From: Verrucomicrobiia bacterium DG1235
Lineage (GTDB): Bacteria > Verrucomicrobiota > Verrucomicrobiia > Opitutales > Opitutaceae
Reading direction: 5' to 3'
Assembly: GCA_000155695.1 (NCBI GenBank)
Contig: DS990592.1
Location: 1,884,556-1,948,555 of the forward strand
Length of the DNA stretch: 64,000 bases
Shown here: positions 1-64,000 of the stretch, piece by piece
How positions within the stretch are numbered: position 1 is the stretch's first letter
How the letters are laid out: each line of letters begins with the position of its first letter
Position numbers and translations under genes: made by a program
The notes under the pieces: model-generated
What the model was told of the DNA's origin: nothing
Databases searched by the model: none
What the model saw: the letters and a program-made list of their open reading frames with translations, nothing else

Positions 1-1182
1 GTAGAACTTACGAATCATCGAGTCGTCCACGTGCCCTACGGCCAAACGAATCGCTTCGATCGGCTTCCCCTCCCTCAAGGCTTTAGTGATGAAGGTAGAC
101 CGGAAGGATCCAAATCCATATTGAGCAACGGCCCTCACGCCTTTTTTGCGCTTCTTGTTAATTTCAAAAGAGTGTTCTGTTCCTTGAAGCGATTTGGACA
201 CCTTCCTGAGGAAACGCCTGAAAGCGTCGCTCAATGACGTATCCAATTCTGAACTCAGGTAGCGGGTAGCTTGATCAGGCAGAACGTACTGCCCTTTCCT
301 CTTTTGGGTCCTTAGGAATCCACCCAACCGAGGAGAGATGGGACATGCCGCATTCTCTTCGGAAGAATCTGCAGTCTTCCTGCATTCATGATCAATCATG
401 CCGATTTCCAAGTCGATAGAGGTCCAAGCCAAAGTTGCGGCATCTCCTAATCGCAATCCAGTTTCCATTCCGACTATGACGACGGGTCCAATCCATTTAT
501 CCGCTTCTGCCGCAACACGGATCGCGTCCAATTGCTCTTCCGTGAAGTCCCAATGGTGTTCCGTTTCCGCAGCAACAGCTTTGTAGGCTGGAATCGGTAT
601 TTTCGATGTTCCAATACGGTCCTCCATTCTTCGAAAGACCGTCCTCATAGCGGATGCGTGCTTGCTAACGGTACTTGAAGCCAACCCTGACCCTAAAAGC
701 CATTTCAAGTACTCCTTGCCGTGAGCATCACTCACATCGTCGCAGTAAACAAGTTTTGGATACATCTTTTTCATGGCGGAAATGAACGTATCGATATACC
801 CCAAGTAATTTGCTACGTGACCTGCACCGATCCCGTCGGCCTTAGCTAAGGCCTTGAATTCGGCCTTCAGTTGCTGCAATCGAAGTGGTTTTAGTTCTTT
901 CTCTTCCTTCCCTTTTTTGCGTCCCCGCCAAACGCGCACACGATTTTCGACTATTCGCCAAGCCTCGGCAAAATCCTCCGTACTTTCGAGCTCTCTCTCG
1001 AGATCCTTCAGCCTAGTTTTGGCTTCGGTTTTCGAAGCGGTAAACTCAGCTACCAACCCCTCCGGCACACAGCTCGGATCGCAGGGTATCTTAACGTAAA
1101 GACAAATTCGTTTCCTCCGCTTGTGGGTTACAAACGCCCCCCGCCAATAAGGCGTATTCTTGTAGTCTGGTTCGACAGGCAT
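1..1182 (-). CDS. int: Tyrosine recombinase (phage/ICE-type integrase), 3' end cut by window edge
   Basis: The frame is open from the ATG at 1182 to base 1 (394 codons) and continues outside the window. It encodes an integrase of the tyrosine recombinase family, which integrates and excises the element by site-specific recombination. Visible catalytic residues are Arg244 (in TGLRLGDA), Lys269 (CRKTAD), Arg361 (SFRSTF), His384 (VGHVDDS) and Tyr394 (RKFY), which is the very last codon in the window. The usual His three residues before the second Arg is Gly here (position 358). Residues 95-190 look like the SAM-like core-binding domain. The excisionase-like gene lies 35 nt upstream on the same strand. 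Family assignment is firm; that it serves the element spanning this window is inferred from the tRNA fragment at 50631-50679. Confidence 0.9.
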   Translation of the reverse strand, partial: MPVEPDYKNTPYWRGAFVTHKRRKRICLYVKIPCDPSCVPEGLVAEFTASKTEAKTRLKDLERELESTEDFAEAWRIVENRVRVWRGRKKGKEEKELKPLRLQQLKAEFKALAKADGIGAGHVANYLGYIDTFISAMKKMYPKLVYCDDVSDAHGKEYLKWLLGSGLASSTVSKHASAMRTVFRRMEDRIGTSKIPIPAYKAVAAETEHHWDFTEEQLDAIRVAAEADKWIGPVVIVGMETGLRLGDAATLAWTSIDLEIGMIDHECRKTADSSEENAACPISPRLGGFLRTQKRKGQYVLPDQATRYLSSELDTSLSDAFRRFLRKVSKSLQGTEHSFEINKKRKKGVRAVAQYGFGSFRSTFITKALREGKPIEAIRLAVGHVDDSMIRKFY

Positions 1183-1217
1183 CGTTTTTTAGTTCCCAGC
1201 ACTTTCCGAAAACAGCC

Positions 1218-1556
1218 TTAGTCTTCTGATTCCAAAAAACGGACGATGTCGCCCTCATGGTAGTGAAGTCTCTCGCCGATCATTTTTGTGCGAACAGGCC
1301 AATTTTTGACGTGATTCCCAAAGGTCGTTTCGGATCGCCCCGCTACTTTTGCGCCTTTCTTTCGAGTAACCCAAACGGTGCCCCCATCGCCTTGCACGCC
1401 CTCCAAGACTTTCTGTACGGATTTAATAACAATGTCGCTAGCCCCGCAGTCAGCCATGAGACTGAGCACCTTGTATTTGTCCCGAACGCTCAACTCCGCA
1501 CCTTCTCTCTCAGAAACACTTGATTTCCCCAAACCACCTTCCTTTTCTTCGTTCAT
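1218..1556 (-). CDS. Excisionase-like small DNA-binding protein
   Basis: A 112-residue protein directly upstream of the integrase gene and probably co-transcribed with it. The C-terminal part (about residues 65-110) reads like a winged-helix excisionase/HTH_17 module: a Lys-rich stretch, a short helix-turn-helix (RSETTFGNHVKNW) and the ending YHEGDIVRFLES, typical of DNA-binding modules that read out att-site arms. The N-terminal 40 residues are polar and have no recognisable fold. Such proteins usually steer the recombinase toward excision and can repress its gene. Position and size support the call, but similarity is modest and a plain transcriptional regulator is possible. There is no good Shine-Dalgarno sequence before the ATG at 1556. 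Confidence 0.6.
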   Translation of the reverse strand: MNEEKEGGLGKSSVSEREGAELSVRDKYKVLSLMADCGASDIVIKSVQKVLEGVQGDGGTVWVTRKKGAKVAGRSETTFGNHVKNWPVRTKMIGERLHYHEGDIVRFLESED

Positions 1557-1663
1557 AAGGAGATCTTAGCGAAATCCGCGTAGAACGAACGGAAGCGAAA
1601 GAACTTTTATGAAAAAACTTTCCAGCACCAGATGCCCCCCCCCTAAAGCCGGGGAAGTTGAAT

Positions 1664-2833
1664 TCAGCCAAGAGCCTTCATCCGCGCAACCCAAGACTCA
1701 GCAGCCGAAACCTCTGACATCTCCAGAATCGAGTTCTCGCTGGAGCCCTCACAAGAAGCTGCATTTAGACACAACGCGACTCGCCAAACTTGCTCCGCTC
1801 GTCTACGCAGCACTTCACCCATTATAGTGGAATCCGATTCCGCCTTCCCCCTATATAATTTCTCTAGCCCTCTCATATATCGCAACACTTCTTCAGATGG
1901 CTCTACTACAGTTGCAGGTGTCTCGAATCGGTAGGATTGAACAAGACCATATATAACGCCTATATAGGAATTCCTGATCCGTACAGCAGAACGCATATCT
2001 ATTCTCGGAATATAATCACTGCTATATTGCCCTAACTCGGCATGAAGAAAACGAGGCAGCAAACCAGATCGCGTCTCTCTAGCTTTTGCAATAAATGCTC
2101 TATACGAATCGATCTGCGTGAGAAATACAGAGGTTAGGCTTGGTGACCGCAATCGTGCAGTTTTTCTAGTAACACGGCTCGCAAGTACTAGGTCACCAGA
2201 GAAGGCTTTCAGGAAGAAAGATTCGTCTCGAGAATCAGCGACAGACAAGCGTTTGAGCGAGTATCTCGCGTCAGCCGAGACCGTTGCGATCGACTCCCCA
2301 GATTTGCCCATTAGCTCTGCCAAAGCTTCGGGAGTCGCATCGTCAGCCAACAGACACGGTGGCTCCAGGTAGCGCTGACAGATTCTTCTTTTCCGTTCCA
2401 CCGAGCGCAAGTACTTGAACGTTCCCAAATCCATGTCGCCAAAACGTCGAGCGTGGCTTCTGGTGGCGGAGATTCGCGCCTTTAACAACTCCTCGCCCGC
2501 TAGAGCTCGGGGCGACGCCTCCTCCTCCCACCAATCATGCAGTTCCGCCTCGAAATCGAGCACAGGTCCGAGCATGTCACGAAAGACTTCGCTTTTCCCG
2601 ATTCCCGACGGCACCCCTAAAAGAAGGTAAAGGTTACCTCGTGTCGTGCGCGAGCCCCCCGACCTCACTTCCAGACCTTTGCCCAGGGCAGCTGAAATCG
2701 CTGCGATTGCGACAGCAGCTGGCAGCTCCAACGGAACCGATCGCTCGTTTGAGCAAAGAACGATCCGCTCCCTCAAGGCTAAAGGCCAAGAGGACAACCA
2801 GTCAGGTATTGTATCTACTTGTCCGCGTCCCAT
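1664..2833 (-). CDS. DUF3987-like P-loop protein (copy A)
   Basis: About 389 residues. The N-terminal part matches the DUF3987 (YfjI-like) pattern: a Pro/Trp-rich start (DTIPDWLSSWP), a helical segment with ELPAAVAIAAISAALG, then NLYLLLGVPSGIGKSEV, a Walker-A-like P-loop. DUF3987 proteins are common on plasmids and integrative elements next to primase or mobilization genes; their biochemical role is not settled. The ATG at 2833 is preferred because GGAGG lies just upstream, rather than the ATG at 2848; it overlaps the end of the upstream AAA+ gene by 19 nt, implying translational coupling. A second DUF3987-like gene is at 21141-22664. Family call is moderately sure; function unknown. Confidence 0.6.
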   Translation of the reverse strand: MGRGQVDTIPDWLSSWPLALRERIVLCSNERSVPLELPAAVAIAAISAALGKGLEVRSGGSRTTRGNLYLLLGVPSGIGKSEVFRDMLGPVLDFEAELHDWWEEEASPRALAGEELLKARISATRSHARRFGDMDLGTFKYLRSVERKRRICQRYLEPPCLLADDATPEALAELMGKSGESIATVSADARYSLKRLSVADSRDESFFLKAFSGDLVLASRVTRKTARLRSPSLTSVFLTQIDSYRAFIAKARETRSGLLPRFLHAELGQYSSDYIPRIDMRSAVRIRNSYIGVIYGLVQSYRFETPATVVEPSEEVLRYMRGLEKLYRGKAESDSTIMGEVLRRRAEQVWRVALCLNAASCEGSSENSILEMSEVSAAESWVARMKALG

Positions 2834-3891
2834 CGCTCCTCCACACACAAGTTCCCCCCCTTCAAAACCATTTCCACGCCGTTCCAGTCTCTAGGGTCGA
2901 TAGAACCCAGGTGCTCCCTTTCCCTCGGATCGACTTCACGACGCAACCTCACCGCTTGGTTTTCGAGTACCAGCTCGAAGGCGGTCCTAACGAATCGAGC
3001 ATTGCCGCGCGAAAGAACGCCCTCCCTTCGAAGGGTGTCCCACGTCTTTTCAGCTCTAAACAATAGGCCAGGAGTGATCCCGAAATCCGACCGTTCGCAC
3101 ATCATCGAAAAGATCCGCTGGAGTTCCTCTATTGAATAGTCTTCGAAATCCACATAGCGGGAGAATCTCGACGACAAGCCAGGATTGCTGCCTACGAACT
3201 TCTCCATCTTCCCTCGGTAACCGGCGACGATGGCGACGAACTTGCCCCTATCGTCCTCCATCCTCTTGAGCAAGGTGGTAACCGCTTCCTTGCCGTACAG
3301 GTCATCCTTCTCCTCACTCAAAGAATAAGCTTCGTCCACGAAGAGAACGCCATCCAAAGCTTCGTCTACCACTTCATTAGTCTTCGTCGGCGTCTGTCCT
3401 AGGAATTCGGCGACAAGACCAGACTTGTCAACTTCCACAGTATGCCCCTTCTCTAGAATTCCCAATGACTTGAGAATCCTTCCAACAAGCCTGGCTACGG
3501 TAGTCTTCCCTGTTCCCGGATTGCCCGAAAAGACCATATGGCAGGAAGGAATCGGCGTTTCCATCCGCAGTCGCTTTCGTTCGATCGAAATCCTGACCAA
3601 GTCCACAAGACGCAAGAGGGAATTCTTCACCTCACGCTGCCCGACCAGCCCGTTTAGCTCCTCCAGAACGTCTGCAAGAGCCTCCTCGTCCACAGTCCAT
3701 TTCCTCCTTTTGCGGGGTGGTCGCTTCCCGAACTTCCGAGAAGCCCGAGCTATCGTGGACGAGCTCCAAATCTCCGAAGTTGGAGCTTGGATGTTTCGTC
3801 CGCCAGGGGCGTTACCGTCGCCTTTAGCTTCCTCGAACAAGGCGTCGATCGGCTCAAGCAGCTTTCTTTTGAACGAGTCACTCAGCGGCAT
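2815..3891 (-). CDS. CbbX/SpoVK-type AAA+ ATPase
   Basis: About 358 residues with a full AAA+ core: Walker A GNPGTGKTT (about 123-131), a pore-loop-like segment (GLVAEFLGQT), Walker B VLFVDEAYS (about 182-190), sensor 1 in VAIVAGY, and an arginine-finger segment NPGLSSRF. This is the CbbX/SpoVK clade (ClpA/B-like lid), whose members act as hexameric remodelling motors. The first 70 residues are basic and non-conserved and may bring in a partner or DNA. The ATG at 3891 is chosen because GGGAGG precedes it by five bases; it overlaps the PcfJ-like gene by 14 nt. Such ATPases occur in conjugative and phage-like elements. The remodelling target is unknown; a role in the transfer apparatus is inferred from the operon. 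Confidence 0.8.
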   Translation of the reverse strand: MPLSDSFKRKLLEPIDALFEEAKGDGNAPGGRNIQAPTSEIWSSSTIARASRKFGKRPPRKRRKWTVDEEALADVLEELNGLVGQREVKNSLLRLVDLVRISIERKRLRMETPIPSCHMVFSGNPGTGKTTVARLVGRILKSLGILEKGHTVEVDKSGLVAEFLGQTPTKTNEVVDEALDGVLFVDEAYSLSEEKDDLYGKEAVTTLLKRMEDDRGKFVAIVAGYRGKMEKFVGSNPGLSSRFSRYVDFEDYSIEELQRIFSMMCERSDFGITPGLLFRAEKTWDTLRREGVLSRGNARFVRTAFELVLENQAVRLRREVDPREREHLGSIDPRDWNGVEMVLKGGNLCVEERWDADK

Positions 3892-5026
3892 GACAACCTC
3901 CCATTTGTTCGTTCTCAATCCAGCATTCGACAAGTCTCTTTATTTCTGGATCAACCTTGGAGTTTCCGTATCCAAAAATCTGATTCAGTAACCAGTTACC
4001 ATCGTCTTGCTTAACAAGCTGGACTGTCGACCGAATTGGAGACCCCATGCGATAAAAATACACGTCGAGGTAGCTGCTTACATTCGGAGCGAAGGTTACG
4101 GCGCAGTTTCCCATTTCACATGTTTCCCTCTCAAGTTCCTCGATATCTTCGATCGCTTCTATCGAAAGGCCGTCCGGCAAATGATCGACCGCGAGAGGAG
4201 GACCAGGGAATTTTTTCTCACCCAGGCTAACCTCAAATGGATCTTCACCAAAAGCGGCACTCAGTCGGGATCGAATCCTGAGAGCCTGCTTCCAGCTCCT
4301 TATCATTCCGCCATAGGGCCACGCTCCCACCAAACCTCGATCAAGCCATTCACGAATATCCGATACAACCGAATACAGGTTCTCCCCCCTGTAAGGCTCA
4401 CGAGCAGCGAGCTCGAGTAAATGATAGTCGAGAAACCCCCACGAAGCCAGCACCTGTACGTTTCGGTTAAAGTCCGAAAGATAGCTTAGAATTCTACGTT
4501 TCCTTCGATCTCCCAATAACGATCTGATCTCGCAGATGCTCGCGAGATCGCAGTCGAGGACGTGCACTCGAGAAAGGATGCGGAATTCGGATCTCGTTCC
4601 TTCAAACCCAAGTCTCTTCAGAACCTCCTTCTTAGGTGCGACATAGAACCATCCCCAGAATTTTGAAACGGTTTCGTGATCAGGGCGTTCTCCCTCGTAT
4701 TCATCGCAAAACAGCCAGAATGCGGAAACCAACGCGACGATCGCAGGACACTGCCGAGCCAGATCCACAAAACGCTCCGGCAAAAGATACGCCATATCGA
4801 GCAGTTCGACATGCCCTTGAGGGAACCGCACCACCTCGTCAACTACAGCAGGAGGAAAAGAGCACTGCCACGCTAGCATCGACTCATCCATCGACAGCAG
4901 CGCTGTTGGTATTTTTCGGCAAAACTCAAGCCCATAAGCATCCCGTGCCAGCGTTGCACTAACCTGTCCCCAAGAGCCATAAAGCTCGCCTTCGTATTCC
5001 TGTATTCGTTTTTTAATTTCACACAT
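3878..5026 (-). CDS. PcfJ-like protein
   Basis: About 382 residues. The C-terminal third (from about residue 285) follows the PcfJ-like pattern: an acidic helix with ELERETCEMGNCAVTF, where family members usually have a mHCV-type motif, then a beta-rich stretch (YFYRMGSP, STVQLVKQDDG, LLNQIFGYGNSK). PcfJ was named from the pCF10 conjugation locus; its molecular role is not established. The rest is helical with many Trp and Arg residues. The ATG at 5026 is chosen because GGGAGG lies upstream and it starts five bases after the stop of the coupling-protein gene. The operon context (coupling ATPase, AAA+ motor) supports a mobilization or accessory role. Confidence 0.55.
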   Translation of the reverse strand: MCEIKKRIQEYEGELYGSWGQVSATLARDAYGLEFCRKIPTALLSMDESMLAWQCSFPPAVVDEVVRFPQGHVELLDMAYLLPERFVDLARQCPAIVALVSAFWLFCDEYEGERPDHETVSKFWGWFYVAPKKEVLKRLGFEGTRSEFRILSRVHVLDCDLASICEIRSLLGDRRKRRILSYLSDFNRNVQVLASWGFLDYHLLELAAREPYRGENLYSVVSDIREWLDRGLVGAWPYGGMIRSWKQALRIRSRLSAAFGEDPFEVSLGEKKFPGPPLAVDHLPDGLSIEAIEDIEELERETCEMGNCAVTFAPNVSSYLDVYFYRMGSPIRSTVQLVKQDDGNWLLNQIFGYGNSKVDPEIKRLVECWIENEQMGGCHAAE

Positions 5027-5030
5027 ATCC

Positions 5031-6392
5031 TTATACCTCCCAGATTTCCTTAATTTCTTGAAAAGGAGCGAGCAACCGAGCCCCTTCATACACTTTCTCG
5101 CAGACAGTAATCATAGCTTCGCCAGTCGCCAGGCTACCTAATGTTCCAGGCGGAGCATGGCTACCACCGATGCGGCGAACGACGCTTGTTCGGCTTAAGA
5201 CATCCCCATCGGGGCTTCGCCTACACATTGACTCCATTTGTTCTATCTGCGGATCCAAGAACGTTCTGTAAGCAAGAACGTCGCTTGCGATGTCGCGGCC
5301 ACGCATGAAGATTAGCGACCCGAAGTTAGCTACTGCCGATTCCCTTTCCTTTCCTCCGACCAGCAAGTCAATTGCAGCAAGGGACTGACAAGACGCGATG
5401 ATAAAACCCTTTTTAGAACGAATGACCGGCAATGCCGCTGATTCGCTGCTTGCTGATTCCAATCCGCCTGAAACGGTAAGTCCCCAATCATCGGATACAA
5501 GTCCCCAATTACAGCTTGGATCCTCCCTCTTCATAAGCGCCCGAAAAAATGTCGCTTTAAGAAAATTCCCGAGTAACCTCGCGAGTCCCTTCTCTCCGAA
5601 GCCGTCGACTTGTACAAAAATCACATTCCCGCCATCAAGCGTTTCCGAAATATCGACAGACTCCTCAGCATCGAAGTAGTTCCTAGTCAATTTTGAACGT
5701 AGGGGCGTCGTGACTGTTGCAGCCATGCTTTGGTGATTCGAGCGCGTCCGCGCGTCAAGATTATCCCACATCTGGTGTCCCTTCCGCACGTTGTTCAATA
5801 GTGCTTTAGAGCCACCCGAACCTGTATCAACCATCTGCTCGAGAGACTCGATCCTAGCTTGAACAATAGGACAGCTTCGGGAGTAGGACAGTAGATAGGA
5901 TTCAATCCATTCCACTGCTTCATCGTATTCAAAAGTTGGACTTGTCAGTTGAAGAACACACAAGGCATTCTCAAAAACCCTCCTAAAAACCACGTCCCAA
6001 TAACGGTTTCTCACATCCACAGGCAGATCGCAGCAAAGCACCTCAGCAACCTGAGACACCCCATCAACTCCGAGTGCCCTCATTGGTGCAAAAACATCAA
6101 AGCCGCGTGTACAGTCGCCGTTGATCTCGAGCAGTTTTCGACCATGCCGGTTTACTGACTCTTGTATGGATTTTCGAAATACGGCATCGCCCTTCCCGTC
6201 AAATACGACAAGTCCGTTTATTCCCCGGCATAAGTCATCAAAAGCAGGCAGTATCACTCGCGAGGTTTTCCCCGATCCAGTAGCACCAAGCACCAGCATA
6301 TGATTGAGTAGCTCCTCATTTGAAATTTCGATCTGCGTACCTGCAGGATCATGGCACTTGAGAGCTATCGCCGTATCACTGGGGCCAATCAT
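5031..6392 (-). CDS. TraD/TraG-like type IV coupling ATPase without membrane anchor
   Basis: About 453 residues. Walker A GATGSGKT lies at about 36-43, followed by a T4CP-style strand (GLVVFDGKGD), and Walker-B-like strands NVIFVQVDG and GLVSDDWGL. The layout is that of VirD4/TraG/TcpA coupling proteins that bring the relaxosome to a secretion channel. Unlike VirD4 proteins it has no N-terminal transmembrane segments: the P-loop is almost at the start. The ATG at 6392 overlaps the upstream stop as ATGA with AAGGAG eight bases before it, so it is preferred to 6401. It probably supplies substrate docking for the MOBF relaxase encoded at 16671-19535, with the channel provided by another element. 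Confidence 0.75.
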   Translation of the reverse strand: MIGPSDTAIALKCHDPAGTQIEISNEELLNHMLVLGATGSGKTSRVILPAFDDLCRGINGLVVFDGKGDAVFRKSIQESVNRHGRKLLEINGDCTRGFDVFAPMRALGVDGVSQVAEVLCCDLPVDVRNRYWDVVFRRVFENALCVLQLTSPTFEYDEAVEWIESYLLSYSRSCPIVQARIESLEQMVDTGSGGSKALLNNVRKGHQMWDNLDARTRSNHQSMAATVTTPLRSKLTRNYFDAEESVDISETLDGGNVIFVQVDGFGEKGLARLLGNFLKATFFRALMKREDPSCNWGLVSDDWGLTVSGGLESASSESAALPVIRSKKGFIIASCQSLAAIDLLVGGKERESAVANFGSLIFMRGRDIASDVLAYRTFLDPQIEQMESMCRRSPDGDVLSRTSVVRRIGGSHAPPGTLGSLATGEAMITVCEKVYEGARLLAPFQEIKEIWEV

Positions 6393-6880
6393 AGCGAACA
6401 CTCCTTTCCAAAGAGACGACGGAGAATAGCCGTCGTGCGGCGTTCGATGTAGTTATCGCCGAGATCTACTTTGTCGCACAACTGATTCATCCATGGGAAC
6501 AATTCTAACAAAACATTGGACATCTCCTTGATATCGAAATGAGCGGACACTTCAGAACGTCCGTCGACGGTAACCGAATCAAGTGACTCCATTAGACAAA
6601 GCAGTGGGACCCCAAACGAATCGGCATCTACCTTGCCAGCGTATAGCCAATACGGCCACCAGCGTATCTGTTCCTTGAAATACGCTCGGACCTCGGGGAT
6701 CAGGTACAGTTCTCTTACATCGATGTCGTATCCGCGTACGGACAGGACCAGAGAATCGCACAACCCCAAGATCTCATCGGATGTAAAGTTCGTCAAAGAT
6801 CCAAATCGACTAACGAACGGATTGATATCGCAGTCTTCGATCTCCCTCTGCGAAATTTCGTGTATAATGATTGTCTTCAT
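6389..6880 (-). CDS. Hypothetical protein, mobilization operon
   Basis: A 163-residue acidic protein that I do not recognise. It is mostly helical with conserved-looking aromatic clusters (RWWPYWLY near 75, ELFPWMNQL near 130) and ends in a basic helix (RRTTAILRRLFGK). No signal peptide or membrane span is seen. It sits two bases after the HNH-like gene and overlaps the coupling-ATPase start by 4 nt, so it is translated with them and may be a partner of the coupling protein; that is inference from position only. Confidence 0.6.
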   Translation of the reverse strand: MKTIIIHEISQREIEDCDINPFVSRFGSLTNFTSDEILGLCDSLVLSVRGYDIDVRELYLIPEVRAYFKEQIRWWPYWLYAGKVDADSFGVPLLCLMESLDSVTVDGRSEVSAHFDIKEMSNVLLELFPWMNQLCDKVDLGDNYIERRTTAILRRLFGKECSL

Positions 6881-6882
6881 AT

Positions 6883-7344
6883 CTAGGAAAAGAATTTTGT
6901 TATTAGTTTTTTTAGTTTTCCGTAGCGGTGTTTTCGGAAGGGCTTGCGGCTTTTCCTGCGGTACGGTTTGCGCACTCCTTGCTCACCCAATTCAGTGCAA
7001 AGCCGCGCCTTATCCCCCCGTGCATGCTGATCTTCGTGAAAACGTTGGCAGACGAAGACAATAGGCCCTCCGCCGTTCCTCTCTCCACGTCTCAGTCCTA
7101 TTATTTCGGATACAACACGGTTCCAATTACGGTTCACAAGCCAAGCGAGCGGCTTATACTTTGAATTTTCGTTGACATGATGCCCGTCGAGGAATTCGCC
7201 CGGAATGTCACATCGCCCGCAAGCGTGGCAGCCAAAAGTCTCCTTTAGGCGGTTAAGACGAGGAATGTTGCGTGCACGATTCCTCTCGATTTGCCGAGTC
7301 TGCTGAGCAGACCGATTGTTTTTGTAACGACTTGTTTTTCGCAT
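6883..7344 (-). CDS. HNH-like zinc/nuclease-domain protein
   Basis: 153 residues, very basic at both ends. A central CHACGRC knuckle is followed by FLDGHHVNENSKYKPL and, later, FVCQRFHEDQHARG; this order of paired Cys, GHH and a final Cys/His set is typical of HNH-family folds. The first 35 residues and last 35 residues are Arg/Lys-rich tails likely to contact nucleic acid. Function could be DNA nicking, or a structural zinc-binding role if the catalytic His is not used. It is the first gene of the run HNH, unknown, coupling ATPase, PcfJ-like, AAA+, DUF3987, spaced by at most a few bases. Confidence 0.55.
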   Translation of the reverse strand: MRKTSRYKNNRSAQQTRQIERNRARNIPRLNRLKETFGCHACGRCDIPGEFLDGHHVNENSKYKPLAWLVNRNWNRVVSEIIGLRRGERNGGGPIVFVCQRFHEDQHARGDKARLCTELGEQGVRKPYRRKSRKPFRKHRYGKLKKLITKFFS

Positions 7345-7413
7345 GGATATTTTTCTGTTTTGGAGCAGCCAAATCGCTGCTCTTTTTTGTTCCCAAAACC
7401 AACTAAGCCTCGG

Positions 7414-9249
7414 TTATTTTTTAGTTCCCGAGCAGAGATCCCGCTCGGTCCGCTTTTTGTTTCCATGCTGAGAGCGAAGTCCCAACGACATTCTCCAATG
7501 CTCAAAGATTATCGCCTGTGCGGCTGTATCCAATTTACAATACTCATACATCAGCACCTCCAGGGCTTTATGGGCATCCTTGCCGGTTCGCCCCACACCT
7601 ATCGCCAGTTCTCGATATCCCTTCATCGCACCACATCCCTCACGGATCGACATTCGCTTTCCCGCGATTTCCAGTTCTGGTAAAGTCTGGTACGGATCCA
7701 ATATCGATCCATCAGAATTACGCATGAAATATTCGAAAAAGCGTGGGTCTCCACCAAGCCCATCGCTTGAATGCCAAGCTGATGGAAGTGCCTTCTTCAG
7801 CGAAGTCCGTCCACCCATAATCGGGTGACAGTAGTATTTCATCACCCAGTCGTGCTGGTCAACGATACGCCCTGAACAAAGCAACTCATCGATCCACATG
7901 ACATCCACATCCCGAACCCCTGATACCTCTACGAAACGCTTTCTTAAAGTATCCAGTACCTGGATCTCATAGTCCGTGTAGATCAGCAATGAACCGTCAC
8001 TTCCTATAGCGTTTCGCAAAGTCGCAATAAATTCCCTCCGAGGATCTTCTGCCCCACTGTGCAAGAACTCGGCGTGCTCCAAAGTCCCGTCCTCATATAG
8101 CGAATGACACGACCACTGAAATGGAATTAACTCGAATGGTCTCAACCCTTGTATCCACGGCAAAGCCGATTGGCTCGTCTCAAAGTCCACAAAGCGAACC
8201 GGCCACTCTAGGCCACTCATCTCCGTTGCGAGTTGGGGATCAACCCATTCTTGGCCCGAACGAGCGCATTTCAACTGGAGTTTCTGACGGGCACGATGAG
8301 GACCTCCTAGTTCTGCCTCTGATATATCAAGGAGCGAAACATCTCCCTGCTCGATCTTCCGATCAGCCAGTAAACCTTCACCTTCTTTTAGTGAATAGAG
8401 TTGATGCAGGTCAAACAAGTGCGGGCTAGGAGCCGCCAGTTTTCCCCAGCATTGAGAAAAACCATCACCCGTTCTTCCCGTTCTGTATTCGCAATTACGA
8501 CACGCATATCGAAGAAGAGGATCAGGACTATTTCGCCGGTCCCTCATTTTCTCCAGTGCTCGCATAGCGATTGCAACCTCGCCTTGGATGAGACTCACAG
8601 CTTCACCAGCTTCGAAGAAACGCAGGACCGAATCTCTGCGCCTCTGGTCGATCGTTGAACCATCCGGACACTTCAAAAACTCCTCAATCTTATCCGACGA
8701 GAGCGTCCTCTCCCGATTCCCAATTTCACGGTTAGACGATGGAAGAATGAGCCAAGACGATGTCGCCAGTTTTGGATACATCCTACGCAATACCCCGCAA
8801 GAATAGCCAAGCCCCAGAACTAGCTCCTTCCATTCCGAGCGCACATTCCCGTAGTAAGTCACCAGCATTTTATGCTCACGATGAGCATATTCGTTGCCCG
8901 CTTTCGCCGCCGCCTGCAGGATAAAAAACCTCCCTTCCTTTCGAATTAAATAGGATGGATTAGCTACAAATTCGCCGCTCAGCAAATGCGGCTCAAAAAG
9001 AACGAAATCTTCCTCCGATTCGAGAACCTCTTCAGTCTGTCGAATCCTCTCCTCCAAGCTCCCGTTCGTTTTCCGAACGTCCTCAAAAAGCTCCACCGAA
9101 GCTCTTCGCACAGATCTAGCCTCCTCTCCGAGAAATTCTAGAAACGGGTCTTGGCCCTTGTTCGCATTTCCTTCTCCCAGCCCGTACCAGCTTTTACGAG
9201 GGCAGTCCTTGAATCGGCGGAGATCTTCCTTGAAAATATACCTTTGCAC
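7414..9249 (-). CDS. DUF2779 nuclease-like protein (copy A)
   Basis: 611 residues with a GTG start. The N-terminus (EDLRRFKDCPRKSWY) matches the Cas4/RecB-like opening of DUF2779 proteins; a cysteine cluster CRNCEYRT...CWG near residue 250-270 resembles the iron-sulfur clamp. The C-terminal half begins WPVRFVDFET and ends with MYEYCKLDTAAQAIIFEHW, matching the DEDD exonuclease-like half of DUF2779. The predicted activity is therefore a nuclease with PD-(D/E)XK-like and DEDD-like halves; no characterised substrate is known to me. Another DUF2779 protein is encoded at 48992-50482 in the same element. It lies between the HNH-like gene and the STAND gene. Confidence 0.75.
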   Translation of the reverse strand: MQRYIFKEDLRRFKDCPRKSWYGLGEGNANKGQDPFLEFLGEEARSVRRASVELFEDVRKTNGSLEERIRQTEEVLESEEDFVLFEPHLLSGEFVANPSYLIRKEGRFFILQAAAKAGNEYAHREHKMLVTYYGNVRSEWKELVLGLGYSCGVLRRMYPKLATSSWLILPSSNREIGNRERTLSSDKIEEFLKCPDGSTIDQRRRDSVLRFFEAGEAVSLIQGEVAIAMRALEKMRDRRNSPDPLLRYACRNCEYRTGRTGDGFSQCWGKLAAPSPHLFDLHQLYSLKEGEGLLADRKIEQGDVSLLDISEAELGGPHRARQKLQLKCARSGQEWVDPQLATEMSGLEWPVRFVDFETSQSALPWIQGLRPFELIPFQWSCHSLYEDGTLEHAEFLHSGAEDPRREFIATLRNAIGSDGSLLIYTDYEIQVLDTLRKRFVEVSGVRDVDVMWIDELLCSGRIVDQHDWVMKYYCHPIMGGRTSLKKALPSAWHSSDGLGGDPRFFEYFMRNSDGSILDPYQTLPELEIAGKRMSIREGCGAMKGYRELAIGVGRTGKDAHKALEVLMYEYCKLDTAAQAIIFEHWRMSLGLRSQHGNKKRTERDLCSGTKK

Positions 9250-9350
9250 ATTTTTTGGTTCAGCAGTCTAAACCGACTGCTAGGAGGCTGCATGCACAAT
9301 GGCCCCCTACGCCTAAAAGGCTTTGTTCGCTCAGTTGAAATCAACAAATT

Positions 9351-12300
9351 TCAGCCAGTAAAATCTACGCCCGCACACACTATTTGAACCTTGTTATCCC
9401 GAGTTGAGTGCCCTCTTTTATCAACGTACGATAACCTTCCGAGAAGGTAAAAATCCCCATTCATGGCATCGGTCATCGACTCAAAAAGCTCACGCGCGCA
9501 AACCAATGAAGTCCCGATTGAACTTCCAAGTCCACTGTGTCTCGCAGGATACCAGTTATGAACCCAATAACTCCACTCTGCATTTAGCACGCTTCCACCC
9601 ATGTACTGAATGCGGTCTTCGTTGAAGATTGCGGAAACACCAGTTCCATCAGAAGCAACGTAAGTTGGCTGAAAATGCCCCCGCTGGGCAAAATCAATTT
9701 CCCAACGGCCTGCGAGAAACGGGGATACAGCATCTCCGACCACTCTCCATTCTGAGGTGCAGTCAATTCCCTCGTCGACCAACCTAAAGCACTCCTCCAT
9801 TTCAAACTCACACCCGGCTTTTGAGTTAACCAGCAAAACTTCAAAATCCAAAGAAACACCTTGAGTGTCTCGTAGAACTGGTCCGTCTGACCGCAAAACG
9901 ACCTCTTCATGCCCCTTTAATCCATTAAGCCAAGCGACAACGGTATCGTGATCTGGTAACGGATCTTCTTTTTGCATAAGATTCACCACTGGCCATCCGC
10001 AGGGTGCCCTCCGCGGTCTTAGTTGCCCCACCCCCGAACCCGAGGGCATTGCCTTCAGTGCCAAGAACTCAAAGTTTTCAGTCGAAATCATTCCTAACGA
10101 CTTAGCGCAGGCTAGAGTTCTTAAATAGGCAGACACAACCATCCCTTCAGTATTGCTTGAGAAACTACACGAGATCCGATCCATCCGATAGAAGTGATCT
10201 CCGCAAAAATTGTACGCGTCCAAATAGCTACTCTTCGAACGTTTTTCCAACTCATCCCATTCAGCCGACATATGGGCAAGGAACAATCCCTCAGCATCAA
10301 GCCCCTCAATAACGTTATAATAATACGGCGGAATTCCATTTTTCGACTTTTCGAAGCCACTTGAAATTGATCGTTGCCCCCCCAGGTACTCTAAGAAGCC
10401 CCCATACTGGCTAGTATCGACAACGTCCTCTCCATAGATGCCCCCGAGGACATTCTCAGACACGAATGAAGGGTGCTTAATTCGATCCCTTAGCTCTGCT
10501 AGATCGATAACAGTCGAAGGTAAAACAAAGAGAAACTCTATTGTTTCGACTTCATTCCTAGATAAGGCGAGCCTTTCCAAAAACATCTCTCTGGCTCGAC
10601 CATCTTGCTCCAGAAGCATTCCAATCTCAGCAGCGACTCTCAATCGTACCAAACGATCCGGCCAAAACAATAGACTCAATAAAATATTCAAAGCGATCTC
10701 TTCGTGCGAGAGAACCTCTTCCTTCCACATGGAATCTGAAAGTGGCAAATGTGCTATCTCCATCTCCAAAGAAGAAACCATCGATTCTGTTATTTCCGTC
10801 GCTAATTCCACTTCCGCACATTCAAGGAGAAAAAGCACGAATTTCTCCATAGGAACCGTACGCGTCCCCGATCGCCCTTGACGTATTCCCGGCTCCGTTG
10901 TCGCTAAATAAAACTCTTTCCAGCTATCTTTGTAGATTTTTGCGTACTTCAAGAGGGCTCTACTCGAGTCCTCTCGACCACCCCACGCTCCCCAGTAGTT
11001 ATTCGCAAGCACATCCCGCACAGCCCATTTCAAAGACTCCGTCTTACCAAAGAGTTGTTTCGCAATATCGTATACTTCAGGCAATACTCTGTGAAACCTT
11101 CGAGGGAGCTCCCCTTGCGATTCGCACACCGAGTCCATTGATTGCAACAAAGCAGCCCCCTCCCCGGCTTCAGCCCAATACCTCACCCACTCGCCCAAAT
11201 ACGTATCCGCTGAGAAAATACTTTGAGCCTCAAGCTCTTGATCTAAATCAACAATCCGACCTGGAGGAAAGTCAGTATAAGCGATAGAGACTTCTTTTTC
11301 TTCAAACTCAGTTGAGGCTGGACCAGCACGTGGAGCAAGAGTCTCTAAACCCCACAATACCCCAACCTCTTGCTGAAGATCCGACAACCGAGAATCATCC
11401 GAAACCCTCTCATCCAATGCTTTTCTAGCTTCGAAGAAACTCAAACACCGAATGAGGGCAAATTCAGCCTCAGAATCCAAAGATAGGTTTCGAACACAAA
11501 TCTCCAAAACATCATGAGCATACCTCCAGCTATGATCCTCCAAAGCGTAAGCAAATTCTTGAGCCAACTGTGACGGATGGTGATCCGCCAACAACCTAAG
11601 ATACCACTTCGGAATATGCTGAATTTCACGCTCCGAGAACTCAAAAACATCCTTTGTAAACACCGACACTCGCTTCAACCAATCCCTGACTTCGCCCACG
11701 CCATACTTTGAACAAGTCTCAATGGCATCATATAGGTCATTCAGCCTGATATCCTTTCTGTGCCCATAACCTAGGGTATTTCGAGAAACCAGCAAAAGGG
11801 CTTCCTTCCCCTTTTCCAGATGTCCCAATTTACACGCGATCTCAACCAAATCCAAGCCTTCAAGAACTAAGTCTCCAGTGTTGTCACGACTCTTGGCAAG
11901 AAGATCAACAGCCTCGCCTAACAACCTAAAAGAAACTTCAATAGGACAATAAGATTCAATCAGCCGATTACTCAATGCACTGAACCAACGCTCAAAGCGC
12001 CACCATTGAGAATCGTTGATACCCTCCAACAACACGCTATCAAAATCAGTGGCTTTGCCCAATCCTTGCAACAGAGCGAGAAAGTCTGCGGACGAGCGAT
12101 CCAATGCACCAATTAGTTTTCTACGCACTTCAACCGCATCAAAACCTATTGTTCCCATTTCCGGAAGGTTCGCTTGATCGCAAAACTCAAATAGTCGCAA
12201 CACATCAAAATGACCGTCCTTTGCAACCGAAGCACCAGCATTGCTGCCCAACCATTCCATCAACTCCATCGCTACACCAGAGAATGTTTGAGCATCAACA

Positions 12301-15065
12301 ACCTGAATCGCTGGGGCGGATTCGACCTTACCACCTTCGCTCAATCCCGCACAAATCCCATAAAAAAAGGCAGTAACCAACAACTCCTCCGAAAGATCTC
12401 GATGCTGCTCTGGCAGCTGGGGTTTGGCGTCAATCCCGCCTTGGGGCTCAACTCCCGATAGCATAAGTAAAGTTTTTCCAATCCAGCTTTCTCGTAGATG
12501 AGATAGATACTTTTCAGTTGTGAAATCAACTCCCTCAGCAGCACAAACTAAAGGTAATTTCTTACGGTAGTAAATCAGCCCCGAGTCAGGAATGACGTCT
12601 TCAGGAATGCTGAGTAAGAGCTGCTCTTTCCCTACTACAAACATACGCTCGACCAACTGCCTAAAAAATCGACCATCGTCATTTACACGGCAGTAAAATT
12701 CGATGACGCGGTCAAAGCCGTGGTTCTCACAATCCAGCAAGATTTCAAAAACAACCTGTATGAGTTTTTCAATCCTTTGACCTGTCTCAGCGTAATCGAG
12801 TCTGACATAAAATTTTAAACGACCTAAAGCTTCTTCATAGCACTGTTCAACAATCGCTTGATCAGTGTTCGAATAGAAGGAAGCGACAAGCCCTAGACTC
12901 TCATCATCTATAGAGGACAAGTGATCAGCCATCCACTCGACCCCCGCTGACACTCCATTGAGAGCGATCGCACAATGCAGAAAACGATCATACTCGTGCA
13001 ATTGAAACTCAGGTCCATTTCTCAATCTTGTGCCAAGCAACCTCAAGCGTACTAATTCTGGATACATTCCGTTATCAGAAGCAAAATCCTCAGCCTTCGA
13101 CACAATATGCCCAATATGTTCCCGCGGATACCCCTTGGCAAATGATCTTACCAACCACTCGAGGTCAACCCCTTCAACAAGATCACTGAATTCGCCTAAG
13201 TCAGCTGTAACGATCCACTCCCATCCCCACCTCCAAAACTCCGGTGCACCCTCCGCCAACCACGCACTAACATCCTTCAAAAGACAGGACCTCTCTTCCT
13301 TCAAGGTCGCCAAAGAATTTAAATACACCAACAAGCTTCCATGGAAGGGGTACACACCTCCTTTCCGTTGCTCAACTAAATGCACAATCTCCTCAAAAGC
13401 TTCTCTGAACCGAATTTGGTCACTAAAACAATAACTAAGACTCGAAACATCCGGCCAAGGGAAATCGACGACAGCTATTAAACTAAGTATTCGCTTCGCC
13501 GATACCGATAAACGTGTCCACAAAGCACCATAGTACTCGTTGATGTCATCACCTGAAAAAACAGGAATTCCCTCAACATCATAGGTCGTTATATGAGAAG
13601 CTTTGCCTCCCAGCATTTTAAGGCAGTACCTCAGGTGCAAAGGATAACCAGCAGAAACTCTCAACAATGATTCAGACAACTCTGCGACCTCATCCAAACG
13701 GTAGGCGTCGCCGATCGCAGCCAACCTAAGCTCTCTCTCAGCGAGCGCTTTAACCGAACGCAGATCCATATTGGGTATCTGCAACCAATTACTATCTTTG
13801 GGAATTTGGGATAGCAAAGAACTAGGCAAATGTGAGTCACCAATTGGCTGCGTTCCAAACAACAGGCAACACCTATCCATGAAGGGCAGGATTCGATTAA
13901 CTAGATGCTCTAATTGGCCTATGTTACTCCTTTTCCGCGACACATGGTCCAAACCATCAACTATGATAGTTAACCTTCTGCCCTGCCTCGTCGCGATCTC
14001 AATAGCTCTACGAACCCAATGGTCTAGGTTTTCAACCTTGATCTCCTGTTCCCCAAACTCGTCCAAGAATTCCGATTGCAGCTGGCTCATTATCGAATGA
14101 GCTGCATTATTGAACGCGACTCTGTCTACAACATCGTGTGATCCGATCGAATAGTGGTGACGAACCACAAATCCTCTCTCCCCTTTGATATGATCAACCA
14201 GATACGAAAGATAGGTGCTCTTTCCTACACCCGGTTTGCCAAAAATCACCCAAGCACCGTCGATGCCGATTTTCTCGACTACATGCTCATGAAACTTTTC
14301 CGACGGAACAGCATATCCTTCAGGTACATCAAATGCCTGAGAGATCGGTTTTGAGATGCTAGACTCCAGCACTTCCTTCAAATCCTCCAACGCAATCGTT
14401 CCATTTGCGTTAGGGACTCCCTTCGTCGTTGCCCACTTTTCAACAGACTTCAGCAAACGCAACCACCCCACTTCGGTAGTATGGTCAGGAACCAACTCAT
14501 TGTATAATTCATCGTGCAGAGCGTCGACCTCAGCTTGACTATGAAGAAACTCAAATGCCTCAAAGAACTCCATAGCATCTGCCTCACGATTAAAGGCACC
14601 GAGTAAGTTTGAACGAATTTCAGAAGGAATTTTATCGAACACGATCCGTCCTCCCTCAAGGCAAGCACCAAACTCAGAATCAGGTTTCCGGTTAGTCCTC
14701 AAACAGGCGTGCCCCAAAGCCCCTTCTTTCAACCATTCAAGGACGTCTCCACTCCATTTCTCCAGAAGCGAGGTACCCTTCTTCTTTTTCTTCGTTAACC
14801 ACTCAAAAGACAACGACAAGTCATCGCGGCTGGAATCCTTCGTAAATTTGACCTGAGCAAACTCAAATTTTCCATCTGATCGTAGAGCAATTACATCATC
14901 AAGACTCCTTGCCTGGCCATCGATATCGACGCCCTCGATAGCCATCCATCGATACCGTCCTGGATCCCTCAGCCAATCGATCAATCGTTGAAGACAGACC
15001 AAATCTTGGTAGCGATATCCTACCCTAGTCAGTTGTGTATTCTTGATGGATCCAACTATGGACAT
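9351..15065 (-). CDS. Avs-like STAND NTPase with DUF4297-like nuclease head
   Basis: 1904 residues. The N-terminus (about 12-90) matches DUF4297/Cap4-type PD-(D/E)XK nucleases: GYRYQDLVCLQRL, then SLDDVIAL and FEFAQVKFT, giving the D...QxK core. A STAND-type P-loop ATPase follows: Walker A GKPGVGKST (about 276-284), Walker B LTIIVDGLDH (about 365-374). The remaining 1300 or so residues are helical repeats, where STAND sensors recognise their trigger, ending in a beta-rich tail. This order (nuclease, STAND, long sensor) is that of antiviral Avs proteins, which detect conserved phage proteins and degrade DNA. That it acts this way is inference; the trigger cannot be read from sequence. It is a single-gene unit with about 100 bp free on each side. 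Confidence 0.8.
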   Translation of the reverse strand: MSIVGSIKNTQLTRVGYRYQDLVCLQRLIDWLRDPGRYRWMAIEGVDIDGQARSLDDVIALRSDGKFEFAQVKFTKDSSRDDLSLSFEWLTKKKKKGTSLLEKWSGDVLEWLKEGALGHACLRTNRKPDSEFGACLEGGRIVFDKIPSEIRSNLLGAFNREADAMEFFEAFEFLHSQAEVDALHDELYNELVPDHTTEVGWLRLLKSVEKWATTKGVPNANGTIALEDLKEVLESSISKPISQAFDVPEGYAVPSEKFHEHVVEKIGIDGAWVIFGKPGVGKSTYLSYLVDHIKGERGFVVRHHYSIGSHDVVDRVAFNNAAHSIMSQLQSEFLDEFGEQEIKVENLDHWVRRAIEIATRQGRRLTIIVDGLDHVSRKRSNIGQLEHLVNRILPFMDRCCLLFGTQPIGDSHLPSSLLSQIPKDSNWLQIPNMDLRSVKALAERELRLAAIGDAYRLDEVAELSESLLRVSAGYPLHLRYCLKMLGGKASHITTYDVEGIPVFSGDDINEYYGALWTRLSVSAKRILSLIAVVDFPWPDVSSLSYCFSDQIRFREAFEEIVHLVEQRKGGVYPFHGSLLVYLNSLATLKEERSCLLKDVSAWLAEGAPEFWRWGWEWIVTADLGEFSDLVEGVDLEWLVRSFAKGYPREHIGHIVSKAEDFASDNGMYPELVRLRLLGTRLRNGPEFQLHEYDRFLHCAIALNGVSAGVEWMADHLSSIDDESLGLVASFYSNTDQAIVEQCYEEALGRLKFYVRLDYAETGQRIEKLIQVVFEILLDCENHGFDRVIEFYCRVNDDGRFFRQLVERMFVVGKEQLLLSIPEDVIPDSGLIYYRKKLPLVCAAEGVDFTTEKYLSHLRESWIGKTLLMLSGVEPQGGIDAKPQLPEQHRDLSEELLVTAFFYGICAGLSEGGKVESAPAIQVVDAQTFSGVAMELMEWLGSNAGASVAKDGHFDVLRLFEFCDQANLPEMGTIGFDAVEVRRKLIGALDRSSADFLALLQGLGKATDFDSVLLEGINDSQWWRFERWFSALSNRLIESYCPIEVSFRLLGEAVDLLAKSRDNTGDLVLEGLDLVEIACKLGHLEKGKEALLLVSRNTLGYGHRKDIRLNDLYDAIETCSKYGVGEVRDWLKRVSVFTKDVFEFSEREIQHIPKWYLRLLADHHPSQLAQEFAYALEDHSWRYAHDVLEICVRNLSLDSEAEFALIRCLSFFEARKALDERVSDDSRLSDLQQEVGVLWGLETLAPRAGPASTEFEEKEVSIAYTDFPPGRIVDLDQELEAQSIFSADTYLGEWVRYWAEAGEGAALLQSMDSVCESQGELPRRFHRVLPEVYDIAKQLFGKTESLKWAVRDVLANNYWGAWGGREDSSRALLKYAKIYKDSWKEFYLATTEPGIRQGRSGTRTVPMEKFVLFLLECAEVELATEITESMVSSLEMEIAHLPLSDSMWKEEVLSHEEIALNILLSLLFWPDRLVRLRVAAEIGMLLEQDGRAREMFLERLALSRNEVETIEFLFVLPSTVIDLAELRDRIKHPSFVSENVLGGIYGEDVVDTSQYGGFLEYLGGQRSISSGFEKSKNGIPPYYYNVIEGLDAEGLFLAHMSAEWDELEKRSKSSYLDAYNFCGDHFYRMDRISCSFSSNTEGMVVSAYLRTLACAKSLGMISTENFEFLALKAMPSGSGVGQLRPRRAPCGWPVVNLMQKEDPLPDHDTVVAWLNGLKGHEEVVLRSDGPVLRDTQGVSLDFEVLLVNSKAGCEFEMEECFRLVDEGIDCTSEWRVVGDAVSPFLAGRWEIDFAQRGHFQPTYVASDGTGVSAIFNEDRIQYMGGSVLNAEWSYWVHNWYPARHSGLGSSIGTSLVCARELFESMTDAMNGDFYLLGRLSYVDKRGHSTRDNKVQIVCAGVDFTG

Positions 15066-15196
15066 GGGGTTAAACTAAGCGAACGAGCCACGGGTTCGCA
15101 AACACTTTGAAGATACGACCTTTGCTTGTTAACCCGTTGATGGAGCATAAAAGCTGCAAAAACGTCGAACCCTTGACCAACGTTTTCAACTGATTC

Positions 15197-15958
15197 TTAA
15201 TCCGATTCGAGCACTAACACTGCATTGCCAGTAGAATTACGCTGTACCCGTATCACATTCTCTACTACCGCAACCGTATAGCCATCAATATACTCAACTC
15301 TAGTGTTCCTTTCCTGCAGTACCATTGGCATCAAAATATCCCCTTTTGAGATTTCCTTGCCAACAAAACTAATCCCGAGCCAAACCCCTAATGATAAAAC
15401 AAGAGCGAGGATAGAGGATACGGTGCATACATATTTGAATACGCCGATTTTCAGAAGACGGAAGTTCTTCTCCGTTCGCCAAATCCGCTGGATGATACGT
15501 TCTGACAATCCAGCGAACCGGGCACTCGTCCTCTCAATTTGATAAGCGAGACGTTCTACTTTTTCCAACCCGTAGTGATTAACAGCATCGGCGACAGAGT
15601 CACCGATCTTCTTGTAGTCAATTGCACTAACAGCGCTTTCAACCTCAGAAACGATCTTCGACCTACCACGAACCAACTTCCGCGATGTGTCATCGATACC
15701 CAACAAAATCTTTGTCAACTCAGCAAGTTGATCGTCTCGTCGACATTGCAGTTTTTCCTGATACTCCTGCTCTGAATCGATTTTCGACCGTATTCCATTT
15801 AGGATTTCTGAGCGAATCACTAACTCAAGCAGCATGTCTTGTAACCCAAATTCACCATTTTGGAACGCCTCAGTAATTGTCTGACGCAATCGTTCTTCGT
15901 CGATCTTGCCGTGCACATCTCGTGACCGAGCGATTAGCTTTTCTATGCTCATTTTCAT
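15197..15958 (-). CDS. Membrane-anchored coiled-coil protein next to traK-like gene
   Basis: 253 residues, family not recognised. Residues 1-165 are charged and helical, probably coiled coil; one hydrophobic span (about 175-198, VSSILALVLSLGVWLGISF) is followed by a short, probably extracytoplasmic, beta-rich C-terminus. This topology resembles small relaxosome or mating-pair accessory proteins (for instance the downstream partners of TraK in mobilization loci), and the gene follows the TraK-like gene by 23 nt on the same strand. A membrane contact for the DNA-processing complex is a reasonable guess, not an established role. Confidence 0.6.
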   Translation of the reverse strand: MKMSIEKLIARSRDVHGKIDEERLRQTITEAFQNGEFGLQDMLLELVIRSEILNGIRSKIDSEQEYQEKLQCRRDDQLAELTKILLGIDDTSRKLVRGRSKIVSEVESAVSAIDYKKIGDSVADAVNHYGLEKVERLAYQIERTSARFAGLSERIIQRIWRTEKNFRLLKIGVFKYVCTVSSILALVLSLGVWLGISFVGKEISKGDILMPMVLQERNTRVEYIDGYTVAVVENVIRVQRNSTGNAVLVLESD

Positions 15959-15981
15959 GCTCTATTTCGCCCCCCAAAAAA

Positions 15982-16398
15982 CTAGCATAGTGGAAGCATA
16001 TCAGTCTGGTCATCGTCTCTTTGCTTTCTAGCGCTGTCACCCTTAGCTTGATTAGCATCATTAGAAGCCTTACCTTGCTTCGTGATGCCTTTATCTGAGT
16101 TTACTGCCGCGACAGGTTTTGTCTTCTTTTTCTCACTACGCTTGATCTTCTTTTTTCCAGAATTGTTGCAGACACGGTGATAGGCCTTGAATGTGCTAAA
16201 GCTGCAATCAACCCCTTCCTCAGTCAGGAATTGATGTACTTCGCCTAACTTAAAGCCTCCCTTCAGCAACTCCTCGATTCGGGGCTTCAACCGTATGATC
16301 TGACCTTTTACCGTTTCCGCCGACTTTGGCGTTTCAGTTTCCAAACGCCTTTTGAGTGCTGCGTCTAATTGTTCGAATGTTGGTTTTTGTTTCTTCAT
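15982..16398 (-). CDS. TraK-like relaxosome accessory protein
   Basis: About 138 residues from the ATG at 16398; the upstream in-frame extension to 16503 looks non-coding (it covers palindromes). Residues 25-80 follow the TraK pattern: a helix IIRLKPRIEELLKGGFKLG, then EVHQFLTEEGVDCSFSTFKAYHR, i.e. a helix-turn-helix that reads 'short helix, loop, sequence-specific helix'. TraK-type proteins bind repeats near oriT and aid relaxosome assembly. The C-terminal half is very Lys/Asp/Gln-rich and disordered. It is divergent from the MOBF relaxase gene, with the palindrome-rich candidate oriT between them, which is exactly the expected arrangement. Confidence 0.65.
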   Translation of the reverse strand: MKKQKPTFEQLDAALKRRLETETPKSAETVKGQIIRLKPRIEELLKGGFKLGEVHQFLTEEGVDCSFSTFKAYHRVCNNSGKKKIKRSEKKKTKPVAAVNSDKGITKQGKASNDANQAKGDSARKQRDDDQTDMLPLC

Positions 16399-16670
16399 GA
16401 TAGAACAATCATAGTAACAAAAACCGCTCAACGAAATGTAGAGTAAGAATATTTTTTGCCTATCTGCGCATTTTTTCAATATCCAGAAATCAACGTTGCC
16501 CAATACGCCTTGCGTATCCTTTGCCTATCAAAGGGGAGACGTCTGTATTGAAAATCTGTTGTTACGCTCGAAGAGCGAAAAAATCAACAACTCCGTGTTT
16601 GGAGCGAAGCTCTAGATAGGCAGTGGCAGCCCATTTGACGGACTCGCCTCGTTTTCACTATTCTACTAGT
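16399..16670 (+). other. Candidate origin of transfer (oriT) between traK-like and relaxase genes
   Basis: A 272-bp divergent intergenic stretch rich in secondary structure. It holds three perfect short hairpins: 16503-16517 (ATACGC/GCGTAT, 3-nt loop), 16565-16577 (CGCTC/GAGCG, loop GAA) and 16602-16612 (GAGC/GCTC, loop GAA), plus the 10-bp direct repeat described separately. MOBF relaxases nick next to such inverted repeats. The nick site itself cannot be placed. No other stretch of the element has this density of palindromes beside mobilization genes. Confidence 0.55.
16455..16622. repeat. Direct and inverted copies of TTTGCCTATC around the candidate oriT
   Basis: TTTGCCTATC occurs at 16455-16464 and again at 16520-16529 in the same orientation. 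A 9-bp inverted copy of the first (AGATAGGCA) is at 16614-16622. Repeats of this kind are typical binding sites for relaxosome accessory proteins such as TraK; the spacings (65 nt, then about 85 nt) are irregular, so they are not classical iterons. Confidence 0.6.
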
Positions 16671-19535
16671 ATGGGAAAACGGAATAACGACAAGGGTGTG
16701 GTTGGATTGCGGATAGTCGATTGTCGCCATCAAAAAGGGATGGTTAACTACTATATCGAGCATTCCTATTACAGGACGAGCAACGATTCGAAACAAGTAT
16801 ACAAAGGAAAACTGGCGATGCGCCTCGGACTATCCAACAAAGAGGTAGACAAGCTTTCATTCGAAGCGCTAACGAAAAACCGTGACCCCTTAACTGGGGA
16901 TCGCCTTACCTTTCACGACGACAAGTCGGTTCATGCCTATGACTTCAACTTCCATTCACCCAAAGGCGTATCCATCCTTTCTAAACTAGCGGGCGATGAG
17001 CGGATTGGTAAAGCGATTATGGCAGCCGTCAACGAAGCGATGAAGGAAGTTGAGAAAAACGCAATGTGCCGCGTTAGAAAAGGGGGCGCCAACTACAGTC
17101 GCGAAAGTCGTGAACTTTTATGGGCTGAGATGCCAGACTCGCATTCAAGACCAGTGAACGGTGTTCCCGATCCTCATGAGCATTGCCATTGTTTAGTTTT
17201 TAACGTGACTTGGGATCCAATCGAAAAGTGCCAAAAAGTAATCAAGGCCACTCAAATAAAAAATAATGCGCCTCTCCTCCAAGCCATCTACCTTTCGCGG
17301 CTAGCGACTGAAGTCGAGAAACTTGGATACAGAATCGAGAAGGATGGCAAAGGTTGGGACATCGCTGGGATCCCATCTGAGACTAAGGAGAAATTTTCTA
17401 ACCGCACCAAGCAAATTGACGACTACGTTCGCGATCATGGACTAGTAGATGCTTGTGAGATGGGAGCGGCAGGAGCAAAAACTCGAAAAGGGAAGAACAA
17501 GCTTTCTCAAAAAGAAATTCAGAGTAACTGGGACTCCCGCTTAACAGAAACCGAAAAAAACGATCTCCAAAAAATGAAGATGCGTGCGATAATGAATGGT
17601 CCAATAGTGAGGATTTCAGATCCAAGCATAGCACGCGAAGCCCTCTCCCATTCAGTTGAAAAGAACTTCGAACGGAATTCCGTAGCGACTCAACCAAACC
17701 TACTAGCCGAAGCCCTTCTCTACAAACCCGGAAAAGTGAGCCTTGATGAGCTCACTGTTCTTACTGGATCTTCCGAGTTCCAAACAGCCAAAGATAAACA
17801 CGGCAGGAAATGGGTAACGACGGCAGCGGTACTCCGAGAAGAAAAATCGTGCATCGATTACGTCTACCGCAACCGTGGGAATGGAGAACGCTTGGGATCG
17901 AAGCAGTATAGGATATCGGATACACGCCTCTCAGAAGAACAACGATCTGCTGTGCATCAAATTCTCGATTCGCGAGATTCAGTCACAGCACTTCTTGGCC
18001 CCGCAGGCTCAGGCAAGACAACATTGATTCAAGAAGTTCAAAAAGGGTTGAATGAAGCAGGTCATAAAGTTCGCTTCTTCGCACCATCTGGCCGTGCAGT
18101 GGACGTACTAAAAGAAGATGCCTTCAAAGCGGATACTATTCAGAGCCTATTGAAGGCGGACGAAATAAGCGATGAAATGCGAGGTAAGGTCATTTGGGTC
18201 GATGAAGCGGGACTCTTATCGTTTCCTCAGATGTCGAAACTATTCTCGATGGCGGAATCAGCGGGCTGCAGAATCGTCATGAGCGGCGACCAGGCTCAGC
18301 ACACAGCCGTCGAAAGAGGCGATGCGCTCCGCGTCCTGCTCAAACACGGAGGTTTGAATGGACCTTCGATTTCCCAGATCCGTCGTCAAAAAAAAGAACC
18401 TCTTCGCGACGCTATTTCCTCGCTATCCAATCCAGAGAGAGATTTCGAATCAGTCGTCAACGGATTCAAGAAGCTGGAAAAGGAAGGGTGCATTCACGAA
18501 CTGCAAGACGAGGAATCGAGGCTGGCAAACATCGCGGATGAATACTTCGAGTCTCGCCAAAATGAGGAGTCTTGCTTGGTCGTTTCCCCCACCCACATCG
18601 AAGGGAAAAAAGTCACGAATGCGGTAAGAGCTAAGTTGCAGGCTGAAGGTAAACTGCAGGGGCCGTCTAAGTCTTTCGAAACGCTAACCGATCTCTCTAT
18701 GGATACGGCCGATAAAAGAATTGCTGAAAACTACGAAGCGGGGCTTGTCGTAAAATTTCACCGACACTGCCCCAACAACCTCCGAGCAGGACAAGACTAT
18801 TTGGTAACGAAAACCACAAAAGACGAAGTCGTCATCAGAAAACCTAACGGTCTCGATGCAGTGCTACCGCTTCATCTAGCCGAACGATTTGGCGTATTCG
18901 ATCGCGAGACGATTGATCTTCGCAAACGTGACAAGGTCCAGCTAACAGCAAAATACAAATCGCGTAGCGGACGTACTCATTCCAACAAGAGCATTTTTAC
19001 TGTTGCTGGATTCACACGCAAGGGAGAGATAAAGCTCAACAACGGAACGATACTCGACCCTGAGTTCAAACAACTGACGCACGGCTACGTAACGACTTCT
19101 CACTCCTCCCAAGGAGAGACCGTAGATAGAGTCATTGTCGCGCAATCCTCAGCATCTCACAACGCTGCCAGTTCAGAACAATTTTATGTCAGTTGCTCGC
19201 GGGCTCGTGAAAATATCAGCGTCTACACGGACGATTCCGAAGCCCTACTGGACAACGTTCTGGAATCTTGCCACCGACCGTCAGCTACCGAATTACTTGA
19301 AGGAGACCTTCGAGATAAGGGTGAACTGTGGGAATTCAGAGAAGCGATACAAAGGAAGCACTCATATGAATCGCTACAGCAAAGCGTGACCTCAGAACGT
19401 GATACGAAAGAACCTGAGCAACCCAGGGAGGAGCCGGAAATTGATCATTACGGTCCCCAGCCGACAAAGGTGGCGAAGCCCGATCTCATATCCTCAATGC
19501 CTGTAATCTCGCTCTCCCCAGATTTAGACATCTAG
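16671..19535 (+). CDS. MOBF (TrwC/TraI-type) relaxase-helicase
   Basis: About 954 residues from the ATG at 16671; a GTG at 16623 would add 16 residues but overlaps the repeats. The relaxase domain (1-300) has a pair of tyrosine doublets (VNYYIEHSYY, residues 27-34), characteristic of MOBF enzymes, and a His cluster DPHEHCHCLVF (about 167-177) that binds the metal. The second half is a RecD-like superfamily 1 helicase: Walker A LGPAGSGKTT (about 440-449), Walker B VIWVDEAGLL, and the late motif TTSHSSQGETVDRVIV. It nicks oriT, stays bound to the 5' end and unwinds the transferred strand. It is shorter than TraI and close in size to TrwC. Assignment is firm. Confidence 0.9.
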   Translation: MGKRNNDKGVVGLRIVDCRHQKGMVNYYIEHSYYRTSNDSKQVYKGKLAMRLGLSNKEVDKLSFEALTKNRDPLTGDRLTFHDDKSVHAYDFNFHSPKGVSILSKLAGDERIGKAIMAAVNEAMKEVEKNAMCRVRKGGANYSRESRELLWAEMPDSHSRPVNGVPDPHEHCHCLVFNVTWDPIEKCQKVIKATQIKNNAPLLQAIYLSRLATEVEKLGYRIEKDGKGWDIAGIPSETKEKFSNRTKQIDDYVRDHGLVDACEMGAAGAKTRKGKNKLSQKEIQSNWDSRLTETEKNDLQKMKMRAIMNGPIVRISDPSIAREALSHSVEKNFERNSVATQPNLLAEALLYKPGKVSLDELTVLTGSSEFQTAKDKHGRKWVTTAAVLREEKSCIDYVYRNRGNGERLGSKQYRISDTRLSEEQRSAVHQILDSRDSVTALLGPAGSGKTTLIQEVQKGLNEAGHKVRFFAPSGRAVDVLKEDAFKADTIQSLLKADEISDEMRGKVIWVDEAGLLSFPQMSKLFSMAESAGCRIVMSGDQAQHTAVERGDALRVLLKHGGLNGPSISQIRRQKKEPLRDAISSLSNPERDFESVVNGFKKLEKEGCIHELQDEESRLANIADEYFESRQNEESCLVVSPTHIEGKKVTNAVRAKLQAEGKLQGPSKSFETLTDLSMDTADKRIAENYEAGLVVKFHRHCPNNLRAGQDYLVTKTTKDEVVIRKPNGLDAVLPLHLAERFGVFDRETIDLRKRDKVQLTAKYKSRSGRTHSNKSIFTVAGFTRKGEIKLNNGTILDPEFKQLTHGYVTTSHSSQGETVDRVIVAQSSASHNAASSEQFYVSCSRARENISVYTDDSEALLDNVLESCHRPSATELLEGDLRDKGELWEFREAIQRKHSYESLQQSVTSERDTKEPEQPREEPEIDHYGPQPTKVAKPDLISSMPVISLSPDLDI

Positions 19536-19585
19536 TCCATCAAGCAAATTTGCATTATAAGTCGGGATTCACTACAATTGAGAAT

Positions 19586-19942
19586 ATGCAAAGCCATGAA
19601 AACAACGACAAACTCTACCTCGCGAGCAAAAACCCTGATGGAGCAATGATTGATTTGATCACATCAACTAACCAGCGCTGTTCCGTACCCAAACATTTAA
19701 TACTAGAAAATCGCTATCAACCTAGGGACGAAATACGGATTCGCTTCGGCTCACAAAACATAACTATCAATGGCAAAAAACTGTTGCCCATCTACAAGCT
19801 TATCAATCAACAGCGATTGCTAGCTGTTCGAGAAGGCTGCCCAGCACGAGAAAGCGAGGAAAATTTCGATACTTGGATCGATTCAATAGTTATCACCAAG
19901 CTAAACAAAAGGGGACAAGAAGAGATTACGTTCCCTGAATGA
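19586..19942 (+). CDS. Hypothetical protein downstream of the relaxase
   Basis: About 118 residues from the ATG at 19586; a TTG at 19550 would add 12. I recognise no family. It is predicted to be beta-rich with alternating charged and hydrophobic residues (DEIRIRFGSQNITINGKKLLPIYKL) and no membrane segment. It follows the relaxase stop by about 50 nt on the same strand and may be co-transcribed. Ten bases after its stop the convergent cytosine methyltransferase gene ends, so both genes terminate here. Real-gene status rests on length and codon regularity only. Confidence 0.45.
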   Translation: MQSHENNDKLYLASKNPDGAMIDLITSTNQRCSVPKHLILENRYQPRDEIRIRFGSQNITINGKKLLPIYKLINQQRLLAVREGCPARESEENFDTWIDSIVITKLNKRGQEEITFPE

Positions 19943-19951
19943 GATGAGAAG

Positions 19952-21001
19952 TTACAGACCGAGAGCATCGAGAACTTGCTTAGCTAAGGCTTCGATAACA
20001 GGCACTGCTACAGCATTACCCAGCTGCTTGAAGGCCTGAGTTGCCGATACGGGAAACGTGAAGGAATCCGGGAAGCCTTGCAACCGCGCCCACTCGCGAG
20101 GAGTCATCCTCCTGATTCCCTCAGTGTTTTGCTCGAGGCTTGTCCGCATGGCAGAAACGTCAACGATAAGGTTCCGCGTCCAGCCCATGCCGCCTACCGC
20201 AAGGCAGTTGGCCAGCTCATTTTCATCCAAAATTGCGTATCCATGACCGTTTCCAGCCAATTTCTGCTTTGATGAATGATCCCTCAAGCAAGCTAGGCTC
20301 TTCTTGGTCAAAAGCCACTGTCCTACAGAGTGAGAGGGTTCTAATATATCTGAAATCTTCGACCTATCGTTTCCTTTTTCTGGATACGAAAATCCCTCAA
20401 CGCCCAAACTCTTACGAAAACCTACGATAAACACGCGTTCCCGCTTTTGGGCCAGGCCAAAATCTGACGCCTTGAGGGTCTGGACGGGTGGTATATAATA
20501 CCCCAACTCCTTCGTGAGGACCCCAAGAATATATTGTAGGGAGTGCACGTGACGCTTGCCAAGAAGCCCATTGACATTTTCCAGAATAAAGGCGGACGGT
20601 TTCGCCACTTCGATCACTTCGAACAGCGGAAATATCACCTGTGCTCTGGGATCCCTCAAACCCTTCCCCTTGCCCGCATGCGAAAAAGGCTGACACGGAA
20701 ATCCCGCGAATAGAATATTGTGGGGCGGAACCGATTTAGGCGACACGTCAAAAATATCTCCATACGGAGTCTCCCCAAAATTCGCCTGATAGGTCCGTTG
20801 GGCAAACTTGTCCAGTTCACAAGAAAAGACGCAACGTCCTTCCAAACGCTCAAGAGCAAACCTTCCTCCACCAGCTCCAGCAAAGATGTCGCTGAATGTG
20901 AATCGCGCGCGAACGACTTCGCCTTCCGCTTTGGAGCTCTCGTCATTCCCATGAGTCGAACTGTTTCTGGGTTTAGGTTTACTGGATGGTATATCTCCCA
21001 T
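19952..21001 (-). CDS. DNA (cytosine-5)-methyltransferase, solitary
   Basis: 349 residues with the full motif order of C5 methyltransferases: motif I SDIFAGAGGGRFALE (about 37-51), motif IV GFPCQPFSHAG with catalytic Cys103, motif VI FILENVNGL, motif VIII QKRERVFIVGFR, and motif X QLGNAVAVPVIEAL. It converts cytosine to 5-methylcytosine in a short target recognised by the region between motifs VIII and IX. No cognate restriction endonuclease gene is adjacent, so it is likely a solitary enzyme protecting the element from host restriction or from its own nucleases. The first 30 residues are polar and the true start could be internal. Confidence 0.9.
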   Translation of the reverse strand: MGDIPSSKPKPRNSSTHGNDESSKAEGEVVRARFTFSDIFAGAGGGRFALERLEGRCVFSCELDKFAQRTYQANFGETPYGDIFDVSPKSVPPHNILFAGFPCQPFSHAGKGKGLRDPRAQVIFPLFEVIEVAKPSAFILENVNGLLGKRHVHSLQYILGVLTKELGYYIPPVQTLKASDFGLAQKRERVFIVGFRKSLGVEGFSYPEKGNDRSKISDILEPSHSVGQWLLTKKSLACLRDHSSKQKLAGNGHGYAILDENELANCLAVGGMGWTRNLIVDVSAMRTSLEQNTEGIRRMTPREWARLQGFPDSFTFPVSATQAFKQLGNAVAVPVIEALAKQVLDALGL

Positions 21002-21140
21002 CCTGATGGTATAATGGAATTCGAAAATTCCGGAAGGAATGGGCTGTTTTTTTTCAACAGCCGTTGCACAAGCTTATCAGTTCGGAAAAGGACTCCAATC
21101 ATAACCTGCGAAACCTGCAAAACTACCCACCATCCTGAAA

Positions 21141-22664
21141 TTATCCGAGCAACAGTTTCAAAAGCTTGCTTGGCCTTCCACCTTTGGCGCCTGAGGGATT
21201 CTTCTTTATCATCAATCGCTTAGGAAATAAATCGGCTAGCTTCATTATCTCTTGCTTGCTGTAGCCGTTTCTATTCTCCAAATCGCGTAACGTGATTTCT
21301 TGTTGTGGAGCTTCAAGCAACAAATCAATCAACTTCGATAAAGTGTCTTTACTCGCATTGACCTCGCAGGATTGAAAATGTCGGAACCTTTCTTTCTCGA
21401 ACCAACGAGAAATCTCTACCGCTCGCTCCGCAAAAACAGGCTGTTCATCCTTAGTCACGCTACCGCCGGATAAATATCTCGCCGCGTATAAACCGATTGC
21501 GATCCGGACAGCATTTTCTCTGGCACGAACGAAAAGCTCCTCATGAGACGCCCAGTCACCCAATCTCTTTTCCACAATTTCGTTGTGATATCCCCTGAAC
21601 ACGTTACAGGCAGCAACATTCCAATGGATCTCGACTGGGTTTCCTGAATACTTGGAACGCTTTTGCATGGCGACAAAAACCATTCGCCTCCATTCGTTGG
21701 TAACACTGGCATCGGGTTCGGCTCTATCTTGTCGCTCGTACTCAACTGCAGGTTGGTCGCGTTCAACGAAGAGCCACCGAGAGACGAGCCCCCTCTTCCT
21801 AAATTCAGCGTTTGACGCGATCTCCCTACCAAGATCAGGCTGAACGAACCAGGACAGCGCGATGCAGGGGCGCCCCTTGTAACGCCCTCTCGACAGTCGT
21901 CGCTCCGCAAGTGGGTCAACTGAATATCCTTTTAGCAGTAGATCCAAGAAGTTTGCCGATCCGCTGTTCGCCGACCGCAAAAGATCTTTAACAGAACCGC
22001 CTGCCTCACTACTTTGGACCATCAGGGCGTCATCGCTCGCTTTCAAAGCTTCGATCAATGCGGGCCCCGTTATCGATTCCTCTAAAAAAGTAGGCGCCGC
22101 CATTCCTTTTTTTAACCCAGATTCTTGCCTCAGCAACTCACTCCACTCAGCTCTAAGAACCCTCGCTTCGATAGAGTCTTCCTCCACTCGCTTGAGCTTG
22201 TTACGGCAGAGGCTTATCCGGTCGGAAAGCTCTAGCAGTCTCATTTCGCACTTCGCCTGATTCAACTCATGTTGTCGTATGCTGTGGTCCTCGAATCTCC
22301 TGAATGGCTCGAACGGCAAATCCAGCACTGTTTTTCCTTTCCCTTGATTCGTCGATACCATCACCTGCAGGTTCGGAAAAGTCGGTTTGTTGGCACCAGC
22401 ATGAAATCCTACGAACGATTTGCCTAGACTACCGCTCCAAGCAGAAAGCATTGACGCTGCGAAGAGACCATCGTCCGCCCCCTCACATTCCACAATCTCC
22501 TCCACAAATCGCTCTTGAAAAGGCTCAAGGCAAGTCGTTGGAAACGGATCTGATGCTTCATTCGAATGGACATTCAGACTCAGAAAGGTCGGAACATCCA
22601 TTGCCTTAAACGAACTCATGAACGTCGCATCAGAACGCTTTGGTATAAAGTCAGGATTTTTCAT
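21141..22664 (-). CDS. DUF3987-like P-loop protein (copy B)
   Basis: 507 residues. It opens with a DUF3987-like segment (PFPTTCLEPFQERFVEEI, then LFAASMLSAWSGSLG), then a P-loop-like VSTNQGKGKTVLDLPFEPF. A long helical region with many Arg/Glu follows (about 140-190), and later PCIALSWFVQP and a VSRWLFVERDQP strand, as in other DUF3987 proteins. The C-terminus (TLRDLENRNGYSKQEIMKLADLFP) looks like a winged helix. It shares a strand with and is 18 nt from the downstream end of the methyltransferase gene at 22683-23705. Function is unknown; its kinship to the copy at 1664-2833 is by architecture. Confidence 0.6.
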   Translation of the reverse strand: MKNPDFIPKRSDATFMSSFKAMDVPTFLSLNVHSNEASDPFPTTCLEPFQERFVEEIVECEGADDGLFAASMLSAWSGSLGKSFVGFHAGANKPTFPNLQVMVSTNQGKGKTVLDLPFEPFRRFEDHSIRQHELNQAKCEMRLLELSDRISLCRNKLKRVEEDSIEARVLRAEWSELLRQESGLKKGMAAPTFLEESITGPALIEALKASDDALMVQSSEAGGSVKDLLRSANSGSANFLDLLLKGYSVDPLAERRLSRGRYKGRPCIALSWFVQPDLGREIASNAEFRKRGLVSRWLFVERDQPAVEYERQDRAEPDASVTNEWRRMVFVAMQKRSKYSGNPVEIHWNVAACNVFRGYHNEIVEKRLGDWASHEELFVRARENAVRIAIGLYAARYLSGGSVTKDEQPVFAERAVEISRWFEKERFRHFQSCEVNASKDTLSKLIDLLLEAPQQEITLRDLENRNGYSKQEIMKLADLFPKRLMIKKNPSGAKGGRPSKLLKLLLG

Positions 22665-22682
22665 ATTCTAGTTTCTTGATTA

Positions 22683-23705
22683 TTAAGTTAAAGGTTTTCC
22701 AACTTTCACTTCTCCTTGGAAGCCGCTTGCGAAGTACTCCAATCGATCAAGTGCTTTTCCAAAAAAGTCATGTGACAGTTCCATAGTGATACTATGTCGC
22801 CCATGCTTCAGCGCTGCCAAAGCAGTTGATCCAACTCCTCCAAATGCATCTAGGACGACATCACCTTCGTCTGTCGCGGCATATATATAATGTTCCGCAA
22901 GGATTGGGCTGAACGTCGCTGGATGGCCGTAATTCGCAGTAGAGGTCGGCAACCTCAGCACCGATTGATCCATTTTAGAACCGAGTTGGCGAAGTCGACT
23001 TCGATCGAACTTATACAAGGGCCCCTTCGTTAAGAGAATAAGGTTTTCGTGAACGCGAGCATGCCGATCCTTAACCGACTCAGGCAAGCACCTCGTCTTT
23101 TCCCAAATATCATCTCCCCGCCAAGTGAAGCCAACCTTCGACCCCAACCGCCCAATATCTCCAGGCAGATCGATGAAATCTTTCCGCCTGAATCCCTCCG
23201 CGAAGTTGGACTGCCTTCCGACTCCGCGCTTCGCGGCTATTTTACTGCGTCCGCGAAAAGTCTTGCTACCGACCGGTCCGCACCCGCTGCCACTGCTTAA
23301 TCCCCTCGCGTTCAGGACAACGCATCCGCCCTGCTTACAAAGCCTAAAGGATGCCGCGAGAAACAGCTCCAACCTGTCTAAGAATTTCTGATACGTCTTC
23401 TCACTGCCAAACTCCAGCCCCGATCCTGTATAGTCGACAATCGATCCGTAGGGAATCGAAGTAAAATGCAGTTGCACACATTCTGGAGGAAAAAGGTCCA
23501 AAAGCTCAAAAGAGTCTCCCTGTAGAAGCTTGTGCAACGATTTGCCGCGCACGCTCCTACATGCATTGATAAATCGCTGCAGATCATCTGGATCGACTGA
23601 GTTGCGTATCGCCCCGAAGGGAAGCGCAGGCTTAAAATTCAAGCGAAGCGGACTTATGGACAGCTTCCCTTCCATGTCTTCTTGTATGTCTTGCATAGCG
23701 AACAT
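22683..23705 (-). CDS. DNA methyltransferase (N4/N6 beta-class) with altered catalytic motif
   Basis: 340 residues. The AdoMet-binding motif appears near the C-terminus (DVVLDAFGGVGSTALAALKHGR, about residues 282-303), and the catalytic motif comes first (HFTSIPYGSIVDY, about 80), the order of beta-class amino-methyltransferases. The canonical (S/D)PPY tetrapeptide reads SIPY here, with Ile replacing the first Pro. Whether it still methylates is uncertain. A Gly/Ser/Arg-rich central loop (about 155-190) would be the target-recognition region. It precedes the DUF3987 gene on the same strand and may be an anti-restriction methylase of the mobile element. Confidence 0.7.
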   Translation of the reverse strand: MFAMQDIQEDMEGKLSISPLRLNFKPALPFGAIRNSVDPDDLQRFINACRSVRGKSLHKLLQGDSFELLDLFPPECVQLHFTSIPYGSIVDYTGSGLEFGSEKTYQKFLDRLELFLAASFRLCKQGGCVVLNARGLSSGSGCGPVGSKTFRGRSKIAAKRGVGRQSNFAEGFRRKDFIDLPGDIGRLGSKVGFTWRGDDIWEKTRCLPESVKDRHARVHENLILLTKGPLYKFDRSRLRQLGSKMDQSVLRLPTSTANYGHPATFSPILAEHYIYAATDEGDVVLDAFGGVGSTALAALKHGRHSITMELSHDFFGKALDRLEYFASGFQGEVKVGKPLT

Positions 23706-23749
23706 TAGAGTATTATACCCCCAATTATACCCCTTTCAGGTTAAAAAAA

Positions 23750-24172
23750 TCAAAGCTCTACTCCTCTTCTGCGAAGCTCGTCCACCAGGTCCTGCTCGGC
23801 GAAAAACGAAAGGAAAACGTTCTTGCCCACGGTCTTTTCTATCCCAGACGCCTCAGCGTAGGCGATGAAGGCCAATTCAATAATCGAAGTCTTCGACACT
23901 TCAAATTCCTTATGGAGCTGATCGATCCTCTTTTTGGTCTCGAAGCTAACCTTGAAGATTTTCTGTCGCTTGGCACCGCCCCTAAAGTGCTCGTTGGGTG
24001 CTGAGCGAATTTTTTTCTCATCAAGCAAGCCAACTCCCCTCGCGATGATTTCACTCTGGATTAGCCCGTTCTTCTGTAACTCAGGAATCGCCTTCCGAAG
24101 GTTCTCGGTAATGTGGGCGTTCATAGCGACGTGGGTCTTAACTCGGCCTTTCTGAGGTTGTTGTATGGTCAT
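23750..24172 (-). CDS. Ribbon-helix-helix-like regulator
   Basis: 140 residues. The region QKIFKVSFETKKRIDQLHKE followed by VSKTSIIELAFIAYAE (about 68-108) matches the beta-strand plus two-helix pattern of Arc/MetJ-type ribbon-helix-helix proteins; residues 10-50 may form a second, weaker copy. These bind operators as dimers through the paired strands. A 25-bp imperfect palindrome lies 45 nt upstream of the ATG (24217-24241), consistent with autoregulation. The gene faces away from the defence operon that begins at 24688 and might also control it. Placement in the family is moderate. Confidence 0.55.
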   Translation of the reverse strand: MTIQQPQKGRVKTHVAMNAHITENLRKAIPELQKNGLIQSEIIARGVGLLDEKKIRSAPNEHFRGGAKRQKIFKVSFETKKRIDQLHKEFEVSKTSIIELAFIAYAEASGIEKTVGKNVFLSFFAEQDLVDELRRRGVEL

Positions 24173-24687
24173 ATATACACCATAACAAACTCCAAATGAT
24201 CTTTCAATAGAGTGATCTACTCAAAATGCAATTTTGTGTAGTTTTAAGCCCTTTATCTCTTCGATTAGAGCGGTTTTGCAGGTTTTGACGGTTCTCAACA
24301 TGCACTTAGGTCTGCAAACACCTGAGACAACAGTTAGCGAGAACTCAATTACTGTGAAGTTCTGCAACTCTAGGACGAAGGCAAGCGGACTGAGCATACG
24401 AATGCTCCCCTTAGGACTGTGTTTGTCCTACCCCTCGTGATAATCTTGGAAAAACAAATCGCCATGCGAATTCGAGTAGGTAATAACCTTTAACTCGCCA
24501 CCCTCTGTTAGTTTTCTAAGTATCCGCTCCTCATGCTGTTATCACACTCTCCCTCGTTACCTAGGCAAAAAGCAGGCATTCCATGCCAACGCCCATTTGC
24601 CCTTGGTTCCGAAACGCTGCGATAAATGACTCTAGCTTCATTTACGACAGAATCCCTCTCTTCAACTAACAGTTCCCCCCTCTTCAC
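24173..24687. promoter_or_regulatory. Divergent intergenic region before the defence operon
   Basis: About 515 bp without a convincing gene between the ribbon-helix-helix regulator (minus) and the defence operon (plus). It holds the 25-bp palindrome at 24217-24241 and a perfect 6-bp hairpin at 24392-24407 (GAGCAT, loop ACGA, ATGCTC). Promoters for both directions are expected here but I cannot fix -35/-10 boxes with confidence. No Shine-Dalgarno sequence precedes the ATG at 24688. Confidence 0.5.
24217..24241. promoter_or_regulatory. Palindrome, candidate operator of the ribbon-helix-helix regulator
   Basis: CTAC-T-CAAAAT-GCA-ATTTTG-T-GTAG: two arms of 11 bases with ten pairs and one T/T mismatch around a 3-nt centre. 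It ends 45 nt upstream of the start codon of the gene at 23750-24172. Its A/T-rich symmetry suits a dimeric regulator. Binding is inferred from position. Confidence 0.45.
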
Positions 24688-26817
24688 ATGAACATCCTGA
24701 AAATCCACGACGAAATCGTAGAAAGTTACCGATCCTACATCGAGAGCTTCATCGACATTCATGATGATGACATCCGAGATGAAGTTAGCAATAGGCTTGG
24801 AGATGGCACACTCTGGCCGGAACCTCTCGTCCAGTTCAATCCTGCTTATGAGCGCGCACTTTCTGTCGCGGATCTTGTTAAGGAAAAAACACTCAGCAGC
24901 GAGATGGAGAGCGTTTTCCACCGCTACGAGCTCTACACACATCAGGTGGAAGCCATTCGTCTTGGCGTTCAGCCAAAGAGTTTTGTCGTAACTTCCGGAA
25001 CGGGTTCTGGGAAATCTCTAACTTACATCGGGAGCATCCTAAATAGCCTCTTCAATGAAGGTACGGGAAATGGGATTCGTGCTGTTCTTGTCTATCCCAT
25101 GAATGCCCTCATCAACTCCCAGGAAGAGGAGCTGAAGAAATTCAAGGAGAACTATGAAAAGCACTCGGGTAGGCCATTTCCAATTCGCTTTGAAGCTTTT
25201 ACTGGGCAGACAAAAGCAGATTTGCGCAAAACGATTAAAGAGTCGCCGCCTGATATACTGCTAACCAACTATATGATGCTGGAACTCCTACTGACGCGCT
25301 ATGAAGAGCGTCAGATTAAGGACTCAATAGCAAAGAACCTGAAGTTCCTCGTCTTTGACGAACTACACACCTATCGCGGCAGACAAGGTGCGGATGTGGG
25401 TATGCTCATAAGGCGAATAAAATCGATCCTCAGTCGGCCGCTCACCTGTATCGGTACTTCGGCGACAATGGTCTCAAAAGGATCTTCAGATGACAAAAAG
25501 CAGATCGTCGCAGACTTCGCATCTAAGATATTCGCGGAGCAATTCACTAAGGAGCAAATAATCTCTGAAAAACTAGAACGATCTCTCAATGAGTCTGGCG
25601 AAATCCCTAGCGCTTCAGAGCTCAAGCAAGCAATCTCTCAGGACTTAACCAATTTTAAAGACGAAGATGAACTGCGAAAGCACCCAACTGCAATTTGGTT
25701 GGAGAATGCAGTTGCTCTGAAGGTCAATGAAGCAGACGGCGAACTGAACCGAGCAACCCCAATACCCAAAACTGATATAGCCACCAAGTTAGCTCGTGCA
25801 GCGTCTCTGTGCGATGATTCGATTCCCTCAGTCGCAAAGCATTTGGACGGGCTCTTTCTGGGCATCAACGGTGTCAATCAGGCACTCGTCGCAAAAGGGA
25901 AACGTTACACGCTTCTTCCATTTAGGCTTCATCAGTTCTTTGCGCAGACAGGCTCAGTCTATGCAACCTTGGATGAACCAGGAAATCGCCACCCCACCCT
26001 CCAGCCAGGTCTACACTTCGCTGTCAACGGAGAGCCTGATCGCTTCCTGTTCCCTCACGTCTTTAGCCGAGCATCGGGGATGACTTTCATTTGTGTTTAC
26101 TATGATGAGCACAAAGGCCGTCTACTACCGCGGGAATTCAACGATTCGATGCCAGAGGACGACAATCTTGTTTCAGGCTATATCATTCCAGGGAACGAAG
26201 ATGTTTGGAATCCTGAGACAGATCTAGAATCGCTTCCAAGCTCTTGGACGAGGACGGATCGCACGGGCAAGATGCGTTTCGATCCCAAATATCGCGATAG
26301 AGCACCGCAAAGGATCTATTTCAAGCCGGACGGAAGCTGCTCTGATGACGAGAGTGAAGGTCTGCCGGGTTGGTTCATGCCATGTGAGCCCAAGGGGTTA
26401 CTTTTCGACCCTACTGCTGGTGTTTTCTTCGAGGCAAACACCAGTGAGCGTACGAAGCTCACTACGCTAGGAAACGAGGGCCGAAGCACTTCTACGACCA
26501 TAACATCTTTTCTGACACTCGATTCCCTCAATCGCAACGGATTCCTTCCTCGCGACCAAAAGCTTCTTAGCTTTACGGACAACCGTCAGGACGCAGCTCT
26601 ACAAGCGGGTCACTTCAATGATTTCATTCGGGTCACCTTTATTCGCTCAGCTATAGCAAAAGCTCTCAAATCGAATCCCAACGGCCTCGACTACACAAAA
26701 ATAGGTCCAGCTGTATTGGAGGCTCTTGGCCTGCCAGCAACAGCCTTCGCTAAGAACGTGGTGAATGATGCCCCAACCTTCATTCTCGATGAGATCAAGA
26801 GAGTCTTTTCCGATTGA
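24688..26817 (+). CDS. DUF1998-class defence helicase, N-terminal part (ends at in-frame TGA)
   Basis: 709 residues: the DEAD-type ATPase half of a giant helicase. Visible motifs are TSGTGSGKSL (Walker A, about 105-114), LVYPMNALINSQEE (Ia), DILLTNYMMLE, FDELHTYRGRQGAD (Walker B variant DELH) and GTSATM (III). The segment SFTDNRQDAALQAGHFNDF near residue 635 is typical of helicases related to DrmA/DrmB, DruE and MrfA, just ahead of their second RecA domain. The frame stops at TGA 26815-26817 yet stays open in the same frame from 26818 to 29871. The ATG at 24688 is the first good start. Whether the two parts form one enzyme by readthrough, two subunits, or a broken gene cannot be decided here. 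Confidence 0.8.
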   Translation: MNILKIHDEIVESYRSYIESFIDIHDDDIRDEVSNRLGDGTLWPEPLVQFNPAYERALSVADLVKEKTLSSEMESVFHRYELYTHQVEAIRLGVQPKSFVVTSGTGSGKSLTYIGSILNSLFNEGTGNGIRAVLVYPMNALINSQEEELKKFKENYEKHSGRPFPIRFEAFTGQTKADLRKTIKESPPDILLTNYMMLELLLTRYEERQIKDSIAKNLKFLVFDELHTYRGRQGADVGMLIRRIKSILSRPLTCIGTSATMVSKGSSDDKKQIVADFASKIFAEQFTKEQIISEKLERSLNESGEIPSASELKQAISQDLTNFKDEDELRKHPTAIWLENAVALKVNEADGELNRATPIPKTDIATKLARAASLCDDSIPSVAKHLDGLFLGINGVNQALVAKGKRYTLLPFRLHQFFAQTGSVYATLDEPGNRHPTLQPGLHFAVNGEPDRFLFPHVFSRASGMTFICVYYDEHKGRLLPREFNDSMPEDDNLVSGYIIPGNEDVWNPETDLESLPSSWTRTDRTGKMRFDPKYRDRAPQRIYFKPDGSCSDDESEGLPGWFMPCEPKGLLFDPTAGVFFEANTSERTKLTTLGNEGRSTSTTITSFLTLDSLNRNGFLPRDQKLLSFTDNRQDAALQAGHFNDFIRVTFIRSAIAKALKSNPNGLDYTKIGPAVLEALGLPATAFAKNVVNDAPTFILDEIKRVFSD

Positions 26818-26829
26818 CGGAACGACTAT

Positions 26830-29800
26830 TTGACTTACCAGGCAGTGTACGACCTCCGTCGCGGTGCGGGCACCTTCAAACTCGAAAAATGTGCCCTCCT
26901 AAGTATTGATTATGTCCACCTCAAGGAGACCGTAGATTGGAAGGAAGGATGGAATGATATTCCAGTCATTGCCGGGTTGAACAATGAGGAGCGCTCTGAA
27001 TTCCTCCGCAACATCCTCGACCACTTCCGATTGGAATACGCTGTACACAGTGATGTTCTACTGAAGGAAAGCGTTCTCCAGGAAAATGAGAAAGTCTTCA
27101 GCGACAAACTCCGAGCCGATTGGGCATTTGATGATTTGAAGAACCTTTTCCCCGCTTATTTGAGACGGAAACGCCTGAGCTCACGATCGCGGGGCAAGAG
27201 TAGCTCAATGGTTATCACCAGTGCGCTCGGTAAATACATTCGCCAATTCTTCGCAGAAAAAGCTCCTGAGTTTGCATTCAACCGCGAAAGCTATGACGAA
27301 ATACTGGATAGTCTACTTGCTCTTCTGGAACAAGCGGGGTTCGTCGTAAAGCAAGAGAGGCGCGATGCTGAGGGTCAAGCAACCTATATCTATCAGTTGA
27401 GACTGGACCGGATTATATGGAAACCGGGAGACGGTAAAAAAGTTCAGCGCGATGTAGTAAAGATACGCAGCTATAAAAGCTTTCAGGAGAAACCTAATTT
27501 GTTTTTCAAGCGCATCTACGAGACCGATTTTTCGAAAATAAAAGCGCTACGTGGAGAGGACCACACTGGTCAGTTAAAGAACGAACTACGCATCGACCGA
27601 GAGGAACGCTTCCGAGCTGATTTCTACAAAGAGGAGAATGGAAAGCGAGTTTTGGATAAAGACCGTATTTGGTCAGATTCTATCAGTGCCCTCTTCTGTT
27701 CACCCACGATGGAATTGGGCGTAGACATCAGTGCGTTGAGTGTTGTCCATATGCGTAATGCACCGCCGAACGCTGCAAACTACGCCCAGCGTAGCGGTCG
27801 CGCAGGGCGAAGCGGCCAAGCTGCGCTCGTGATGACCTACTGCTCATCCTACTCGCCACATGACAGAAACTTTTTTGATAACAAAGAGCAACTAGTCGCA
27901 GGTGTCGTTGAAGAGCCAAAGCTAGATTTGATCAACAGAGAGCTGATCGAATCTCATATCCACGCTCTAGTATTCTCTGACATTGGCATTCCAGATGTCA
28001 GAGAGTCTGTCACAGAGCTTTTGGATCCAGATTTCCCTGATTGTCCGTTGCGTCCATCTGTCCGTGAACGCTTAAGCCTCAAGCCCGCAGAAGCACTATC
28101 ATTTAAGACAAGCGTCAAACGTGCGCTGGAGACTCTCTGGCCAAAGCTTGAGCAGGAGACATGGTTTACCGATAGCTGGATTGAACGAATCATACAGGAG
28201 CTGCCAACTCGTCTGGACCGATCCCTAGACCGATGGAGATTCTCGTTCAAGGAGGCCAAGGCGACACTCGACCGGGCAACCAGCGAGATTGCCAATGGTG
28301 TCTACCAGTTAAATAGCGATGAATACAAACGGGCAAAACGACTTCAGGATCAAGCGACCCGACAGCGAGATCTCCTCAAGAATGACATCAGAGGGAACCA
28401 TGAATTAAGTGAGTTCTACGTCTTCCGCTATCTTGCATCAGAGGGATTCCTTCCAGGTTACAACTTCACCCGACTTCCAGTACGAACGTTCGTCTCAGGA
28501 AAGGATGATGTCGGCGAGTACATCTCAAGGCCGCGCTTGATAGCGCTCCGAGAATTCGGCCCGCTCAACGTAATTTATCATAACGGAAACAAGTATCGGA
28601 TCGAACAGGTTGTCTTACCTGAAATCGACTCACACCTCCGAAACATTCGAGTCTGCTCCAAGTCGGGGTTCTGGTTGGATGATTCTTACGAGACGGCGGA
28701 TCTATGCCCCTTCACGGGAATCGACCTAACGGATGGAGATAATCGTGAGAGCTTCGCGGGCTTGCTGGAACTTTCCGAGAGCCGTGCGGAGAAGAAAGAG
28801 TATATCACTTGTGAAGAAGAAGAGCGTCGACGCCTTGGATTTGCCATTGATACATACTTCACTGTTAAACCAGATGAGCTTAGCCGAGTGCGACGGGCCG
28901 AGATAAAGTCGGACGATCAAGTTCTGCTAAACCTGTCATACATTCCTGCGTCGCAACTAATTCAAATCAACAAGCGTGACCGAGCTCATACCGACGATGG
29001 TTTCCCCATCGGTATGAAGACCGGCTTCTGGAAGAACTCAGTTGATCCAGAGGCGAAAGAGGAAATCCGCAAAGTTATGCTCTGGTCGTGGAACACCGCC
29101 GATGCTCTATACATCGAGCCACTGACATCGCTGGCACTCACTCCAGATGCAGTACTTACTTTGATGTATGCTCTCAAGCGTGGCATCGAACGCCTCTTCC
29201 AAATAGAGCCTTCCGAGTTAGGAGTCGCCAAGATGGGTACAACTGAAGAACCTAACATCTTCCTCTACGAATCTAGCGAGGGAAGTTTAGGTATTCTCAG
29301 CCAGATTGTTGAAAATGTGGATACGTTTAAACGCGTCATCGAAGAGGCAAAAGCTGTCTGCCGCTATGAAGAAGATGACTACCTTGAACCAGCATCCTAC
29401 GATGACCTGTTGAGTTACTACAACCAGCCACATCACCTACAAATCAATCGCTTCGATATAAGAGATGCTCTGGACAAGGTACTCACTTGCTCGATCGAAA
29501 GAAGAGACACCGTAACAGACAGCAGTTACCAAAACCAGTACGAACGCCTGCTGCGTCAGATGGACTCAAACTCATCCACGGAAAAGCAATTCCTCGACTA
29601 TCTCTACAAACACAAGCTCCGCTTGCCGGACTCCGCCCAGGAAGAGGTCGATGGTCTCTACGTGAAACCAGATTTTTTCTACTCACCCGACACGTGGGTC
29701 TTTTGTGACGGCACACCGCATGACCGCCCAGAAATCAGAGAAGACGACGCCAAGAAGCGGGCAGCTATCAGAGAACGCGGTGATGAAGTAGTCGTTTACT

Positions 29801-29871
29801 ATTATAAAAACTCATTGGATGACCTCATTCAGAGATACCCGGACATTTTTACCAAGGCCGTAGATGAATAA
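26830..29871 (+). CDS. DUF1998-class defence helicase, C-terminal part with Vsr-like tail
   Basis: In the same frame as the preceding part, four codons after its TGA; the only early start is TTG at 26830, with no clear ribosome site. The second RecA domain is present (FCSPTMELGVDIS; NAANYAQRSGRAGRSGQAA, about 300-330). The DUF1998/MZB region follows (NIFLYESSEGSLGILSQIV; PASYDDLLSYYNQPHH), but the zinc-ligand Cys positions seen in most relatives are Ser and Asp. The last 100 residues (YVKPDFFYSP, VFCDGTPHD, KKRAAIRERGDEVVVYYYK) look like a Vsr/DUF559-type nuclease domain. The combined product would be about 1728 residues. The stop overlaps the SNF2 start by 8 nt. Confidence 0.75.
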   Translation: MTYQAVYDLRRGAGTFKLEKCALLSIDYVHLKETVDWKEGWNDIPVIAGLNNEERSEFLRNILDHFRLEYAVHSDVLLKESVLQENEKVFSDKLRADWAFDDLKNLFPAYLRRKRLSSRSRGKSSSMVITSALGKYIRQFFAEKAPEFAFNRESYDEILDSLLALLEQAGFVVKQERRDAEGQATYIYQLRLDRIIWKPGDGKKVQRDVVKIRSYKSFQEKPNLFFKRIYETDFSKIKALRGEDHTGQLKNELRIDREERFRADFYKEENGKRVLDKDRIWSDSISALFCSPTMELGVDISALSVVHMRNAPPNAANYAQRSGRAGRSGQAALVMTYCSSYSPHDRNFFDNKEQLVAGVVEEPKLDLINRELIESHIHALVFSDIGIPDVRESVTELLDPDFPDCPLRPSVRERLSLKPAEALSFKTSVKRALETLWPKLEQETWFTDSWIERIIQELPTRLDRSLDRWRFSFKEAKATLDRATSEIANGVYQLNSDEYKRAKRLQDQATRQRDLLKNDIRGNHELSEFYVFRYLASEGFLPGYNFTRLPVRTFVSGKDDVGEYISRPRLIALREFGPLNVIYHNGNKYRIEQVVLPEIDSHLRNIRVCSKSGFWLDDSYETADLCPFTGIDLTDGDNRESFAGLLELSESRAEKKEYITCEEEERRRLGFAIDTYFTVKPDELSRVRRAEIKSDDQVLLNLSYIPASQLIQINKRDRAHTDDGFPIGMKTGFWKNSVDPEAKEEIRKVMLWSWNTADALYIEPLTSLALTPDAVLTLMYALKRGIERLFQIEPSELGVAKMGTTEEPNIFLYESSEGSLGILSQIVENVDTFKRVIEEAKAVCRYEEDDYLEPASYDDLLSYYNQPHHLQINRFDIRDALDKVLTCSIERRDTVTDSSYQNQYERLLRQMDSNSSTEKQFLDYLYKHKLRLPDSAQEEVDGLYVKPDFFYSPDTWVFCDGTPHDRPEIREDDAKKRAAIRERGDEVVVYYYKNSLDDLIQRYPDIFTKAVDE

Positions 29872-32743
29872 TTCTGCTTCAAACTTCCAACCAGGAACTC
29901 TTGTAGCCCTGCGGGGCCGAGATTGGGTCGTACAAGCTTCTCCTGATCCTGAGCTTCTCGTTCTTCAGCCTTTGGGAGGTAGTGACGAAGAAACTACAGG
30001 AATCTTCCTTCCATCAGCCACAGAGGACGACCATCCCAAACCCGCGAAATTCTCGAAACCAACGGTAGAAGACTTGGGTAACTTCGCTCATTCGCGAATC
30101 CTGTACAACGCAGCCCGCCTTTCATTTCGCAATGGTGCCGGTCCATTCCGCTGCTTGGCGAAACTCTCTTTCCGCCCGAGAAGCTACCAAATGGTACCCC
30201 TTGTCATGGCACTTCGCCAGTCAACCACTCGTCTGCTAGTGGCGGACGACGTTGGTATAGGTAAAACAATCGAAGCCCTACTCATAATAGCAGAGCTCCT
30301 GGAGCGAAAAGTGATCGAGCGCTTCGCGGTAGTCTGCCTTCCGCATCTATGCGATCAATGGCAGCAGGAAATTCAGGATAAGATCGGCTTAAATGCTGTT
30401 GTCATCCGCTCCAATACCCAGGCCAGATTGGATCGTGAAATCCATGGCGATGTTTCCGTATACCAACACTATCCCTTTCAGATCATCTCTATCGACTACA
30501 TAAAGTCGGAGCAACGGAGACAGCTTTTCATCTCCGAATGTCCGGAGCTATTGGTTGTCGACGAGGCGCATACCTGCACTTTGCCTCAAGGCGCCTCAAA
30601 GGGGCAGCAGCAGCGTTATGCTTTATTACGAGATCTCATCGACTCCCGCGGAGAGGATCAGCATCTCGTCATGCTCACCGCGACGCCACACAGTGGAAAG
30701 CCCGAGGAGTTCGGGTCCCTACTAGGCCTGGTAGACGACTCGTTTCAGACCATGGATATCGCCACAGCAGGCCAGAAGGAGAGAAAACGCTTGGCAGCTC
30801 ACTTTGTTCAGCGTCGTAGAGCAGACGTAGAGAAGTGGATGAACCAGAAAACGCCTTTTCCTGAGCGAGACTCTGGAGAATTCGATTATAATCTCTCCGC
30901 CGAATACGCTACCTTCTTTGAAGGTATTTTTGATTTCGCACGCGGTCTTGTCAGCGGCAAAACGGATGATCGCCGCAAGCGAGTTCATTACTGGACGGCT
31001 CTCGGCCTACTTCGTGGAGTCATGTCCAGTCCAGCAGCAGGAGTAAGTATGCTGCGCAATCGTCGATCCAAGTTGAGCGGGGAAGAACTCATCGAAGATG
31101 AAGGAGGAGATTTGGTTCACGACTCCCCCGAAGGCTTCGAGTCAGACCTCTCTCCGAATGAACTCGTCGAAGCAACGGAATGGTCGGAATACGAGTTACG
31201 TAAACTACGTCAGTTCGAGCGCGAACTTACAGACCTACAAGGGGTCGAAAATGACTACAAACTGGAAGCGGCACACATGGTCATAACTGACTGGCTGGAA
31301 AACGGATACAGCCCTGTTGTATTCTGCCGCTACATTCCAACCGCCAATTACGTCGGCGAACAGCTGAAGCCCATCCTAGAAAAAGCCTTTAAGGATATAA
31401 CCGTTCAGGTTGTCACTTCCGAAGACCCGGATGAGCTTCGCAGGGAGCGTATTGAAGCGATGGGTTCCAGCAAGCGACGCGTGCTCATAGCTACGGACTG
31501 CTTGTCCGAGGGAATCAATCTTCACGCTCACTTTAGTGCGGTATTGCACTATGACCTTCCTTGGAACCCCAACCGCCTTGAACAACGCGAAGGCCGCGTA
31601 GACCGTTTCGGCCAGACGCGAGACGAGGTCAAAGCCTACCTTCTCTTTTCCAAAGACAACCCGGTCGATGGCGTGGTTCTTAACGTCATTCTGCGTAAAG
31701 TTCGCGAAATTAAGCGAGCCACAGGCATTAACGTTCCCTTCCCTGAGGATAGTCGCGGCGTCATCGACGCGATTACTCAATCACTGCTCTTGGAAGACCA
31801 AAACAAGGTCACCTTCCGCAAGGTAGACAACCAGATGCAGATCGACTTTGAGGAATTCGATGCGGCCAAAAAGATCGATCTAGAGGTCTCGGACAAATTC
31901 AAGCGCTCCGAGGAAAACGTGAAAGCCTCACGTTCAGTCTTCACGCAATACGGAATCAAGGCCGAAGAGATCGAGCCAGACCTACGCGAGAACGACCTAG
32001 CGATCGGCAACCCCGAAGCTGTGCAAGACTTCATTATCGAAGCGGTGACGAGCCTCTACGGAGCTCAGATTGAGCCTATCAAGGATCGAAACCGAGAGCT
32101 TAAAGGCTTCCGCCTCTACCTCACAAATCTACCAAGAATTTCCCGGAGCGTTCTTCCTGATCCAGATAAGAAGGATGCCGTTCTGATCAGTTTTGAGTCC
32201 CCCACTCCCGAAGGTTTCCATTACTTCGGTCGCAATCATCCTTTCGTAGAACAGATATGCCAACGCGTCCTTGCCGACACCATGGATCGTAATCCACAAG
32301 GTGCGGCACGTGCAGCCGTATTTCGATCCAGTCGAGTAAATCGTATGACGACTCTGCTCCTGTTCCGCGTCCGTAATGTCATCGAGGAAAAGAATAAACG
32401 AGGCCCCAAGTTGATCGCTGAGGAGATGCTACTTTGGGGTTACCGAGGCAGCCCAGAGCAAGCCGACCACTTAGAACTCGACGAAGCACAGCAGCTACTC
32501 AAGGAAGCGACCGTAGACGGGGACCTCAGCGATGCCCGTCGACAGCGCGAACTCACTCAACACATCGACCAATTAGAAACCCTTCGTACACGTTTTGATC
32601 AACTTGCCGAACAACGCTCTCAACACTTAGTCGAGGCCCACGAACGCTTCTCACGCTTGGTCGACAAGAAGAAATTCCAAGTCGTTTATCCCGTACTCCC
32701 GATGGATGTACTGGGCGTTTATATCCTGATCCCTGCGAAATAG
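29864..32743 (+). CDS. SNF2-family helicase, DrmD-like
   Basis: 959 residues. The N-terminus (PGTLVALRGRDWVVQASPD, LLVLQPLGGSDEE) and the P-loop ADDVGIGKTIEA (about 126-137), with DEAH box VVDEAHT (about 230), match the SNF2 helicase DrmD of class 1 DISARM. The helicase C-terminal half shows HYDLPWNPNRLEQREGRVDR (about 562-581), the motif V/VI region. The long helical tail ends with LVYPVLPM-type beta strands. SNF2 enzymes move along or remodel duplex DNA; in DISARM the helicases act with the methylase. Here the start overlaps the upstream stop by eight bases and the next gene starts two bases after the stop. Family call is strong; DISARM membership is inference. Confidence 0.85.
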   Translation: MNNSASNFQPGTLVALRGRDWVVQASPDPELLVLQPLGGSDEETTGIFLPSATEDDHPKPAKFSKPTVEDLGNFAHSRILYNAARLSFRNGAGPFRCLAKLSFRPRSYQMVPLVMALRQSTTRLLVADDVGIGKTIEALLIIAELLERKVIERFAVVCLPHLCDQWQQEIQDKIGLNAVVIRSNTQARLDREIHGDVSVYQHYPFQIISIDYIKSEQRRQLFISECPELLVVDEAHTCTLPQGASKGQQQRYALLRDLIDSRGEDQHLVMLTATPHSGKPEEFGSLLGLVDDSFQTMDIATAGQKERKRLAAHFVQRRRADVEKWMNQKTPFPERDSGEFDYNLSAEYATFFEGIFDFARGLVSGKTDDRRKRVHYWTALGLLRGVMSSPAAGVSMLRNRRSKLSGEELIEDEGGDLVHDSPEGFESDLSPNELVEATEWSEYELRKLRQFERELTDLQGVENDYKLEAAHMVITDWLENGYSPVVFCRYIPTANYVGEQLKPILEKAFKDITVQVVTSEDPDELRRERIEAMGSSKRRVLIATDCLSEGINLHAHFSAVLHYDLPWNPNRLEQREGRVDRFGQTRDEVKAYLLFSKDNPVDGVVLNVILRKVREIKRATGINVPFPEDSRGVIDAITQSLLLEDQNKVTFRKVDNQMQIDFEEFDAAKKIDLEVSDKFKRSEENVKASRSVFTQYGIKAEEIEPDLRENDLAIGNPEAVQDFIIEAVTSLYGAQIEPIKDRNRELKGFRLYLTNLPRISRSVLPDPDKKDAVLISFESPTPEGFHYFGRNHPFVEQICQRVLADTMDRNPQGAARAAVFRSSRVNRMTTLLLFRVRNVIEEKNKRGPKLIAEEMLLWGYRGSPEQADHLELDEAQQLLKEATVDGDLSDARRQRELTQHIDQLETLRTRFDQLAEQRSQHLVEAHERFSRLVDKKKFQVVYPVLPMDVLGVYILIPAK

Positions 32744-32744
32744 C

Positions 32745-33785
32745 ATGAGTGGAGAAGATACCCCAACGACTGCCCTTCCAGAGCGTACCTACCTTCTGGT
32801 TCGTTCTTGCCGCCAAATACCACTAAACGACCAAGTCGTTGGGATAGGCTGGGATGATGTCAATTTTTCGGACTTTCCCGACGCTGAGATTCTGTTGAAA
32901 CAAATGTGGGACGATGGATGGGAAACAGGTTCCAATACCAATACCATCCGCCGGTTTTGCGGGCTTTCCAAAGGAGACTTAGTCGTCGTCCCATGGTGGG
33001 GAACAATCGCCATCGGAGAAGCAGTCGGTGAGGCCACTTACAATTCGAGATTCTCCGGAATGATGGGGGCGAACCAGCAGCGTGTGCGATTCCCTATAGA
33101 TTATGAAGGAAACGTGAGCATGATTGCCCGTACCGACCTATCGGAAGCACTACAGAGACGGCTGAAAATTAAGAGAACGGTCGCCGACCTTTGGGAGTTT
33201 TCTGATGAGATAGAAAAGCACTTTACTGCGATTGATAGCGGAAAGCGTGCTTCCTACATCTTGGATATAGAAAGCAAACAGGCGGAACTTCTCGAGTCGT
33301 TCAAATCGCAGCTCCTTCAAAATATCCAATCGGGAAAGACAGGACTGCAAACGGGTGGTTTGGGCATGGAAAGTCTGATAGCCGAATTATTGCGCTGCGA
33401 TGGCTTCGAAGTAACCCACCTAAGCAAGCAACACTTTGGCTCCGGCATCGCTGATGCAGATCTGAAAGCGTCTAAAACCAACTCACTACGTACGGATGAA
33501 TTTCTAATTCAGGTGAAGCATCACGGTGGCCGCACCGACGACCATGGGATTAAACAGCTTATCGCCATAAACGAGAGCGATTTTCCTGATTACAGCCAGC
33601 ATCAGCTAGTCTTCGTAACTAGCGGTTCGCTCGACAGAGAAGAGCAAACCTTAGCCGCTAAACACGATATCATTACGAAGGATGGTTCTGAATTGATCGA
33701 CTGGATCCTTGATGCATTGCCCCAACTGGACCGAAGAATCCAAGCACAGCTTGGGATCTTGAATGTACCTCATATCCACAGTTAA
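32745..33785 (+). CDS. Mrr-like restriction endonuclease with N-terminal PUA/EVE-like domain
   Basis: 346 residues. Residues 200-300 carry a Mrr-type PD-(D/E)XK core: LGMESLIAELLRCDGFEVTH, a GIADADL turn and EFLIQVKHHGG (Q-x-K), followed by GIKQLIAI and QLVFVTSG. The first 130 residues (QVVGIGWDDVNF, IRRFCGLSKGDLVVVPW, TIAIGEAVGE) resemble a PUA-superfamily (EVE/ASCH-like) domain, the type that flips out and reads a modified base in several modification-dependent nucleases. A nuclease whose cutting depends on a base or its modification is plausible. The gene lies two bases after the DrmD-like stop. Confidence 0.7.
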   Translation: MSGEDTPTTALPERTYLLVRSCRQIPLNDQVVGIGWDDVNFSDFPDAEILLKQMWDDGWETGSNTNTIRRFCGLSKGDLVVVPWWGTIAIGEAVGEATYNSRFSGMMGANQQRVRFPIDYEGNVSMIARTDLSEALQRRLKIKRTVADLWEFSDEIEKHFTAIDSGKRASYILDIESKQAELLESFKSQLLQNIQSGKTGLQTGGLGMESLIAELLRCDGFEVTHLSKQHFGSGIADADLKASKTNSLRTDEFLIQVKHHGGRTDDHGIKQLIAINESDFPDYSQHQLVFVTSGSLDREEQTLAAKHDIITKDGSELIDWILDALPQLDRRIQAQLGILNVPHIHS

Positions 33786-33799
33786 CAATCAACATTTAC

Positions 33800-34570
33800 A
33801 TGAGACTACGAACGGCCAGAAGGCACTTCACCGAAGATATAAAACGATCAAAGGCAATCTTTGAGCATGCTAGACATGTACCCAACAAATCCTTACAGGG
33901 CGATCTTCTACGTAGCTCCTTTATGTTTTCAGTAGGTGCGCTGGACGCTTTTTTCTGCGATGCATTCGGTGACTTAGTTTCTAGAACTCTGTCTGCCTTA
34001 GAAAAGGAACCTATCGCAACTATAATGGACAACTTCGAAAACTTGAGTGTTCCAGCAGTAGTGTTGTTAAAAAACGCTCCTACAGATGGATGGCGCTGGC
34101 GCATGGCAGCACGAGCTATGATTGAAAAGGAGAACGTTCTTTCGATCACTCAAATCAAGAAGCTGTTTAATCGCTTTTTCGAGGACTCCGAGAAACTATT
34201 TTGCGATAACCGTCTAGAAGGCTGGATGACCCATGGGCGTGCTACAAACCGTGTTTTTGGAATCGCACGTTCAGACTTTTTACACCTCTCGGGAACAGAT
34301 CGTATTTCGGCAATAAAAAATGGAAACAAACAACTCAATTCCCGATACAAAGTCTTATTTCAACGACGCCATGACTGTATTCACAACTGTGATAGGCCCA
34401 AGGTCGCACCTCAAGCAATAGCCCGCATTGGTTCAATCAAGAATATGATCAACGACATAGAGTTTCTTGTAGATCGCTGTCATGACGAGCTCTACTCGGA
34501 ATTCCCAAGGTTTTTAAATCGCTGCGGGTTTAGTGCAGTAACACGCAACCAAGTGGGTGCCTCAAGATGA
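33800..34570 (+). CDS. HEPN-domain protein, putative ribonuclease
   Basis: 256 residues, mostly helical. The motif RRHDCIHN (about residues 193-200) contains the HEPN signature R-x4-H (Arg, four residues, His), in the context seen in MAE_28990/MAE_18760-type HEPN proteins, which are RNases in antiviral and toxin systems. The preceding helix RSSFMFSVGALDAFFCDAF is typical of the first HEPN helix. No antitoxin-like partner lies next to it; instead the 3' end overlaps the methyltransferase start by 4 nt (ATGA), so the two are translationally coupled. RNA cleavage is inferred from the motif only. Confidence 0.6.
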   Translation: MRLRTARRHFTEDIKRSKAIFEHARHVPNKSLQGDLLRSSFMFSVGALDAFFCDAFGDLVSRTLSALEKEPIATIMDNFENLSVPAVVLLKNAPTDGWRWRMAARAMIEKENVLSITQIKKLFNRFFEDSEKLFCDNRLEGWMTHGRATNRVFGIARSDFLHLSGTDRISAIKNGNKQLNSRYKVLFQRRHDCIHNCDRPKVAPQAIARIGSIKNMINDIEFLVDRCHDELYSEFPRFLNRCGFSAVTRNQVGASR

Positions 34571-37500
34571 CCTATCCCTCCATTAGAATAGAAGGCAGTA
34601 TCCTCACCGGGGATATCATAGAGACTATCGCCAATGGTGATCGTCAGGATGGACAGCGTGCACAGGACTACGGCTTTGAAGGTACGACCAAGATAAAGGA
34701 CGAGATTGCCGATGCATGGGCCAGCGCACGTGCCTTTTGGACGACTTATCAATCTCGAATCGACAGGCTGCGCGAAGGCGCTTCGGGTGTCACGGAAACT
34801 CGCAATCTTTGGATAACGCCTTTGTTGGGGCTTCTTGGATACAACCCAGAGCTCGCCGGTAAAGGTGAAGTCGTAAATCAAAAAAACTACGCAATCTCCC
34901 ACCGAGAAGTAACGCGCGATAGCTTCCCGATCCATGTCATGGGCTGGCATGACAGTCTTGACAAGAAACGGCAGGACTCCGGGCCACGCATGTCGCCGCA
35001 CGCCTTGGTTCAGGAATACATCAACCTAACCGAGCACCTCTACGCGCTTGTCACCAATGGTCGGCAACTCCGTCTACTGCGAGACTCCTCTCGATTGATA
35101 AAACTCTCCTTCCTAGAGTTCGATTTGGAGCGCATATTCAACGAGGAGCTGTTTGCCGACTTCGCGTTGCTATTCCGTTTGCTCCACGCATCCCGTATGC
35201 CGGTCAAACAGGATGCGGCTAATGAGAGCATAATCGAACGCTACCACCAGGATGCGTTGGACTCTGGTTCACGGATCCGCGATGGACTTTCCAAAGCCGT
35301 CAAAATATGCATTGAAGAGCTGGCCAGCGGTTTCCTTTCTCATGAATCCAACCCAAGCCTACGCCAATCTTCAAATGGTGATAAACAGGCACAGGAGCTC
35401 TACCAAAATCTGCTTCGCCTGATCTATCGCATGCTCTTCCTCATGGTGATTGAAGAGCGCGGGCTCGTGTATCCATTAGGTGCCGACAATCGCCTACGGT
35501 CTATATACGAACGCTACTACAGCATCGGACGTCTTCGCAAATTGGCGGAGAAGCCGCACTTCGCAGAAGAGAAATATCATGATGCCTGGGATTCCCTCTG
35601 TGCAACATTCCGCCTGTATCAGAACCCAGAAACCGGAGAAAAGCTTGGAATAGCGCCTCTTGGCGGGCTCTTTCATCATGATGCAATTGGCACCCTTGCC
35701 GAGTGTCGTTTATCCAACGCCGTTCTGCTCACCGCGATTCGCCGCCTCAGCTACTTTCAGCATCCTGATTCCAAGCAGTATCTACGGGTCAACTACGGGG
35801 CACTCAATGTAGAAGAGTTCGGATCCGTATATGAAGGGCTTCTTGAATACGATGCCAAATTGACCGAGCCTGCGACCGGTAAATTCGAATTCCATCTTGT
35901 CGAGGGAGAAGACCGCTCTTCTTCGGGCTCTCACTACACACCAGATGAACTGGTACAGCCGCTTCTCAAGCACTCAATAGATTACCTGATTGCAGATAAG
36001 CTTAAAGAAGCCGATCCTCAAGCGGCACTGCTCTCCTTGCGGGTAGCGGATATCGCCTGTGGTTCAGGCCACATCCTACTAGCTGCAGCACGGCGAATCG
36101 GCATGGAGCTGGCCACTCTCCGCACCGGAGAAGACCAACCCTCTCCAACCGCCATGCGTGCAGCTGTGCGCGATGTAATCCAAAACTGTATCTACGGAGT
36201 CGACTTGAATCCTCTAGCGGTCGAGCTCTGTAAGGTCGCGCTCTGGCTGGAGGCTCACGTTCCGGGGCAACCACTCAACTTCCTCGATCACCATATCAAG
36301 TGTGGCAATGCGATCGTCGGTTTCGTCAATCAGCAGGAACTGGAGAAAGGCATCCCGATGGAAGCCTTCAAGACTTTGCCCGGTGACGATAAGGAGGTCG
36401 CAGCGGCTCTGAGAAAACGCAACAAGGAAGGCCGCGCCGAGGATAGGCGTCAGGTCAAGATGGAGCTATCTCCAGAGACCCAGAAAAAACTCGATGAAAT
36501 CCGCCAACGTTGGCAGGTGCTCTCAGGGCTTCCTGAAACCACACCTACCGAGATTGAAGAAAAGCGTAAACAGTTCCGCCAGTACTCAGCCAGCGAAGAT
36601 GCCTTCCTGCTTCAACAAATCGCAGCAATTCCGATCGCCCAGTTCTATCAACCCAAAACACTGGAAAATAAAACCTGTGTCATCACTGAGCAGGACTATC
36701 GTAAATACTTGACCGGACATCAGACACCACAAGGGCAATCGACTGCCAGCGCTTGGGCAATCGCGCATCGCAAGAAATTCTTTCACTGGTTCTTAGAGTT
36801 TCCCCATATTATGCGAAATGGTGGATTTGACTGCGTTCTCGGGAACCCACCATACCTAGGAGGTCAGGCACTGAGCGGAACCTACGGGCATGATTTCTGC
36901 CAGTATGTAAAATGGGAATACGCACCAACGGGCCTGAGTGACTTAATTGCGTTCTTCGTAAGAAGAATAAACAAAATTATCAATACGAACGGATTTGCCG
37001 CCTTCATTACTACAAACTCAATAAAAGATGGAGATGTAAGAAAGGATGGTCTCGAGAGAGTTCTAGAGCGAGGTTCCTCGATAAATTTTGCCGTTAGAGG
37101 AATCAAGTGGCCAGGAACCGCAAACTTGGTTGTTTCGCTACTCTCTATTTTCAAAGGACAATGGACCGGTAAGTACTCCTTAGACAGTAAAACCGTCACA
37201 ACTATTTCTAGTTTCTTAGACGATTCAATCGAAGCTCCTGAACCCAAAAATCTTTTGGCGAACTCAGGGTACTTAATGAACGCTTCAGAGTGGAATGGAG
37301 ACGGTTTTATCGTGGAGCCTGAAAAAGCGAATTCGCTCATCAAGGAAGATCCGAGTAATTCGAAATGTGTTCGACCAATCATCAACGGTGATACCTTAAA
37401 TAGTGCCCCCGACCAAAAACCTGACCGATACGCAATATACTTCGGAACTTCGTCATACGACGAAATCAAACATCATACTGGTCCTTTGTCCTGGCTGGAG

Positions 37501-38346
37501 CAAACCGTAAAGCCCTATCGGTCTAAGAGTAAGGTAAAGAAGCTTCGAGAAGATTGGTGGATTTTTAAACGTCCCACCATCGACCTATACGACAAGCTAA
37601 AGTCACTAAAATTCTGCTTTGCCCTGTCGCGACATACGAAACACTTAGGCTTCTCTAAGATGCCCACTGACTTCATGTTCAGCGAGGCGATAAAAGTGTT
37701 TGTATCCGACAGATGGGACCACTTTTCAATCGTCCAGTCCACTATCCATGAAATCTGGGCAAGAAAGTATAGTGGGGCCTTAAAGCAAGACCTACGATAC
37801 TCTCCGAGCAGCTGTTTTGACACTTTTCCATTCCCACATGGAATCGGGGAAGCGATGGACATATCACTATCAGAAATCGGAGAGGAATACCATCGGCAAA
37901 GAAAAGGACTAATGACTGATCTTCAAATTGGACTAACAAAGACCTACAATCTATTCCACGACCCGAACTTAAGCGCCGAAAAAATAGGAAAGGTATATGG
38001 AGTCGATCAGGAAACATCTATATCAGGCTACAAGGACATACTCGAACTAAGGCGAACTCACGCCAACATGGATCAATTAGTCTGCGCAGCGTACGGCTGG
38101 GATAAAAGGCTCCTAGAACACGAATTTCAAGAAGTAGACTTCCTCCCTGAAAACGACCGTATCCGATATACCATACACACCGACGTGAGGAAAGAAATCC
38201 TCGACCGTCTCCTCACTCTAAACCACGAACGTCACGCCGAAGAAAAAGCCGCCGGCCTCCACGACAAGAAAGCCAAAAAGAAGGTAGCTAAGAAACGTAG
38301 TCTTAAATCCAAGGCAGACGAAAAACAGAGCAGTTTGAAATTTTGA
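34567..38346 (+). CDS. Eco57I/DrmMI-class N6-adenine DNA methyltransferase
   Basis: 1259 residues. Motif I is VADIACGSGHILLAAARRIG (about 494-513), followed by IYGVDLNPLAVELCKVALW and HHIKCGNAIVG; the catalytic NPPY is in VLGNPPYLGG (about 760). This is the gamma-type architecture of Eco57I, PglX and DrmMI methylases, with a target-recognition half after NPPY and a Lys-rich tail. Such enzymes mark host DNA so that the associated helicases and nucleases spare it. The large N-terminal helical part (1-450) contains YNPELAGKGEVVNQKNYAIS, reminiscent of restriction-coupled methylases. Start overlaps the HEPN gene; the next gene follows after 65 nt. Confidence 0.85.
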   Translation: MTYPSIRIEGSILTGDIIETIANGDRQDGQRAQDYGFEGTTKIKDEIADAWASARAFWTTYQSRIDRLREGASGVTETRNLWITPLLGLLGYNPELAGKGEVVNQKNYAISHREVTRDSFPIHVMGWHDSLDKKRQDSGPRMSPHALVQEYINLTEHLYALVTNGRQLRLLRDSSRLIKLSFLEFDLERIFNEELFADFALLFRLLHASRMPVKQDAANESIIERYHQDALDSGSRIRDGLSKAVKICIEELASGFLSHESNPSLRQSSNGDKQAQELYQNLLRLIYRMLFLMVIEERGLVYPLGADNRLRSIYERYYSIGRLRKLAEKPHFAEEKYHDAWDSLCATFRLYQNPETGEKLGIAPLGGLFHHDAIGTLAECRLSNAVLLTAIRRLSYFQHPDSKQYLRVNYGALNVEEFGSVYEGLLEYDAKLTEPATGKFEFHLVEGEDRSSSGSHYTPDELVQPLLKHSIDYLIADKLKEADPQAALLSLRVADIACGSGHILLAAARRIGMELATLRTGEDQPSPTAMRAAVRDVIQNCIYGVDLNPLAVELCKVALWLEAHVPGQPLNFLDHHIKCGNAIVGFVNQQELEKGIPMEAFKTLPGDDKEVAAALRKRNKEGRAEDRRQVKMELSPETQKKLDEIRQRWQVLSGLPETTPTEIEEKRKQFRQYSASEDAFLLQQIAAIPIAQFYQPKTLENKTCVITEQDYRKYLTGHQTPQGQSTASAWAIAHRKKFFHWFLEFPHIMRNGGFDCVLGNPPYLGGQALSGTYGHDFCQYVKWEYAPTGLSDLIAFFVRRINKIINTNGFAAFITTNSIKDGDVRKDGLERVLERGSSINFAVRGIKWPGTANLVVSLLSIFKGQWTGKYSLDSKTVTTISSFLDDSIEAPEPKNLLANSGYLMNASEWNGDGFIVEPEKANSLIKEDPSNSKCVRPIINGDTLNSAPDQKPDRYAIYFGTSSYDEIKHHTGPLSWLEQTVKPYRSKSKVKKLREDWWIFKRPTIDLYDKLKSLKFCFALSRHTKHLGFSKMPTDFMFSEAIKVFVSDRWDHFSIVQSTIHEIWARKYSGALKQDLRYSPSSCFDTFPFPHGIGEAMDISLSEIGEEYHRQRKGLMTDLQIGLTKTYNLFHDPNLSAEKIGKVYGVDQETSISGYKDILELRRTHANMDQLVCAAYGWDKRLLEHEFQEVDFLPENDRIRYTIHTDVRKEILDRLLTLNHERHAEEKAAGLHDKKAKKKVAKKRSLKSKADEKQSSLKF

Positions 38347-38411
38347 GCATTCAAAGTGCAGGGAATCAGTGAAAAACTCAATCAATCCAACCTTTAGAAT
38401 CTTCACCCCTA

Positions 38412-40391
38412 ATGACAGACCAAACTAATAAGCATTCTCAGGAAGAGCTATTCTTTGGAGATCGATTCTGGGAACAGTATCTTGGCAAGAGAATCGTCAC
38501 CGACCCCATAACTGCTCTTGTTGAGCTCGTTGCCAATGCATGGGATGCAGGTGCAAAAGAGGTCAAGATAGACTGGTCGGCTGACGAATCGGGAGAAATC
38601 GCTGTTTCCGACAATGGAGGAGGCATGACCGAAGATGAGTTCAATCAGCGTTGGCGGGACATGAGCTACGACCGGATAATGAACCAAGGAAGCACTGTCG
38701 ACGTTAACGTGGATGGAACGAACCGAAAGCGTCAGGTCTTCGGGAAGAATGGAATCGGGCGATTCGCTGCCTTCTGCTTTGCATCCGAGTATCGCGTTAA
38801 GACATCAAAGAACACACGCAGTCATACGTTTTTGGTCAAAAAAGGACGCAAGCAGGCCATCGAAATCGATCTACTGAACAGCGGCGACACCGACGAATCA
38901 GGTACCACGATTTCGGTCCAACAAACCGCAGGTAGCATCCTACGAGATGAAACGATTCGCTCTGAACTGGGCCGCCGATTTCTAATTGATCCAGCATTTC
39001 GAGTTTCGGTAAACGGAGTCTATATCGACTTCGAGGACATCAAGGATGACGGCATGGAAATTCGGAAGGTGAAGATCCAAGAATTGGATACTGAAGTCAC
39101 AATTCGAATCATCGACTCACAGAGAACGGATCGTACGGTTCGCCAACATGGCGTAGCCTGGCACGTAAACGGACGTTTAGTGGGCGATTGCGACTGGAAA
39201 GACCCCGAGCAGCGTTCACTAGTTGATGGGCGACGGGTTGAAGCAAAACGATTCACCTTTATCGTCGAAGCAGATGTCCTCAACGGCACCAAAGCGGTTA
39301 AACCTGATTGGTCTGGTTTCGACGAGAGCGTCGAAGCATTTACATTAGTGAACGATCGAGTGCAGCCTGTAATCACTAACCACCTTTTGGAAGTGACCAA
39401 AGAAAAGCGGACCGAGACCACGAATAATGTCCGTAGTAGCTTTTCAAGAGAGACAAAAGAAATGAGCCCACTACGCCGGGAGCGCTGGACTTCGTTCGTA
39501 GAGCAAGTCGCTGCTGAGTGCCCTAGCCTTTCTGAAAATGAACTTAAGAGCGTTTCAGGAGTTCTCGCCAAAATGGAATTGGCAGACAGTAAATATGGCT
39601 TGCTGCACAAGCTCCACCAATTGAACCCAGACCAAATAGACGATCTGCATCAGATTCTGGAGGAATGGACCGTCGACATGGCGAAGGTCGTCTTGGACGA
39701 GATCCGAAACCGGCTTAAGCTTATAGAGGAGCTGAGAGCAAAGACGGAAGATGACAGCACTCTGGAAGTTCAAGAGTTACAACCTCTCTTCCGTCAGGGA
39801 CTATGGATATTTGGACCTGAATTCGAAACCATCCACTACACCTCTAACGAGGGCATGACTTCTGTTATTCAGAACCTTTTCGGAAAAAAGGATCTAAAGG
39901 GCAGTCGTAATCGTCCAGATTTCGCCATTCTTCCAGATAGTTCTGCAGGCTTTTATAGCTATTCTGAATACGACGAAGAAGGTGGAGAAATTGGTATCGA
40001 AAAACTGGTGGTGCTGGAATTGAAAGCCCCAAAGGTGCCACTTGGAGACGATGAAAAGCAACAGTGCTGGAAATACATCCGTGAATTGAACAGCAAGGGA
40101 TTGCTCACAGATCGTACAGAAGTTCGAGGCTACGTACTCGGCAAGCACGTAAACCAGGCAGATAGAGACGAAAGCACGCACCTTAATGGAAGGGTTCGGA
40201 TTCGGCCAATACCCTTTTCCACGGTATTGCAGCGAGCCGACAGTAGACTGCTGAAGCTGCGAGATAAAATTAAGTCAGCACCTTTTCTTCATGACGCGAA
40301 AATTGATGAGTTCCTCGATGAGAATCCCAATAGAACCCTAGCACTAGACAACGGGAGCGGGACTAAAGAAAAACATAAAGCAACAGCATGA
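38412..40391 (+). CDS. GHKL (Hsp90-like) ATPase with C-terminal PD-(D/E)XK-like domain
   Basis: 659 residues. The GHKL ATP-binding fold is clear: N-box ALVELVANAWDAGA (about 36-48), G1 SDNGGGM (about 66-72), G2 FGKNGIGRFAA (about 110-120). This is the MORC/Hsp90 family. The C-terminal quarter has RNRPDFAIL (about 498-506) and LVVLELKAPKVPL (about 532-544), a D...ExK arrangement like Shedu/DUF4263-type nucleases. An ATP-gated nuclease is the natural reading. A GHKL ATPase of this kind is not part of classic DISARM. The stop overlaps the next start as ATGA. Confidence 0.75.
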   Translation: MTDQTNKHSQEELFFGDRFWEQYLGKRIVTDPITALVELVANAWDAGAKEVKIDWSADESGEIAVSDNGGGMTEDEFNQRWRDMSYDRIMNQGSTVDVNVDGTNRKRQVFGKNGIGRFAAFCFASEYRVKTSKNTRSHTFLVKKGRKQAIEIDLLNSGDTDESGTTISVQQTAGSILRDETIRSELGRRFLIDPAFRVSVNGVYIDFEDIKDDGMEIRKVKIQELDTEVTIRIIDSQRTDRTVRQHGVAWHVNGRLVGDCDWKDPEQRSLVDGRRVEAKRFTFIVEADVLNGTKAVKPDWSGFDESVEAFTLVNDRVQPVITNHLLEVTKEKRTETTNNVRSSFSRETKEMSPLRRERWTSFVEQVAAECPSLSENELKSVSGVLAKMELADSKYGLLHKLHQLNPDQIDDLHQILEEWTVDMAKVVLDEIRNRLKLIEELRAKTEDDSTLEVQELQPLFRQGLWIFGPEFETIHYTSNEGMTSVIQNLFGKKDLKGSRNRPDFAILPDSSAGFYSYSEYDEEGGEIGIEKLVVLELKAPKVPLGDDEKQQCWKYIRELNSKGLLTDRTEVRGYVLGKHVNQADRDESTHLNGRVRIRPIPFSTVLQRADSRLLKLRDKIKSAPFLHDAKIDEFLDENPNRTLALDNGSGTKEKHKATA

Positions 40392-42517
40392 AAATCTCCA
40401 CTATCTTAGAAAAGATCGACGAACATCAGCTCTTCATCCCCGCATTCCAGCGTGAATACGTATGGAAACGTGAAGACGCAAAGCAACTCATCGACTCCCT
40501 GATTAAGGAATACCCAACTGGCACAATGCTAACTTGGGAGACCGCGAACCCACCAGAACTCAAAGGGGACCATAAATACAACGCCAATCAAGGAGCAGTT
40601 AAACTACTACTAGATGGCCAGCAACGCATCACGACTCTCTACATGCTGATAAATGGAGTGATTCCGCAGTACTACACAGCTCCGGAGATCATGAATGACA
40701 CGCGTGGCCTCTATGTGAACGTCGAGACGCTTGAGTTGTCCTACTACATGAAGACGAAAATGGAGAACAACGTGGCTTGGCAGAATATCACCGAGATATT
40801 CAAAGGCAAAGTCAGTGCGTTTGACCTACAGTCAGCTTACGCATCTTCAGGGCGGCAACTCACCATGGATGAGCTCAAGCAGCTGAATGAAAACATCAAT
40901 GCAATCCAACGAATCCGAGAACGCGAATTCCCAGAGCAGACTATTCCCGTTAAGGCCAGCATTCGGGAGGCAATAGACATATTCTACAAGGTGAATGCAA
41001 GCGGCGTCGCACTGACAGATGCTGAGCTCGCATTGGCCCAAATCTCCGGCTATTGGCCCGAGGCTCGTGATCTTTTCAAAGCCAAGCTCGCGTTGCTAAA
41101 GGCGGATGGCTTCGTATTCAAATTAGACTTCATCATCTACGTGCTTATCGGCTGTCTCCACCACCAGGGCTCTGAGATGAAGAAGCTTCATGATCCTGAA
41201 AATAAGGAACCGCTATTGAAAGCATGGGAACTACTCGATAAGCAAGTCCTCGACTACGTTGTAAACCTTCTGCGCTCAAATGCGTACGTGGATCATACGC
41301 ACGAAATCAACTCGATCTACGCTCTTGTGCCCATCATCGTCTACTGCTTCGACAAGGATGGAGGTCACCTTACAGACATGGAAATCCGTAAGGTCGTAAA
41401 GTGGTTCTTCTATTCACAGATTCGAACGCGATACGTTAGCCAGTTGCCCCAGAAACTAGACCGCGACCTCCGCACACTTCAGGAATCGGAAAGCCCATTT
41501 GATGATCTTCTTCAAGTGATCGCCGACGAGCGCCGCCTCGAAATCACTCCCGAGGAAATGGAGGGACGGGCAATTGGACATCCGTTGTTCAGCATGATGC
41601 GCTGGTATTTGAAAAGCCGTGGTGCAGTGTGCTTAACGACCGGTGTTAATTTGCGGCGCAATATGGGTGAAAAGTACCAGCTAGAGCTAGACCACATCTT
41701 CCCCTACTCACGCCTCAAATCAGTTGGGTATGGCAAGGGTAATCGTGTCAAATATGCCTTAGCTCAAGAGTTTACTAATCGGGCTATCCTGACTCAGGTT
41801 GCAAATAGGAAAAAGTCCGCAGCTCCTGCAAAAAACTACTTATCTTCTGTGGTAGAAAAGTTCCCAAAATCACTCACCCTCCAATGTATCCCTGAAGATG
41901 ATACACTTTGGGATTTGGAAAACTATGAAAGTTTCCTAGGTGAACGCCGAAGAATACTCTCCCGAGCATTAAACGAGTTTCTCGAAGGCATCACAACTAC
42001 TGACGAAACGGAAACCCCGATAACGATCGAAGAAATGATCGGCGAGGGTGAAAGCGACGAATTGGAATTCAAGTCTACGCTCCGCTGGGATCTCCGGGAA
42101 GGTAAGGTGAACAAAAAACTAGAAGAGGTGATTCAGAAAACAGTGGCTGCATTCGCCAACTCGGACGGAGGAACGCTTCTTATTGGTGTGGCCGACGACG
42201 GAGAGATCCTCGGACTCGACAATGACTACGCATCTTTGGGCGATGCCGATAAAGATAAATTTGAGATGCACCTCAGAAACGTCATCTCGAATTCCTTTAA
42301 AAAGCCCTTCAGTGCCTCACGTGTAAAAATCCGCTTTCCTGTTATCGAAGGGAAGGAAATCTGCCACATGGAAATTCAGCAACACCATGAGCCTCTTGTG
42401 ATGTGCGTCACGGACAAGAATGGCCGAAAGTCGGAGAAATTCTTCGTCCGCAACGGGAATGCCTCTCACGAGATTCCCATGAGCGAAATGAACGCCTACA
42501 CAAAAGAGCGGTTCTAG
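40388..42517 (+). CDS. DUF262-DUF1524 nuclease fused to AlbA_2 (Schlafen-type) domain
   Basis: 709 residues. DUF262 at the start (FIPAFQREYVWKREDAKQLI; LLDGQQRITTLYML), as in GmrSD-type type IV restriction enzymes, uses a ParB-like NTP-binding fold. DUF1524 follows with the HNH-like ELDHIFPYSRL (about 432-442) and NRAILTQVANRKKSA. From about 555 comes an AlbA_2 domain (ESDELEFKSTLRWD; AAFANSDGGTLLIGVADDGEILGL), the domain shared with Schlafen-type proteins. GmrSD cuts modified DNA; here a Schlafen-like nucleic-acid domain is added. The 4-nt overlap with the GHKL gene suggests coupled synthesis. Confidence 0.75.
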   Translation: MKISTILEKIDEHQLFIPAFQREYVWKREDAKQLIDSLIKEYPTGTMLTWETANPPELKGDHKYNANQGAVKLLLDGQQRITTLYMLINGVIPQYYTAPEIMNDTRGLYVNVETLELSYYMKTKMENNVAWQNITEIFKGKVSAFDLQSAYASSGRQLTMDELKQLNENINAIQRIREREFPEQTIPVKASIREAIDIFYKVNASGVALTDAELALAQISGYWPEARDLFKAKLALLKADGFVFKLDFIIYVLIGCLHHQGSEMKKLHDPENKEPLLKAWELLDKQVLDYVVNLLRSNAYVDHTHEINSIYALVPIIVYCFDKDGGHLTDMEIRKVVKWFFYSQIRTRYVSQLPQKLDRDLRTLQESESPFDDLLQVIADERRLEITPEEMEGRAIGHPLFSMMRWYLKSRGAVCLTTGVNLRRNMGEKYQLELDHIFPYSRLKSVGYGKGNRVKYALAQEFTNRAILTQVANRKKSAAPAKNYLSSVVEKFPKSLTLQCIPEDDTLWDLENYESFLGERRRILSRALNEFLEGITTTDETETPITIEEMIGEGESDELEFKSTLRWDLREGKVNKKLEEVIQKTVAAFANSDGGTLLIGVADDGEILGLDNDYASLGDADKDKFEMHLRNVISNSFKKPFSASRVKIRFPVIEGKEICHMEIQQHHEPLVMCVTDKNGRKSEKFFVRNGNASHEIPMSEMNAYTKERF

Positions 42518-42609
42518 CAAAAATTGAAGAGTAGCGAAGGCGTTAAACTGTGGCTCCACTATTACGCCGTTTCGGCTGCATCACTTTCCGACTCAAGTCA
42601 TAGCTCGAA

Positions 42610-45600
42610 ATGAAAAAAGAGTTCATAGCTGTTCTTAAGGAAATTCAGGAAAAGGTACTCCTTGAGGAAAAGCGACAGAGTGAAAGTGCTCAGTACCGCA
42701 ACTCGGTAAGACAGCTCTTCGAAACAGTTGCCTCAAGGGTTCAACACGTAGTCTCGGAATTACTACAAAATGCAGACGATGCAGGAGCCACTTGTGCACG
42801 TATAGAAATTGAAGAGGACAATTTCGTATTCAGGCATGACGGCGCAGATTTTGAACCCGAACAACTGGAGGCCCTTTGTTCTTTTGCAGTATCAAGTAAG
42901 CACACCATCAAGACCACTGGGTTTAGAGGAATTGGCTTCAAATCTGCGTTTAGCATCGGGGACTCTGTTTACTTTATAACCCCGAGCTATCAAATCAGGT
43001 TTGATCGCGACCGCTTTACTTACCCAAACGAACACCCAGAAACTTCCTCTGATCCTGGATGGCCGATAAAAATGAGCGTTCAAATCAACTTGGGGGCGAG
43101 ACGGGAGCTGGAATCCAGCCTGCAGGAATGGAAACGTTCACCTTGTTCACTGCTCTTCTTTCAAAACCTAAAGAATGGGATCTTTATTAACGGAGAGCGA
43201 CTAGCCGTTGAACGAGCGCCTGATGAAGGCAGTCAGTTTCAAATCAAACGGAACAATGGACCCGTTCCCGTGTGGTCGGGACGGAAGATCTCGCGAGACA
43301 ACATCCACTTGCCACCTAACGCTTGTCTCGAAATCACCAAGCTCAGGGGGACAGAAACCAGGAGTGTATCCACAAGTCTAGACATCCTTATCAGCGATAA
43401 CGAACAGGGAAGAATTTACTCGATACTTCCTACCTCGGGCGAAAAACGTCTTTCCGTTCCCTTTGCTGTCAACGGAGCATTTGTCCTAACTCCTGATCGA
43501 GATGGCATTAAAAGCCCCAGCCAATCACCGACCAACTCCTTTCTATTCGAAGAGATTGGACGAACTCTCGTACAGAATCTTCTTGGAACACTGGATTCGT
43601 CTGAGAGCTTTGATCACGATCTAGTAGAAGCTTACGAGCTCCTCCCTTTTGAAGGAGAATTCGAGGACCCCGACGCCGAAACTGAAGCATCGAGAAGAAT
43701 CTTTGAAGCTTGTTGCGAGGGTTTAGAGGGAAAGGATTGGATCGTAACATTCGATGGTCGATGGGTCGACCCTCGCAACGAAGAGCTCATTGCATTACCA
43801 GGATTGCTCACAAAGGTCTGGCCGGGCTCCGTGCTGGCTGAGCTCTTTTGCCCAACAAAAACCATCATCCACCCCGCAACACCAAAAACAGTCATCGCTC
43901 ATCTCAAGGAGAAGGGGCTCATTGTAAATGCCACCAATAAGGATTTGCTCGACGCCCTTACCTACCAGGAACCTCCCCGCCCAGAAACCTACGAGCAGCT
44001 CTTAAATCTTTGGACATGGGCGCGGAATGCTGTAGTCACGAATAGCTCATATCCGAATCTAGAAATAAGTAAGCGGAGTGGTCTCAAAATAATCCCGGCC
44101 GAAGGCGAATGGTATCTCAAGTCACTCAATGACGTGTATCGTTACGACGATTCAACTGCAGCCATCTTCAGAGAAAACGAAATATCCCTACTTTCTTTAG
44201 GTATCTATAGGTTCGATACGACATACATCCCCGAGGACAAACTCAAGCAAAGCAATCCACCTCAACGATGGTGGTTACTGATGGATTCCTCTCATGTTGG
44301 TATAACGAAAAACAGCTCGACCAAATCTGTTCTCGATAGGACCTTTCGAGAACTAGACAACGAATCGGAGGAATTCGAAGTCAGAATAGAAAAGCTTTGG
44401 GAAATCTACTGGAAACTCGAACTTGGACTCCCAGATTCCTTTCCGATCCGAAGACAAAACAGAGAGAGTCTATCATGGAAAAAACGCCAAGTTTTGCTCG
44501 ATTCAAAGCTAAACCCATTAAATCGAGAGCTAATCCCAGATGAGTTCATTCAAGAACACGCTATCGCAGATGAGTGGATTCCCAACGAGGAACAAGAGCT
44601 GAAGGCGTTCGAATCTTGGCTCTATGAAAATCAAATTTCATCCAAGTTTCCTAGGCCTCAAACGGTTCCTGAAGCAAGTAGTCCCTGGTGCATAAACTCA
44701 TTCCTATCGGATTTCGGTAGTTCTATCGAAGAAAACAGAAACGGTTCATACCTCAAACAGGACACTATTTGGGATCCGAAATTAATAAGTCATTGGAAAG
44801 CTAGAGCCGAATCACAACCCAACGTGTATTTTCGGGTTCTGCACGAAGTTGCTGTACACCACCAAGTCTTAATCTCCAAATTTCCTCACGTCACCTTTTA
44901 CCGTTCTTACGGGAGCTCTATACACTCAATAAGACCAAGTATTCCAGTATCCGCTTCTTGGTTACGCTATTTCGAAAAAGAGATTTGTTTGCCCGACCAG
45001 CATGGTAGGCTCGCTCACCCTAGAAGGCTCTACCTTAGCAATGCTCAAACACTACCGATGCTCTCTGCTGGTGAGCTAGCAGTAGATGCCGATTGCCAAA
45101 AGCAACTTGGTACAACACTTCTGTCTGCCCTTGGCTGCAGAACCGACTTGCCGAGTCTCCCAGAGATAGGAGCACTGATCACAAAAAACACCCAAAGTCG
45201 ACAACCCTCCATTGAACGGTCGCTACACCTAATCTATGCAGCAAATAAGCAATTTGACTCCAGCGAAGAAGATCAGTCTGACTTCTTAAGTGTTCTTAAA
45301 AATTCAGCATCAATTCCCTCCGATCTGGGCACACTCGAAAATCCCGAAAATCTCGTTCAGGAAGCGAGCGAAGAGGATGAGGCAATCGCCATCCACAATT
45401 CGCTCAAAGGGACGGCTGTAGCAAGGGCACTCGCAATCCCACAAACTGCTGACCGACAAGCACAGATTGACTGGATAAGGGGACTCCCCACTGATTCACC
45501 ATTGGAGCTAAACGATCTACGAAGACTTCAAAAAATCCTTAAGCAACCTTCGTCGATTAGCGAAGACCTCTGGGTAAAGCAGAGAAGGTGGATCTCGCTC

Positions 45601-47061
45601 AGTGGTACGCTTCGATCGATCGACGACCTGAAGTATTGTCACTCGGATTCCACGACGCTCCCGAAAGCAAAGATAAGCTGCGATTCGACAAAATGCGATA
45701 CAGCAGACTTTACAATCATATCAGGGGTCCCTGTTGAAATGCGAGCCAGCAAACCGGAACTAGTGGAACAATTAGTGCCTTCACTCAGTATAAAATCGAA
45801 TGCCAAACGCATTTCCAGGGATTGGTTAACTGCAATAGCCGAGCTCGTATGGACCGAAGCCTTGGTGGTCGAAGAGAAGCGTGAAGAGTTTGAAACTTTA
45901 GCCCAACGACTTAGGGATGCAAATCTGATCCTTGATCCCACTTTATCGAAAAGCTTCACCCTAGAGGGACGTGAAATCGCAAGTGGGATAACAACCAAGG
46001 CAGCCTGGCCAAACAACGACCTAGTCCTGCATACTGGCGATCCTGATGAGATATGCGAATTAGCGCCAGAAATATCCCGCTGTATTCGCGCTGACTTCCA
46101 TCAGAACTCCAAGCTAAGCCCTAAAATAGAATCCTGGATAGAGCAACCAACCAAACGTATCCAAAAACTGGGTCTAAAGGCACTGGGACTATCAGAAATT
46201 CGGCATTTCCAGAATTCTGGAGACCAAGATGTGCCGATTGAAGAGCCTCCGACAGGAACGACGAGTCTCCCCGCCAACGGGGAGACCACGGATATTGAAA
46301 AACGAAATCAGACTCAACAAACGACAGTAGAGGCAGAAAGAGAGTACTCGCCCTCTACTCATCACCAAGCCCCTTACCCAGTAGCCACTGAACCTCAACC
46401 AGCCTCCACTATACGCGAGAGAGCTGAGCCTGGAGGTAATTCTTCAAACCCATCGAAGGGCCAGGGTAGACACAGATTTCTGTCCTACATCGAACCAGCT
46501 GAAACACGAGAACAGCGAGAAAGACGTCGGTCTAAAGCGAAGGAAGCGGGCGACGCAGCCGAACAATTCGTTGTAAAATGGGAGATCGATCAAGGACACG
46601 TCCCAGAACTCTTTGGCGGGAACAATCCCGGCTATGATATCGAGTCAAGAGTGGAAGACTCTCTACGTTATATCGAAGTAAAAAGCGTAACAGGAAACTG
46701 GGGAGGCGAAGGAGTAAAACTATCAAACACTCAATTCGAATATGCCCGTCGCCTCAGAGAAGACTATTGGCTCTATGTGGTTGAATTCGCAGGAACGCCT
46801 TCTCCAGTCGTGCACAGAATTCAAGACCCGTACGGGCACATCTCGAATTTCTGCATTGATCGTAACTGGAAAGAAATTGCGGGCGAATCAAATTCACAAC
46901 CGCAAGTTTTCGTTCCTTCTATCGGTCAGGACGCGATTTACGAGGATCGTAAGGTTGTAGTCGAAAATGTTGAGAAGAGAGGAGCTTTCTTCATCATATC
47001 GTTCACGCTCGATGGTCAGAAGTACAAAAAAATGAATACGCTTTTTACCCCATTAGATTAG
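42610..47061 (+). CDS. Sacsin-like GHKL ATPase with C-terminal DUF3883 nuclease-like domain
   Basis: 1483 residues. The N-terminus is a sacsin-type ATP-binding domain: VVSELLQNADDAGAT (about 49-63) and TTGFRGIGFKSAFSIGD (about 103-119). After a long low-conservation helical middle, the last 180 residues hold DUF3883: KEAGDAAEQFVVKWE, NPGYDIES, LRYIEVKSVTG (about 1358-1368; E-x-K), a PD-(D/E)XK-like fold. Such sacsin-DUF3883 proteins occur in defence islands. The gene follows its neighbour by 92 nt and ends exactly where the NERD-UvrD gene begins (no spacer), suggesting a fixed pair. The region before DUF3883 (about 1220-1290) is low-complexity and Pro/Gln/Thr-rich. Confidence 0.75.
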   Translation: MKKEFIAVLKEIQEKVLLEEKRQSESAQYRNSVRQLFETVASRVQHVVSELLQNADDAGATCARIEIEEDNFVFRHDGADFEPEQLEALCSFAVSSKHTIKTTGFRGIGFKSAFSIGDSVYFITPSYQIRFDRDRFTYPNEHPETSSDPGWPIKMSVQINLGARRELESSLQEWKRSPCSLLFFQNLKNGIFINGERLAVERAPDEGSQFQIKRNNGPVPVWSGRKISRDNIHLPPNACLEITKLRGTETRSVSTSLDILISDNEQGRIYSILPTSGEKRLSVPFAVNGAFVLTPDRDGIKSPSQSPTNSFLFEEIGRTLVQNLLGTLDSSESFDHDLVEAYELLPFEGEFEDPDAETEASRRIFEACCEGLEGKDWIVTFDGRWVDPRNEELIALPGLLTKVWPGSVLAELFCPTKTIIHPATPKTVIAHLKEKGLIVNATNKDLLDALTYQEPPRPETYEQLLNLWTWARNAVVTNSSYPNLEISKRSGLKIIPAEGEWYLKSLNDVYRYDDSTAAIFRENEISLLSLGIYRFDTTYIPEDKLKQSNPPQRWWLLMDSSHVGITKNSSTKSVLDRTFRELDNESEEFEVRIEKLWEIYWKLELGLPDSFPIRRQNRESLSWKKRQVLLDSKLNPLNRELIPDEFIQEHAIADEWIPNEEQELKAFESWLYENQISSKFPRPQTVPEASSPWCINSFLSDFGSSIEENRNGSYLKQDTIWDPKLISHWKARAESQPNVYFRVLHEVAVHHQVLISKFPHVTFYRSYGSSIHSIRPSIPVSASWLRYFEKEICLPDQHGRLAHPRRLYLSNAQTLPMLSAGELAVDADCQKQLGTTLLSALGCRTDLPSLPEIGALITKNTQSRQPSIERSLHLIYAANKQFDSSEEDQSDFLSVLKNSASIPSDLGTLENPENLVQEASEEDEAIAIHNSLKGTAVARALAIPQTADRQAQIDWIRGLPTDSPLELNDLRRLQKILKQPSSISEDLWVKQRRWISLSGTLRSIDDLKYCHSDSTTLPKAKISCDSTKCDTADFTIISGVPVEMRASKPELVEQLVPSLSIKSNAKRISRDWLTAIAELVWTEALVVEEKREEFETLAQRLRDANLILDPTLSKSFTLEGREIASGITTKAAWPNNDLVLHTGDPDEICELAPEISRCIRADFHQNSKLSPKIESWIEQPTKRIQKLGLKALGLSEIRHFQNSGDQDVPIEEPPTGTTSLPANGETTDIEKRNQTQQTTVEAEREYSPSTHHQAPYPVATEPQPASTIRERAEPGGNSSNPSKGQGRHRFLSYIEPAETREQRERRRSKAKEAGDAAEQFVVKWEIDQGHVPELFGGNNPGYDIESRVEDSLRYIEVKSVTGNWGGEGVKLSNTQFEYARRLREDYWLYVVEFAGTPSPVVHRIQDPYGHISNFCIDRNWKEIAGESNSQPQVFVPSIGQDAIYEDRKVVVENVEKRGAFFIISFTLDGQKYKKMNTLFTPLD

Positions 47062-48780
47062 ATGGCGAGAATGATTCCAGAATATGGGCACAGGCTTTTA
47101 GAATCAGTCGTATCCAAAGCCGAACGCAAAGTCTACGAAAAGCTTAGAAATGGGCTTTCAGATAGCTTTACGGTGCTCCATTCCGTGAGCTGGATTTCTC
47201 ACAATTCAAAAGACTTCGCCCAAGACGGAGAAGCCGACTTCCTCATCGCTCACCCCAAGCTTGGCATTCTCATCATCGAAGTAAAAGGAGGTGGAATCTC
47301 GTTCGATGCACATACTGGTAGTTGGTTCAGCACAGACCGACTAGGAACGAAACACCTGATCAAAAACCCATTCTCGCAAGCAGCGAATGCAAAACACCAG
47401 GTGCTTTCAGCCCTGAGGTCTCATAAAGACTGGTCACGAATCGTCCTGGGCCATGTTTGCATAGGGCACGCCGTTTGGTTTCCTGACATCGCGGACTCAG
47501 CGCCAATCAAAGCACCAGACAGACCACAAGAACTAATTTTGACCCACGAGGACTTTGACTTTGTTGAATCTTCAATTCTTGGAGCGTTCTCATATTCTGG
47601 CTCTCAATCATCAGCCCATCATGTATTAGGCAATTACGGGATCGAATTAATTGAGTCACTCTTCGCACGTGACTTCACAGTGCTACCCACATCCGCCGCA
47701 AGAATAGCAGACGAGGAGCAGCAACGAATACAACTAACCGAAATCCAGTTTCGGTCGCTCAAACTACTCGGATCCAGACGTCGAGTTGGAATTACCGGAG
47801 GCGCTGGGACGGGGAAAACCCTCTTGGCACTTGAGAAAGCTCACGATCTCGCAAAACGTGGTTTCAAAACTCTACTACTCGCCTACAATCGACCGTTGGG
47901 AGACCATCTATCAAACGCGATCGACAAGAATCTTCCCATAACAGCAACGAGCTTTCACGCCTTCTGTACTCGCTTACTGAAACAGCACGAAGGAATATAC
48001 TTGGATCGAGCTCGGAAAGACTTCCCCAACTCCGATTATTGGAACGTCGTTCTACCAGCAGCTATCTGCTATTTACTAGAGTATGTGAAGATTCAATTCG
48101 ACGCAATACTTGTTGATGAGGCTCAGGACTTTGCTGAGGAATTTTGGTTTCCTCTCGAACTAATGCTATCAGACAGCGAGAGATCTCCCCTCTATCTATT
48201 CTACGACTCGAATCAACAGCTCTACCGCAAAACTTCGGCATTTCCCATCAATCCTGAGGAAGAGTTCGAGCTTACAGAAAACTGTAGAAACACTGCAGCA
48301 ATACATGAGGTAATGTCTCCACTTTTCTCAGGCGGAGAACTAAACCCATCCTCGATCCCTGGAGTCGCAGTGAATTGGCAATTTGCCAGCAACACCAAGG
48401 AACAATCCAAAGCGATTCGCACCCTAGTTGATCGATACCTTTCAGGGGAAGGATTGAAGAGTGCAGACATAGTGGTACTTATCGCCGACCGATCGAGGCT
48501 CAAAGAATACACGGATGCATTATCAAAGGAAAACCTTCCCAGAGGTTTTCGCTTTTTGGATACACCAACGATACTGCCAAACAAAATCCGAGTCCTGAGT
48601 GCTGCAAAGTTCAAAGGTCTAGAAGCACCCATAGTCATCGTTTGTGGACTGGATTCACTCGATCCAATCATTCGCGATCACCGGATGAACCTATACGTGG
48701 CACTCAGTCGCCCCAAAAATGTACTCCACATTGTCGGTTCTGAAAAAGCAATCAATGCCCTCAAAAGCCTAAGTACATAG
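47062..48780 (+). CDS. NERD-domain UvrD-like helicase
   Basis: 572 residues, starting on the base after the preceding stop. Residues 15-115 are a NERD domain (ADFLIAHPKLGILIIEVKGG, the D...ExK nuclease-related core). A superfamily 1 helicase follows: Walker A GGAGTGKTLLAL (about 246-257), Walker B ILVDEAQDFAEEF (about 351), LTENCRNTAAI (motif IV region), LSAAKFKGLEAPIVIVCG (motif V) and LYVALSRPKN (motif VI). It resembles RecB-like nuclease-helicases of defence systems, with the nuclease fused at the N-terminus. The pairing with the sacsin-DUF3883 protein is suggested by the zero-base junction. Confidence 0.85.
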   Translation: MARMIPEYGHRLLESVVSKAERKVYEKLRNGLSDSFTVLHSVSWISHNSKDFAQDGEADFLIAHPKLGILIIEVKGGGISFDAHTGSWFSTDRLGTKHLIKNPFSQAANAKHQVLSALRSHKDWSRIVLGHVCIGHAVWFPDIADSAPIKAPDRPQELILTHEDFDFVESSILGAFSYSGSQSSAHHVLGNYGIELIESLFARDFTVLPTSAARIADEEQQRIQLTEIQFRSLKLLGSRRRVGITGGAGTGKTLLALEKAHDLAKRGFKTLLLAYNRPLGDHLSNAIDKNLPITATSFHAFCTRLLKQHEGIYLDRARKDFPNSDYWNVVLPAAICYLLEYVKIQFDAILVDEAQDFAEEFWFPLELMLSDSERSPLYLFYDSNQQLYRKTSAFPINPEEEFELTENCRNTAAIHEVMSPLFSGGELNPSSIPGVAVNWQFASNTKEQSKAIRTLVDRYLSGEGLKSADIVVLIADRSRLKEYTDALSKENLPRGFRFLDTPTILPNKIRVLSAAKFKGLEAPIVIVCGLDSLDPIIRDHRMNLYVALSRPKNVLHIVGSEKAINALKSLST

Positions 48781-48991
48781 AACACTTCTAAATCGGGCTA
48801 AGCCAATCATGTGTATCGAAAATAAGACTTACTCTGGGCCCGCCGATGTCCGACACCTGATGTTAAAGTAACGGTGATCAATTCCCCTGTGCCCCTGAAA
48901 CAAGCAAGACACAAACATGGTACCTTCACATATTGGTGGCATCTCATAATCATTACAGAATTCAATTTCAGACCGAGGAAAACATCATATC

Positions 48992-50482
48992 GTGCGCATT
49001 CTTTCTAAATCGAAGCTCATCGCCTTCCGGCAATGCCCAAAACGACTCTGGCTTGAAATAAACAAACCGGAGCTTCGCGACGACAGTGCCTCAGAAGCAG
49101 CATTTCAGATAGGATTTCAGGTCGGAGATATTGCGATGGAGATTTTCGACAAAGACGGATCGGGGTCCTTGATCGACTTCAATGCTATTGGTTGGGATGA
49201 GGCCTTTGCTCAAAGTACCCAACTCCTTCAATCCGGCCAAGGTCCGATCTTCGAAGCCACCATGAAGACCGAAGGTGCCCTCGCTTTAGCAGACGTCATG
49301 CTACCCGATCGATCACCGCACGGCCTTCGCTGGCAAATGGTCGAGGTAAAGTCTTCGACCTCAGTGAAGGACTACCATCGCGATGACGTCGCCATCCAAA
49401 CCTACATCGCCCAGCAAAACGGCATCCAACTTTCCCAGATCGGCGTAGCTCACATCAACAACCAATTCGTCTATCCAGGAAACCGAGACTACGAAGGGTT
49501 ACTTCGTATTGAGGATCTAACCCAAGAGGCCAAAGCGAGAACAGACGAAGTCGAGAAATGGATCGCTGAGGCACAAACCACAGCCGCTCAAAGCGAAGAG
49601 CCAAATCTGGATACAGGTGCTCACTGCTCGACACCCTTCGCATGCCCCTTTTGCAACTACTGCAACCGGGACAAGGTCTGGCCGAAACAGCCGACTAGCA
49701 TGCTCCCTCGCATTCAGTCTTCGCGCGTCGAGAATTGGGAAGGCCGTGGCATCACCGAGCTACCGGACGTGCCCGACGATGAAATCAACCCAATCCAGCA
49801 ACGGGTAAAAACAGCCACACTAAAAAGGGAAACCTACTTCGACAGTGCAGGAGCGAAAGCCGCTATCCCCGAAGTCGAAACACCGACTTACTTTCTAGAT
49901 TTCGAGACGGTCCAGTTCGCTATCCCAATCTGGGTCGGAACGAGACCTTACGAACAACTTCCCTTTCAGTTCAGTCTCCACCAGATCGGTGCAAACGGAA
50001 AACTCACTCATCACGAATTTCTGGATACATCGGGCCACGATCCACGCGAGAAGTTAAGCCGAACGCTCATCGAAGCCTGCGGCCCTCATGGTCCAATCTA
50101 CGCCTACAACGCCCCTTTCGAGCGAAAAGTCCTAACCTCCCTAGCCGATCAATTCCCAGAGCACTCCCAAGGCCTCCTCTCAATTCACGCCCGCATGGAC
50201 GACCTACTCCCCATCGCCCGCAACTTCTACTACCATCCCGACCAAAACGGAAGCTGGAGCCTAAAAGCAGTCCTTCCGACCATCTGCCCCGAACTCAACT
50301 ACAGCGAACTCGAAGGCGTACAACACGGCATGGCCGCCGTGGAAGCCTACCAAGAAGCCATCGCCTCGGAAACGAGCGAAGAACGTAGAAAAGAGCTACA
50401 CAAACAACTTCTCAAATACTGCAAACTAGACACTCTTGCCACCGTTAGGATTTGGGAATTCTTCAAAGGTCTAGGCACATAA
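48992..50482 (+). CDS. DUF2779 nuclease-like protein (copy B)
   Basis: 496 residues with a GTG start. It opens with SKLIAFRQCPKRLW, the Cas4/RecB-like entry of DUF2779. The core QMVEVKSSTSVKDYH (about 112-126) supplies E-x-K of the first nuclease half, and the cluster HCSTPFACPFCNYC (about 210-223) is an iron-sulfur-type Cys set. The second half starts TYFLDFETVQFA (about 297-308), the DED-type exonuclease motif, and ends LKYCKLDTLATVRIW. It is 115 residues shorter than the copy at 7414-9249. It lies 211 bp after the NERD-UvrD gene, so it may have its own promoter, and is the last gene before the tRNA fragment. Confidence 0.8.
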   Translation: MRILSKSKLIAFRQCPKRLWLEINKPELRDDSASEAAFQIGFQVGDIAMEIFDKDGSGSLIDFNAIGWDEAFAQSTQLLQSGQGPIFEATMKTEGALALADVMLPDRSPHGLRWQMVEVKSSTSVKDYHRDDVAIQTYIAQQNGIQLSQIGVAHINNQFVYPGNRDYEGLLRIEDLTQEAKARTDEVEKWIAEAQTTAAQSEEPNLDTGAHCSTPFACPFCNYCNRDKVWPKQPTSMLPRIQSSRVENWEGRGITELPDVPDDEINPIQQRVKTATLKRETYFDSAGAKAAIPEVETPTYFLDFETVQFAIPIWVGTRPYEQLPFQFSLHQIGANGKLTHHEFLDTSGHDPREKLSRTLIEACGPHGPIYAYNAPFERKVLTSLADQFPEHSQGLLSIHARMDDLLPIARNFYYHPDQNGSWSLKAVLPTICPELNYSELEGVQHGMAAVEAYQEAIASETSEERRKELHKQLLKYCKLDTLATVRIWEFFKGLGT

Positions 50483-50630
50483 ACGGAATGCACCAACTGC
50501 CCGGCAAACCTGCTTTTGGAAATTTGAAATAATCCTATCGTGCTTCGAACCACGTTTCCAGCGCCCCTAGAGATCCCCCTAAAACTAAGCCCAGAAGTAG
50601 TTAAACCTCTCATAATCAACAATAACCCCA

Positions 50631-50679
50631 CAGGCTCATAACCTGAAGGTCGTTGGTTCAAATCCAACCCCTGCACCCA
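50631..50679 (+). repeat. 3' fragment of a CAU-anticodon tRNA gene (candidate attR)
   Basis: The 49 nt contain a right-hand anticodon stem (CAGG/CCTG), anticodon loop CTCATAA (anticodon CAT), variable loop, a T-arm GTTGG-TTCAAAT-CCAAC (50652-50668), acceptor 3' strand CCCTGCA and CCA at 50677-50679. The D-arm half and the 5' acceptor strand are missing: the upstream bases do not fit a tRNA. This is what integration into the 3' end of a tRNA gene leaves at the far side of an element. The stem lacks the three G-C pairs of an initiator, so it is Met elongator or Ile2 type. The discriminator base appears to be C, which is unusual. Confidence 0.75.
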
Positions 50680-50680
50680 T

Positions 50681-50718
50681 GAAGGCCCAATGCGTAAAGC
50701 GTTGGGCCTTCTCCTTTT
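50681..50718 (+). terminator. Rho-independent terminator downstream of the tRNA fragment
   Basis: Stem GAAGGCCCAA/TTGGGCCTTC (ten pairs, 50681-50690 with 50702-50711), 11-nt loop, then CTCCTTTT. It presumably ended the original tRNA transcript. Confidence 0.75.
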
Positions 50719-50798
50719 AAGCCTTCAATAAATGCTCGCCCCAGACGGCTTTGAACTCGCCAAGAGGCGACTCGAGCTTCGTGTCACAACTGCGCTTG

Positions 50799-51545
50799 CT
50801 ACATGTACATACCGCCGTTCACGCCTAAAACCTGTCCCGTTACGTAGCTTGCCTGAGGACTAGCGAAATAGCTTACGGCGGAGGCAATTTCACTCGGGTC
50901 CGCCATCCGGCCCATCGGGATCATGGCATTAACACTGTCAACGGCAGACTCCGGCATCCCCGCAGTCATGTCGGTGTGCGTATATCCGGGCGAAACGGAA
51001 TTCACCGTCACTCCCTTGCGGGCAACCTCGCGGGCCAAAGTCATCGTGAAAGCGATCAAACCTCCCTTGGTAACTGAATAGTTGGCCTGGCCAAAGTTTC
51101 CGGTTTGGCCGCCCATCGATGAGATATTGATGATGCGACCCCAACCCTGCTCCACCATGTGAGGCAACAAGCCATGCGTCACGTTGAAGGGTCCGTTTAG
51201 ATTCACCCCTAAGACTTCGTCCCACATCTGACGCGTCATCTTCAGGAACGAGCGGTCTCTATTGATGCCAGCGTTGTTGACGAGAATGTCGACGCCGCCT
51301 TCGCCCGACAGAATGTCTTCGAGCATGGCATCGCATTCCTCCTTATCGGATATGTCCGCCTTCTCGAGACGACACTTGACACCCTTCTCCTCCACCAAGC
51401 GCTGGGTTTCGTGGGCTCCATCTTCAGAGTGATTGTAGTTGATCACGATATTGCAGCCGTTTTCAGCCAAATCGATCGCGATAGCGCGGCCTATGCCCCG
51501 CGAAGCGCCGGTAACCAGCGCTGTTTTTCCTTCCAAGGTTTTCAT
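50799..51545 (-). CDS. phaB: Acetoacetyl-CoA reductase (short-chain dehydrogenase)
   Basis: 248 residues. NADPH-binding TGASRGIGRAIA at the N-terminus, NNAG, then the catalytic INISSM and YSVTKGG (Y-x3-K), with GGMYM at the end; length and pattern are those of PhaB/FabG enzymes. It reduces acetoacetyl-CoA to (R)-3-hydroxybutyryl-CoA, the monomer for the class III-type synthase encoded at 55.3-57.1 kb. FabG of fatty acid synthesis has the same fold, but the neighbourhood (phaR, phaA, phaC) supports PhaB. It follows the other short-chain dehydrogenase gene on the same strand after 96 nt. Confidence 0.8.
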   Translation of the reverse strand: MKTLEGKTALVTGASRGIGRAIAIDLAENGCNIVINYNHSEDGAHETQRLVEEKGVKCRLEKADISDKEECDAMLEDILSGEGGVDILVNNAGINRDRSFLKMTRQMWDEVLGVNLNGPFNVTHGLLPHMVEQGWGRIINISSMGGQTGNFGQANYSVTKGGLIAFTMTLAREVARKGVTVNSVSPGYTHTDMTAGMPESAVDSVNAMIPMGRMADPSEIASAVSYFASPQASYVTGQVLGVNGGMYM

Positions 51546-51641
51546 GGGACTACCTTCTTAAGGGTTCCGAACAAGTCGGCAGCGTCGCGATCAGGAGTCG
51601 ACGCTACCGCATTTTATAATAATAGCGGGAGTTTACACCGG

Positions 51642-52460
51642 CTAAGCTGAGGGACGCCAACCGGCGTCCGCCCACAGCTCTCCGCTTACCGCAGAGTTCG
51701 TGAGCATGAAGCAAATCGCATCCGCGATCTCCTCGGGTTTGATCAGACGCTTGAGCTGCGTCTGAGGCAGCACTTTGGAATTGATATAGTCGTCTCCCAA
51801 AGCACGAACCATTGGCGTATCAGTGAAACCGGGGTGGATGACGCTGCAACGCACCCCGTAATACATGGATTCCGCCATCAAAGTGGATGCCGCTCCCTCA
51901 AGCCCGGCCTTCGTGGACGAATAGGACACCTGGCCAACATTTCCGCTAGAAGCGATAGAGCCGATGAATACGATAGCTCCCTGAATTCCCTCTTCCGGAT
52001 TCCAGCGCTTCAAGCCTTCCTTCTTTCGCTTCGCGGCGATTCCACCTATCATCTGCATCGCCCAGTAAACGGGGGCGATCATGTTGATCTCTACCGTCTG
52101 ACGGAATTTGTCCACGGGATACAGCACGACTTCGCCGCTCTCCTTGTCGATGCGGACAGCGAGACCATCTCGAGTAATTCCAGCCGCCGGCACCACTATA
52201 GTAGGCGTACCGACCGATTGCTCCATCGTTTCAAACACACTCTGGCGAAATTGCTCGTCAGAAGTGTCGCCGATGAAGGCGTGAGCGATAGCCTTCCCGA
52301 CAAAGTCATTACAAGCCTTCGCCACATCAGCGACTCGCTCGTTAAAGTCGACCAGCGCAAGCCCTTTGATTCCTCGCTTCGTGAGATCGAGGGCCAAAGC
52401 CTCCCCGATACCGCCTGCAGCCCCCGTAATGACAGCTACCTGAATGCCTAGGTTGTCCAT
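51642..52460 (-). CDS. Short-chain dehydrogenase/reductase of the PHA cluster
   Basis: 272 residues. TGAAGGIGEALAL binds the cofactor; IVPAAG replaces the usual NNAG; FIGSIAS and YSSTKAGL give Ser and Y-x3-K of the active site; HPGFTDTPMV follows. An insert around 95-110 (KESGEVVLYPVD) is not in typical FabG. It may be a 3-hydroxybutyrate dehydrogenase for PHA breakdown or a further keto-reductase; the sequence does not decide. It is divergent from phaR, with a PhaR-type palindrome in the shared 212-bp spacer, suggesting common control. Confidence 0.65.
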   Translation of the reverse strand: MDNLGIQVAVITGAAGGIGEALALDLTKRGIKGLALVDFNERVADVAKACNDFVGKAIAHAFIGDTSDEQFRQSVFETMEQSVGTPTIVVPAAGITRDGLAVRIDKESGEVVLYPVDKFRQTVEINMIAPVYWAMQMIGGIAAKRKKEGLKRWNPEEGIQGAIVFIGSIASSGNVGQVSYSSTKAGLEGAASTLMAESMYYGVRCSVIHPGFTDTPMVRALGDDYINSKVLPQTQLKRLIKPEEIADAICFMLTNSAVSGELWADAGWRPSA

Positions 52461-52564
52461 TGTATACCTTTCTATACCGTGTTTAGTGAAGTAGGTGAGA
52501 TTGACTGCGACGCGCCGCGTTCATGGCATATATAAATCAAATAAAAACCTCGTCAAATAACATG

Positions 52565-52580
52565 TTTTGCATTTGCAAAA
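52565..52580. promoter_or_regulatory. Palindrome TTTTGCATTTGCAAAA, candidate PhaR operator
   Basis: A perfect 7-2-7 inverted repeat in the spacer between the divergent short-chain dehydrogenase and phaR genes, about 93 nt before the phaR start. PhaR operators in other bacteria are TGC/GCA-containing inverted repeats. A second site of the same design lies before the phasin gene. Confidence 0.6.
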
Positions 52581-52672
52581 TAAAAGAATTCGAATTGAGA
52601 TCGATTAAATCATCTTATTTAAAACGAAAGAACTCGTTTAGCTACTAATACGAACTTATTCTCCCATTTCTG

Positions 52673-53230
52673 ATGAAGGACAAAACCCGACAAGAAAATC
52701 ATCCGAAGCTAGAAATACGAAAGTATCAGAATCGCCGATACTACGACACCACAAACAGCCAGCATCTGAGCATGGAGCAGATTCATCGGAAAATCTGCGA
52801 AGGCTACGACATTCGGGTAGTGGACGCGAAGACCGACGAAGACATTACTGCCAAAGTGCTCACTCAGATCCTTCTAGAGTACGAGCCCAAGAAGCTCGAT
52901 TTCCTTTCCTCGGACCTTCTCACCCAAGTCATTCGCGTCAACGACACGCTGCTGAAAGACTTTTACGACGTCTATTTCGGCAAGGCTTTCAGTCTGTTCA
53001 TGGACTCCAAATCCAATTTCGAAAAACTGCTCCGGCAATCCCACGCTCTTCCAGGATACGGAAAGCCATTCGATCCCACCCTGCCCATCGCCTCCGTCAT
53101 GGAAGCCTTCAACCCTTTCGGTTCGATACTCCGCCCCGAGCGCCCAGAACCCTCCCCACGCGATCTCGCCAAAGAGCTGGACGCCATGCGCCAACAAATC
53201 GAAGACCTTAAAAAACAAACAAGCGCCTGA
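52673..53230 (+). CDS. phaR: PhaR-type polyhydroxyalkanoate regulator
   Basis: 185 residues. The N-terminus LEIRKYQNRRYYDTTNSQHL with VVDAKTDEDITAKVL and QILLEYE is diagnostic of the PHB/PHA accumulation regulator DNA-binding domain; a second PHB_acc part follows (RVNDTLLKDFYDVYFGKAFSLF). PhaR represses phasin and its own gene until PHA granules titrate it. The C-terminal 35 residues are a short helix. It is divergent from the short-chain dehydrogenase genes and followed by a strong terminator at 53263-53298. The family is certain. Confidence 0.9.
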   Translation: MKDKTRQENHPKLEIRKYQNRRYYDTTNSQHLSMEQIHRKICEGYDIRVVDAKTDEDITAKVLTQILLEYEPKKLDFLSSDLLTQVIRVNDTLLKDFYDVYFGKAFSLFMDSKSNFEKLLRQSHALPGYGKPFDPTLPIASVMEAFNPFGSILRPERPEPSPRDLAKELDAMRQQIEDLKKQTSA

Positions 53231-53262
53231 ATCAATAGCAACTCCTAGATTTTCGTTACACC

Positions 53263-53298
53263 AAGGCTTCAGCGACCTCGCTGAAGCCTTTATATTTT
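53263..53298 (+). terminator. Rho-independent terminator after phaR
   Basis: Stem AAGGCTTCAGCG/CGCTGAAGCCTT (12 perfect pairs, 53263-53274 with 53279-53290), loop ACCT, then TATATTTT. Confidence 0.85.
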
Positions 53299-53401
53299 AC
53301 ATAATCCACACCGCTACAAGTGATAAAACGAAAAACCTAGGGATAGCCAGAAGCACATTCCTAATAGAGTTTATTATGCCATAATCTAACAACTCTATCC
53401 A

Positions 53402-53417
53402 TTGTGCGTTCGCACAA
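53402..53417. promoter_or_regulatory. Palindrome TTGTGCGTTCGCACAA, candidate PhaR operator
   Basis: Same 7-TT-7 layout as the site at 52565-52580, sharing TTnTGCr-TT-yGCAnAA. It lies upstream of the phasin gene, a standard PhaR target. Confidence 0.6.
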
Positions 53418-53593
53418 AACCACATTGACTAAACTAATGTTAAAAGTTAATTCCAACTCACGATATGTCACGCAACACAATGCGCTCTACAGCACTTGTT
53501 CCAGCTTGGCTCTAGATTCATAAAAACAGTCAAGGATCCCGAGCCGGTCTAGGAACTCTAACCTAAACTAAGCGCCAACCGCTAGGATCAATC

Positions 53594-54046
53594 ATGACCA
53601 CAACCACAAAAAACGCTAAGACCACAGCAACCGACACCACTAACGAAGCGATACAAGACGCTTTGAAATTCTACGAAGAAGCCCTCAAATCCGGCATCCA
53701 ACTCCAGGAAGACTCCCTCAAGCTCTGGAAAGACGTGCTCGACCAAGTCAGCTCCCCCGACGATCTCAAAAACAAGCTCGAAGAACTGGTCCACAACGTC
53801 CTCCCGCAAAACAAGAAATGCATGGAAGACGTTGTCTCTCTCTTCCAGAAAAACTCCGCGCAGTGCACCGACCTTTTCAGCAAGGCGCTGAACGTCTATC
53901 AGGCCGGATCCATCACCGAAGGCCAAACGCGCCTGCAGGATCTCGTAGAGACCTCTCTTTCGGCTCTGCACAGCAACGTAAACTCCCTCGTAGAAACGAA
54001 TACTCAGGTCATGAAGAGCTGGGATTCCATCTTCGCGAGGAAATAG
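53594..54046 (+). CDS. phaP: Phasin-like granule protein
   Basis: 150 residues, all-helical and amphipathic with no Pro in the core: a Thr/Ala-rich lead of about 16 residues, then long helices with heptad-like spacing (FYEEALKSGIQLQEDSLKLW; DLFSKALNVYQAG; LVETSLSALHSNVNSLVE). This is the pattern of phasins, which coat PHA granules. Sequence identity to named PhaP types cannot be judged by eye. Between phaR and phaA, with a PhaR-type operator upstream. Confidence 0.65.
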   Translation: MTTTTKNAKTTATDTTNEAIQDALKFYEEALKSGIQLQEDSLKLWKDVLDQVSSPDDLKNKLEELVHNVLPQNKKCMEDVVSLFQKNSAQCTDLFSKALNVYQAGSITEGQTRLQDLVETSLSALHSNVNSLVETNTQVMKSWDSIFARK

Positions 54047-54079
54047 GTATCGCAATCGCTAACAGTATGGAGGCCCACC

Positions 54080-55261
54080 ATGAAATGCGACGTATACCTC
54101 GCCGGAAGCTGCCGGACACCAGTCGGCAGCTTCTGCGGCGCCTTCGGAGGCGTCACCGCGATCGAGTTAGGAGTGACAGCCGTCAAAGGCTCCCTTGAGC
54201 GCTCAGGCGTCCCCAGCGACCAGATCGACGAAACCCTAATCGGGAATATCCTAAGCGGCGGATTGAAACCCAACGCCGCCCGCCAAATAAGCATCGGATC
54301 CGGCATACCCGACACCGTTCCCGCCACCACCGTCAACATGCTTTGCGGATCGGGCATGAAGACCATCGTCATCGCCGCCCAGTCGATACAATCCGGCGAC
54401 AGCGATGCCATACTCGCCGGCGGCGTGGAAAACATGTCGCTCGCGCCCTACCTGCTCGAACAAGCCCGCACAGGCTACCGAATGGGAGACGGAAAGATTT
54501 ACGACTCGCTCATGCGCGATGCTTTGGTTGACGCATTCGACGGCACGCATATGGGCCTCTGCGGCGATAAAGCGGCAGAAAGATGCAATTTCAGTCGCGA
54601 AGATCAGGACATCTACGCCATTTCGAGCTACAAGCGCGCATTGGCCGCGACTGATGAGGGTAAGTTCGCCAAGGAAATTGCCCCCGTCGAAGTGAAAGGC
54701 AAACGCGGAAGTATCACAATAGTTGATACCGACGAAGAGCCGCAGCGGTTCAACGAAGGCAAGTTCACCAGCTTGCGTCCTGCCTTCGGCAAAGAAGGTA
54801 CCGTCACTGCAGGCAATGCCTCCAGTATAAACGACGGTGCCGCCGCTGTGGTTGTCCTCTCCGGAGAAAAGGTCAAGTCCCTCGGCATCACGCCAGAGGC
54901 CCGCATCCTCGGCTACAGCCAAGTCGGAAACGCCCCCGAGTGGTTCACCCTCGCCCCTGTCGAAGTCCTGAAAAAGCTAATGTCTAAAATGGAGTGGACC
55001 GTCGACGACGTAGATCTCTTCGAGATCAACGAAGCCTTCTCAGTCGTGCCCCTAGCGGCCATGAAGGAGATCGGCATTCCGCGCGAGAAGGTCAACGTGA
55101 ACGGCGGAGCCGTCTGCATGGGGCACCCGGTAGGAGCCAGCGGCACTCGCGTAGTGGTCACCCTGATACACGCGCTCAAGACCTACGGCAAGAAGACCGG
55201 AATCGCCACCCTATGCATCGGCGGCGGACAGGCCATCGCCATCGCCATCGAACTCGTTTAA
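54080..55261 (+). CDS. phaA: Acetyl-CoA acetyltransferase (beta-ketothiolase)
   Basis: 393 residues, the standard thiolase length. Catalytic Cys89 is in NMLCGSGMK; the C-terminal half shows NEAFSVVPLA, GGAVCMGHPVGASG (catalytic His) and LCIGGGQAIA (second catalytic Cys). It condenses two acetyl-CoA to acetoacetyl-CoA, the first step of PHB synthesis, supplying the PhaB reductase. It starts 33 nt after the phasin stop and is followed by a GC-rich hairpin at 55277-55304. Confidence 0.9.
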   Translation: MKCDVYLAGSCRTPVGSFCGAFGGVTAIELGVTAVKGSLERSGVPSDQIDETLIGNILSGGLKPNAARQISIGSGIPDTVPATTVNMLCGSGMKTIVIAAQSIQSGDSDAILAGGVENMSLAPYLLEQARTGYRMGDGKIYDSLMRDALVDAFDGTHMGLCGDKAAERCNFSREDQDIYAISSYKRALAATDEGKFAKEIAPVEVKGKRGSITIVDTDEEPQRFNEGKFTSLRPAFGKEGTVTAGNASSINDGAAAVVVLSGEKVKSLGITPEARILGYSQVGNAPEWFTLAPVEVLKKLMSKMEWTVDDVDLFEINEAFSVVPLAAMKEIGIPREKVNVNGGAVCMGHPVGASGTRVVVTLIHALKTYGKKTGIATLCIGGGQAIAIAIELV

Positions 55262-55276
55262 AACCCTAAGCCCTCC

Positions 55277-55304
55277 GCCCGCTTCCGAGACCCCGGAGGC
55301 GGGC
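55277..55304 (+). terminator. GC-rich hairpin after phaA, possible attenuator
   Basis: An 11-bp stem GCCCGCTTCCG/CGGAGGCGGGC (one T-G pair), loop of six. No U-tract follows, so it may only partly stop transcription before phaE, or protect the phaA mRNA end. Confidence 0.4.
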
Positions 55305-55334
55305 CCAATTCTATACCTAAAACCGTTTTCTACC

Positions 55335-55991
55335 ATGGACGAAAAATTCAAGGAAACCTTCGAACAAGCGGCCGCCATGCAAAAGACATGGATGGACACC
55401 ATCACCGGAGTCGCAAACGCCTGGAGCCAGTACTCCCCCGAAAACCCGCCGCCGGACGAACTCAAGAAAATGCGCAAAGGCATTCTCGACGTCATCTCGG
55501 CCAGCTGGGAAGACTTCATGCGCACGCCCCAGTTCATGGAAATCATGCGCGACACCCTCAACAACAGCATGGCTTGGCAGAGCTACACGAAAGACAATGT
55601 AAACCGCATGCACGACGTCACCCAAACCGCCTCCAAGCAAGACGTCGACAGCCTCCTCCTCGCTATCCGGCACATCGAGAAACGCCTCCTCGACCGCGTC
55701 GAAGGACTGCAGGACGACCTCGCCGAAATGCGCGAGCAGGCCAAGCAACCGCAGGGACAAGCCAACAAGACGAGCAAGGAGGACCTCGCCTTCCAAAAGG
55801 TCGTAGTCAGCCGCCTCGGCGCCGTCGAGCAGGCCATCGAAAAACTAGCCTCAACCGTCGCCAAGCCCGCGACCGCCAAGCCAGTCGCCAAACCCGCGCC
55901 CAGCAAGACCACCAAGTCCCCTGCGAAGTCCGCGACCCCAAAATCCGCCACCACAAAGAAAACAGCTAAGAAAACCACCAGACGACCATGA
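55335..55991 (+). CDS. phaE: PhaE-like subunit of class III PHA synthase with basic tail
   Basis: 218 residues. Its position just before phaC (4-nt overlap), its acidic helical body (WMDTITGVANAWSQYSPENP; ILDVISASWEDFMRTPQFMEIM) and its coiled-coil helix (LLLAIRHIEKRLLDRVEGLQDDL) suit PhaE, the non-catalytic partner of class III PhaC. PhaE subunits vary greatly, so a PhaR-subunit (class IV) type is possible. The last 45 residues are Lys/Ala/Pro/Thr-rich repeats (KPATAKPVAKPAP, KSPAKSATPKSATTKKTAKK), like the DNA-binding tails of PhaF/PhaM-type granule proteins. Confidence 0.65.
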   Translation: MDEKFKETFEQAAAMQKTWMDTITGVANAWSQYSPENPPPDELKKMRKGILDVISASWEDFMRTPQFMEIMRDTLNNSMAWQSYTKDNVNRMHDVTQTASKQDVDSLLLAIRHIEKRLLDRVEGLQDDLAEMREQAKQPQGQANKTSKEDLAFQKVVVSRLGAVEQAIEKLASTVAKPATAKPVAKPAPSKTTKSPAKSATPKSATTKKTAKKTTRRP

Positions 55992-57088
55992 TCATGGAAC
56001 CCAAACTACCGAACACTGGAAACATCATCGAATGGCAAAAGTACATGGTCGAGGAATCCATGGCCAACTTCCGCCGCGTCGCAGCCCTCCCCGGGCTCTA
56101 CGGAAAAGCCAAAGAAGTCCCCAAAGGCGTCACCCCCAGAGAAGTCGTCTACGAAGAAGACAAGCTCAAGGTGTATCACTATATTGGAGACAGTCCGCCT
56201 AAGTATAAGACACCCCTCATCGTCGTCTTCGCACTCGTCAACCGCCCCTACATCGTCGACCTAAAGAAAGGCCGAAGCGTCATCGCCAACTTCGTCGACA
56301 AAGGCATCGACACCTACCTCATCGACTGGGGATCCCCTACCCAGGCCGACCGCTTCCTCACCACCGACGACTACGTCAACGGATACCTGCAGAACTGCGT
56401 GGACTACGTCAACGAACGCTGCGGCACCAAGCAGTCCAGCATCCTCGGCTACTGCATGGGCGGCACCCTCTCCACCATGTTCACAGCTCTGCATCAAGAC
56501 GTAGTTAAAAATTTGATACTCCTCGCTACCGGCATCGATTTCTCCACCCGCGAAGGCCTGATCAACCTATGGACCGACCCCGAGTACTTCGACGTCGACA
56601 AGTTCGTCGACAACATCGGAAACGTTCCCGCAGAGTTCCTGCAGGCAGCATTCCTCATGCTCAAGCCCGTTCAGAACCTCGTCGAAAAACCACTCAACTT
56701 CTGGGAAAACGTCGACAACGAACGCTTTGTAGACGACTTTCTACACATGGAGACTTGGCTCAACGACAACATCGCCGTCCCGGGCGAAGTCTATCGCGAG
56801 TTCGCCAAGTACCTCTTCCAGCAGAACCGCCTGGTCAAAAACAAGATGCCCATCGGCAAGCACACCGTCGACCTGCGCAAGATCACTTGCCCGCTGCTCA
56901 ACCTCATGGCTACCAAGGACGACCTCGTCCCCCCAGCCCAAAGCGAGCCGCTCAACGATCTCACCTCCTCCACAGACGCAAAAACCATCAAATTCCCCGC
57001 CGGACACATCGGCCTCGCCGTCGGCGGCAAAGCCCAAAAGGTGCTTTGGCCGGAAGTCAGTCAGTGGCTCGCAGATCGTTCCGACTAA
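55988..57088 (+). CDS. phaC: Class III-type poly(3-hydroxyalkanoate) synthase
   Basis: 366 residues, close to other class III PhaC subunits. The lipase-like box GYCMGG holds the nucleophile Cys156; Asp311 (ATKDDLVPP) and His340 (FPAGHIGLAVGG) complete the triad. It polymerises (R)-3-hydroxyacyl-CoA at the granule surface. Two start codons are close (55988 and 55994). It overlaps phaE by 4 nt, consistent with an obligate complex. Short size and missing N-terminal domain separate it from class I/II synthases. Confidence 0.9.
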   Translation: MIMEPKLPNTGNIIEWQKYMVEESMANFRRVAALPGLYGKAKEVPKGVTPREVVYEEDKLKVYHYIGDSPPKYKTPLIVVFALVNRPYIVDLKKGRSVIANFVDKGIDTYLIDWGSPTQADRFLTTDDYVNGYLQNCVDYVNERCGTKQSSILGYCMGGTLSTMFTALHQDVVKNLILLATGIDFSTREGLINLWTDPEYFDVDKFVDNIGNVPAEFLQAAFLMLKPVQNLVEKPLNFWENVDNERFVDDFLHMETWLNDNIAVPGEVYREFAKYLFQQNRLVKNKMPIGKHTVDLRKITCPLLNLMATKDDLVPPAQSEPLNDLTSSTDAKTIKFPAGHIGLAVGGKAQKVLWPEVSQWLADRSD

Positions 57089-57124
57089 TTCATCGCAACC
57101 AAAATTCGAATACACCTCGCCCCT

Positions 57125-58678
57125 ATGGAAAGCACGGAAAGCAAATCTAAAGCACAGATCCGCCACCTGCGCCAGCTCAAGTCAGAAGCCGCCCTCGGCG
57201 GAGGGGCGGAGCGAATCGCCAAACAAAAAGCAAAAGGCAAGCTCACCGCTCGAGACCGTATCGAGCTTCTCCTCGATGAAGGCTCCTTCCGCGAGCTCGA
57301 CACCTTCGCCACCGGAGGGCGAGAAGGAGAAGGCACCCTCATGGGCGACGGAGTCGTTACCGGCTACGGCGCCATCGAGGGCCGCCTCGTCTACGTCTTC
57401 TCCCAGGACTTCACCGTCTACGGCGGCAGCCTCGGCCTCGGCCACGCCAACAAGATCCTGAAGGTCATGGAGCTCGCCATGAAAAACGGAGCCCCCATTA
57501 TCGGCCTCAACGACTCCGGCGGAGCCCGCATCCAGGAAGGCGTTGTCAGCCTCGCCGGATACGCCGACATCTTTCTGCAAAACGTCATGGCCAGCGGAGT
57601 CGTCCCCCAGATCTCATGCATCCTCGGACCCTGCGCCGGAGGAGCCGTGTATTCGCCAGCCATTACAGACTTCGTCTTCATGGTGGACAAAGGCAGCTAC
57701 ATGTTCGTCACCGGACCAGACGTCGTCCGCAGCGTCACAAACGAGGAAGTCACCGCCGAAGAACTCGGAGGCGCCACCACACACAACGAGATCAGCGGAG
57801 TCGCCCACTTCAAGGAAGACTCGGAAGAGCACGTCCTCTACATGGTGCGCTCCCTAATCGCTTTTCTCCCAAGCAACAATCTCGACCCCGCCCCGCGCAA
57901 GGACGTCAACGACGACCCCCTCCGCGTCGAAGCCAAGCTCGACGACTTCGTGCCCGACAACGCCAACAAGCCCTACGACATGGTCGAGATCATCAACGCC
58001 GTCGTCGACGAGGGAAACCTCCTGCAAGTGCACGAACACTTCGCCCAAAACATCATAGTCGGCTTCGCCCGACTCAACGGTCGCACCGTCGGCATCGTCG
58101 CAAACCAGCCGCAAGTCCTCGCTGGCGTGCTCGACATCGACTCCTCCACCAAAGCCGCCCGCTTCGTGCGCTTCTGCGACAGCTTTAACATACCGATAAT
58201 CACCTTCGTCGACGTTCCCGGCTTCCTCCCCGGAGTCAACCAAGAGCACGGCGGCATCATCAGACACGGCGCCAAGCTCCTCTTCGCATTCGCCGAATGC
58301 ACCGTGCCCAAAATCACCGTCATCACCCGCAAAGCCTACGGCGGCGCCTACGACGTCATGAGCAGCAAGCACATCCGAGGCGACATGAACTTCGCCTGGC
58401 CAAACGCCGAGATCGCCGTCATGGGGCCTGAAGGAGCCATCAACATACTCAACCGCCGCGACCTCCAGGAAGCCGAAGATCCCGAAGCCCTCCGCCAGAA
58501 AAAAGTCGAAGAGTACCGCACCCGCTTCGCCAATCCATACGTCGCCGCCAGCTGGGGCTACCTCGACGACATTATCGAGCCATCCGAAACCCGCCCCCGC
58601 CTTATCAACGCGCTCGAAATGCTACAAAACAAGCGAGACGAAAACCCGCCCAAGAAACACGGAAACATCCCCCTCTAG
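57125..58678 (+). CDS. pccB: Acyl-CoA carboxylase carboxyltransferase subunit (PccB-type)
   Basis: 517 residues, the length of propionyl-CoA carboxylase beta subunits. Visible segments: [44 protein letters not shown] (acyl-CoA site), [12 protein letters not shown]-type strand ([12 protein letters not shown]), [14 protein letters not shown] (carboxybiotin site). It transfers CO2 from carboxybiotin to propionyl- or acetyl-CoA. Next genes encode biotin carboxylase and biotin carrier, forming the whole enzyme. A methylmalonyl-CoA decarboxylase alpha subunit has the same fold, but the biotin carboxylase next door argues for carboxylase. Confidence 0.8.
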
Positions 58679-58693
58679 CCCCAAGATCGCGTC

Positions 58694-60205
58694 ATGAGCT
58701 CCGTATCCAAAGTCCTGATAGCGAACCGCGGCGAGATCGCCGTGCGTATCATCCGCGCCTGCAAGGAACTCGGCTGCAAGACCGTCGCCGTCTACTCGGA
58801 AGCAGACCGCATGAGCCCCCACGTCCGCATGGCCAACGAAGCCTACTGCATCGGCCCCGGCCCAGCTGTCGACTCCTACCTGCGCCTCGACAAGCTCATC
58901 GAAGTCGCCAAACAAGCCAAAGCCGACTCCGTCCACCCAGGCTACGGATTCCTCGCCGAAAACGCCGACGCCCAAGCAGCATTCGAAGACGCCGGCATCG
59001 AGTGGATCGGCCCGCCCGAAATGGCCATCCGCATGATGGGCGACAAGCTCACCGCCCGCTCCACCGTCGAAGCCGCCGGCCTCCCCCTCGTTCCCGGTAT
59101 CGGAAAAACCGATACCCTAAGCGACGAGGACCTAAAAACCGCCGCAGCCAAAGTCGGCTACCCACTCCTCGTCAAAGCCGCCGCCGGCGGAGGCGGCAAA
59201 GGCATGCGCATCGTCCGCGAGCCCAAAGACCTCACCGAAGGCATCCGCATCGCTCGACTCGAGGCCAAGTCCTCCTTCGGAGACGACCGCGTCTACCTCG
59301 AACGCTTCGTCACCAACGCCCACCACGTCGAAATCCAAATCCTCGGAGACAAGCACGGAAATCTCATCCACCTCTGCGAACGCGACTGCTCCCTCCAACG
59401 CCGCCACCAAAAGCTCATCGAAGAGTCGCCCTCCCCCGTAGTTGACGAACAAATACGAGAAAAAATGGGCGCTGCCGCCCTCAAGGCCGCAGCCGCCGTC
59501 GGCTACTACTCCGCCGGCACCGTCGAGTTCGTCTTCGACAGCGACACCCGTGAGTTCTTCTTTCTCGAGATGAACACTCGCCTCCAAGTCGAGCACACCA
59601 TCACCGAACGCGTCACCGGAGTCGATATCGTAAAAGAAATGATCCTCATCGCCCGAGGCGAAAAACTCCAATACCGGCAGGAAGACATCAAAATCCAAGG
59701 CCACTCCATCGAATGCCGCATCCTCGCCGAAGACCCCTGGCAAAACTTCATGCCCTCCATCGGCACCATCTCCGGCTTCAACCTCCCCTGCGGTCCCGGA
59801 GTCCGCACCGATACCGGCGTCGGCCTCGGCTCCGAAGTCACCCCTTACTACGACTCCCTGCTCGCCAAAATCGTCATCTGGGACACCACCCGCGAAGAAG
59901 CCATCATCCGCACCTGCTGCGCCCTCGAAGAATTCCAGATCGCCGGCATCGACACCACCATTCCCTTCTATATCCAGCTTTTGAATACGCAGACCTTTAA
60001 GGAAGGGAAAGTCCACACCCGCTTCCTCGAAGACGAATACCTCTTCCAACAGCCAGACTCCTCCCGCCGCTCCCTCACCGCCGCCGTCGCCGCCACCCTG
60101 CTCGCCCACCGCAGAGCCCGGCAAGCCTCCGTGCTCCCCCAAACCGCCACCACATCCCTCTGGAAAAGCTCAGGCAGAAGCAATCAACTCGCTCGTAGAC
60201 TATGA
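58694..60205 (+). CDS. accC: Biotin carboxylase subunit
   Basis: 503 residues, typical of AccC. ATP-grasp motifs are in order: VLIANRGEIAVRI, HPGYGFLAEN, the glycine loop KAAAGGGGKGMRIV (about 161-174), and FLEMNTRLQVEHTITE (about 289-305). It uses ATP and bicarbonate to carboxylate biotin on the carrier encoded next. The start is 15 nt after the carboxyltransferase stop and the stop overlaps the carrier start as ATGA, a tight operon. The last 60 residues extend a little beyond the usual AccC end and are Ala/Arg-rich. Confidence 0.85.
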   Translation: MSSVSKVLIANRGEIAVRIIRACKELGCKTVAVYSEADRMSPHVRMANEAYCIGPGPAVDSYLRLDKLIEVAKQAKADSVHPGYGFLAENADAQAAFEDAGIEWIGPPEMAIRMMGDKLTARSTVEAAGLPLVPGIGKTDTLSDEDLKTAAAKVGYPLLVKAAAGGGGKGMRIVREPKDLTEGIRIARLEAKSSFGDDRVYLERFVTNAHHVEIQILGDKHGNLIHLCERDCSLQRRHQKLIEESPSPVVDEQIREKMGAAALKAAAAVGYYSAGTVEFVFDSDTREFFFLEMNTRLQVEHTITERVTGVDIVKEMILIARGEKLQYRQEDIKIQGHSIECRILAEDPWQNFMPSIGTISGFNLPCGPGVRTDTGVGLGSEVTPYYDSLLAKIVIWDTTREEAIIRTCCALEEFQIAGIDTTIPFYIQLLNTQTFKEGKVHTRFLEDEYLFQQPDSSRRSLTAAVAATLLAHRRARQASVLPQTATTSLWKSSGRSNQLARRL

Positions 60206-60702
60206 AATACGAAACGACAGCCGGTTCCGACACCTATATCATCGAAGTCGACGACGACGGCTCAGTCGTCATCGACGGCAAATCCGTTGACTGCGACTTT
60301 CAACAGCAATCCACCGACCCCAACCTGTATTCACTCCTCTTGGACAAACAGTCCTACGACCTCAGGATCACCGACCAAGACGAAGCCCTCAACGTTCTCA
60401 TCGAAGGCGACAACATCGAGGTAAAAGTCACCGACGAGCGCAGTCGCCGCCTCGCCGGCATCAAGAAAAAGCTCGGCCAAGGAGACGGAGACATCCTCCT
60501 CAAAGCCCCCATGCCCGGACTCATCATCGACACACTCGTCAAGAAAGGCGACCAAGTGCAGCTCGACCAGCCACTCGTCATCCTCGAGTCCATGAAAATG
60601 CACAACGAATTTAAAGCCCCCCGCAACGCCGTCGTAAAAGAGCTGCGCGTCAAAAAAGGCGACAAAGTCCAACGCAACGAAACCATGGTCATCCTCTCCT
60701 AA
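60202..60702 (+). CDS. Biotin carboxyl carrier protein
   Basis: 166 residues. The biotinyl domain fills the last 70 residues; the biotin-accepting Lys132 is in ESMKMHNEF, and an APMPG turn precedes the domain. The first 90 residues are an acidic beta-rich extension, as in carriers of propionyl-CoA carboxylase and oxaloacetate decarboxylase types. It ends the operon before the terminator at 60764-60795. Confidence 0.85.
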   Translation: MKYETTAGSDTYIIEVDDDGSVVIDGKSVDCDFQQQSTDPNLYSLLLDKQSYDLRITDQDEALNVLIEGDNIEVKVTDERSRRLAGIKKKLGQGDGDILLKAPMPGLIIDTLVKKGDQVQLDQPLVILESMKMHNEFKAPRNAVVKELRVKKGDKVQRNETMVILS

Positions 60703-61067
60703 CCCCGCCCCAGGCCCGCCCAACAAAAAGCCGGCCTTTCAAAATCCCAACTCAATCCCCCCATAAAAAGACCCGTGCCCACGGGTCCTTTTTATGCCCC
60801 ACTACAAGATCACCCAGCCTCATCTTCTTCCTCACTCTCCGCGACTCCTCGTGAGCAACCAAGACCCATCCCAATCACCCAATCAATTCGAGGCCATTAG
60901 CGGCCATTAGCGGTAGAAGAACTCACGACGAAGTCGCCCATCAACCCACTCCACTAGACCGCCGCACCGCCCCCGCCCAGTAGCTAATCACACCATCACC
61001 AGCTCCCCCCAAAAAAAATCCTAATTTCCAATTCCAAATTCCTAATTCCCAAACGCCCCCCCTTCCA
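60703..61067. other. Intergenic spacer with terminator between backbone operon and integron remnant
   Basis: 365 bp with no supported gene. It contains the terminator at 60764-60795 and, at about 60895-60914, a small tandem duplication (GCCATTAGCG twice). The rest, around 61015-61060, is low-complexity with repeated AATTCC-type words. Confidence 0.5.
60764..60795 (+). terminator. Rho-independent terminator after the carrier gene
   Basis: Stem GACCCGTG/CACGGGTC (eight pairs, 60770-60777 with 60780-60787), 2-nt loop, flanked by AAAAA on the left and CTTTTT on the right, so it may act in both directions. Confidence 0.85.
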
Positions 61068-62524
61068 TCAAAACGGCACCCCGTAGCCCGCGTCCGACTC
61101 CTCCATGCCCAAACCATCTATCGGACTCTTCACGTTCATTCCCGGACGATTCATCACATGCAGATAGATCATCGTCGTCTCCACCGACGCGTGCCCCAGC
61201 AGCTCCTGTACTGTCCTGATGTCATAGCCATCCTCCAGCAAATGCGTCGCGAACGTACAGAGGAGCACCGCGACGACACTCGAACGAAGTGGAGACATGA
61301 CGCATCACGTGAGGCGTCACCCTTTTATGGATACACGCCGCCTTCGCCGCCTCCCTCACAGCCATCTGAATCGCGCGATCCCGCAAATGATGCCTGCGAA
61401 CCGCATCGCTCCGAGGATCCTTCTGCACCCTTTCAGAAGGAAACACCTACTGCCATATCCACTCCTTCGAAGCGTTCGGATACTTCACATCCAAACGATT
61501 CGGCATGTACACCCCATCGCGGCCATCTAAGCGATCCTTGTCAAAAAGCGTCCTCACCCCCTTCAAATGCTCGCACAACGGCGCTACGAGCCCCGCCGGC
61601 AACGACGTCCTCCGATCCTTGCCACCCTTCCCGTCGCGAACCACCACCAGTCCCCCCGAGAAATCCACATCCTTCACCCGCAACCTCAACGCCTCCGTCA
61701 CTCGCGTCCCCGTCCCGTAGAGCAACTTGACCACCAGACGATACTTCGGCTCCACGCACGGCAAGAAACGCCCGATCTCCTCCTTCGTCAAGACGACCGG
61801 CAAAGCGCGCCCCCGCTCCGCTCCCCGAAAACTCGGCAAGGTCCCAGGCTCCGCCCCCAGACAACTCCGATAGACGAAAATCAACGCATTCAGCCCCTGA
61901 CGCTAAGTCGCCTTCGCAACGCCTTCCTCTACCGTCAGAAAATCCAAGAAACCCGAGATCGCCCGCTCCAGCTCCTCGCCCGCCTGTTCACGACAACTCA
62001 CCTGCACCGACCCGCAAGACTGCTTCCTCCACCACTTTACGAAACGCCCCACCCAAAAGACATAACTCTTCTCCATATTCAAAGACCTGCCTTTTCGCCG
62101 AGCCACCACGCGCACCACCTCCGTCATCCCACCGCTCTCCGCGAAATGCTCCTCCACCTGCTCCAACCCAGCCAACTCAAGCAACGGCAGCACAACCTTT
62201 TCCCGCACCGGCATCTTCGCAGGAAAATCCTCGCCGACATGCGAACAAGCCGCGTCCAGCAGCCACTCCACCGAGAGCCTCGCCTGCTCCGCCTGCCAAT
62301 CCTCCACCTTCCAGCTGTCCCGCAAAAGCGCCCGAACGCATCCGCAGCTCCATAGCTAGGCACCGAGGCAGGCAAACGACCCCCATTCCTCCGCTCCAAA
62401 TAGCTCAAAAATCGCTTAACCAAACAGGGCTCCACTTCCCATCCAACCTCTGAGGCACCCCGCCCCTGGACCAAAGACTACGGGCACCCGACAGCCATTC
62501 CGGCGATTCAGCTTCGTTCGACAT
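61068..62524 (-). pseudogene. intI: Decayed integron integrase (IntI-type tyrosine recombinase)
   Basis: Joining fragments across lesions gives an IntI-like protein of about 480 residues. Recognisable parts: SYVFWVGRFVKWWRK, LPVVLTKEEIGRFL, LYGTGTRVTEALRLRVKDVD, then [20 protein letters not shown] (the additional IntI patch region), VTPHVMRH, and [28 protein letters not shown]. The patch between the two catalytic Arg regions marks IntI rather than XerC. Lesions, 5' to 3': a frame shift near 62335, a TAG at 61903-61905 (where a Gln codon fits), a TAG at 61447-61449 (where Tyr fits) and an inserted segment of about 40 nt near 61257-61298. The likely original start is the ATG at 62524. The gene is therefore inactive. 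Confidence 0.8.
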
Positions 62525-62711
62525 ACAATTACGGGTAAAGATTCCTAAAGACATAGAACCAAGCAGCAATACCCTTGGTTATATGCCCTAAACCTCCCCC
62601 TAAATCGTTGACCCCGCAAGCAATTTAAGTATTTTCGCCTAAATCCAAGCACACATAACCAAATTCATTTATACCGCAAAAAACGACGCATAATAATACT
62701 GTTGTATAAAA
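62475..62711. promoter_or_regulatory. Candidate attI/leader region between intI remnant and first cassette
   Basis: About 237 bp in the layout expected of an integron platform: intI points left, the cassette genes point right. It contains the word CATACAATTACGG (62522-62534) close to the left motif of the two attC-like sites, and a long hairpin at 62552-62585 (stem CATAgAACCAAG with CTTGGTTaTATG, one mismatch, loop of ten). The promoter for the next gene must be here, but no clear boxes can be fixed. Confidence 0.4.
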
Positions 62712-63176
62712 ATGAGAACTCTCCTGTTCATACCACTATTTGTTGTGACTGTTTTTGCCTCGGAAACAACTTTTCTAGTCAAATCAAGAAGCATGACTCC
62801 GTTTCTCACACCTGGTGATGTGGTAACGATAGAAGAAAACGCTTACGCAGAGGTAAGCCCAGCACGGTTTGAAATCGTTGCACTCAAGCTCGAACACCCG
62901 CCCTTTGATAGGCGAATTCTGCGAGTAGTTGGCCTCCCCGGCGAGCACGTGGAAATCACAGAGGCAGGCATCCAAATAAACAAAAAACCAATCAAGTTAC
63001 CAAGCCAGTCTGTTGGGTCATACTACGTCGAACTAAAAGTCCCAACCTTCCTAGATATAAAACTCCAAGAAAATGAATACTACGTACTGGGAGATAATCC
63101 TGATCATTCATTCGACAGCAGATTCTTCGGGAAAACAACCCAAACAAGCATTCTAGGTAAAGTCACAAAAGAATAA
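62712..63176 (+). CDS. Signal peptidase I-like protein lacking the usual catalytic lysine
   Basis: 154 residues. The first 18 residues form a hydrophobic leader (LLFIPLFVVTVFA). KSRSMTPFLTPGD (about 24-36) is the SxxMxP box with nucleophile Ser27; RRILRVVGLPGE (about 68-79) matches the KRxxGLPGD box, but the Lys position is Leu; YYVLGDNPDHSFDSRFFG (about 123-140) is the conserved GDN...DSR box. Fold and family are therefore clear (S26, TraF-like size), but the dyad Lys appears replaced, so it may be inactive or use another base. It is the only gene between the leader region and the attC-like site at about 63188, as in an integron cassette. Confidence 0.65.
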   Translation: MRTLLFIPLFVVTVFASETTFLVKSRSMTPFLTPGDVVTIEENAYAEVSPARFEIVALKLEHPPFDRRILRVVGLPGEHVEITEAGIQINKKPIKLPSQSVGSYYVELKVPTFLDIKLQENEYYVLGDNPDHSFDSRFFGKTTQTSILGKVTKE

Positions 63177-63187
63177 TATACAACAAG

Positions 63188-63236
63188 ACGTGGCATACAA
63201 TTCCGGCAGCTGCGCCGCCTCCATCGTATGCACTCG
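63188..63236 (+). repeat. attC-like imperfect palindrome after cassette 1
   Basis: Begins about 12 nt after the preceding stop. Outer arms GCATAC (63193-63198) and GTATGC (63226-63231) pair; the interior holds AATTCCGGCAGCTGCGCC, itself partly self-complementary. The left half, CATACAAyTCCGGC, recurs at 63903. Outer arms vary in concert between the two sites, as in attC sites. The canonical GTTRRRY core is not clearly present, so it may be a divergent attC type or a different repeat. Confidence 0.45.
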
Positions 63237-63260
63237 CCGCTCAGCAGAATAAAACCACCA

Positions 63261-63932
63261 ATGAATCGTTACCCAGGAATCGCGATCTTGTCGTTTTGCT
63301 TAATCCCCTGCATTGGAGCAGCAAAGAACGACACCAGTGAGTCGATCCAACTCGCGTTCGAAGCCACAGCTCGACTCAAGATGATGGATCCACAAAAAGA
63401 ATACACTTTGCCTGTTCACGGAATCGAGCAGACAGGATACAAGGAACAGTTCTTGAGACAAAGAGATGCGGATGAGATAGCCGAAAGTGGACTGAGCTCG
63501 GGATGCGGAGACTTCACTTCAGTTTTCATCGATGAGCTCAAAAAGTACGGGACGGAATCCATCGTTGTCGAGGGAGCAGAAATATCTGTCCGGTCCCTTC
63601 AATACCGCTATTCAGGGCATTCGGTAGTCGCGGTTCCCCCTTCCGACAAGACCGACAGACTCATTTTAGTAGACCCTACGTCGGGACGCATTCTCGATGA
63701 GGACTGGAATCCCCAAAGCGAAAGTTTCGAAGCATATGGATCGACCTACTGGATTGGATACATGGGAGATATTGAGCAGTATCCGGCTCACAACTCCAAG
63801 GAATTGCAGGAACTCTACGATCAGACGCTAAAGAGTATTCCTTCGAAAATTCTAGAGGAGAAGTTATTCGAAGATTTAAAAAAGAAGCTGAACCAGTCGT
63901 CCCATACAACTCCGGCCAGTGCTCCGCGCTGA
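63261..63932 (+). CDS. Secreted transglutaminase-like cysteine protein
   Basis: About 223 residues from the ATG at 63261; an upstream ATG at 63228 lies inside the repeat. Residues 1-20 are a signal peptide (AILSFCLIPCIGAA). The core GLSSGCGDFTSVFIDELKKYG provides a candidate nucleophile Cys, YSGHSVVAV the His and LVDPTSGRIL the Asp: the Cys-His-Asp order of transglutaminase-like/papain-fold proteins. The substrate is unknown. The last 15 codons run into the attC-like site starting at 63897, which is common for cassette genes. Alternative: a non-enzymatic fold with the same motif. Confidence 0.6.
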   Translation: MNRYPGIAILSFCLIPCIGAAKNDTSESIQLAFEATARLKMMDPQKEYTLPVHGIEQTGYKEQFLRQRDADEIAESGLSSGCGDFTSVFIDELKKYGTESIVVEGAEISVRSLQYRYSGHSVVAVPPSDKTDRLILVDPTSGRILDEDWNPQSESFEAYGSTYWIGYMGDIEQYPAHNSKELQELYDQTLKSIPSKILEEKLFEDLKKKLNQSSHTTPASAPR

Positions 63933-63953
63933 CCTATATACGCGTAGGGACTT
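63897..63953 (+). repeat. attC-like imperfect palindrome after cassette 2
   Basis: Outer arms GTCCC(A)TAC (63899-63907) and GTAGGGAC (63944-63951) form eight pairs with one bulged A, like the extrahelical bases of attC. An inner hairpin CAGTGC-TCC-GCGCTG spans 63917-63931. It shares the left half with the site at 63188-63236 (CATACAAyTCCGGC). The right end is near the window edge, so the next cassette is not visible. Confidence 0.45.
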
Positions 63954-64000
63954 CACGTTCGGAAAAATGATAATCAAACCGACTTCAATCGATGGCATCG

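Follow-up and report, generated by a model that had tools for sequence, protein, structure and literature searches.

The locus considered here occupies positions 24688-48780 of the window, a 64,000-nt stretch of the Verrucomicrobiia bacterium DG1235 genome, where the ORF table lists ten open reading frames (g1 to g10), all on the + strand. The frames are tightly packed. g2 and g3 overlap by 8 nt, g5/g6 and g7/g8 by 4 nt each, and g9 and g10 abut, as the first-pass annotation of this DNA had already remarked. Gaps of 65 nt (g6-g7) and 92 nt (g8-g9) are free of + strand terminator-like sites in the terminator scan, and 211 nt separate g10 from the next ORF. Scans of the locus for regulatory sites were otherwise set aside: promoter-like sites were fewer than in shuffled sequence (3 against 10.0; 7 against 13.1), and terminator-like sites numbered 16 at 24200-38500, where shuffles averaged 15.4, and 21 at 38200-49100, where they averaged 11.8 (sd 4.0). 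Profile searches confirmed most of the domains previously named in the ten proteins.

g1 (24688..26817, 709 codons) and g2 (26830..29871) share one frame and are parted only by a TGA at 26815-26817. Read from the sequence, the two "genes" are a single YprA gene interrupted by this in-frame stop, which the first-pass annotation had missed. A conserved two-gene design was rejected since relatives carry one long ORF. g1 encodes the N-terminal part of a YprA/DruE-like helicase (ArmC-type) with RecA1, a helical insert and the first part of RecA2 (DEAD 85 bits; Walker A GTGSGKS, DELH, TSAT). g2 supplies the rest of RecA2 with motifs V and VI, and a canopy with a zinc-less DUF1998/MZB (Helicase_C 34, MZB 25 bits). 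Foldseek returned MrfA/YprA as best match of the g1 AlphaFold2 model (pLDDT 83); VIA-align placed Lhr first (Z 26.8) and MrfA/YprA second (Z 25.5). At the C-terminal end of g2, a motif alignment showed a Vsr-like PD-(D/E)xK motif, KPDFFY...VFCDGTPHD, conserved as PDFxY...FCDGTPHD, although a PDB profile search with the canopy-nuclease region did not retrieve Vsr.

The second helicase, g3 (29864..32743), is a RapA/BrxHII-like SNF2 protein (ArmA-type) with SNF2-rel_dom and Helicase_C domains; RapA was found in a PDB profile search at E=1.9e-17, and PADLOC gave 556 bits for DpdE and 281 for DrmD. g6 (34567..38346) encodes a PglX/DrmMI-like N6-adenine methylase (ArmB-type) with an MmeI-like target recognition domain (Eco57I 82.7, MmeI_TRD 59, DrmMI 722 bits).

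Together, g1/g2, g3 and g6 make up an ARMADA core arranged as in type I, with the YprA-like helicase first, the RapA/BrxHII-like helicase second and the PglX-like methylase third. ARMADA was named in 2025 (Bell et al. 2025, PMC12458937) and is defined there by clade and gene set, with a YprA closest to Druantia, a BrxHII/RapA-like helicase and a PglX-like methylase; here and below, statements on this paper and on PMC12839542 refer to the parts of them used. In agreement with this description, the YprA part scored as DruE and not as DrmA (g1 149.5 against 14.2 bits, g2 132.7 against 36.7, the intact relative L027 273 against 40; L numbers denote loci of our comparison). A Vsr-like YprA end, here a candidate nuclease, is also reported for type I (PMC12458937). 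The BrxA-like helical insert is a published mark of the lineage (PMC12458937). In our model the insert after RecA1 is helical and folded well (pLDDT 92). No BrxA appeared among its structural matches, and its likeness to BrxA is putative, though absence from those lists does not speak against it. What sets the window apart from type I as described is the pair of genes between helicase and methylase, the in-frame stop and the scarcity of zinc motifs in its YprA clade, treated below.

Most relatives have the same gene order. Among 57 loci, gathered with g3 and therefore leaning to g3 kin, YprA occurs with g3 in 54, and in the other three (L030, L055, L112) the sequence starts at g3; YprA occurs with g6 in 45, the remainder being mostly cut by contig ends. 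Hosts include Verrucomicrobiota, Lentisphaerota, Chlorobiota, Planctomycetota, Pseudomonadota, Bacteroidota, Acidobacteriota and Synergistota. Annotated plasmids share the core order and a cyanobacterium has it reversed, as PMC12458937 says. Seven other genomes of the genus contain no g2 copy at 1e-60. When 57 related genomes were searched for the DruE family, one match reached this threshold (G319, whose locus is not in our tree), and none did in the genome studied here, whose copy is split into two pieces. Type II systems on an E. coli plasmid (L113) and an Allomeiothermus plasmid (L114) have homologous YprA and methylase, and L114 also a BrxHII-like helicase. They differ in having the methylase before YprA, a further UvrD/GajB-like helicase after it and a YprA with 5-9 CxxC motifs. 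In a quick YprA tree of 46 sequences, which has long branches, lacks the paper's type I reference and leaves out L118 (like L113), the window clade stood apart from L113 and L114. The locus studied here has a NERD-UvrD protein (g10), but three genes separate it from g6, and any equivalence with the type II helicase is putative.

Kinship to class 1 DISARM, the class to which the locus had been likened before, proved sound: both have a DrmD-like helicase and a DrmMI-like methylase, and g3 and g6 do score as DrmD and DrmMI. That the operon actually is a class 1 DISARM which lost drmC is nevertheless hardly credible. Its YprA part is DruE-like and not DrmA-like, and g3 stays below the NCBIfam DrmD cut-off (308 of 610). 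DISARM keeps DrmA and DrmB apart, whereas relatives of the window carry helicase and DUF1998 parts in one gene, and the break seen here is a stop inside RecA2. As already noted in the first pass, no DrmC-like gene is seen: the matches listed for the ten proteins (the best 25 where lists were long) contain neither DrmC nor PLD. Nor do they contain DruH, the Druantia type III partner. From the Dpd 7-deazaguanine insertion genes (DpdA and its pathway), only DpdE-, DpdF- and DpdJ-like helicase matches appeared among the ten, and g3 reached 165 of the 500 bits needed for NCBIfam DpdE.

The YprA of the window belongs to an unusual clade. CxxC zinc-binding modules in a RecA2 beta-barrel and a four-cysteine DUF1998 cluster are described as the observed architecture of ARMADA, BRIGADE, TALON and Druantia YprAs (PMC12458937). 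The window clade has next to no CxxC motifs and lacks the DUF1998 cysteine cluster. We counted CxxC motifs in 47 long YprA proteins (ORFs of at least 1,400 aa, which left out the broken L041 and the shortened L048, L050 and L052). The window protein has none and forms one clade with 26 relatives, 25 of the clade having none and two having one, whereas the remaining 20 have four to nine each. On the YprA tree this loss is one change with a support of 100. Judged from these sequences, zinc-binding sites have apparently disappeared from the window clade of ARMADA. Since this architecture is missing while ARMADA is defined by clade and gene set, we file the locus as a variant and not as a plain member.

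Two genes are nested between helicase and methylase. g4 (32745..33785) encodes an Mrr-type restriction endonuclease (Mrr_cat 42.6 bits); of the "PUA-like/Mrr nuclease" proposed earlier, the Mrr half stands, while the PUA-like half was not confirmed, the region before residue 207 giving only a sub-threshold Pfam match. g5 (33800..34570) is a probable HEPN ribonuclease as far as sequence can tell. The HEPN assignment made in the first pass was recovered with HEPN_RiboL-PSP, though below the cut-off (24.4 against 28.4 bits), and the protein contains RRHDCIHN, presumably the HEPN motif R-x4-H. PDB searches with g4 and g5 gave nothing useful. Both genes occur in one of 226 class genomes, their own. 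Relatives of g4 annotated as restriction endonucleases (35-38%) lie on three plasmids, and neither of the two examined is in an ARMADA locus; g5 has a 41% paralogue elsewhere in its own genome, outside any recognisable ARMADA locus.

Cargo at this junction is not peculiar to the window. Of the 43 other loci in which the junction could be measured, 18 hold an insert, 16 of these with an ORF of at least 100 aa, and the genes varied: YhcG nucleases, AbiE-like pairs, Fic, VapC, STAND or sacsin ATPases. In this census 12 of 55 loci were unmeasurable; L058 and L064 were dropped as lying on the same contigs as L027 and L040, plasmid loci L113-L118 were excluded, and the near-identical Chlorobiaceae loci L031, L034 and L047 were kept as three rows without insert. 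The YprA-g3 junction was rejected as a second slot: of 49 loci, 9 have a distance above 150 nt, but most of these seem due to an unaligned YprA end, which leaves L046 and L108 as the only possible cases of an insert. BREX and BR/Hma systems are published examples of loci with embedded auxiliary nucleases (PMC12839542): exchangeable PD-(D/E)xK, HNH/GmrSD, HEPN and Schlafen effectors lie in or next to their core loci, much as in the window. In our case it is an ARMADA operon that carries the cargo, at its helicase-methylase junction. In the part of PMC12458937 used here we found neither this slot nor the zinc-less clade.

The four genes downstream look like separable single-gene defences beside the ARMADA core. 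g7 (38412..40391) encodes a GHKL ATPase (HATPase_c_3 62 bits) resembling BbrUII/HgiDII restriction enzymes (NF050001, 110 bits where the cut-off is 550). g8 (40388..42517) is a GmrSD-type (DUF262) protein fused to AlbA_2 (GmrSD_N 111, SLFN_AlbA_2 72, HEC-05 148 bits). g9 (42610..47061) is a sacsin-type GHKL ATPase (70 bits) with a C-terminal NOV_C (51 bits) and similarity to TmtA (207 bits), which we take to be Tiamat. g10 (47062..48780) is a NERD nuclease-UvrD helicase fusion, as had been recognised (NERD 44, UvrD 32, RTasNERD-Hel 231 bits). Other domain calls of the first pass needed trimming: from two GHKL ATPase-nuclease fusions the ATPases and the NOV_C of g9 remain, but in g7 no nuclease domain was confirmed beyond the below-cut-off resemblance; from the DUF262-DUF1524-AlbA_2 fusion the outer domains remain, with a sub-threshold HNH match between them. 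In the window, these homologues of the BbrUII-like, HEC-05, TmtA and RTasNERD-Hel families are single genes next to the core and probably not members of it.

The first-pass annotation had taken all ten genes for one large, unnamed multi-component system. The common strand, the short or absent spacing, the g7/g8 overlap and the abutting g9/g10 fit this idea, as do GmrSD-family proteins near ARMADA in L039 (22%, directly after g6) and L092 (26%, about 4 kb after g6). The distribution largely refutes it. g7 was found in 3, g8 in 12, g9 in 2 and g10 in 5 of 286 class genomes including their own, most g8 matches being partial or distant, and g4 and g5 are as rare as stated above. Of the two close g8 relatives (80% and 74%), one neighbours an HsdR-type gene and the other metabolic genes, both away from ARMADA, as are the relatives found for g7-g10 in general save for the weak g8-like proteins; no close g7-g10 relative adjoins the core in the relatives' locus stretches compared. 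Occurrence mostly apart in other genomes, which the annotation had named as grounds to abandon its view, is thus what we see for g4, g5 and g7-g10, while YprA, g3 and g6 stay together. We regard a ten-gene system as very unlikely; the core has carried the name ARMADA since 2025 (PMC12458937), and the set does not travel together. Our preferred reading, which we hold with good though not full confidence, is a zinc-free ARMADA operon with the type I order, whose helicase-methylase junction holds exchangeable Mrr/HEPN-like cargo; the four solo defence genes downstream would be independent of it.

Whether the window copy works is uncertain. The in-frame stop speaks against a functional core in the strain: the core may be off, unless there is readthrough or a sequence error. 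It is quite possible that the gene is truly inactivated and that only cargo and solo genes still act. The TGA falls within the RecA2 fold in a disturbed stretch of about 70 nt (~26812-26880), and a conserved motif about 17 codons downstream is also changed. The 22 aligned relatives (chosen for long ORFs) all lack the stop. Damaged or shortened copies exist elsewhere: L041 is in three frames, L044 has its last part in a small ORF of its own, and most of the YprA motor is missing from three Azohydromonas loci. Against decay, both lesions keep the frame, identity to L027 is 77% before the stop and 80% after it with no extra change on either side, and g3 and g6 are open. dN/dS on either side gave no ratio because synonymous sites were saturated (pS 0.80-0.89). 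A sequencing or assembly error in an intact operon is also possible, if somewhat doubtful. Two anomalies within about 70 nt, while the window's other large ORFs are open (no more than a spot check of the assembly), and the alignment of g3 and g6 with L027/L028 along their length would fit an error; consensus errors, however, often shift the frame, which neither change does. Both explanations bear on the condition of the core and leave its identity untouched.

How an intact core with its cargo might act can be sketched. Methylase g6 would mark host sites; the two helicases would engage unmarked incoming DNA, which would then be cut or blocked via the nuclease end of YprA, without killing the cell. 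The phage assays reported for ARMADA concern type II systems, and in E. coli such a system gave direct, non-abortive protection that depended on motifs of all four proteins (PMC12458937). Judging by their families, the nested Mrr enzyme g4 would cleave phage DNA that escapes the core through its modification, and g5, the HEPN protein, would serve as a backup RNase. A bolder and rather improbable version is that a major type I branch lost, in a single step, every zinc module of its helicase (~1,720 residues) and that type I operons serve as a chassis, the junction being a dedicated slot for different toxin or nuclease modules that are co-expressed with it, so that a phage inactivating the core would unleash a further, suicidal line of defence. 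The zinc-free clade offers a test of whether DNA recognition requires zinc sites in the first place. A recurrent cargo slot, if true, would make ARMADA another host for exchangeable backup effectors beside BREX and BR/Hma.

Ten ORFs, g1 to g10, all on the plus strand, fill the region 24688-48780 of the window, itself part of contig C6 in a genome of 5.78 Mb. Domain and profile searches matched most of the domains listed in the first-pass annotation, with the exception of the PUA-like part of g4 and the nuclease domain of g7. The first two ORFs share one frame, are separated solely by a TGA at 26815-26817 and are one gene, not two. Both parts are found in one protein of 1,511-1,806 residues in 22 aligned relatives, picked for having an ORF of more than 1,500 residues, and the wider comparison yielded a total of 46 long YprA ORFs. 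At the related loci L056 and L031 the available sequence stops within YprA, and at L044 the last part of YprA lies in a separate small ORF. A long ORF was lacking at L041, where the gene is spread over three frames, and at three Azohydromonas loci, where it is shortened; contig ends truncate several further loci. The shortened Azohydromonas YprA (L048, 7683-9989; L050, 8163-9977; L052, 7692-9989) adjoins g3 and g6 and retains the canopy and the nuclease end, with most of the helicase motor missing: about 800 residues in L048 and L052, and no N-terminal part found in L050. Upstream lies an ORF of 669-727 residues, for which PADLOC gave no match in the two compared.

The joined window YprA is 78% identical to that of L027 and 74% to that of L028; the closest named relatives at the locus are one Opitutia and one Opitutales MAG, both Verrucomicrobiota. 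Around the TGA, the window is 12 nucleotides longer than both L027 and L028; about 17 codons further on it is 6 nucleotides shorter, within a motif common to most relatives (DLRR-WR--LPNLE). Within RecA2, the TGA separates the FTDNRQ motif from the TMELGVDI/QRSGRAGR motifs, and both flanks are well conserved (77% amino-acid identity to L027 before it, 80% after). It may have arisen by recent mutation, be a stop that is tolerated, or reflect an error in the consensus.

As for the identity of the core, the PADLOC scores group both g1 and g2 with DruE of Druantia rather than with DrmA of DISARM, g3 with DpdE/DrmD and g6 with DrmMI. Under the stricter NCBI cut-offs g3 was neither DrmD (308 of 610) nor DpdE (165 of 500). 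With a structure model of g1 (pLDDT 83), Foldseek gave the YprA-family helicase MrfA as best match, and VIA-align ranked Lhr first (Z 26.8, rmsd 3.2, 248 residues aligned), followed by MrfA (Z 25.5, rmsd 2.0, 221 aligned). No BrxA was among the structural matches listed when a BrxA-like insert was sought in g1, an absence that is not evidence against such an insert. In the consulted part of PMC12458937, ARMADA type I has the order YprA, BrxHII/RapA-like helicase, PglX-like methylase; g1/g2, g3 and g6 are the same components in the same order, and the core is ARMADA-like. The first-pass annotation knew of no named system with this composition, and this published set now supplies one for the core. 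The same type of order was seen on Deinococcus radiodurans R1 plasmid MP1 (L101, 2875-14371), where the methylase is annotated as two pieces.

The window YprA nevertheless differs from the zinc-site architecture described for ARMADA YprAs in general (PMC12458937, in part), and for this reason our confidence in the ARMADA reading was set slightly lower. CxxC motifs were counted in 47 YprA proteins: the window and 26 relatives carry none (25 rows) or a single one (L032 and L051), and the remaining 20 carry 4 to 9 each; the count is a proxy for zinc sites, and other metal sites are possible. The DUF1998 motif, read by pattern, was always C...CY.CLLSY.NQ in the 11 of 20 CxxC-bearing rows where it was readable and always A(S/T/N)Y.DLLSY.NQ in the zinc-free rows, 26 of 27 being readable (not L063). 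In the stretch before RecA2, which we assigned ourselves as a presumed beta-barrel, CxxC occurred in 18 of 20 (not L104 and L106) versus 0 of 27. One change suffices to explain this contrast on a 46-row tree (support 100; 0 of 500 shuffles as low). The tree was a quick one, with long branches for L113, L114, L056, L116, L115 and L107 and, inside the zinc-free clade, L044 and L039. According to PMC12458937, the DUF1998 cysteine cluster is a mark of the YprA family as a whole that was lost in Dpd; in the part consulted, the paper makes no mention of a loss inside ARMADA.

To gather loci, g3 served as query: it gave 31 loci in named genomes, matches in 21 of 286 class genomes (the window's own included) and 68 plasmid records, of which five were examined. 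Of 57 loci, 2 duplicates and 12 unmeasurable cases were removed, leaving 43, the window not counted. The g3-g6 distance was at most 90 nt in 25 and above 150 nt in 18, and 16 of these 18 held an ORF of at least 100 residues. The contents were a YhcG/DUF1016 nuclease in four (L027 and L112 by Pfam, L060 and L063 by BLAST to L027), an AbiE-like nucleotidyltransferase in three (L035 strong; L029 weak, 16.8 bits; L051 by homology to L029 only), Fic in two (L065, and L044 together with a PDDEXK_2 protein) and, in one each, antitoxin-VapC (L103, from annotation), HEPN_Swt1-SNF2 with a sacsin-like protein (L036), an AlbA_2 protein with a STAND-like ATPase (L040) and DUF6998 (L059). Three held unassigned ORFs (L028 without PADLOC match, L096 without Pfam match, L110 not compared) and two no long ORF (L043, L062). 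None of the 17 slot proteins compared with the window's was a g4 or g5 homologue. The Mrr nuclease g4 and the HEPN-like g5 thus represent one more kind of filling. Relatives of g4 occur on plasmids of Acinetobacter (2) and Pseudomonas (1), with no ARMADA set around them in the two regions examined; g5 had no match in the plasmid search, and its 41% paralogue is at another site of the genome. BREX and BR/Hma systems have already been described with auxiliary nucleases inside or beside their core loci (PMC12839542, in part), whereas g4 and g5 of the window sit in ARMADA, for which we found no such statement in the literature searched, including the consulted part of PMC12458937. A helicase of 1,180-1,194 residues paired with a sacsin/g9-like GHKL protein (L036, 12838-19547; L095, 7242-14965) is possibly a two-gene defence module; it is SNF2 by Pfam in L036, matches the second helicase half of g3 in L095, and lies inside the slot in one of the two places.

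Downstream, g7 to g10 resemble single-gene defence families in PADLOC and, at the thresholds used, had matches in 3, 12, 2 and 5 of the 286 class genomes, own included. Of the two close g8 relatives (80% and 74% identity), one has an HsdR-type gene and a further GmrSD gene nearby, and the second lies beside metabolic genes. In the genome of the second, ARMADA is on a different contig, with a weaker g8-like protein (26%) about 4 kb past the methylase; at L039 a 22% g8-like protein directly follows the methylase. GmrSD-type proteins may thus be recurrent ARMADA neighbours, but the g7-g10 set is not. Since these genes are rare, resemble solo families and, save for weak g8-like proteins, have their relatives away from ARMADA, the region is better read as an ARMADA operon followed by a row of solo defences than as the one large defence operon first proposed. 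The downstream side of ARMADA is variable too, as the closest relative, L027, has there (19374-22310) a gene with weak resemblance to LmuB (43 bits) and one for an oligonucleotide cyclase (418 bits).

The island is flanked by metabolic genes on the right and by methylases and a TrwC-type relaxase gene on the left. This relaxase-helicase (16623-19535, plus strand), accompanied by DNA methylases and DUF3987 proteins, may belong to a mobile element or be what is left of one. Probably a further stand-alone defence gene lies at 9351-15065 (minus strand); its product, of 1,904 residues, has a Cap4-like nuclease at the N-terminus and an ATPase of NACHT/STAND-like type. Two DUF2779 proteins were seen (7414-9249, minus; 48992-50482, plus), the latter starting 211 nt after g10 and matching Cas4 weakly at its N-terminus (33 bits).

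In conclusion, we consider it quite probable that the region holds an ARMADA type I operon of a zinc-free subclade with exchangeable g4/g5 cargo, followed by four solo defence genes. Conserved helicase, methylase and nuclease-like motifs, the co-occurring core, the cargo slot and the CxxC loss are seen here. For ARMADA II of E. coli, protection that spares the cells is reported to require motor and methylase motifs in its four proteins (PMC12458937, in part). In the window, g6 would mark self DNA, g3 and YprA would engage DNA, the Vsr-like end of YprA would cleave it, and g4 and g5 would have backup roles.
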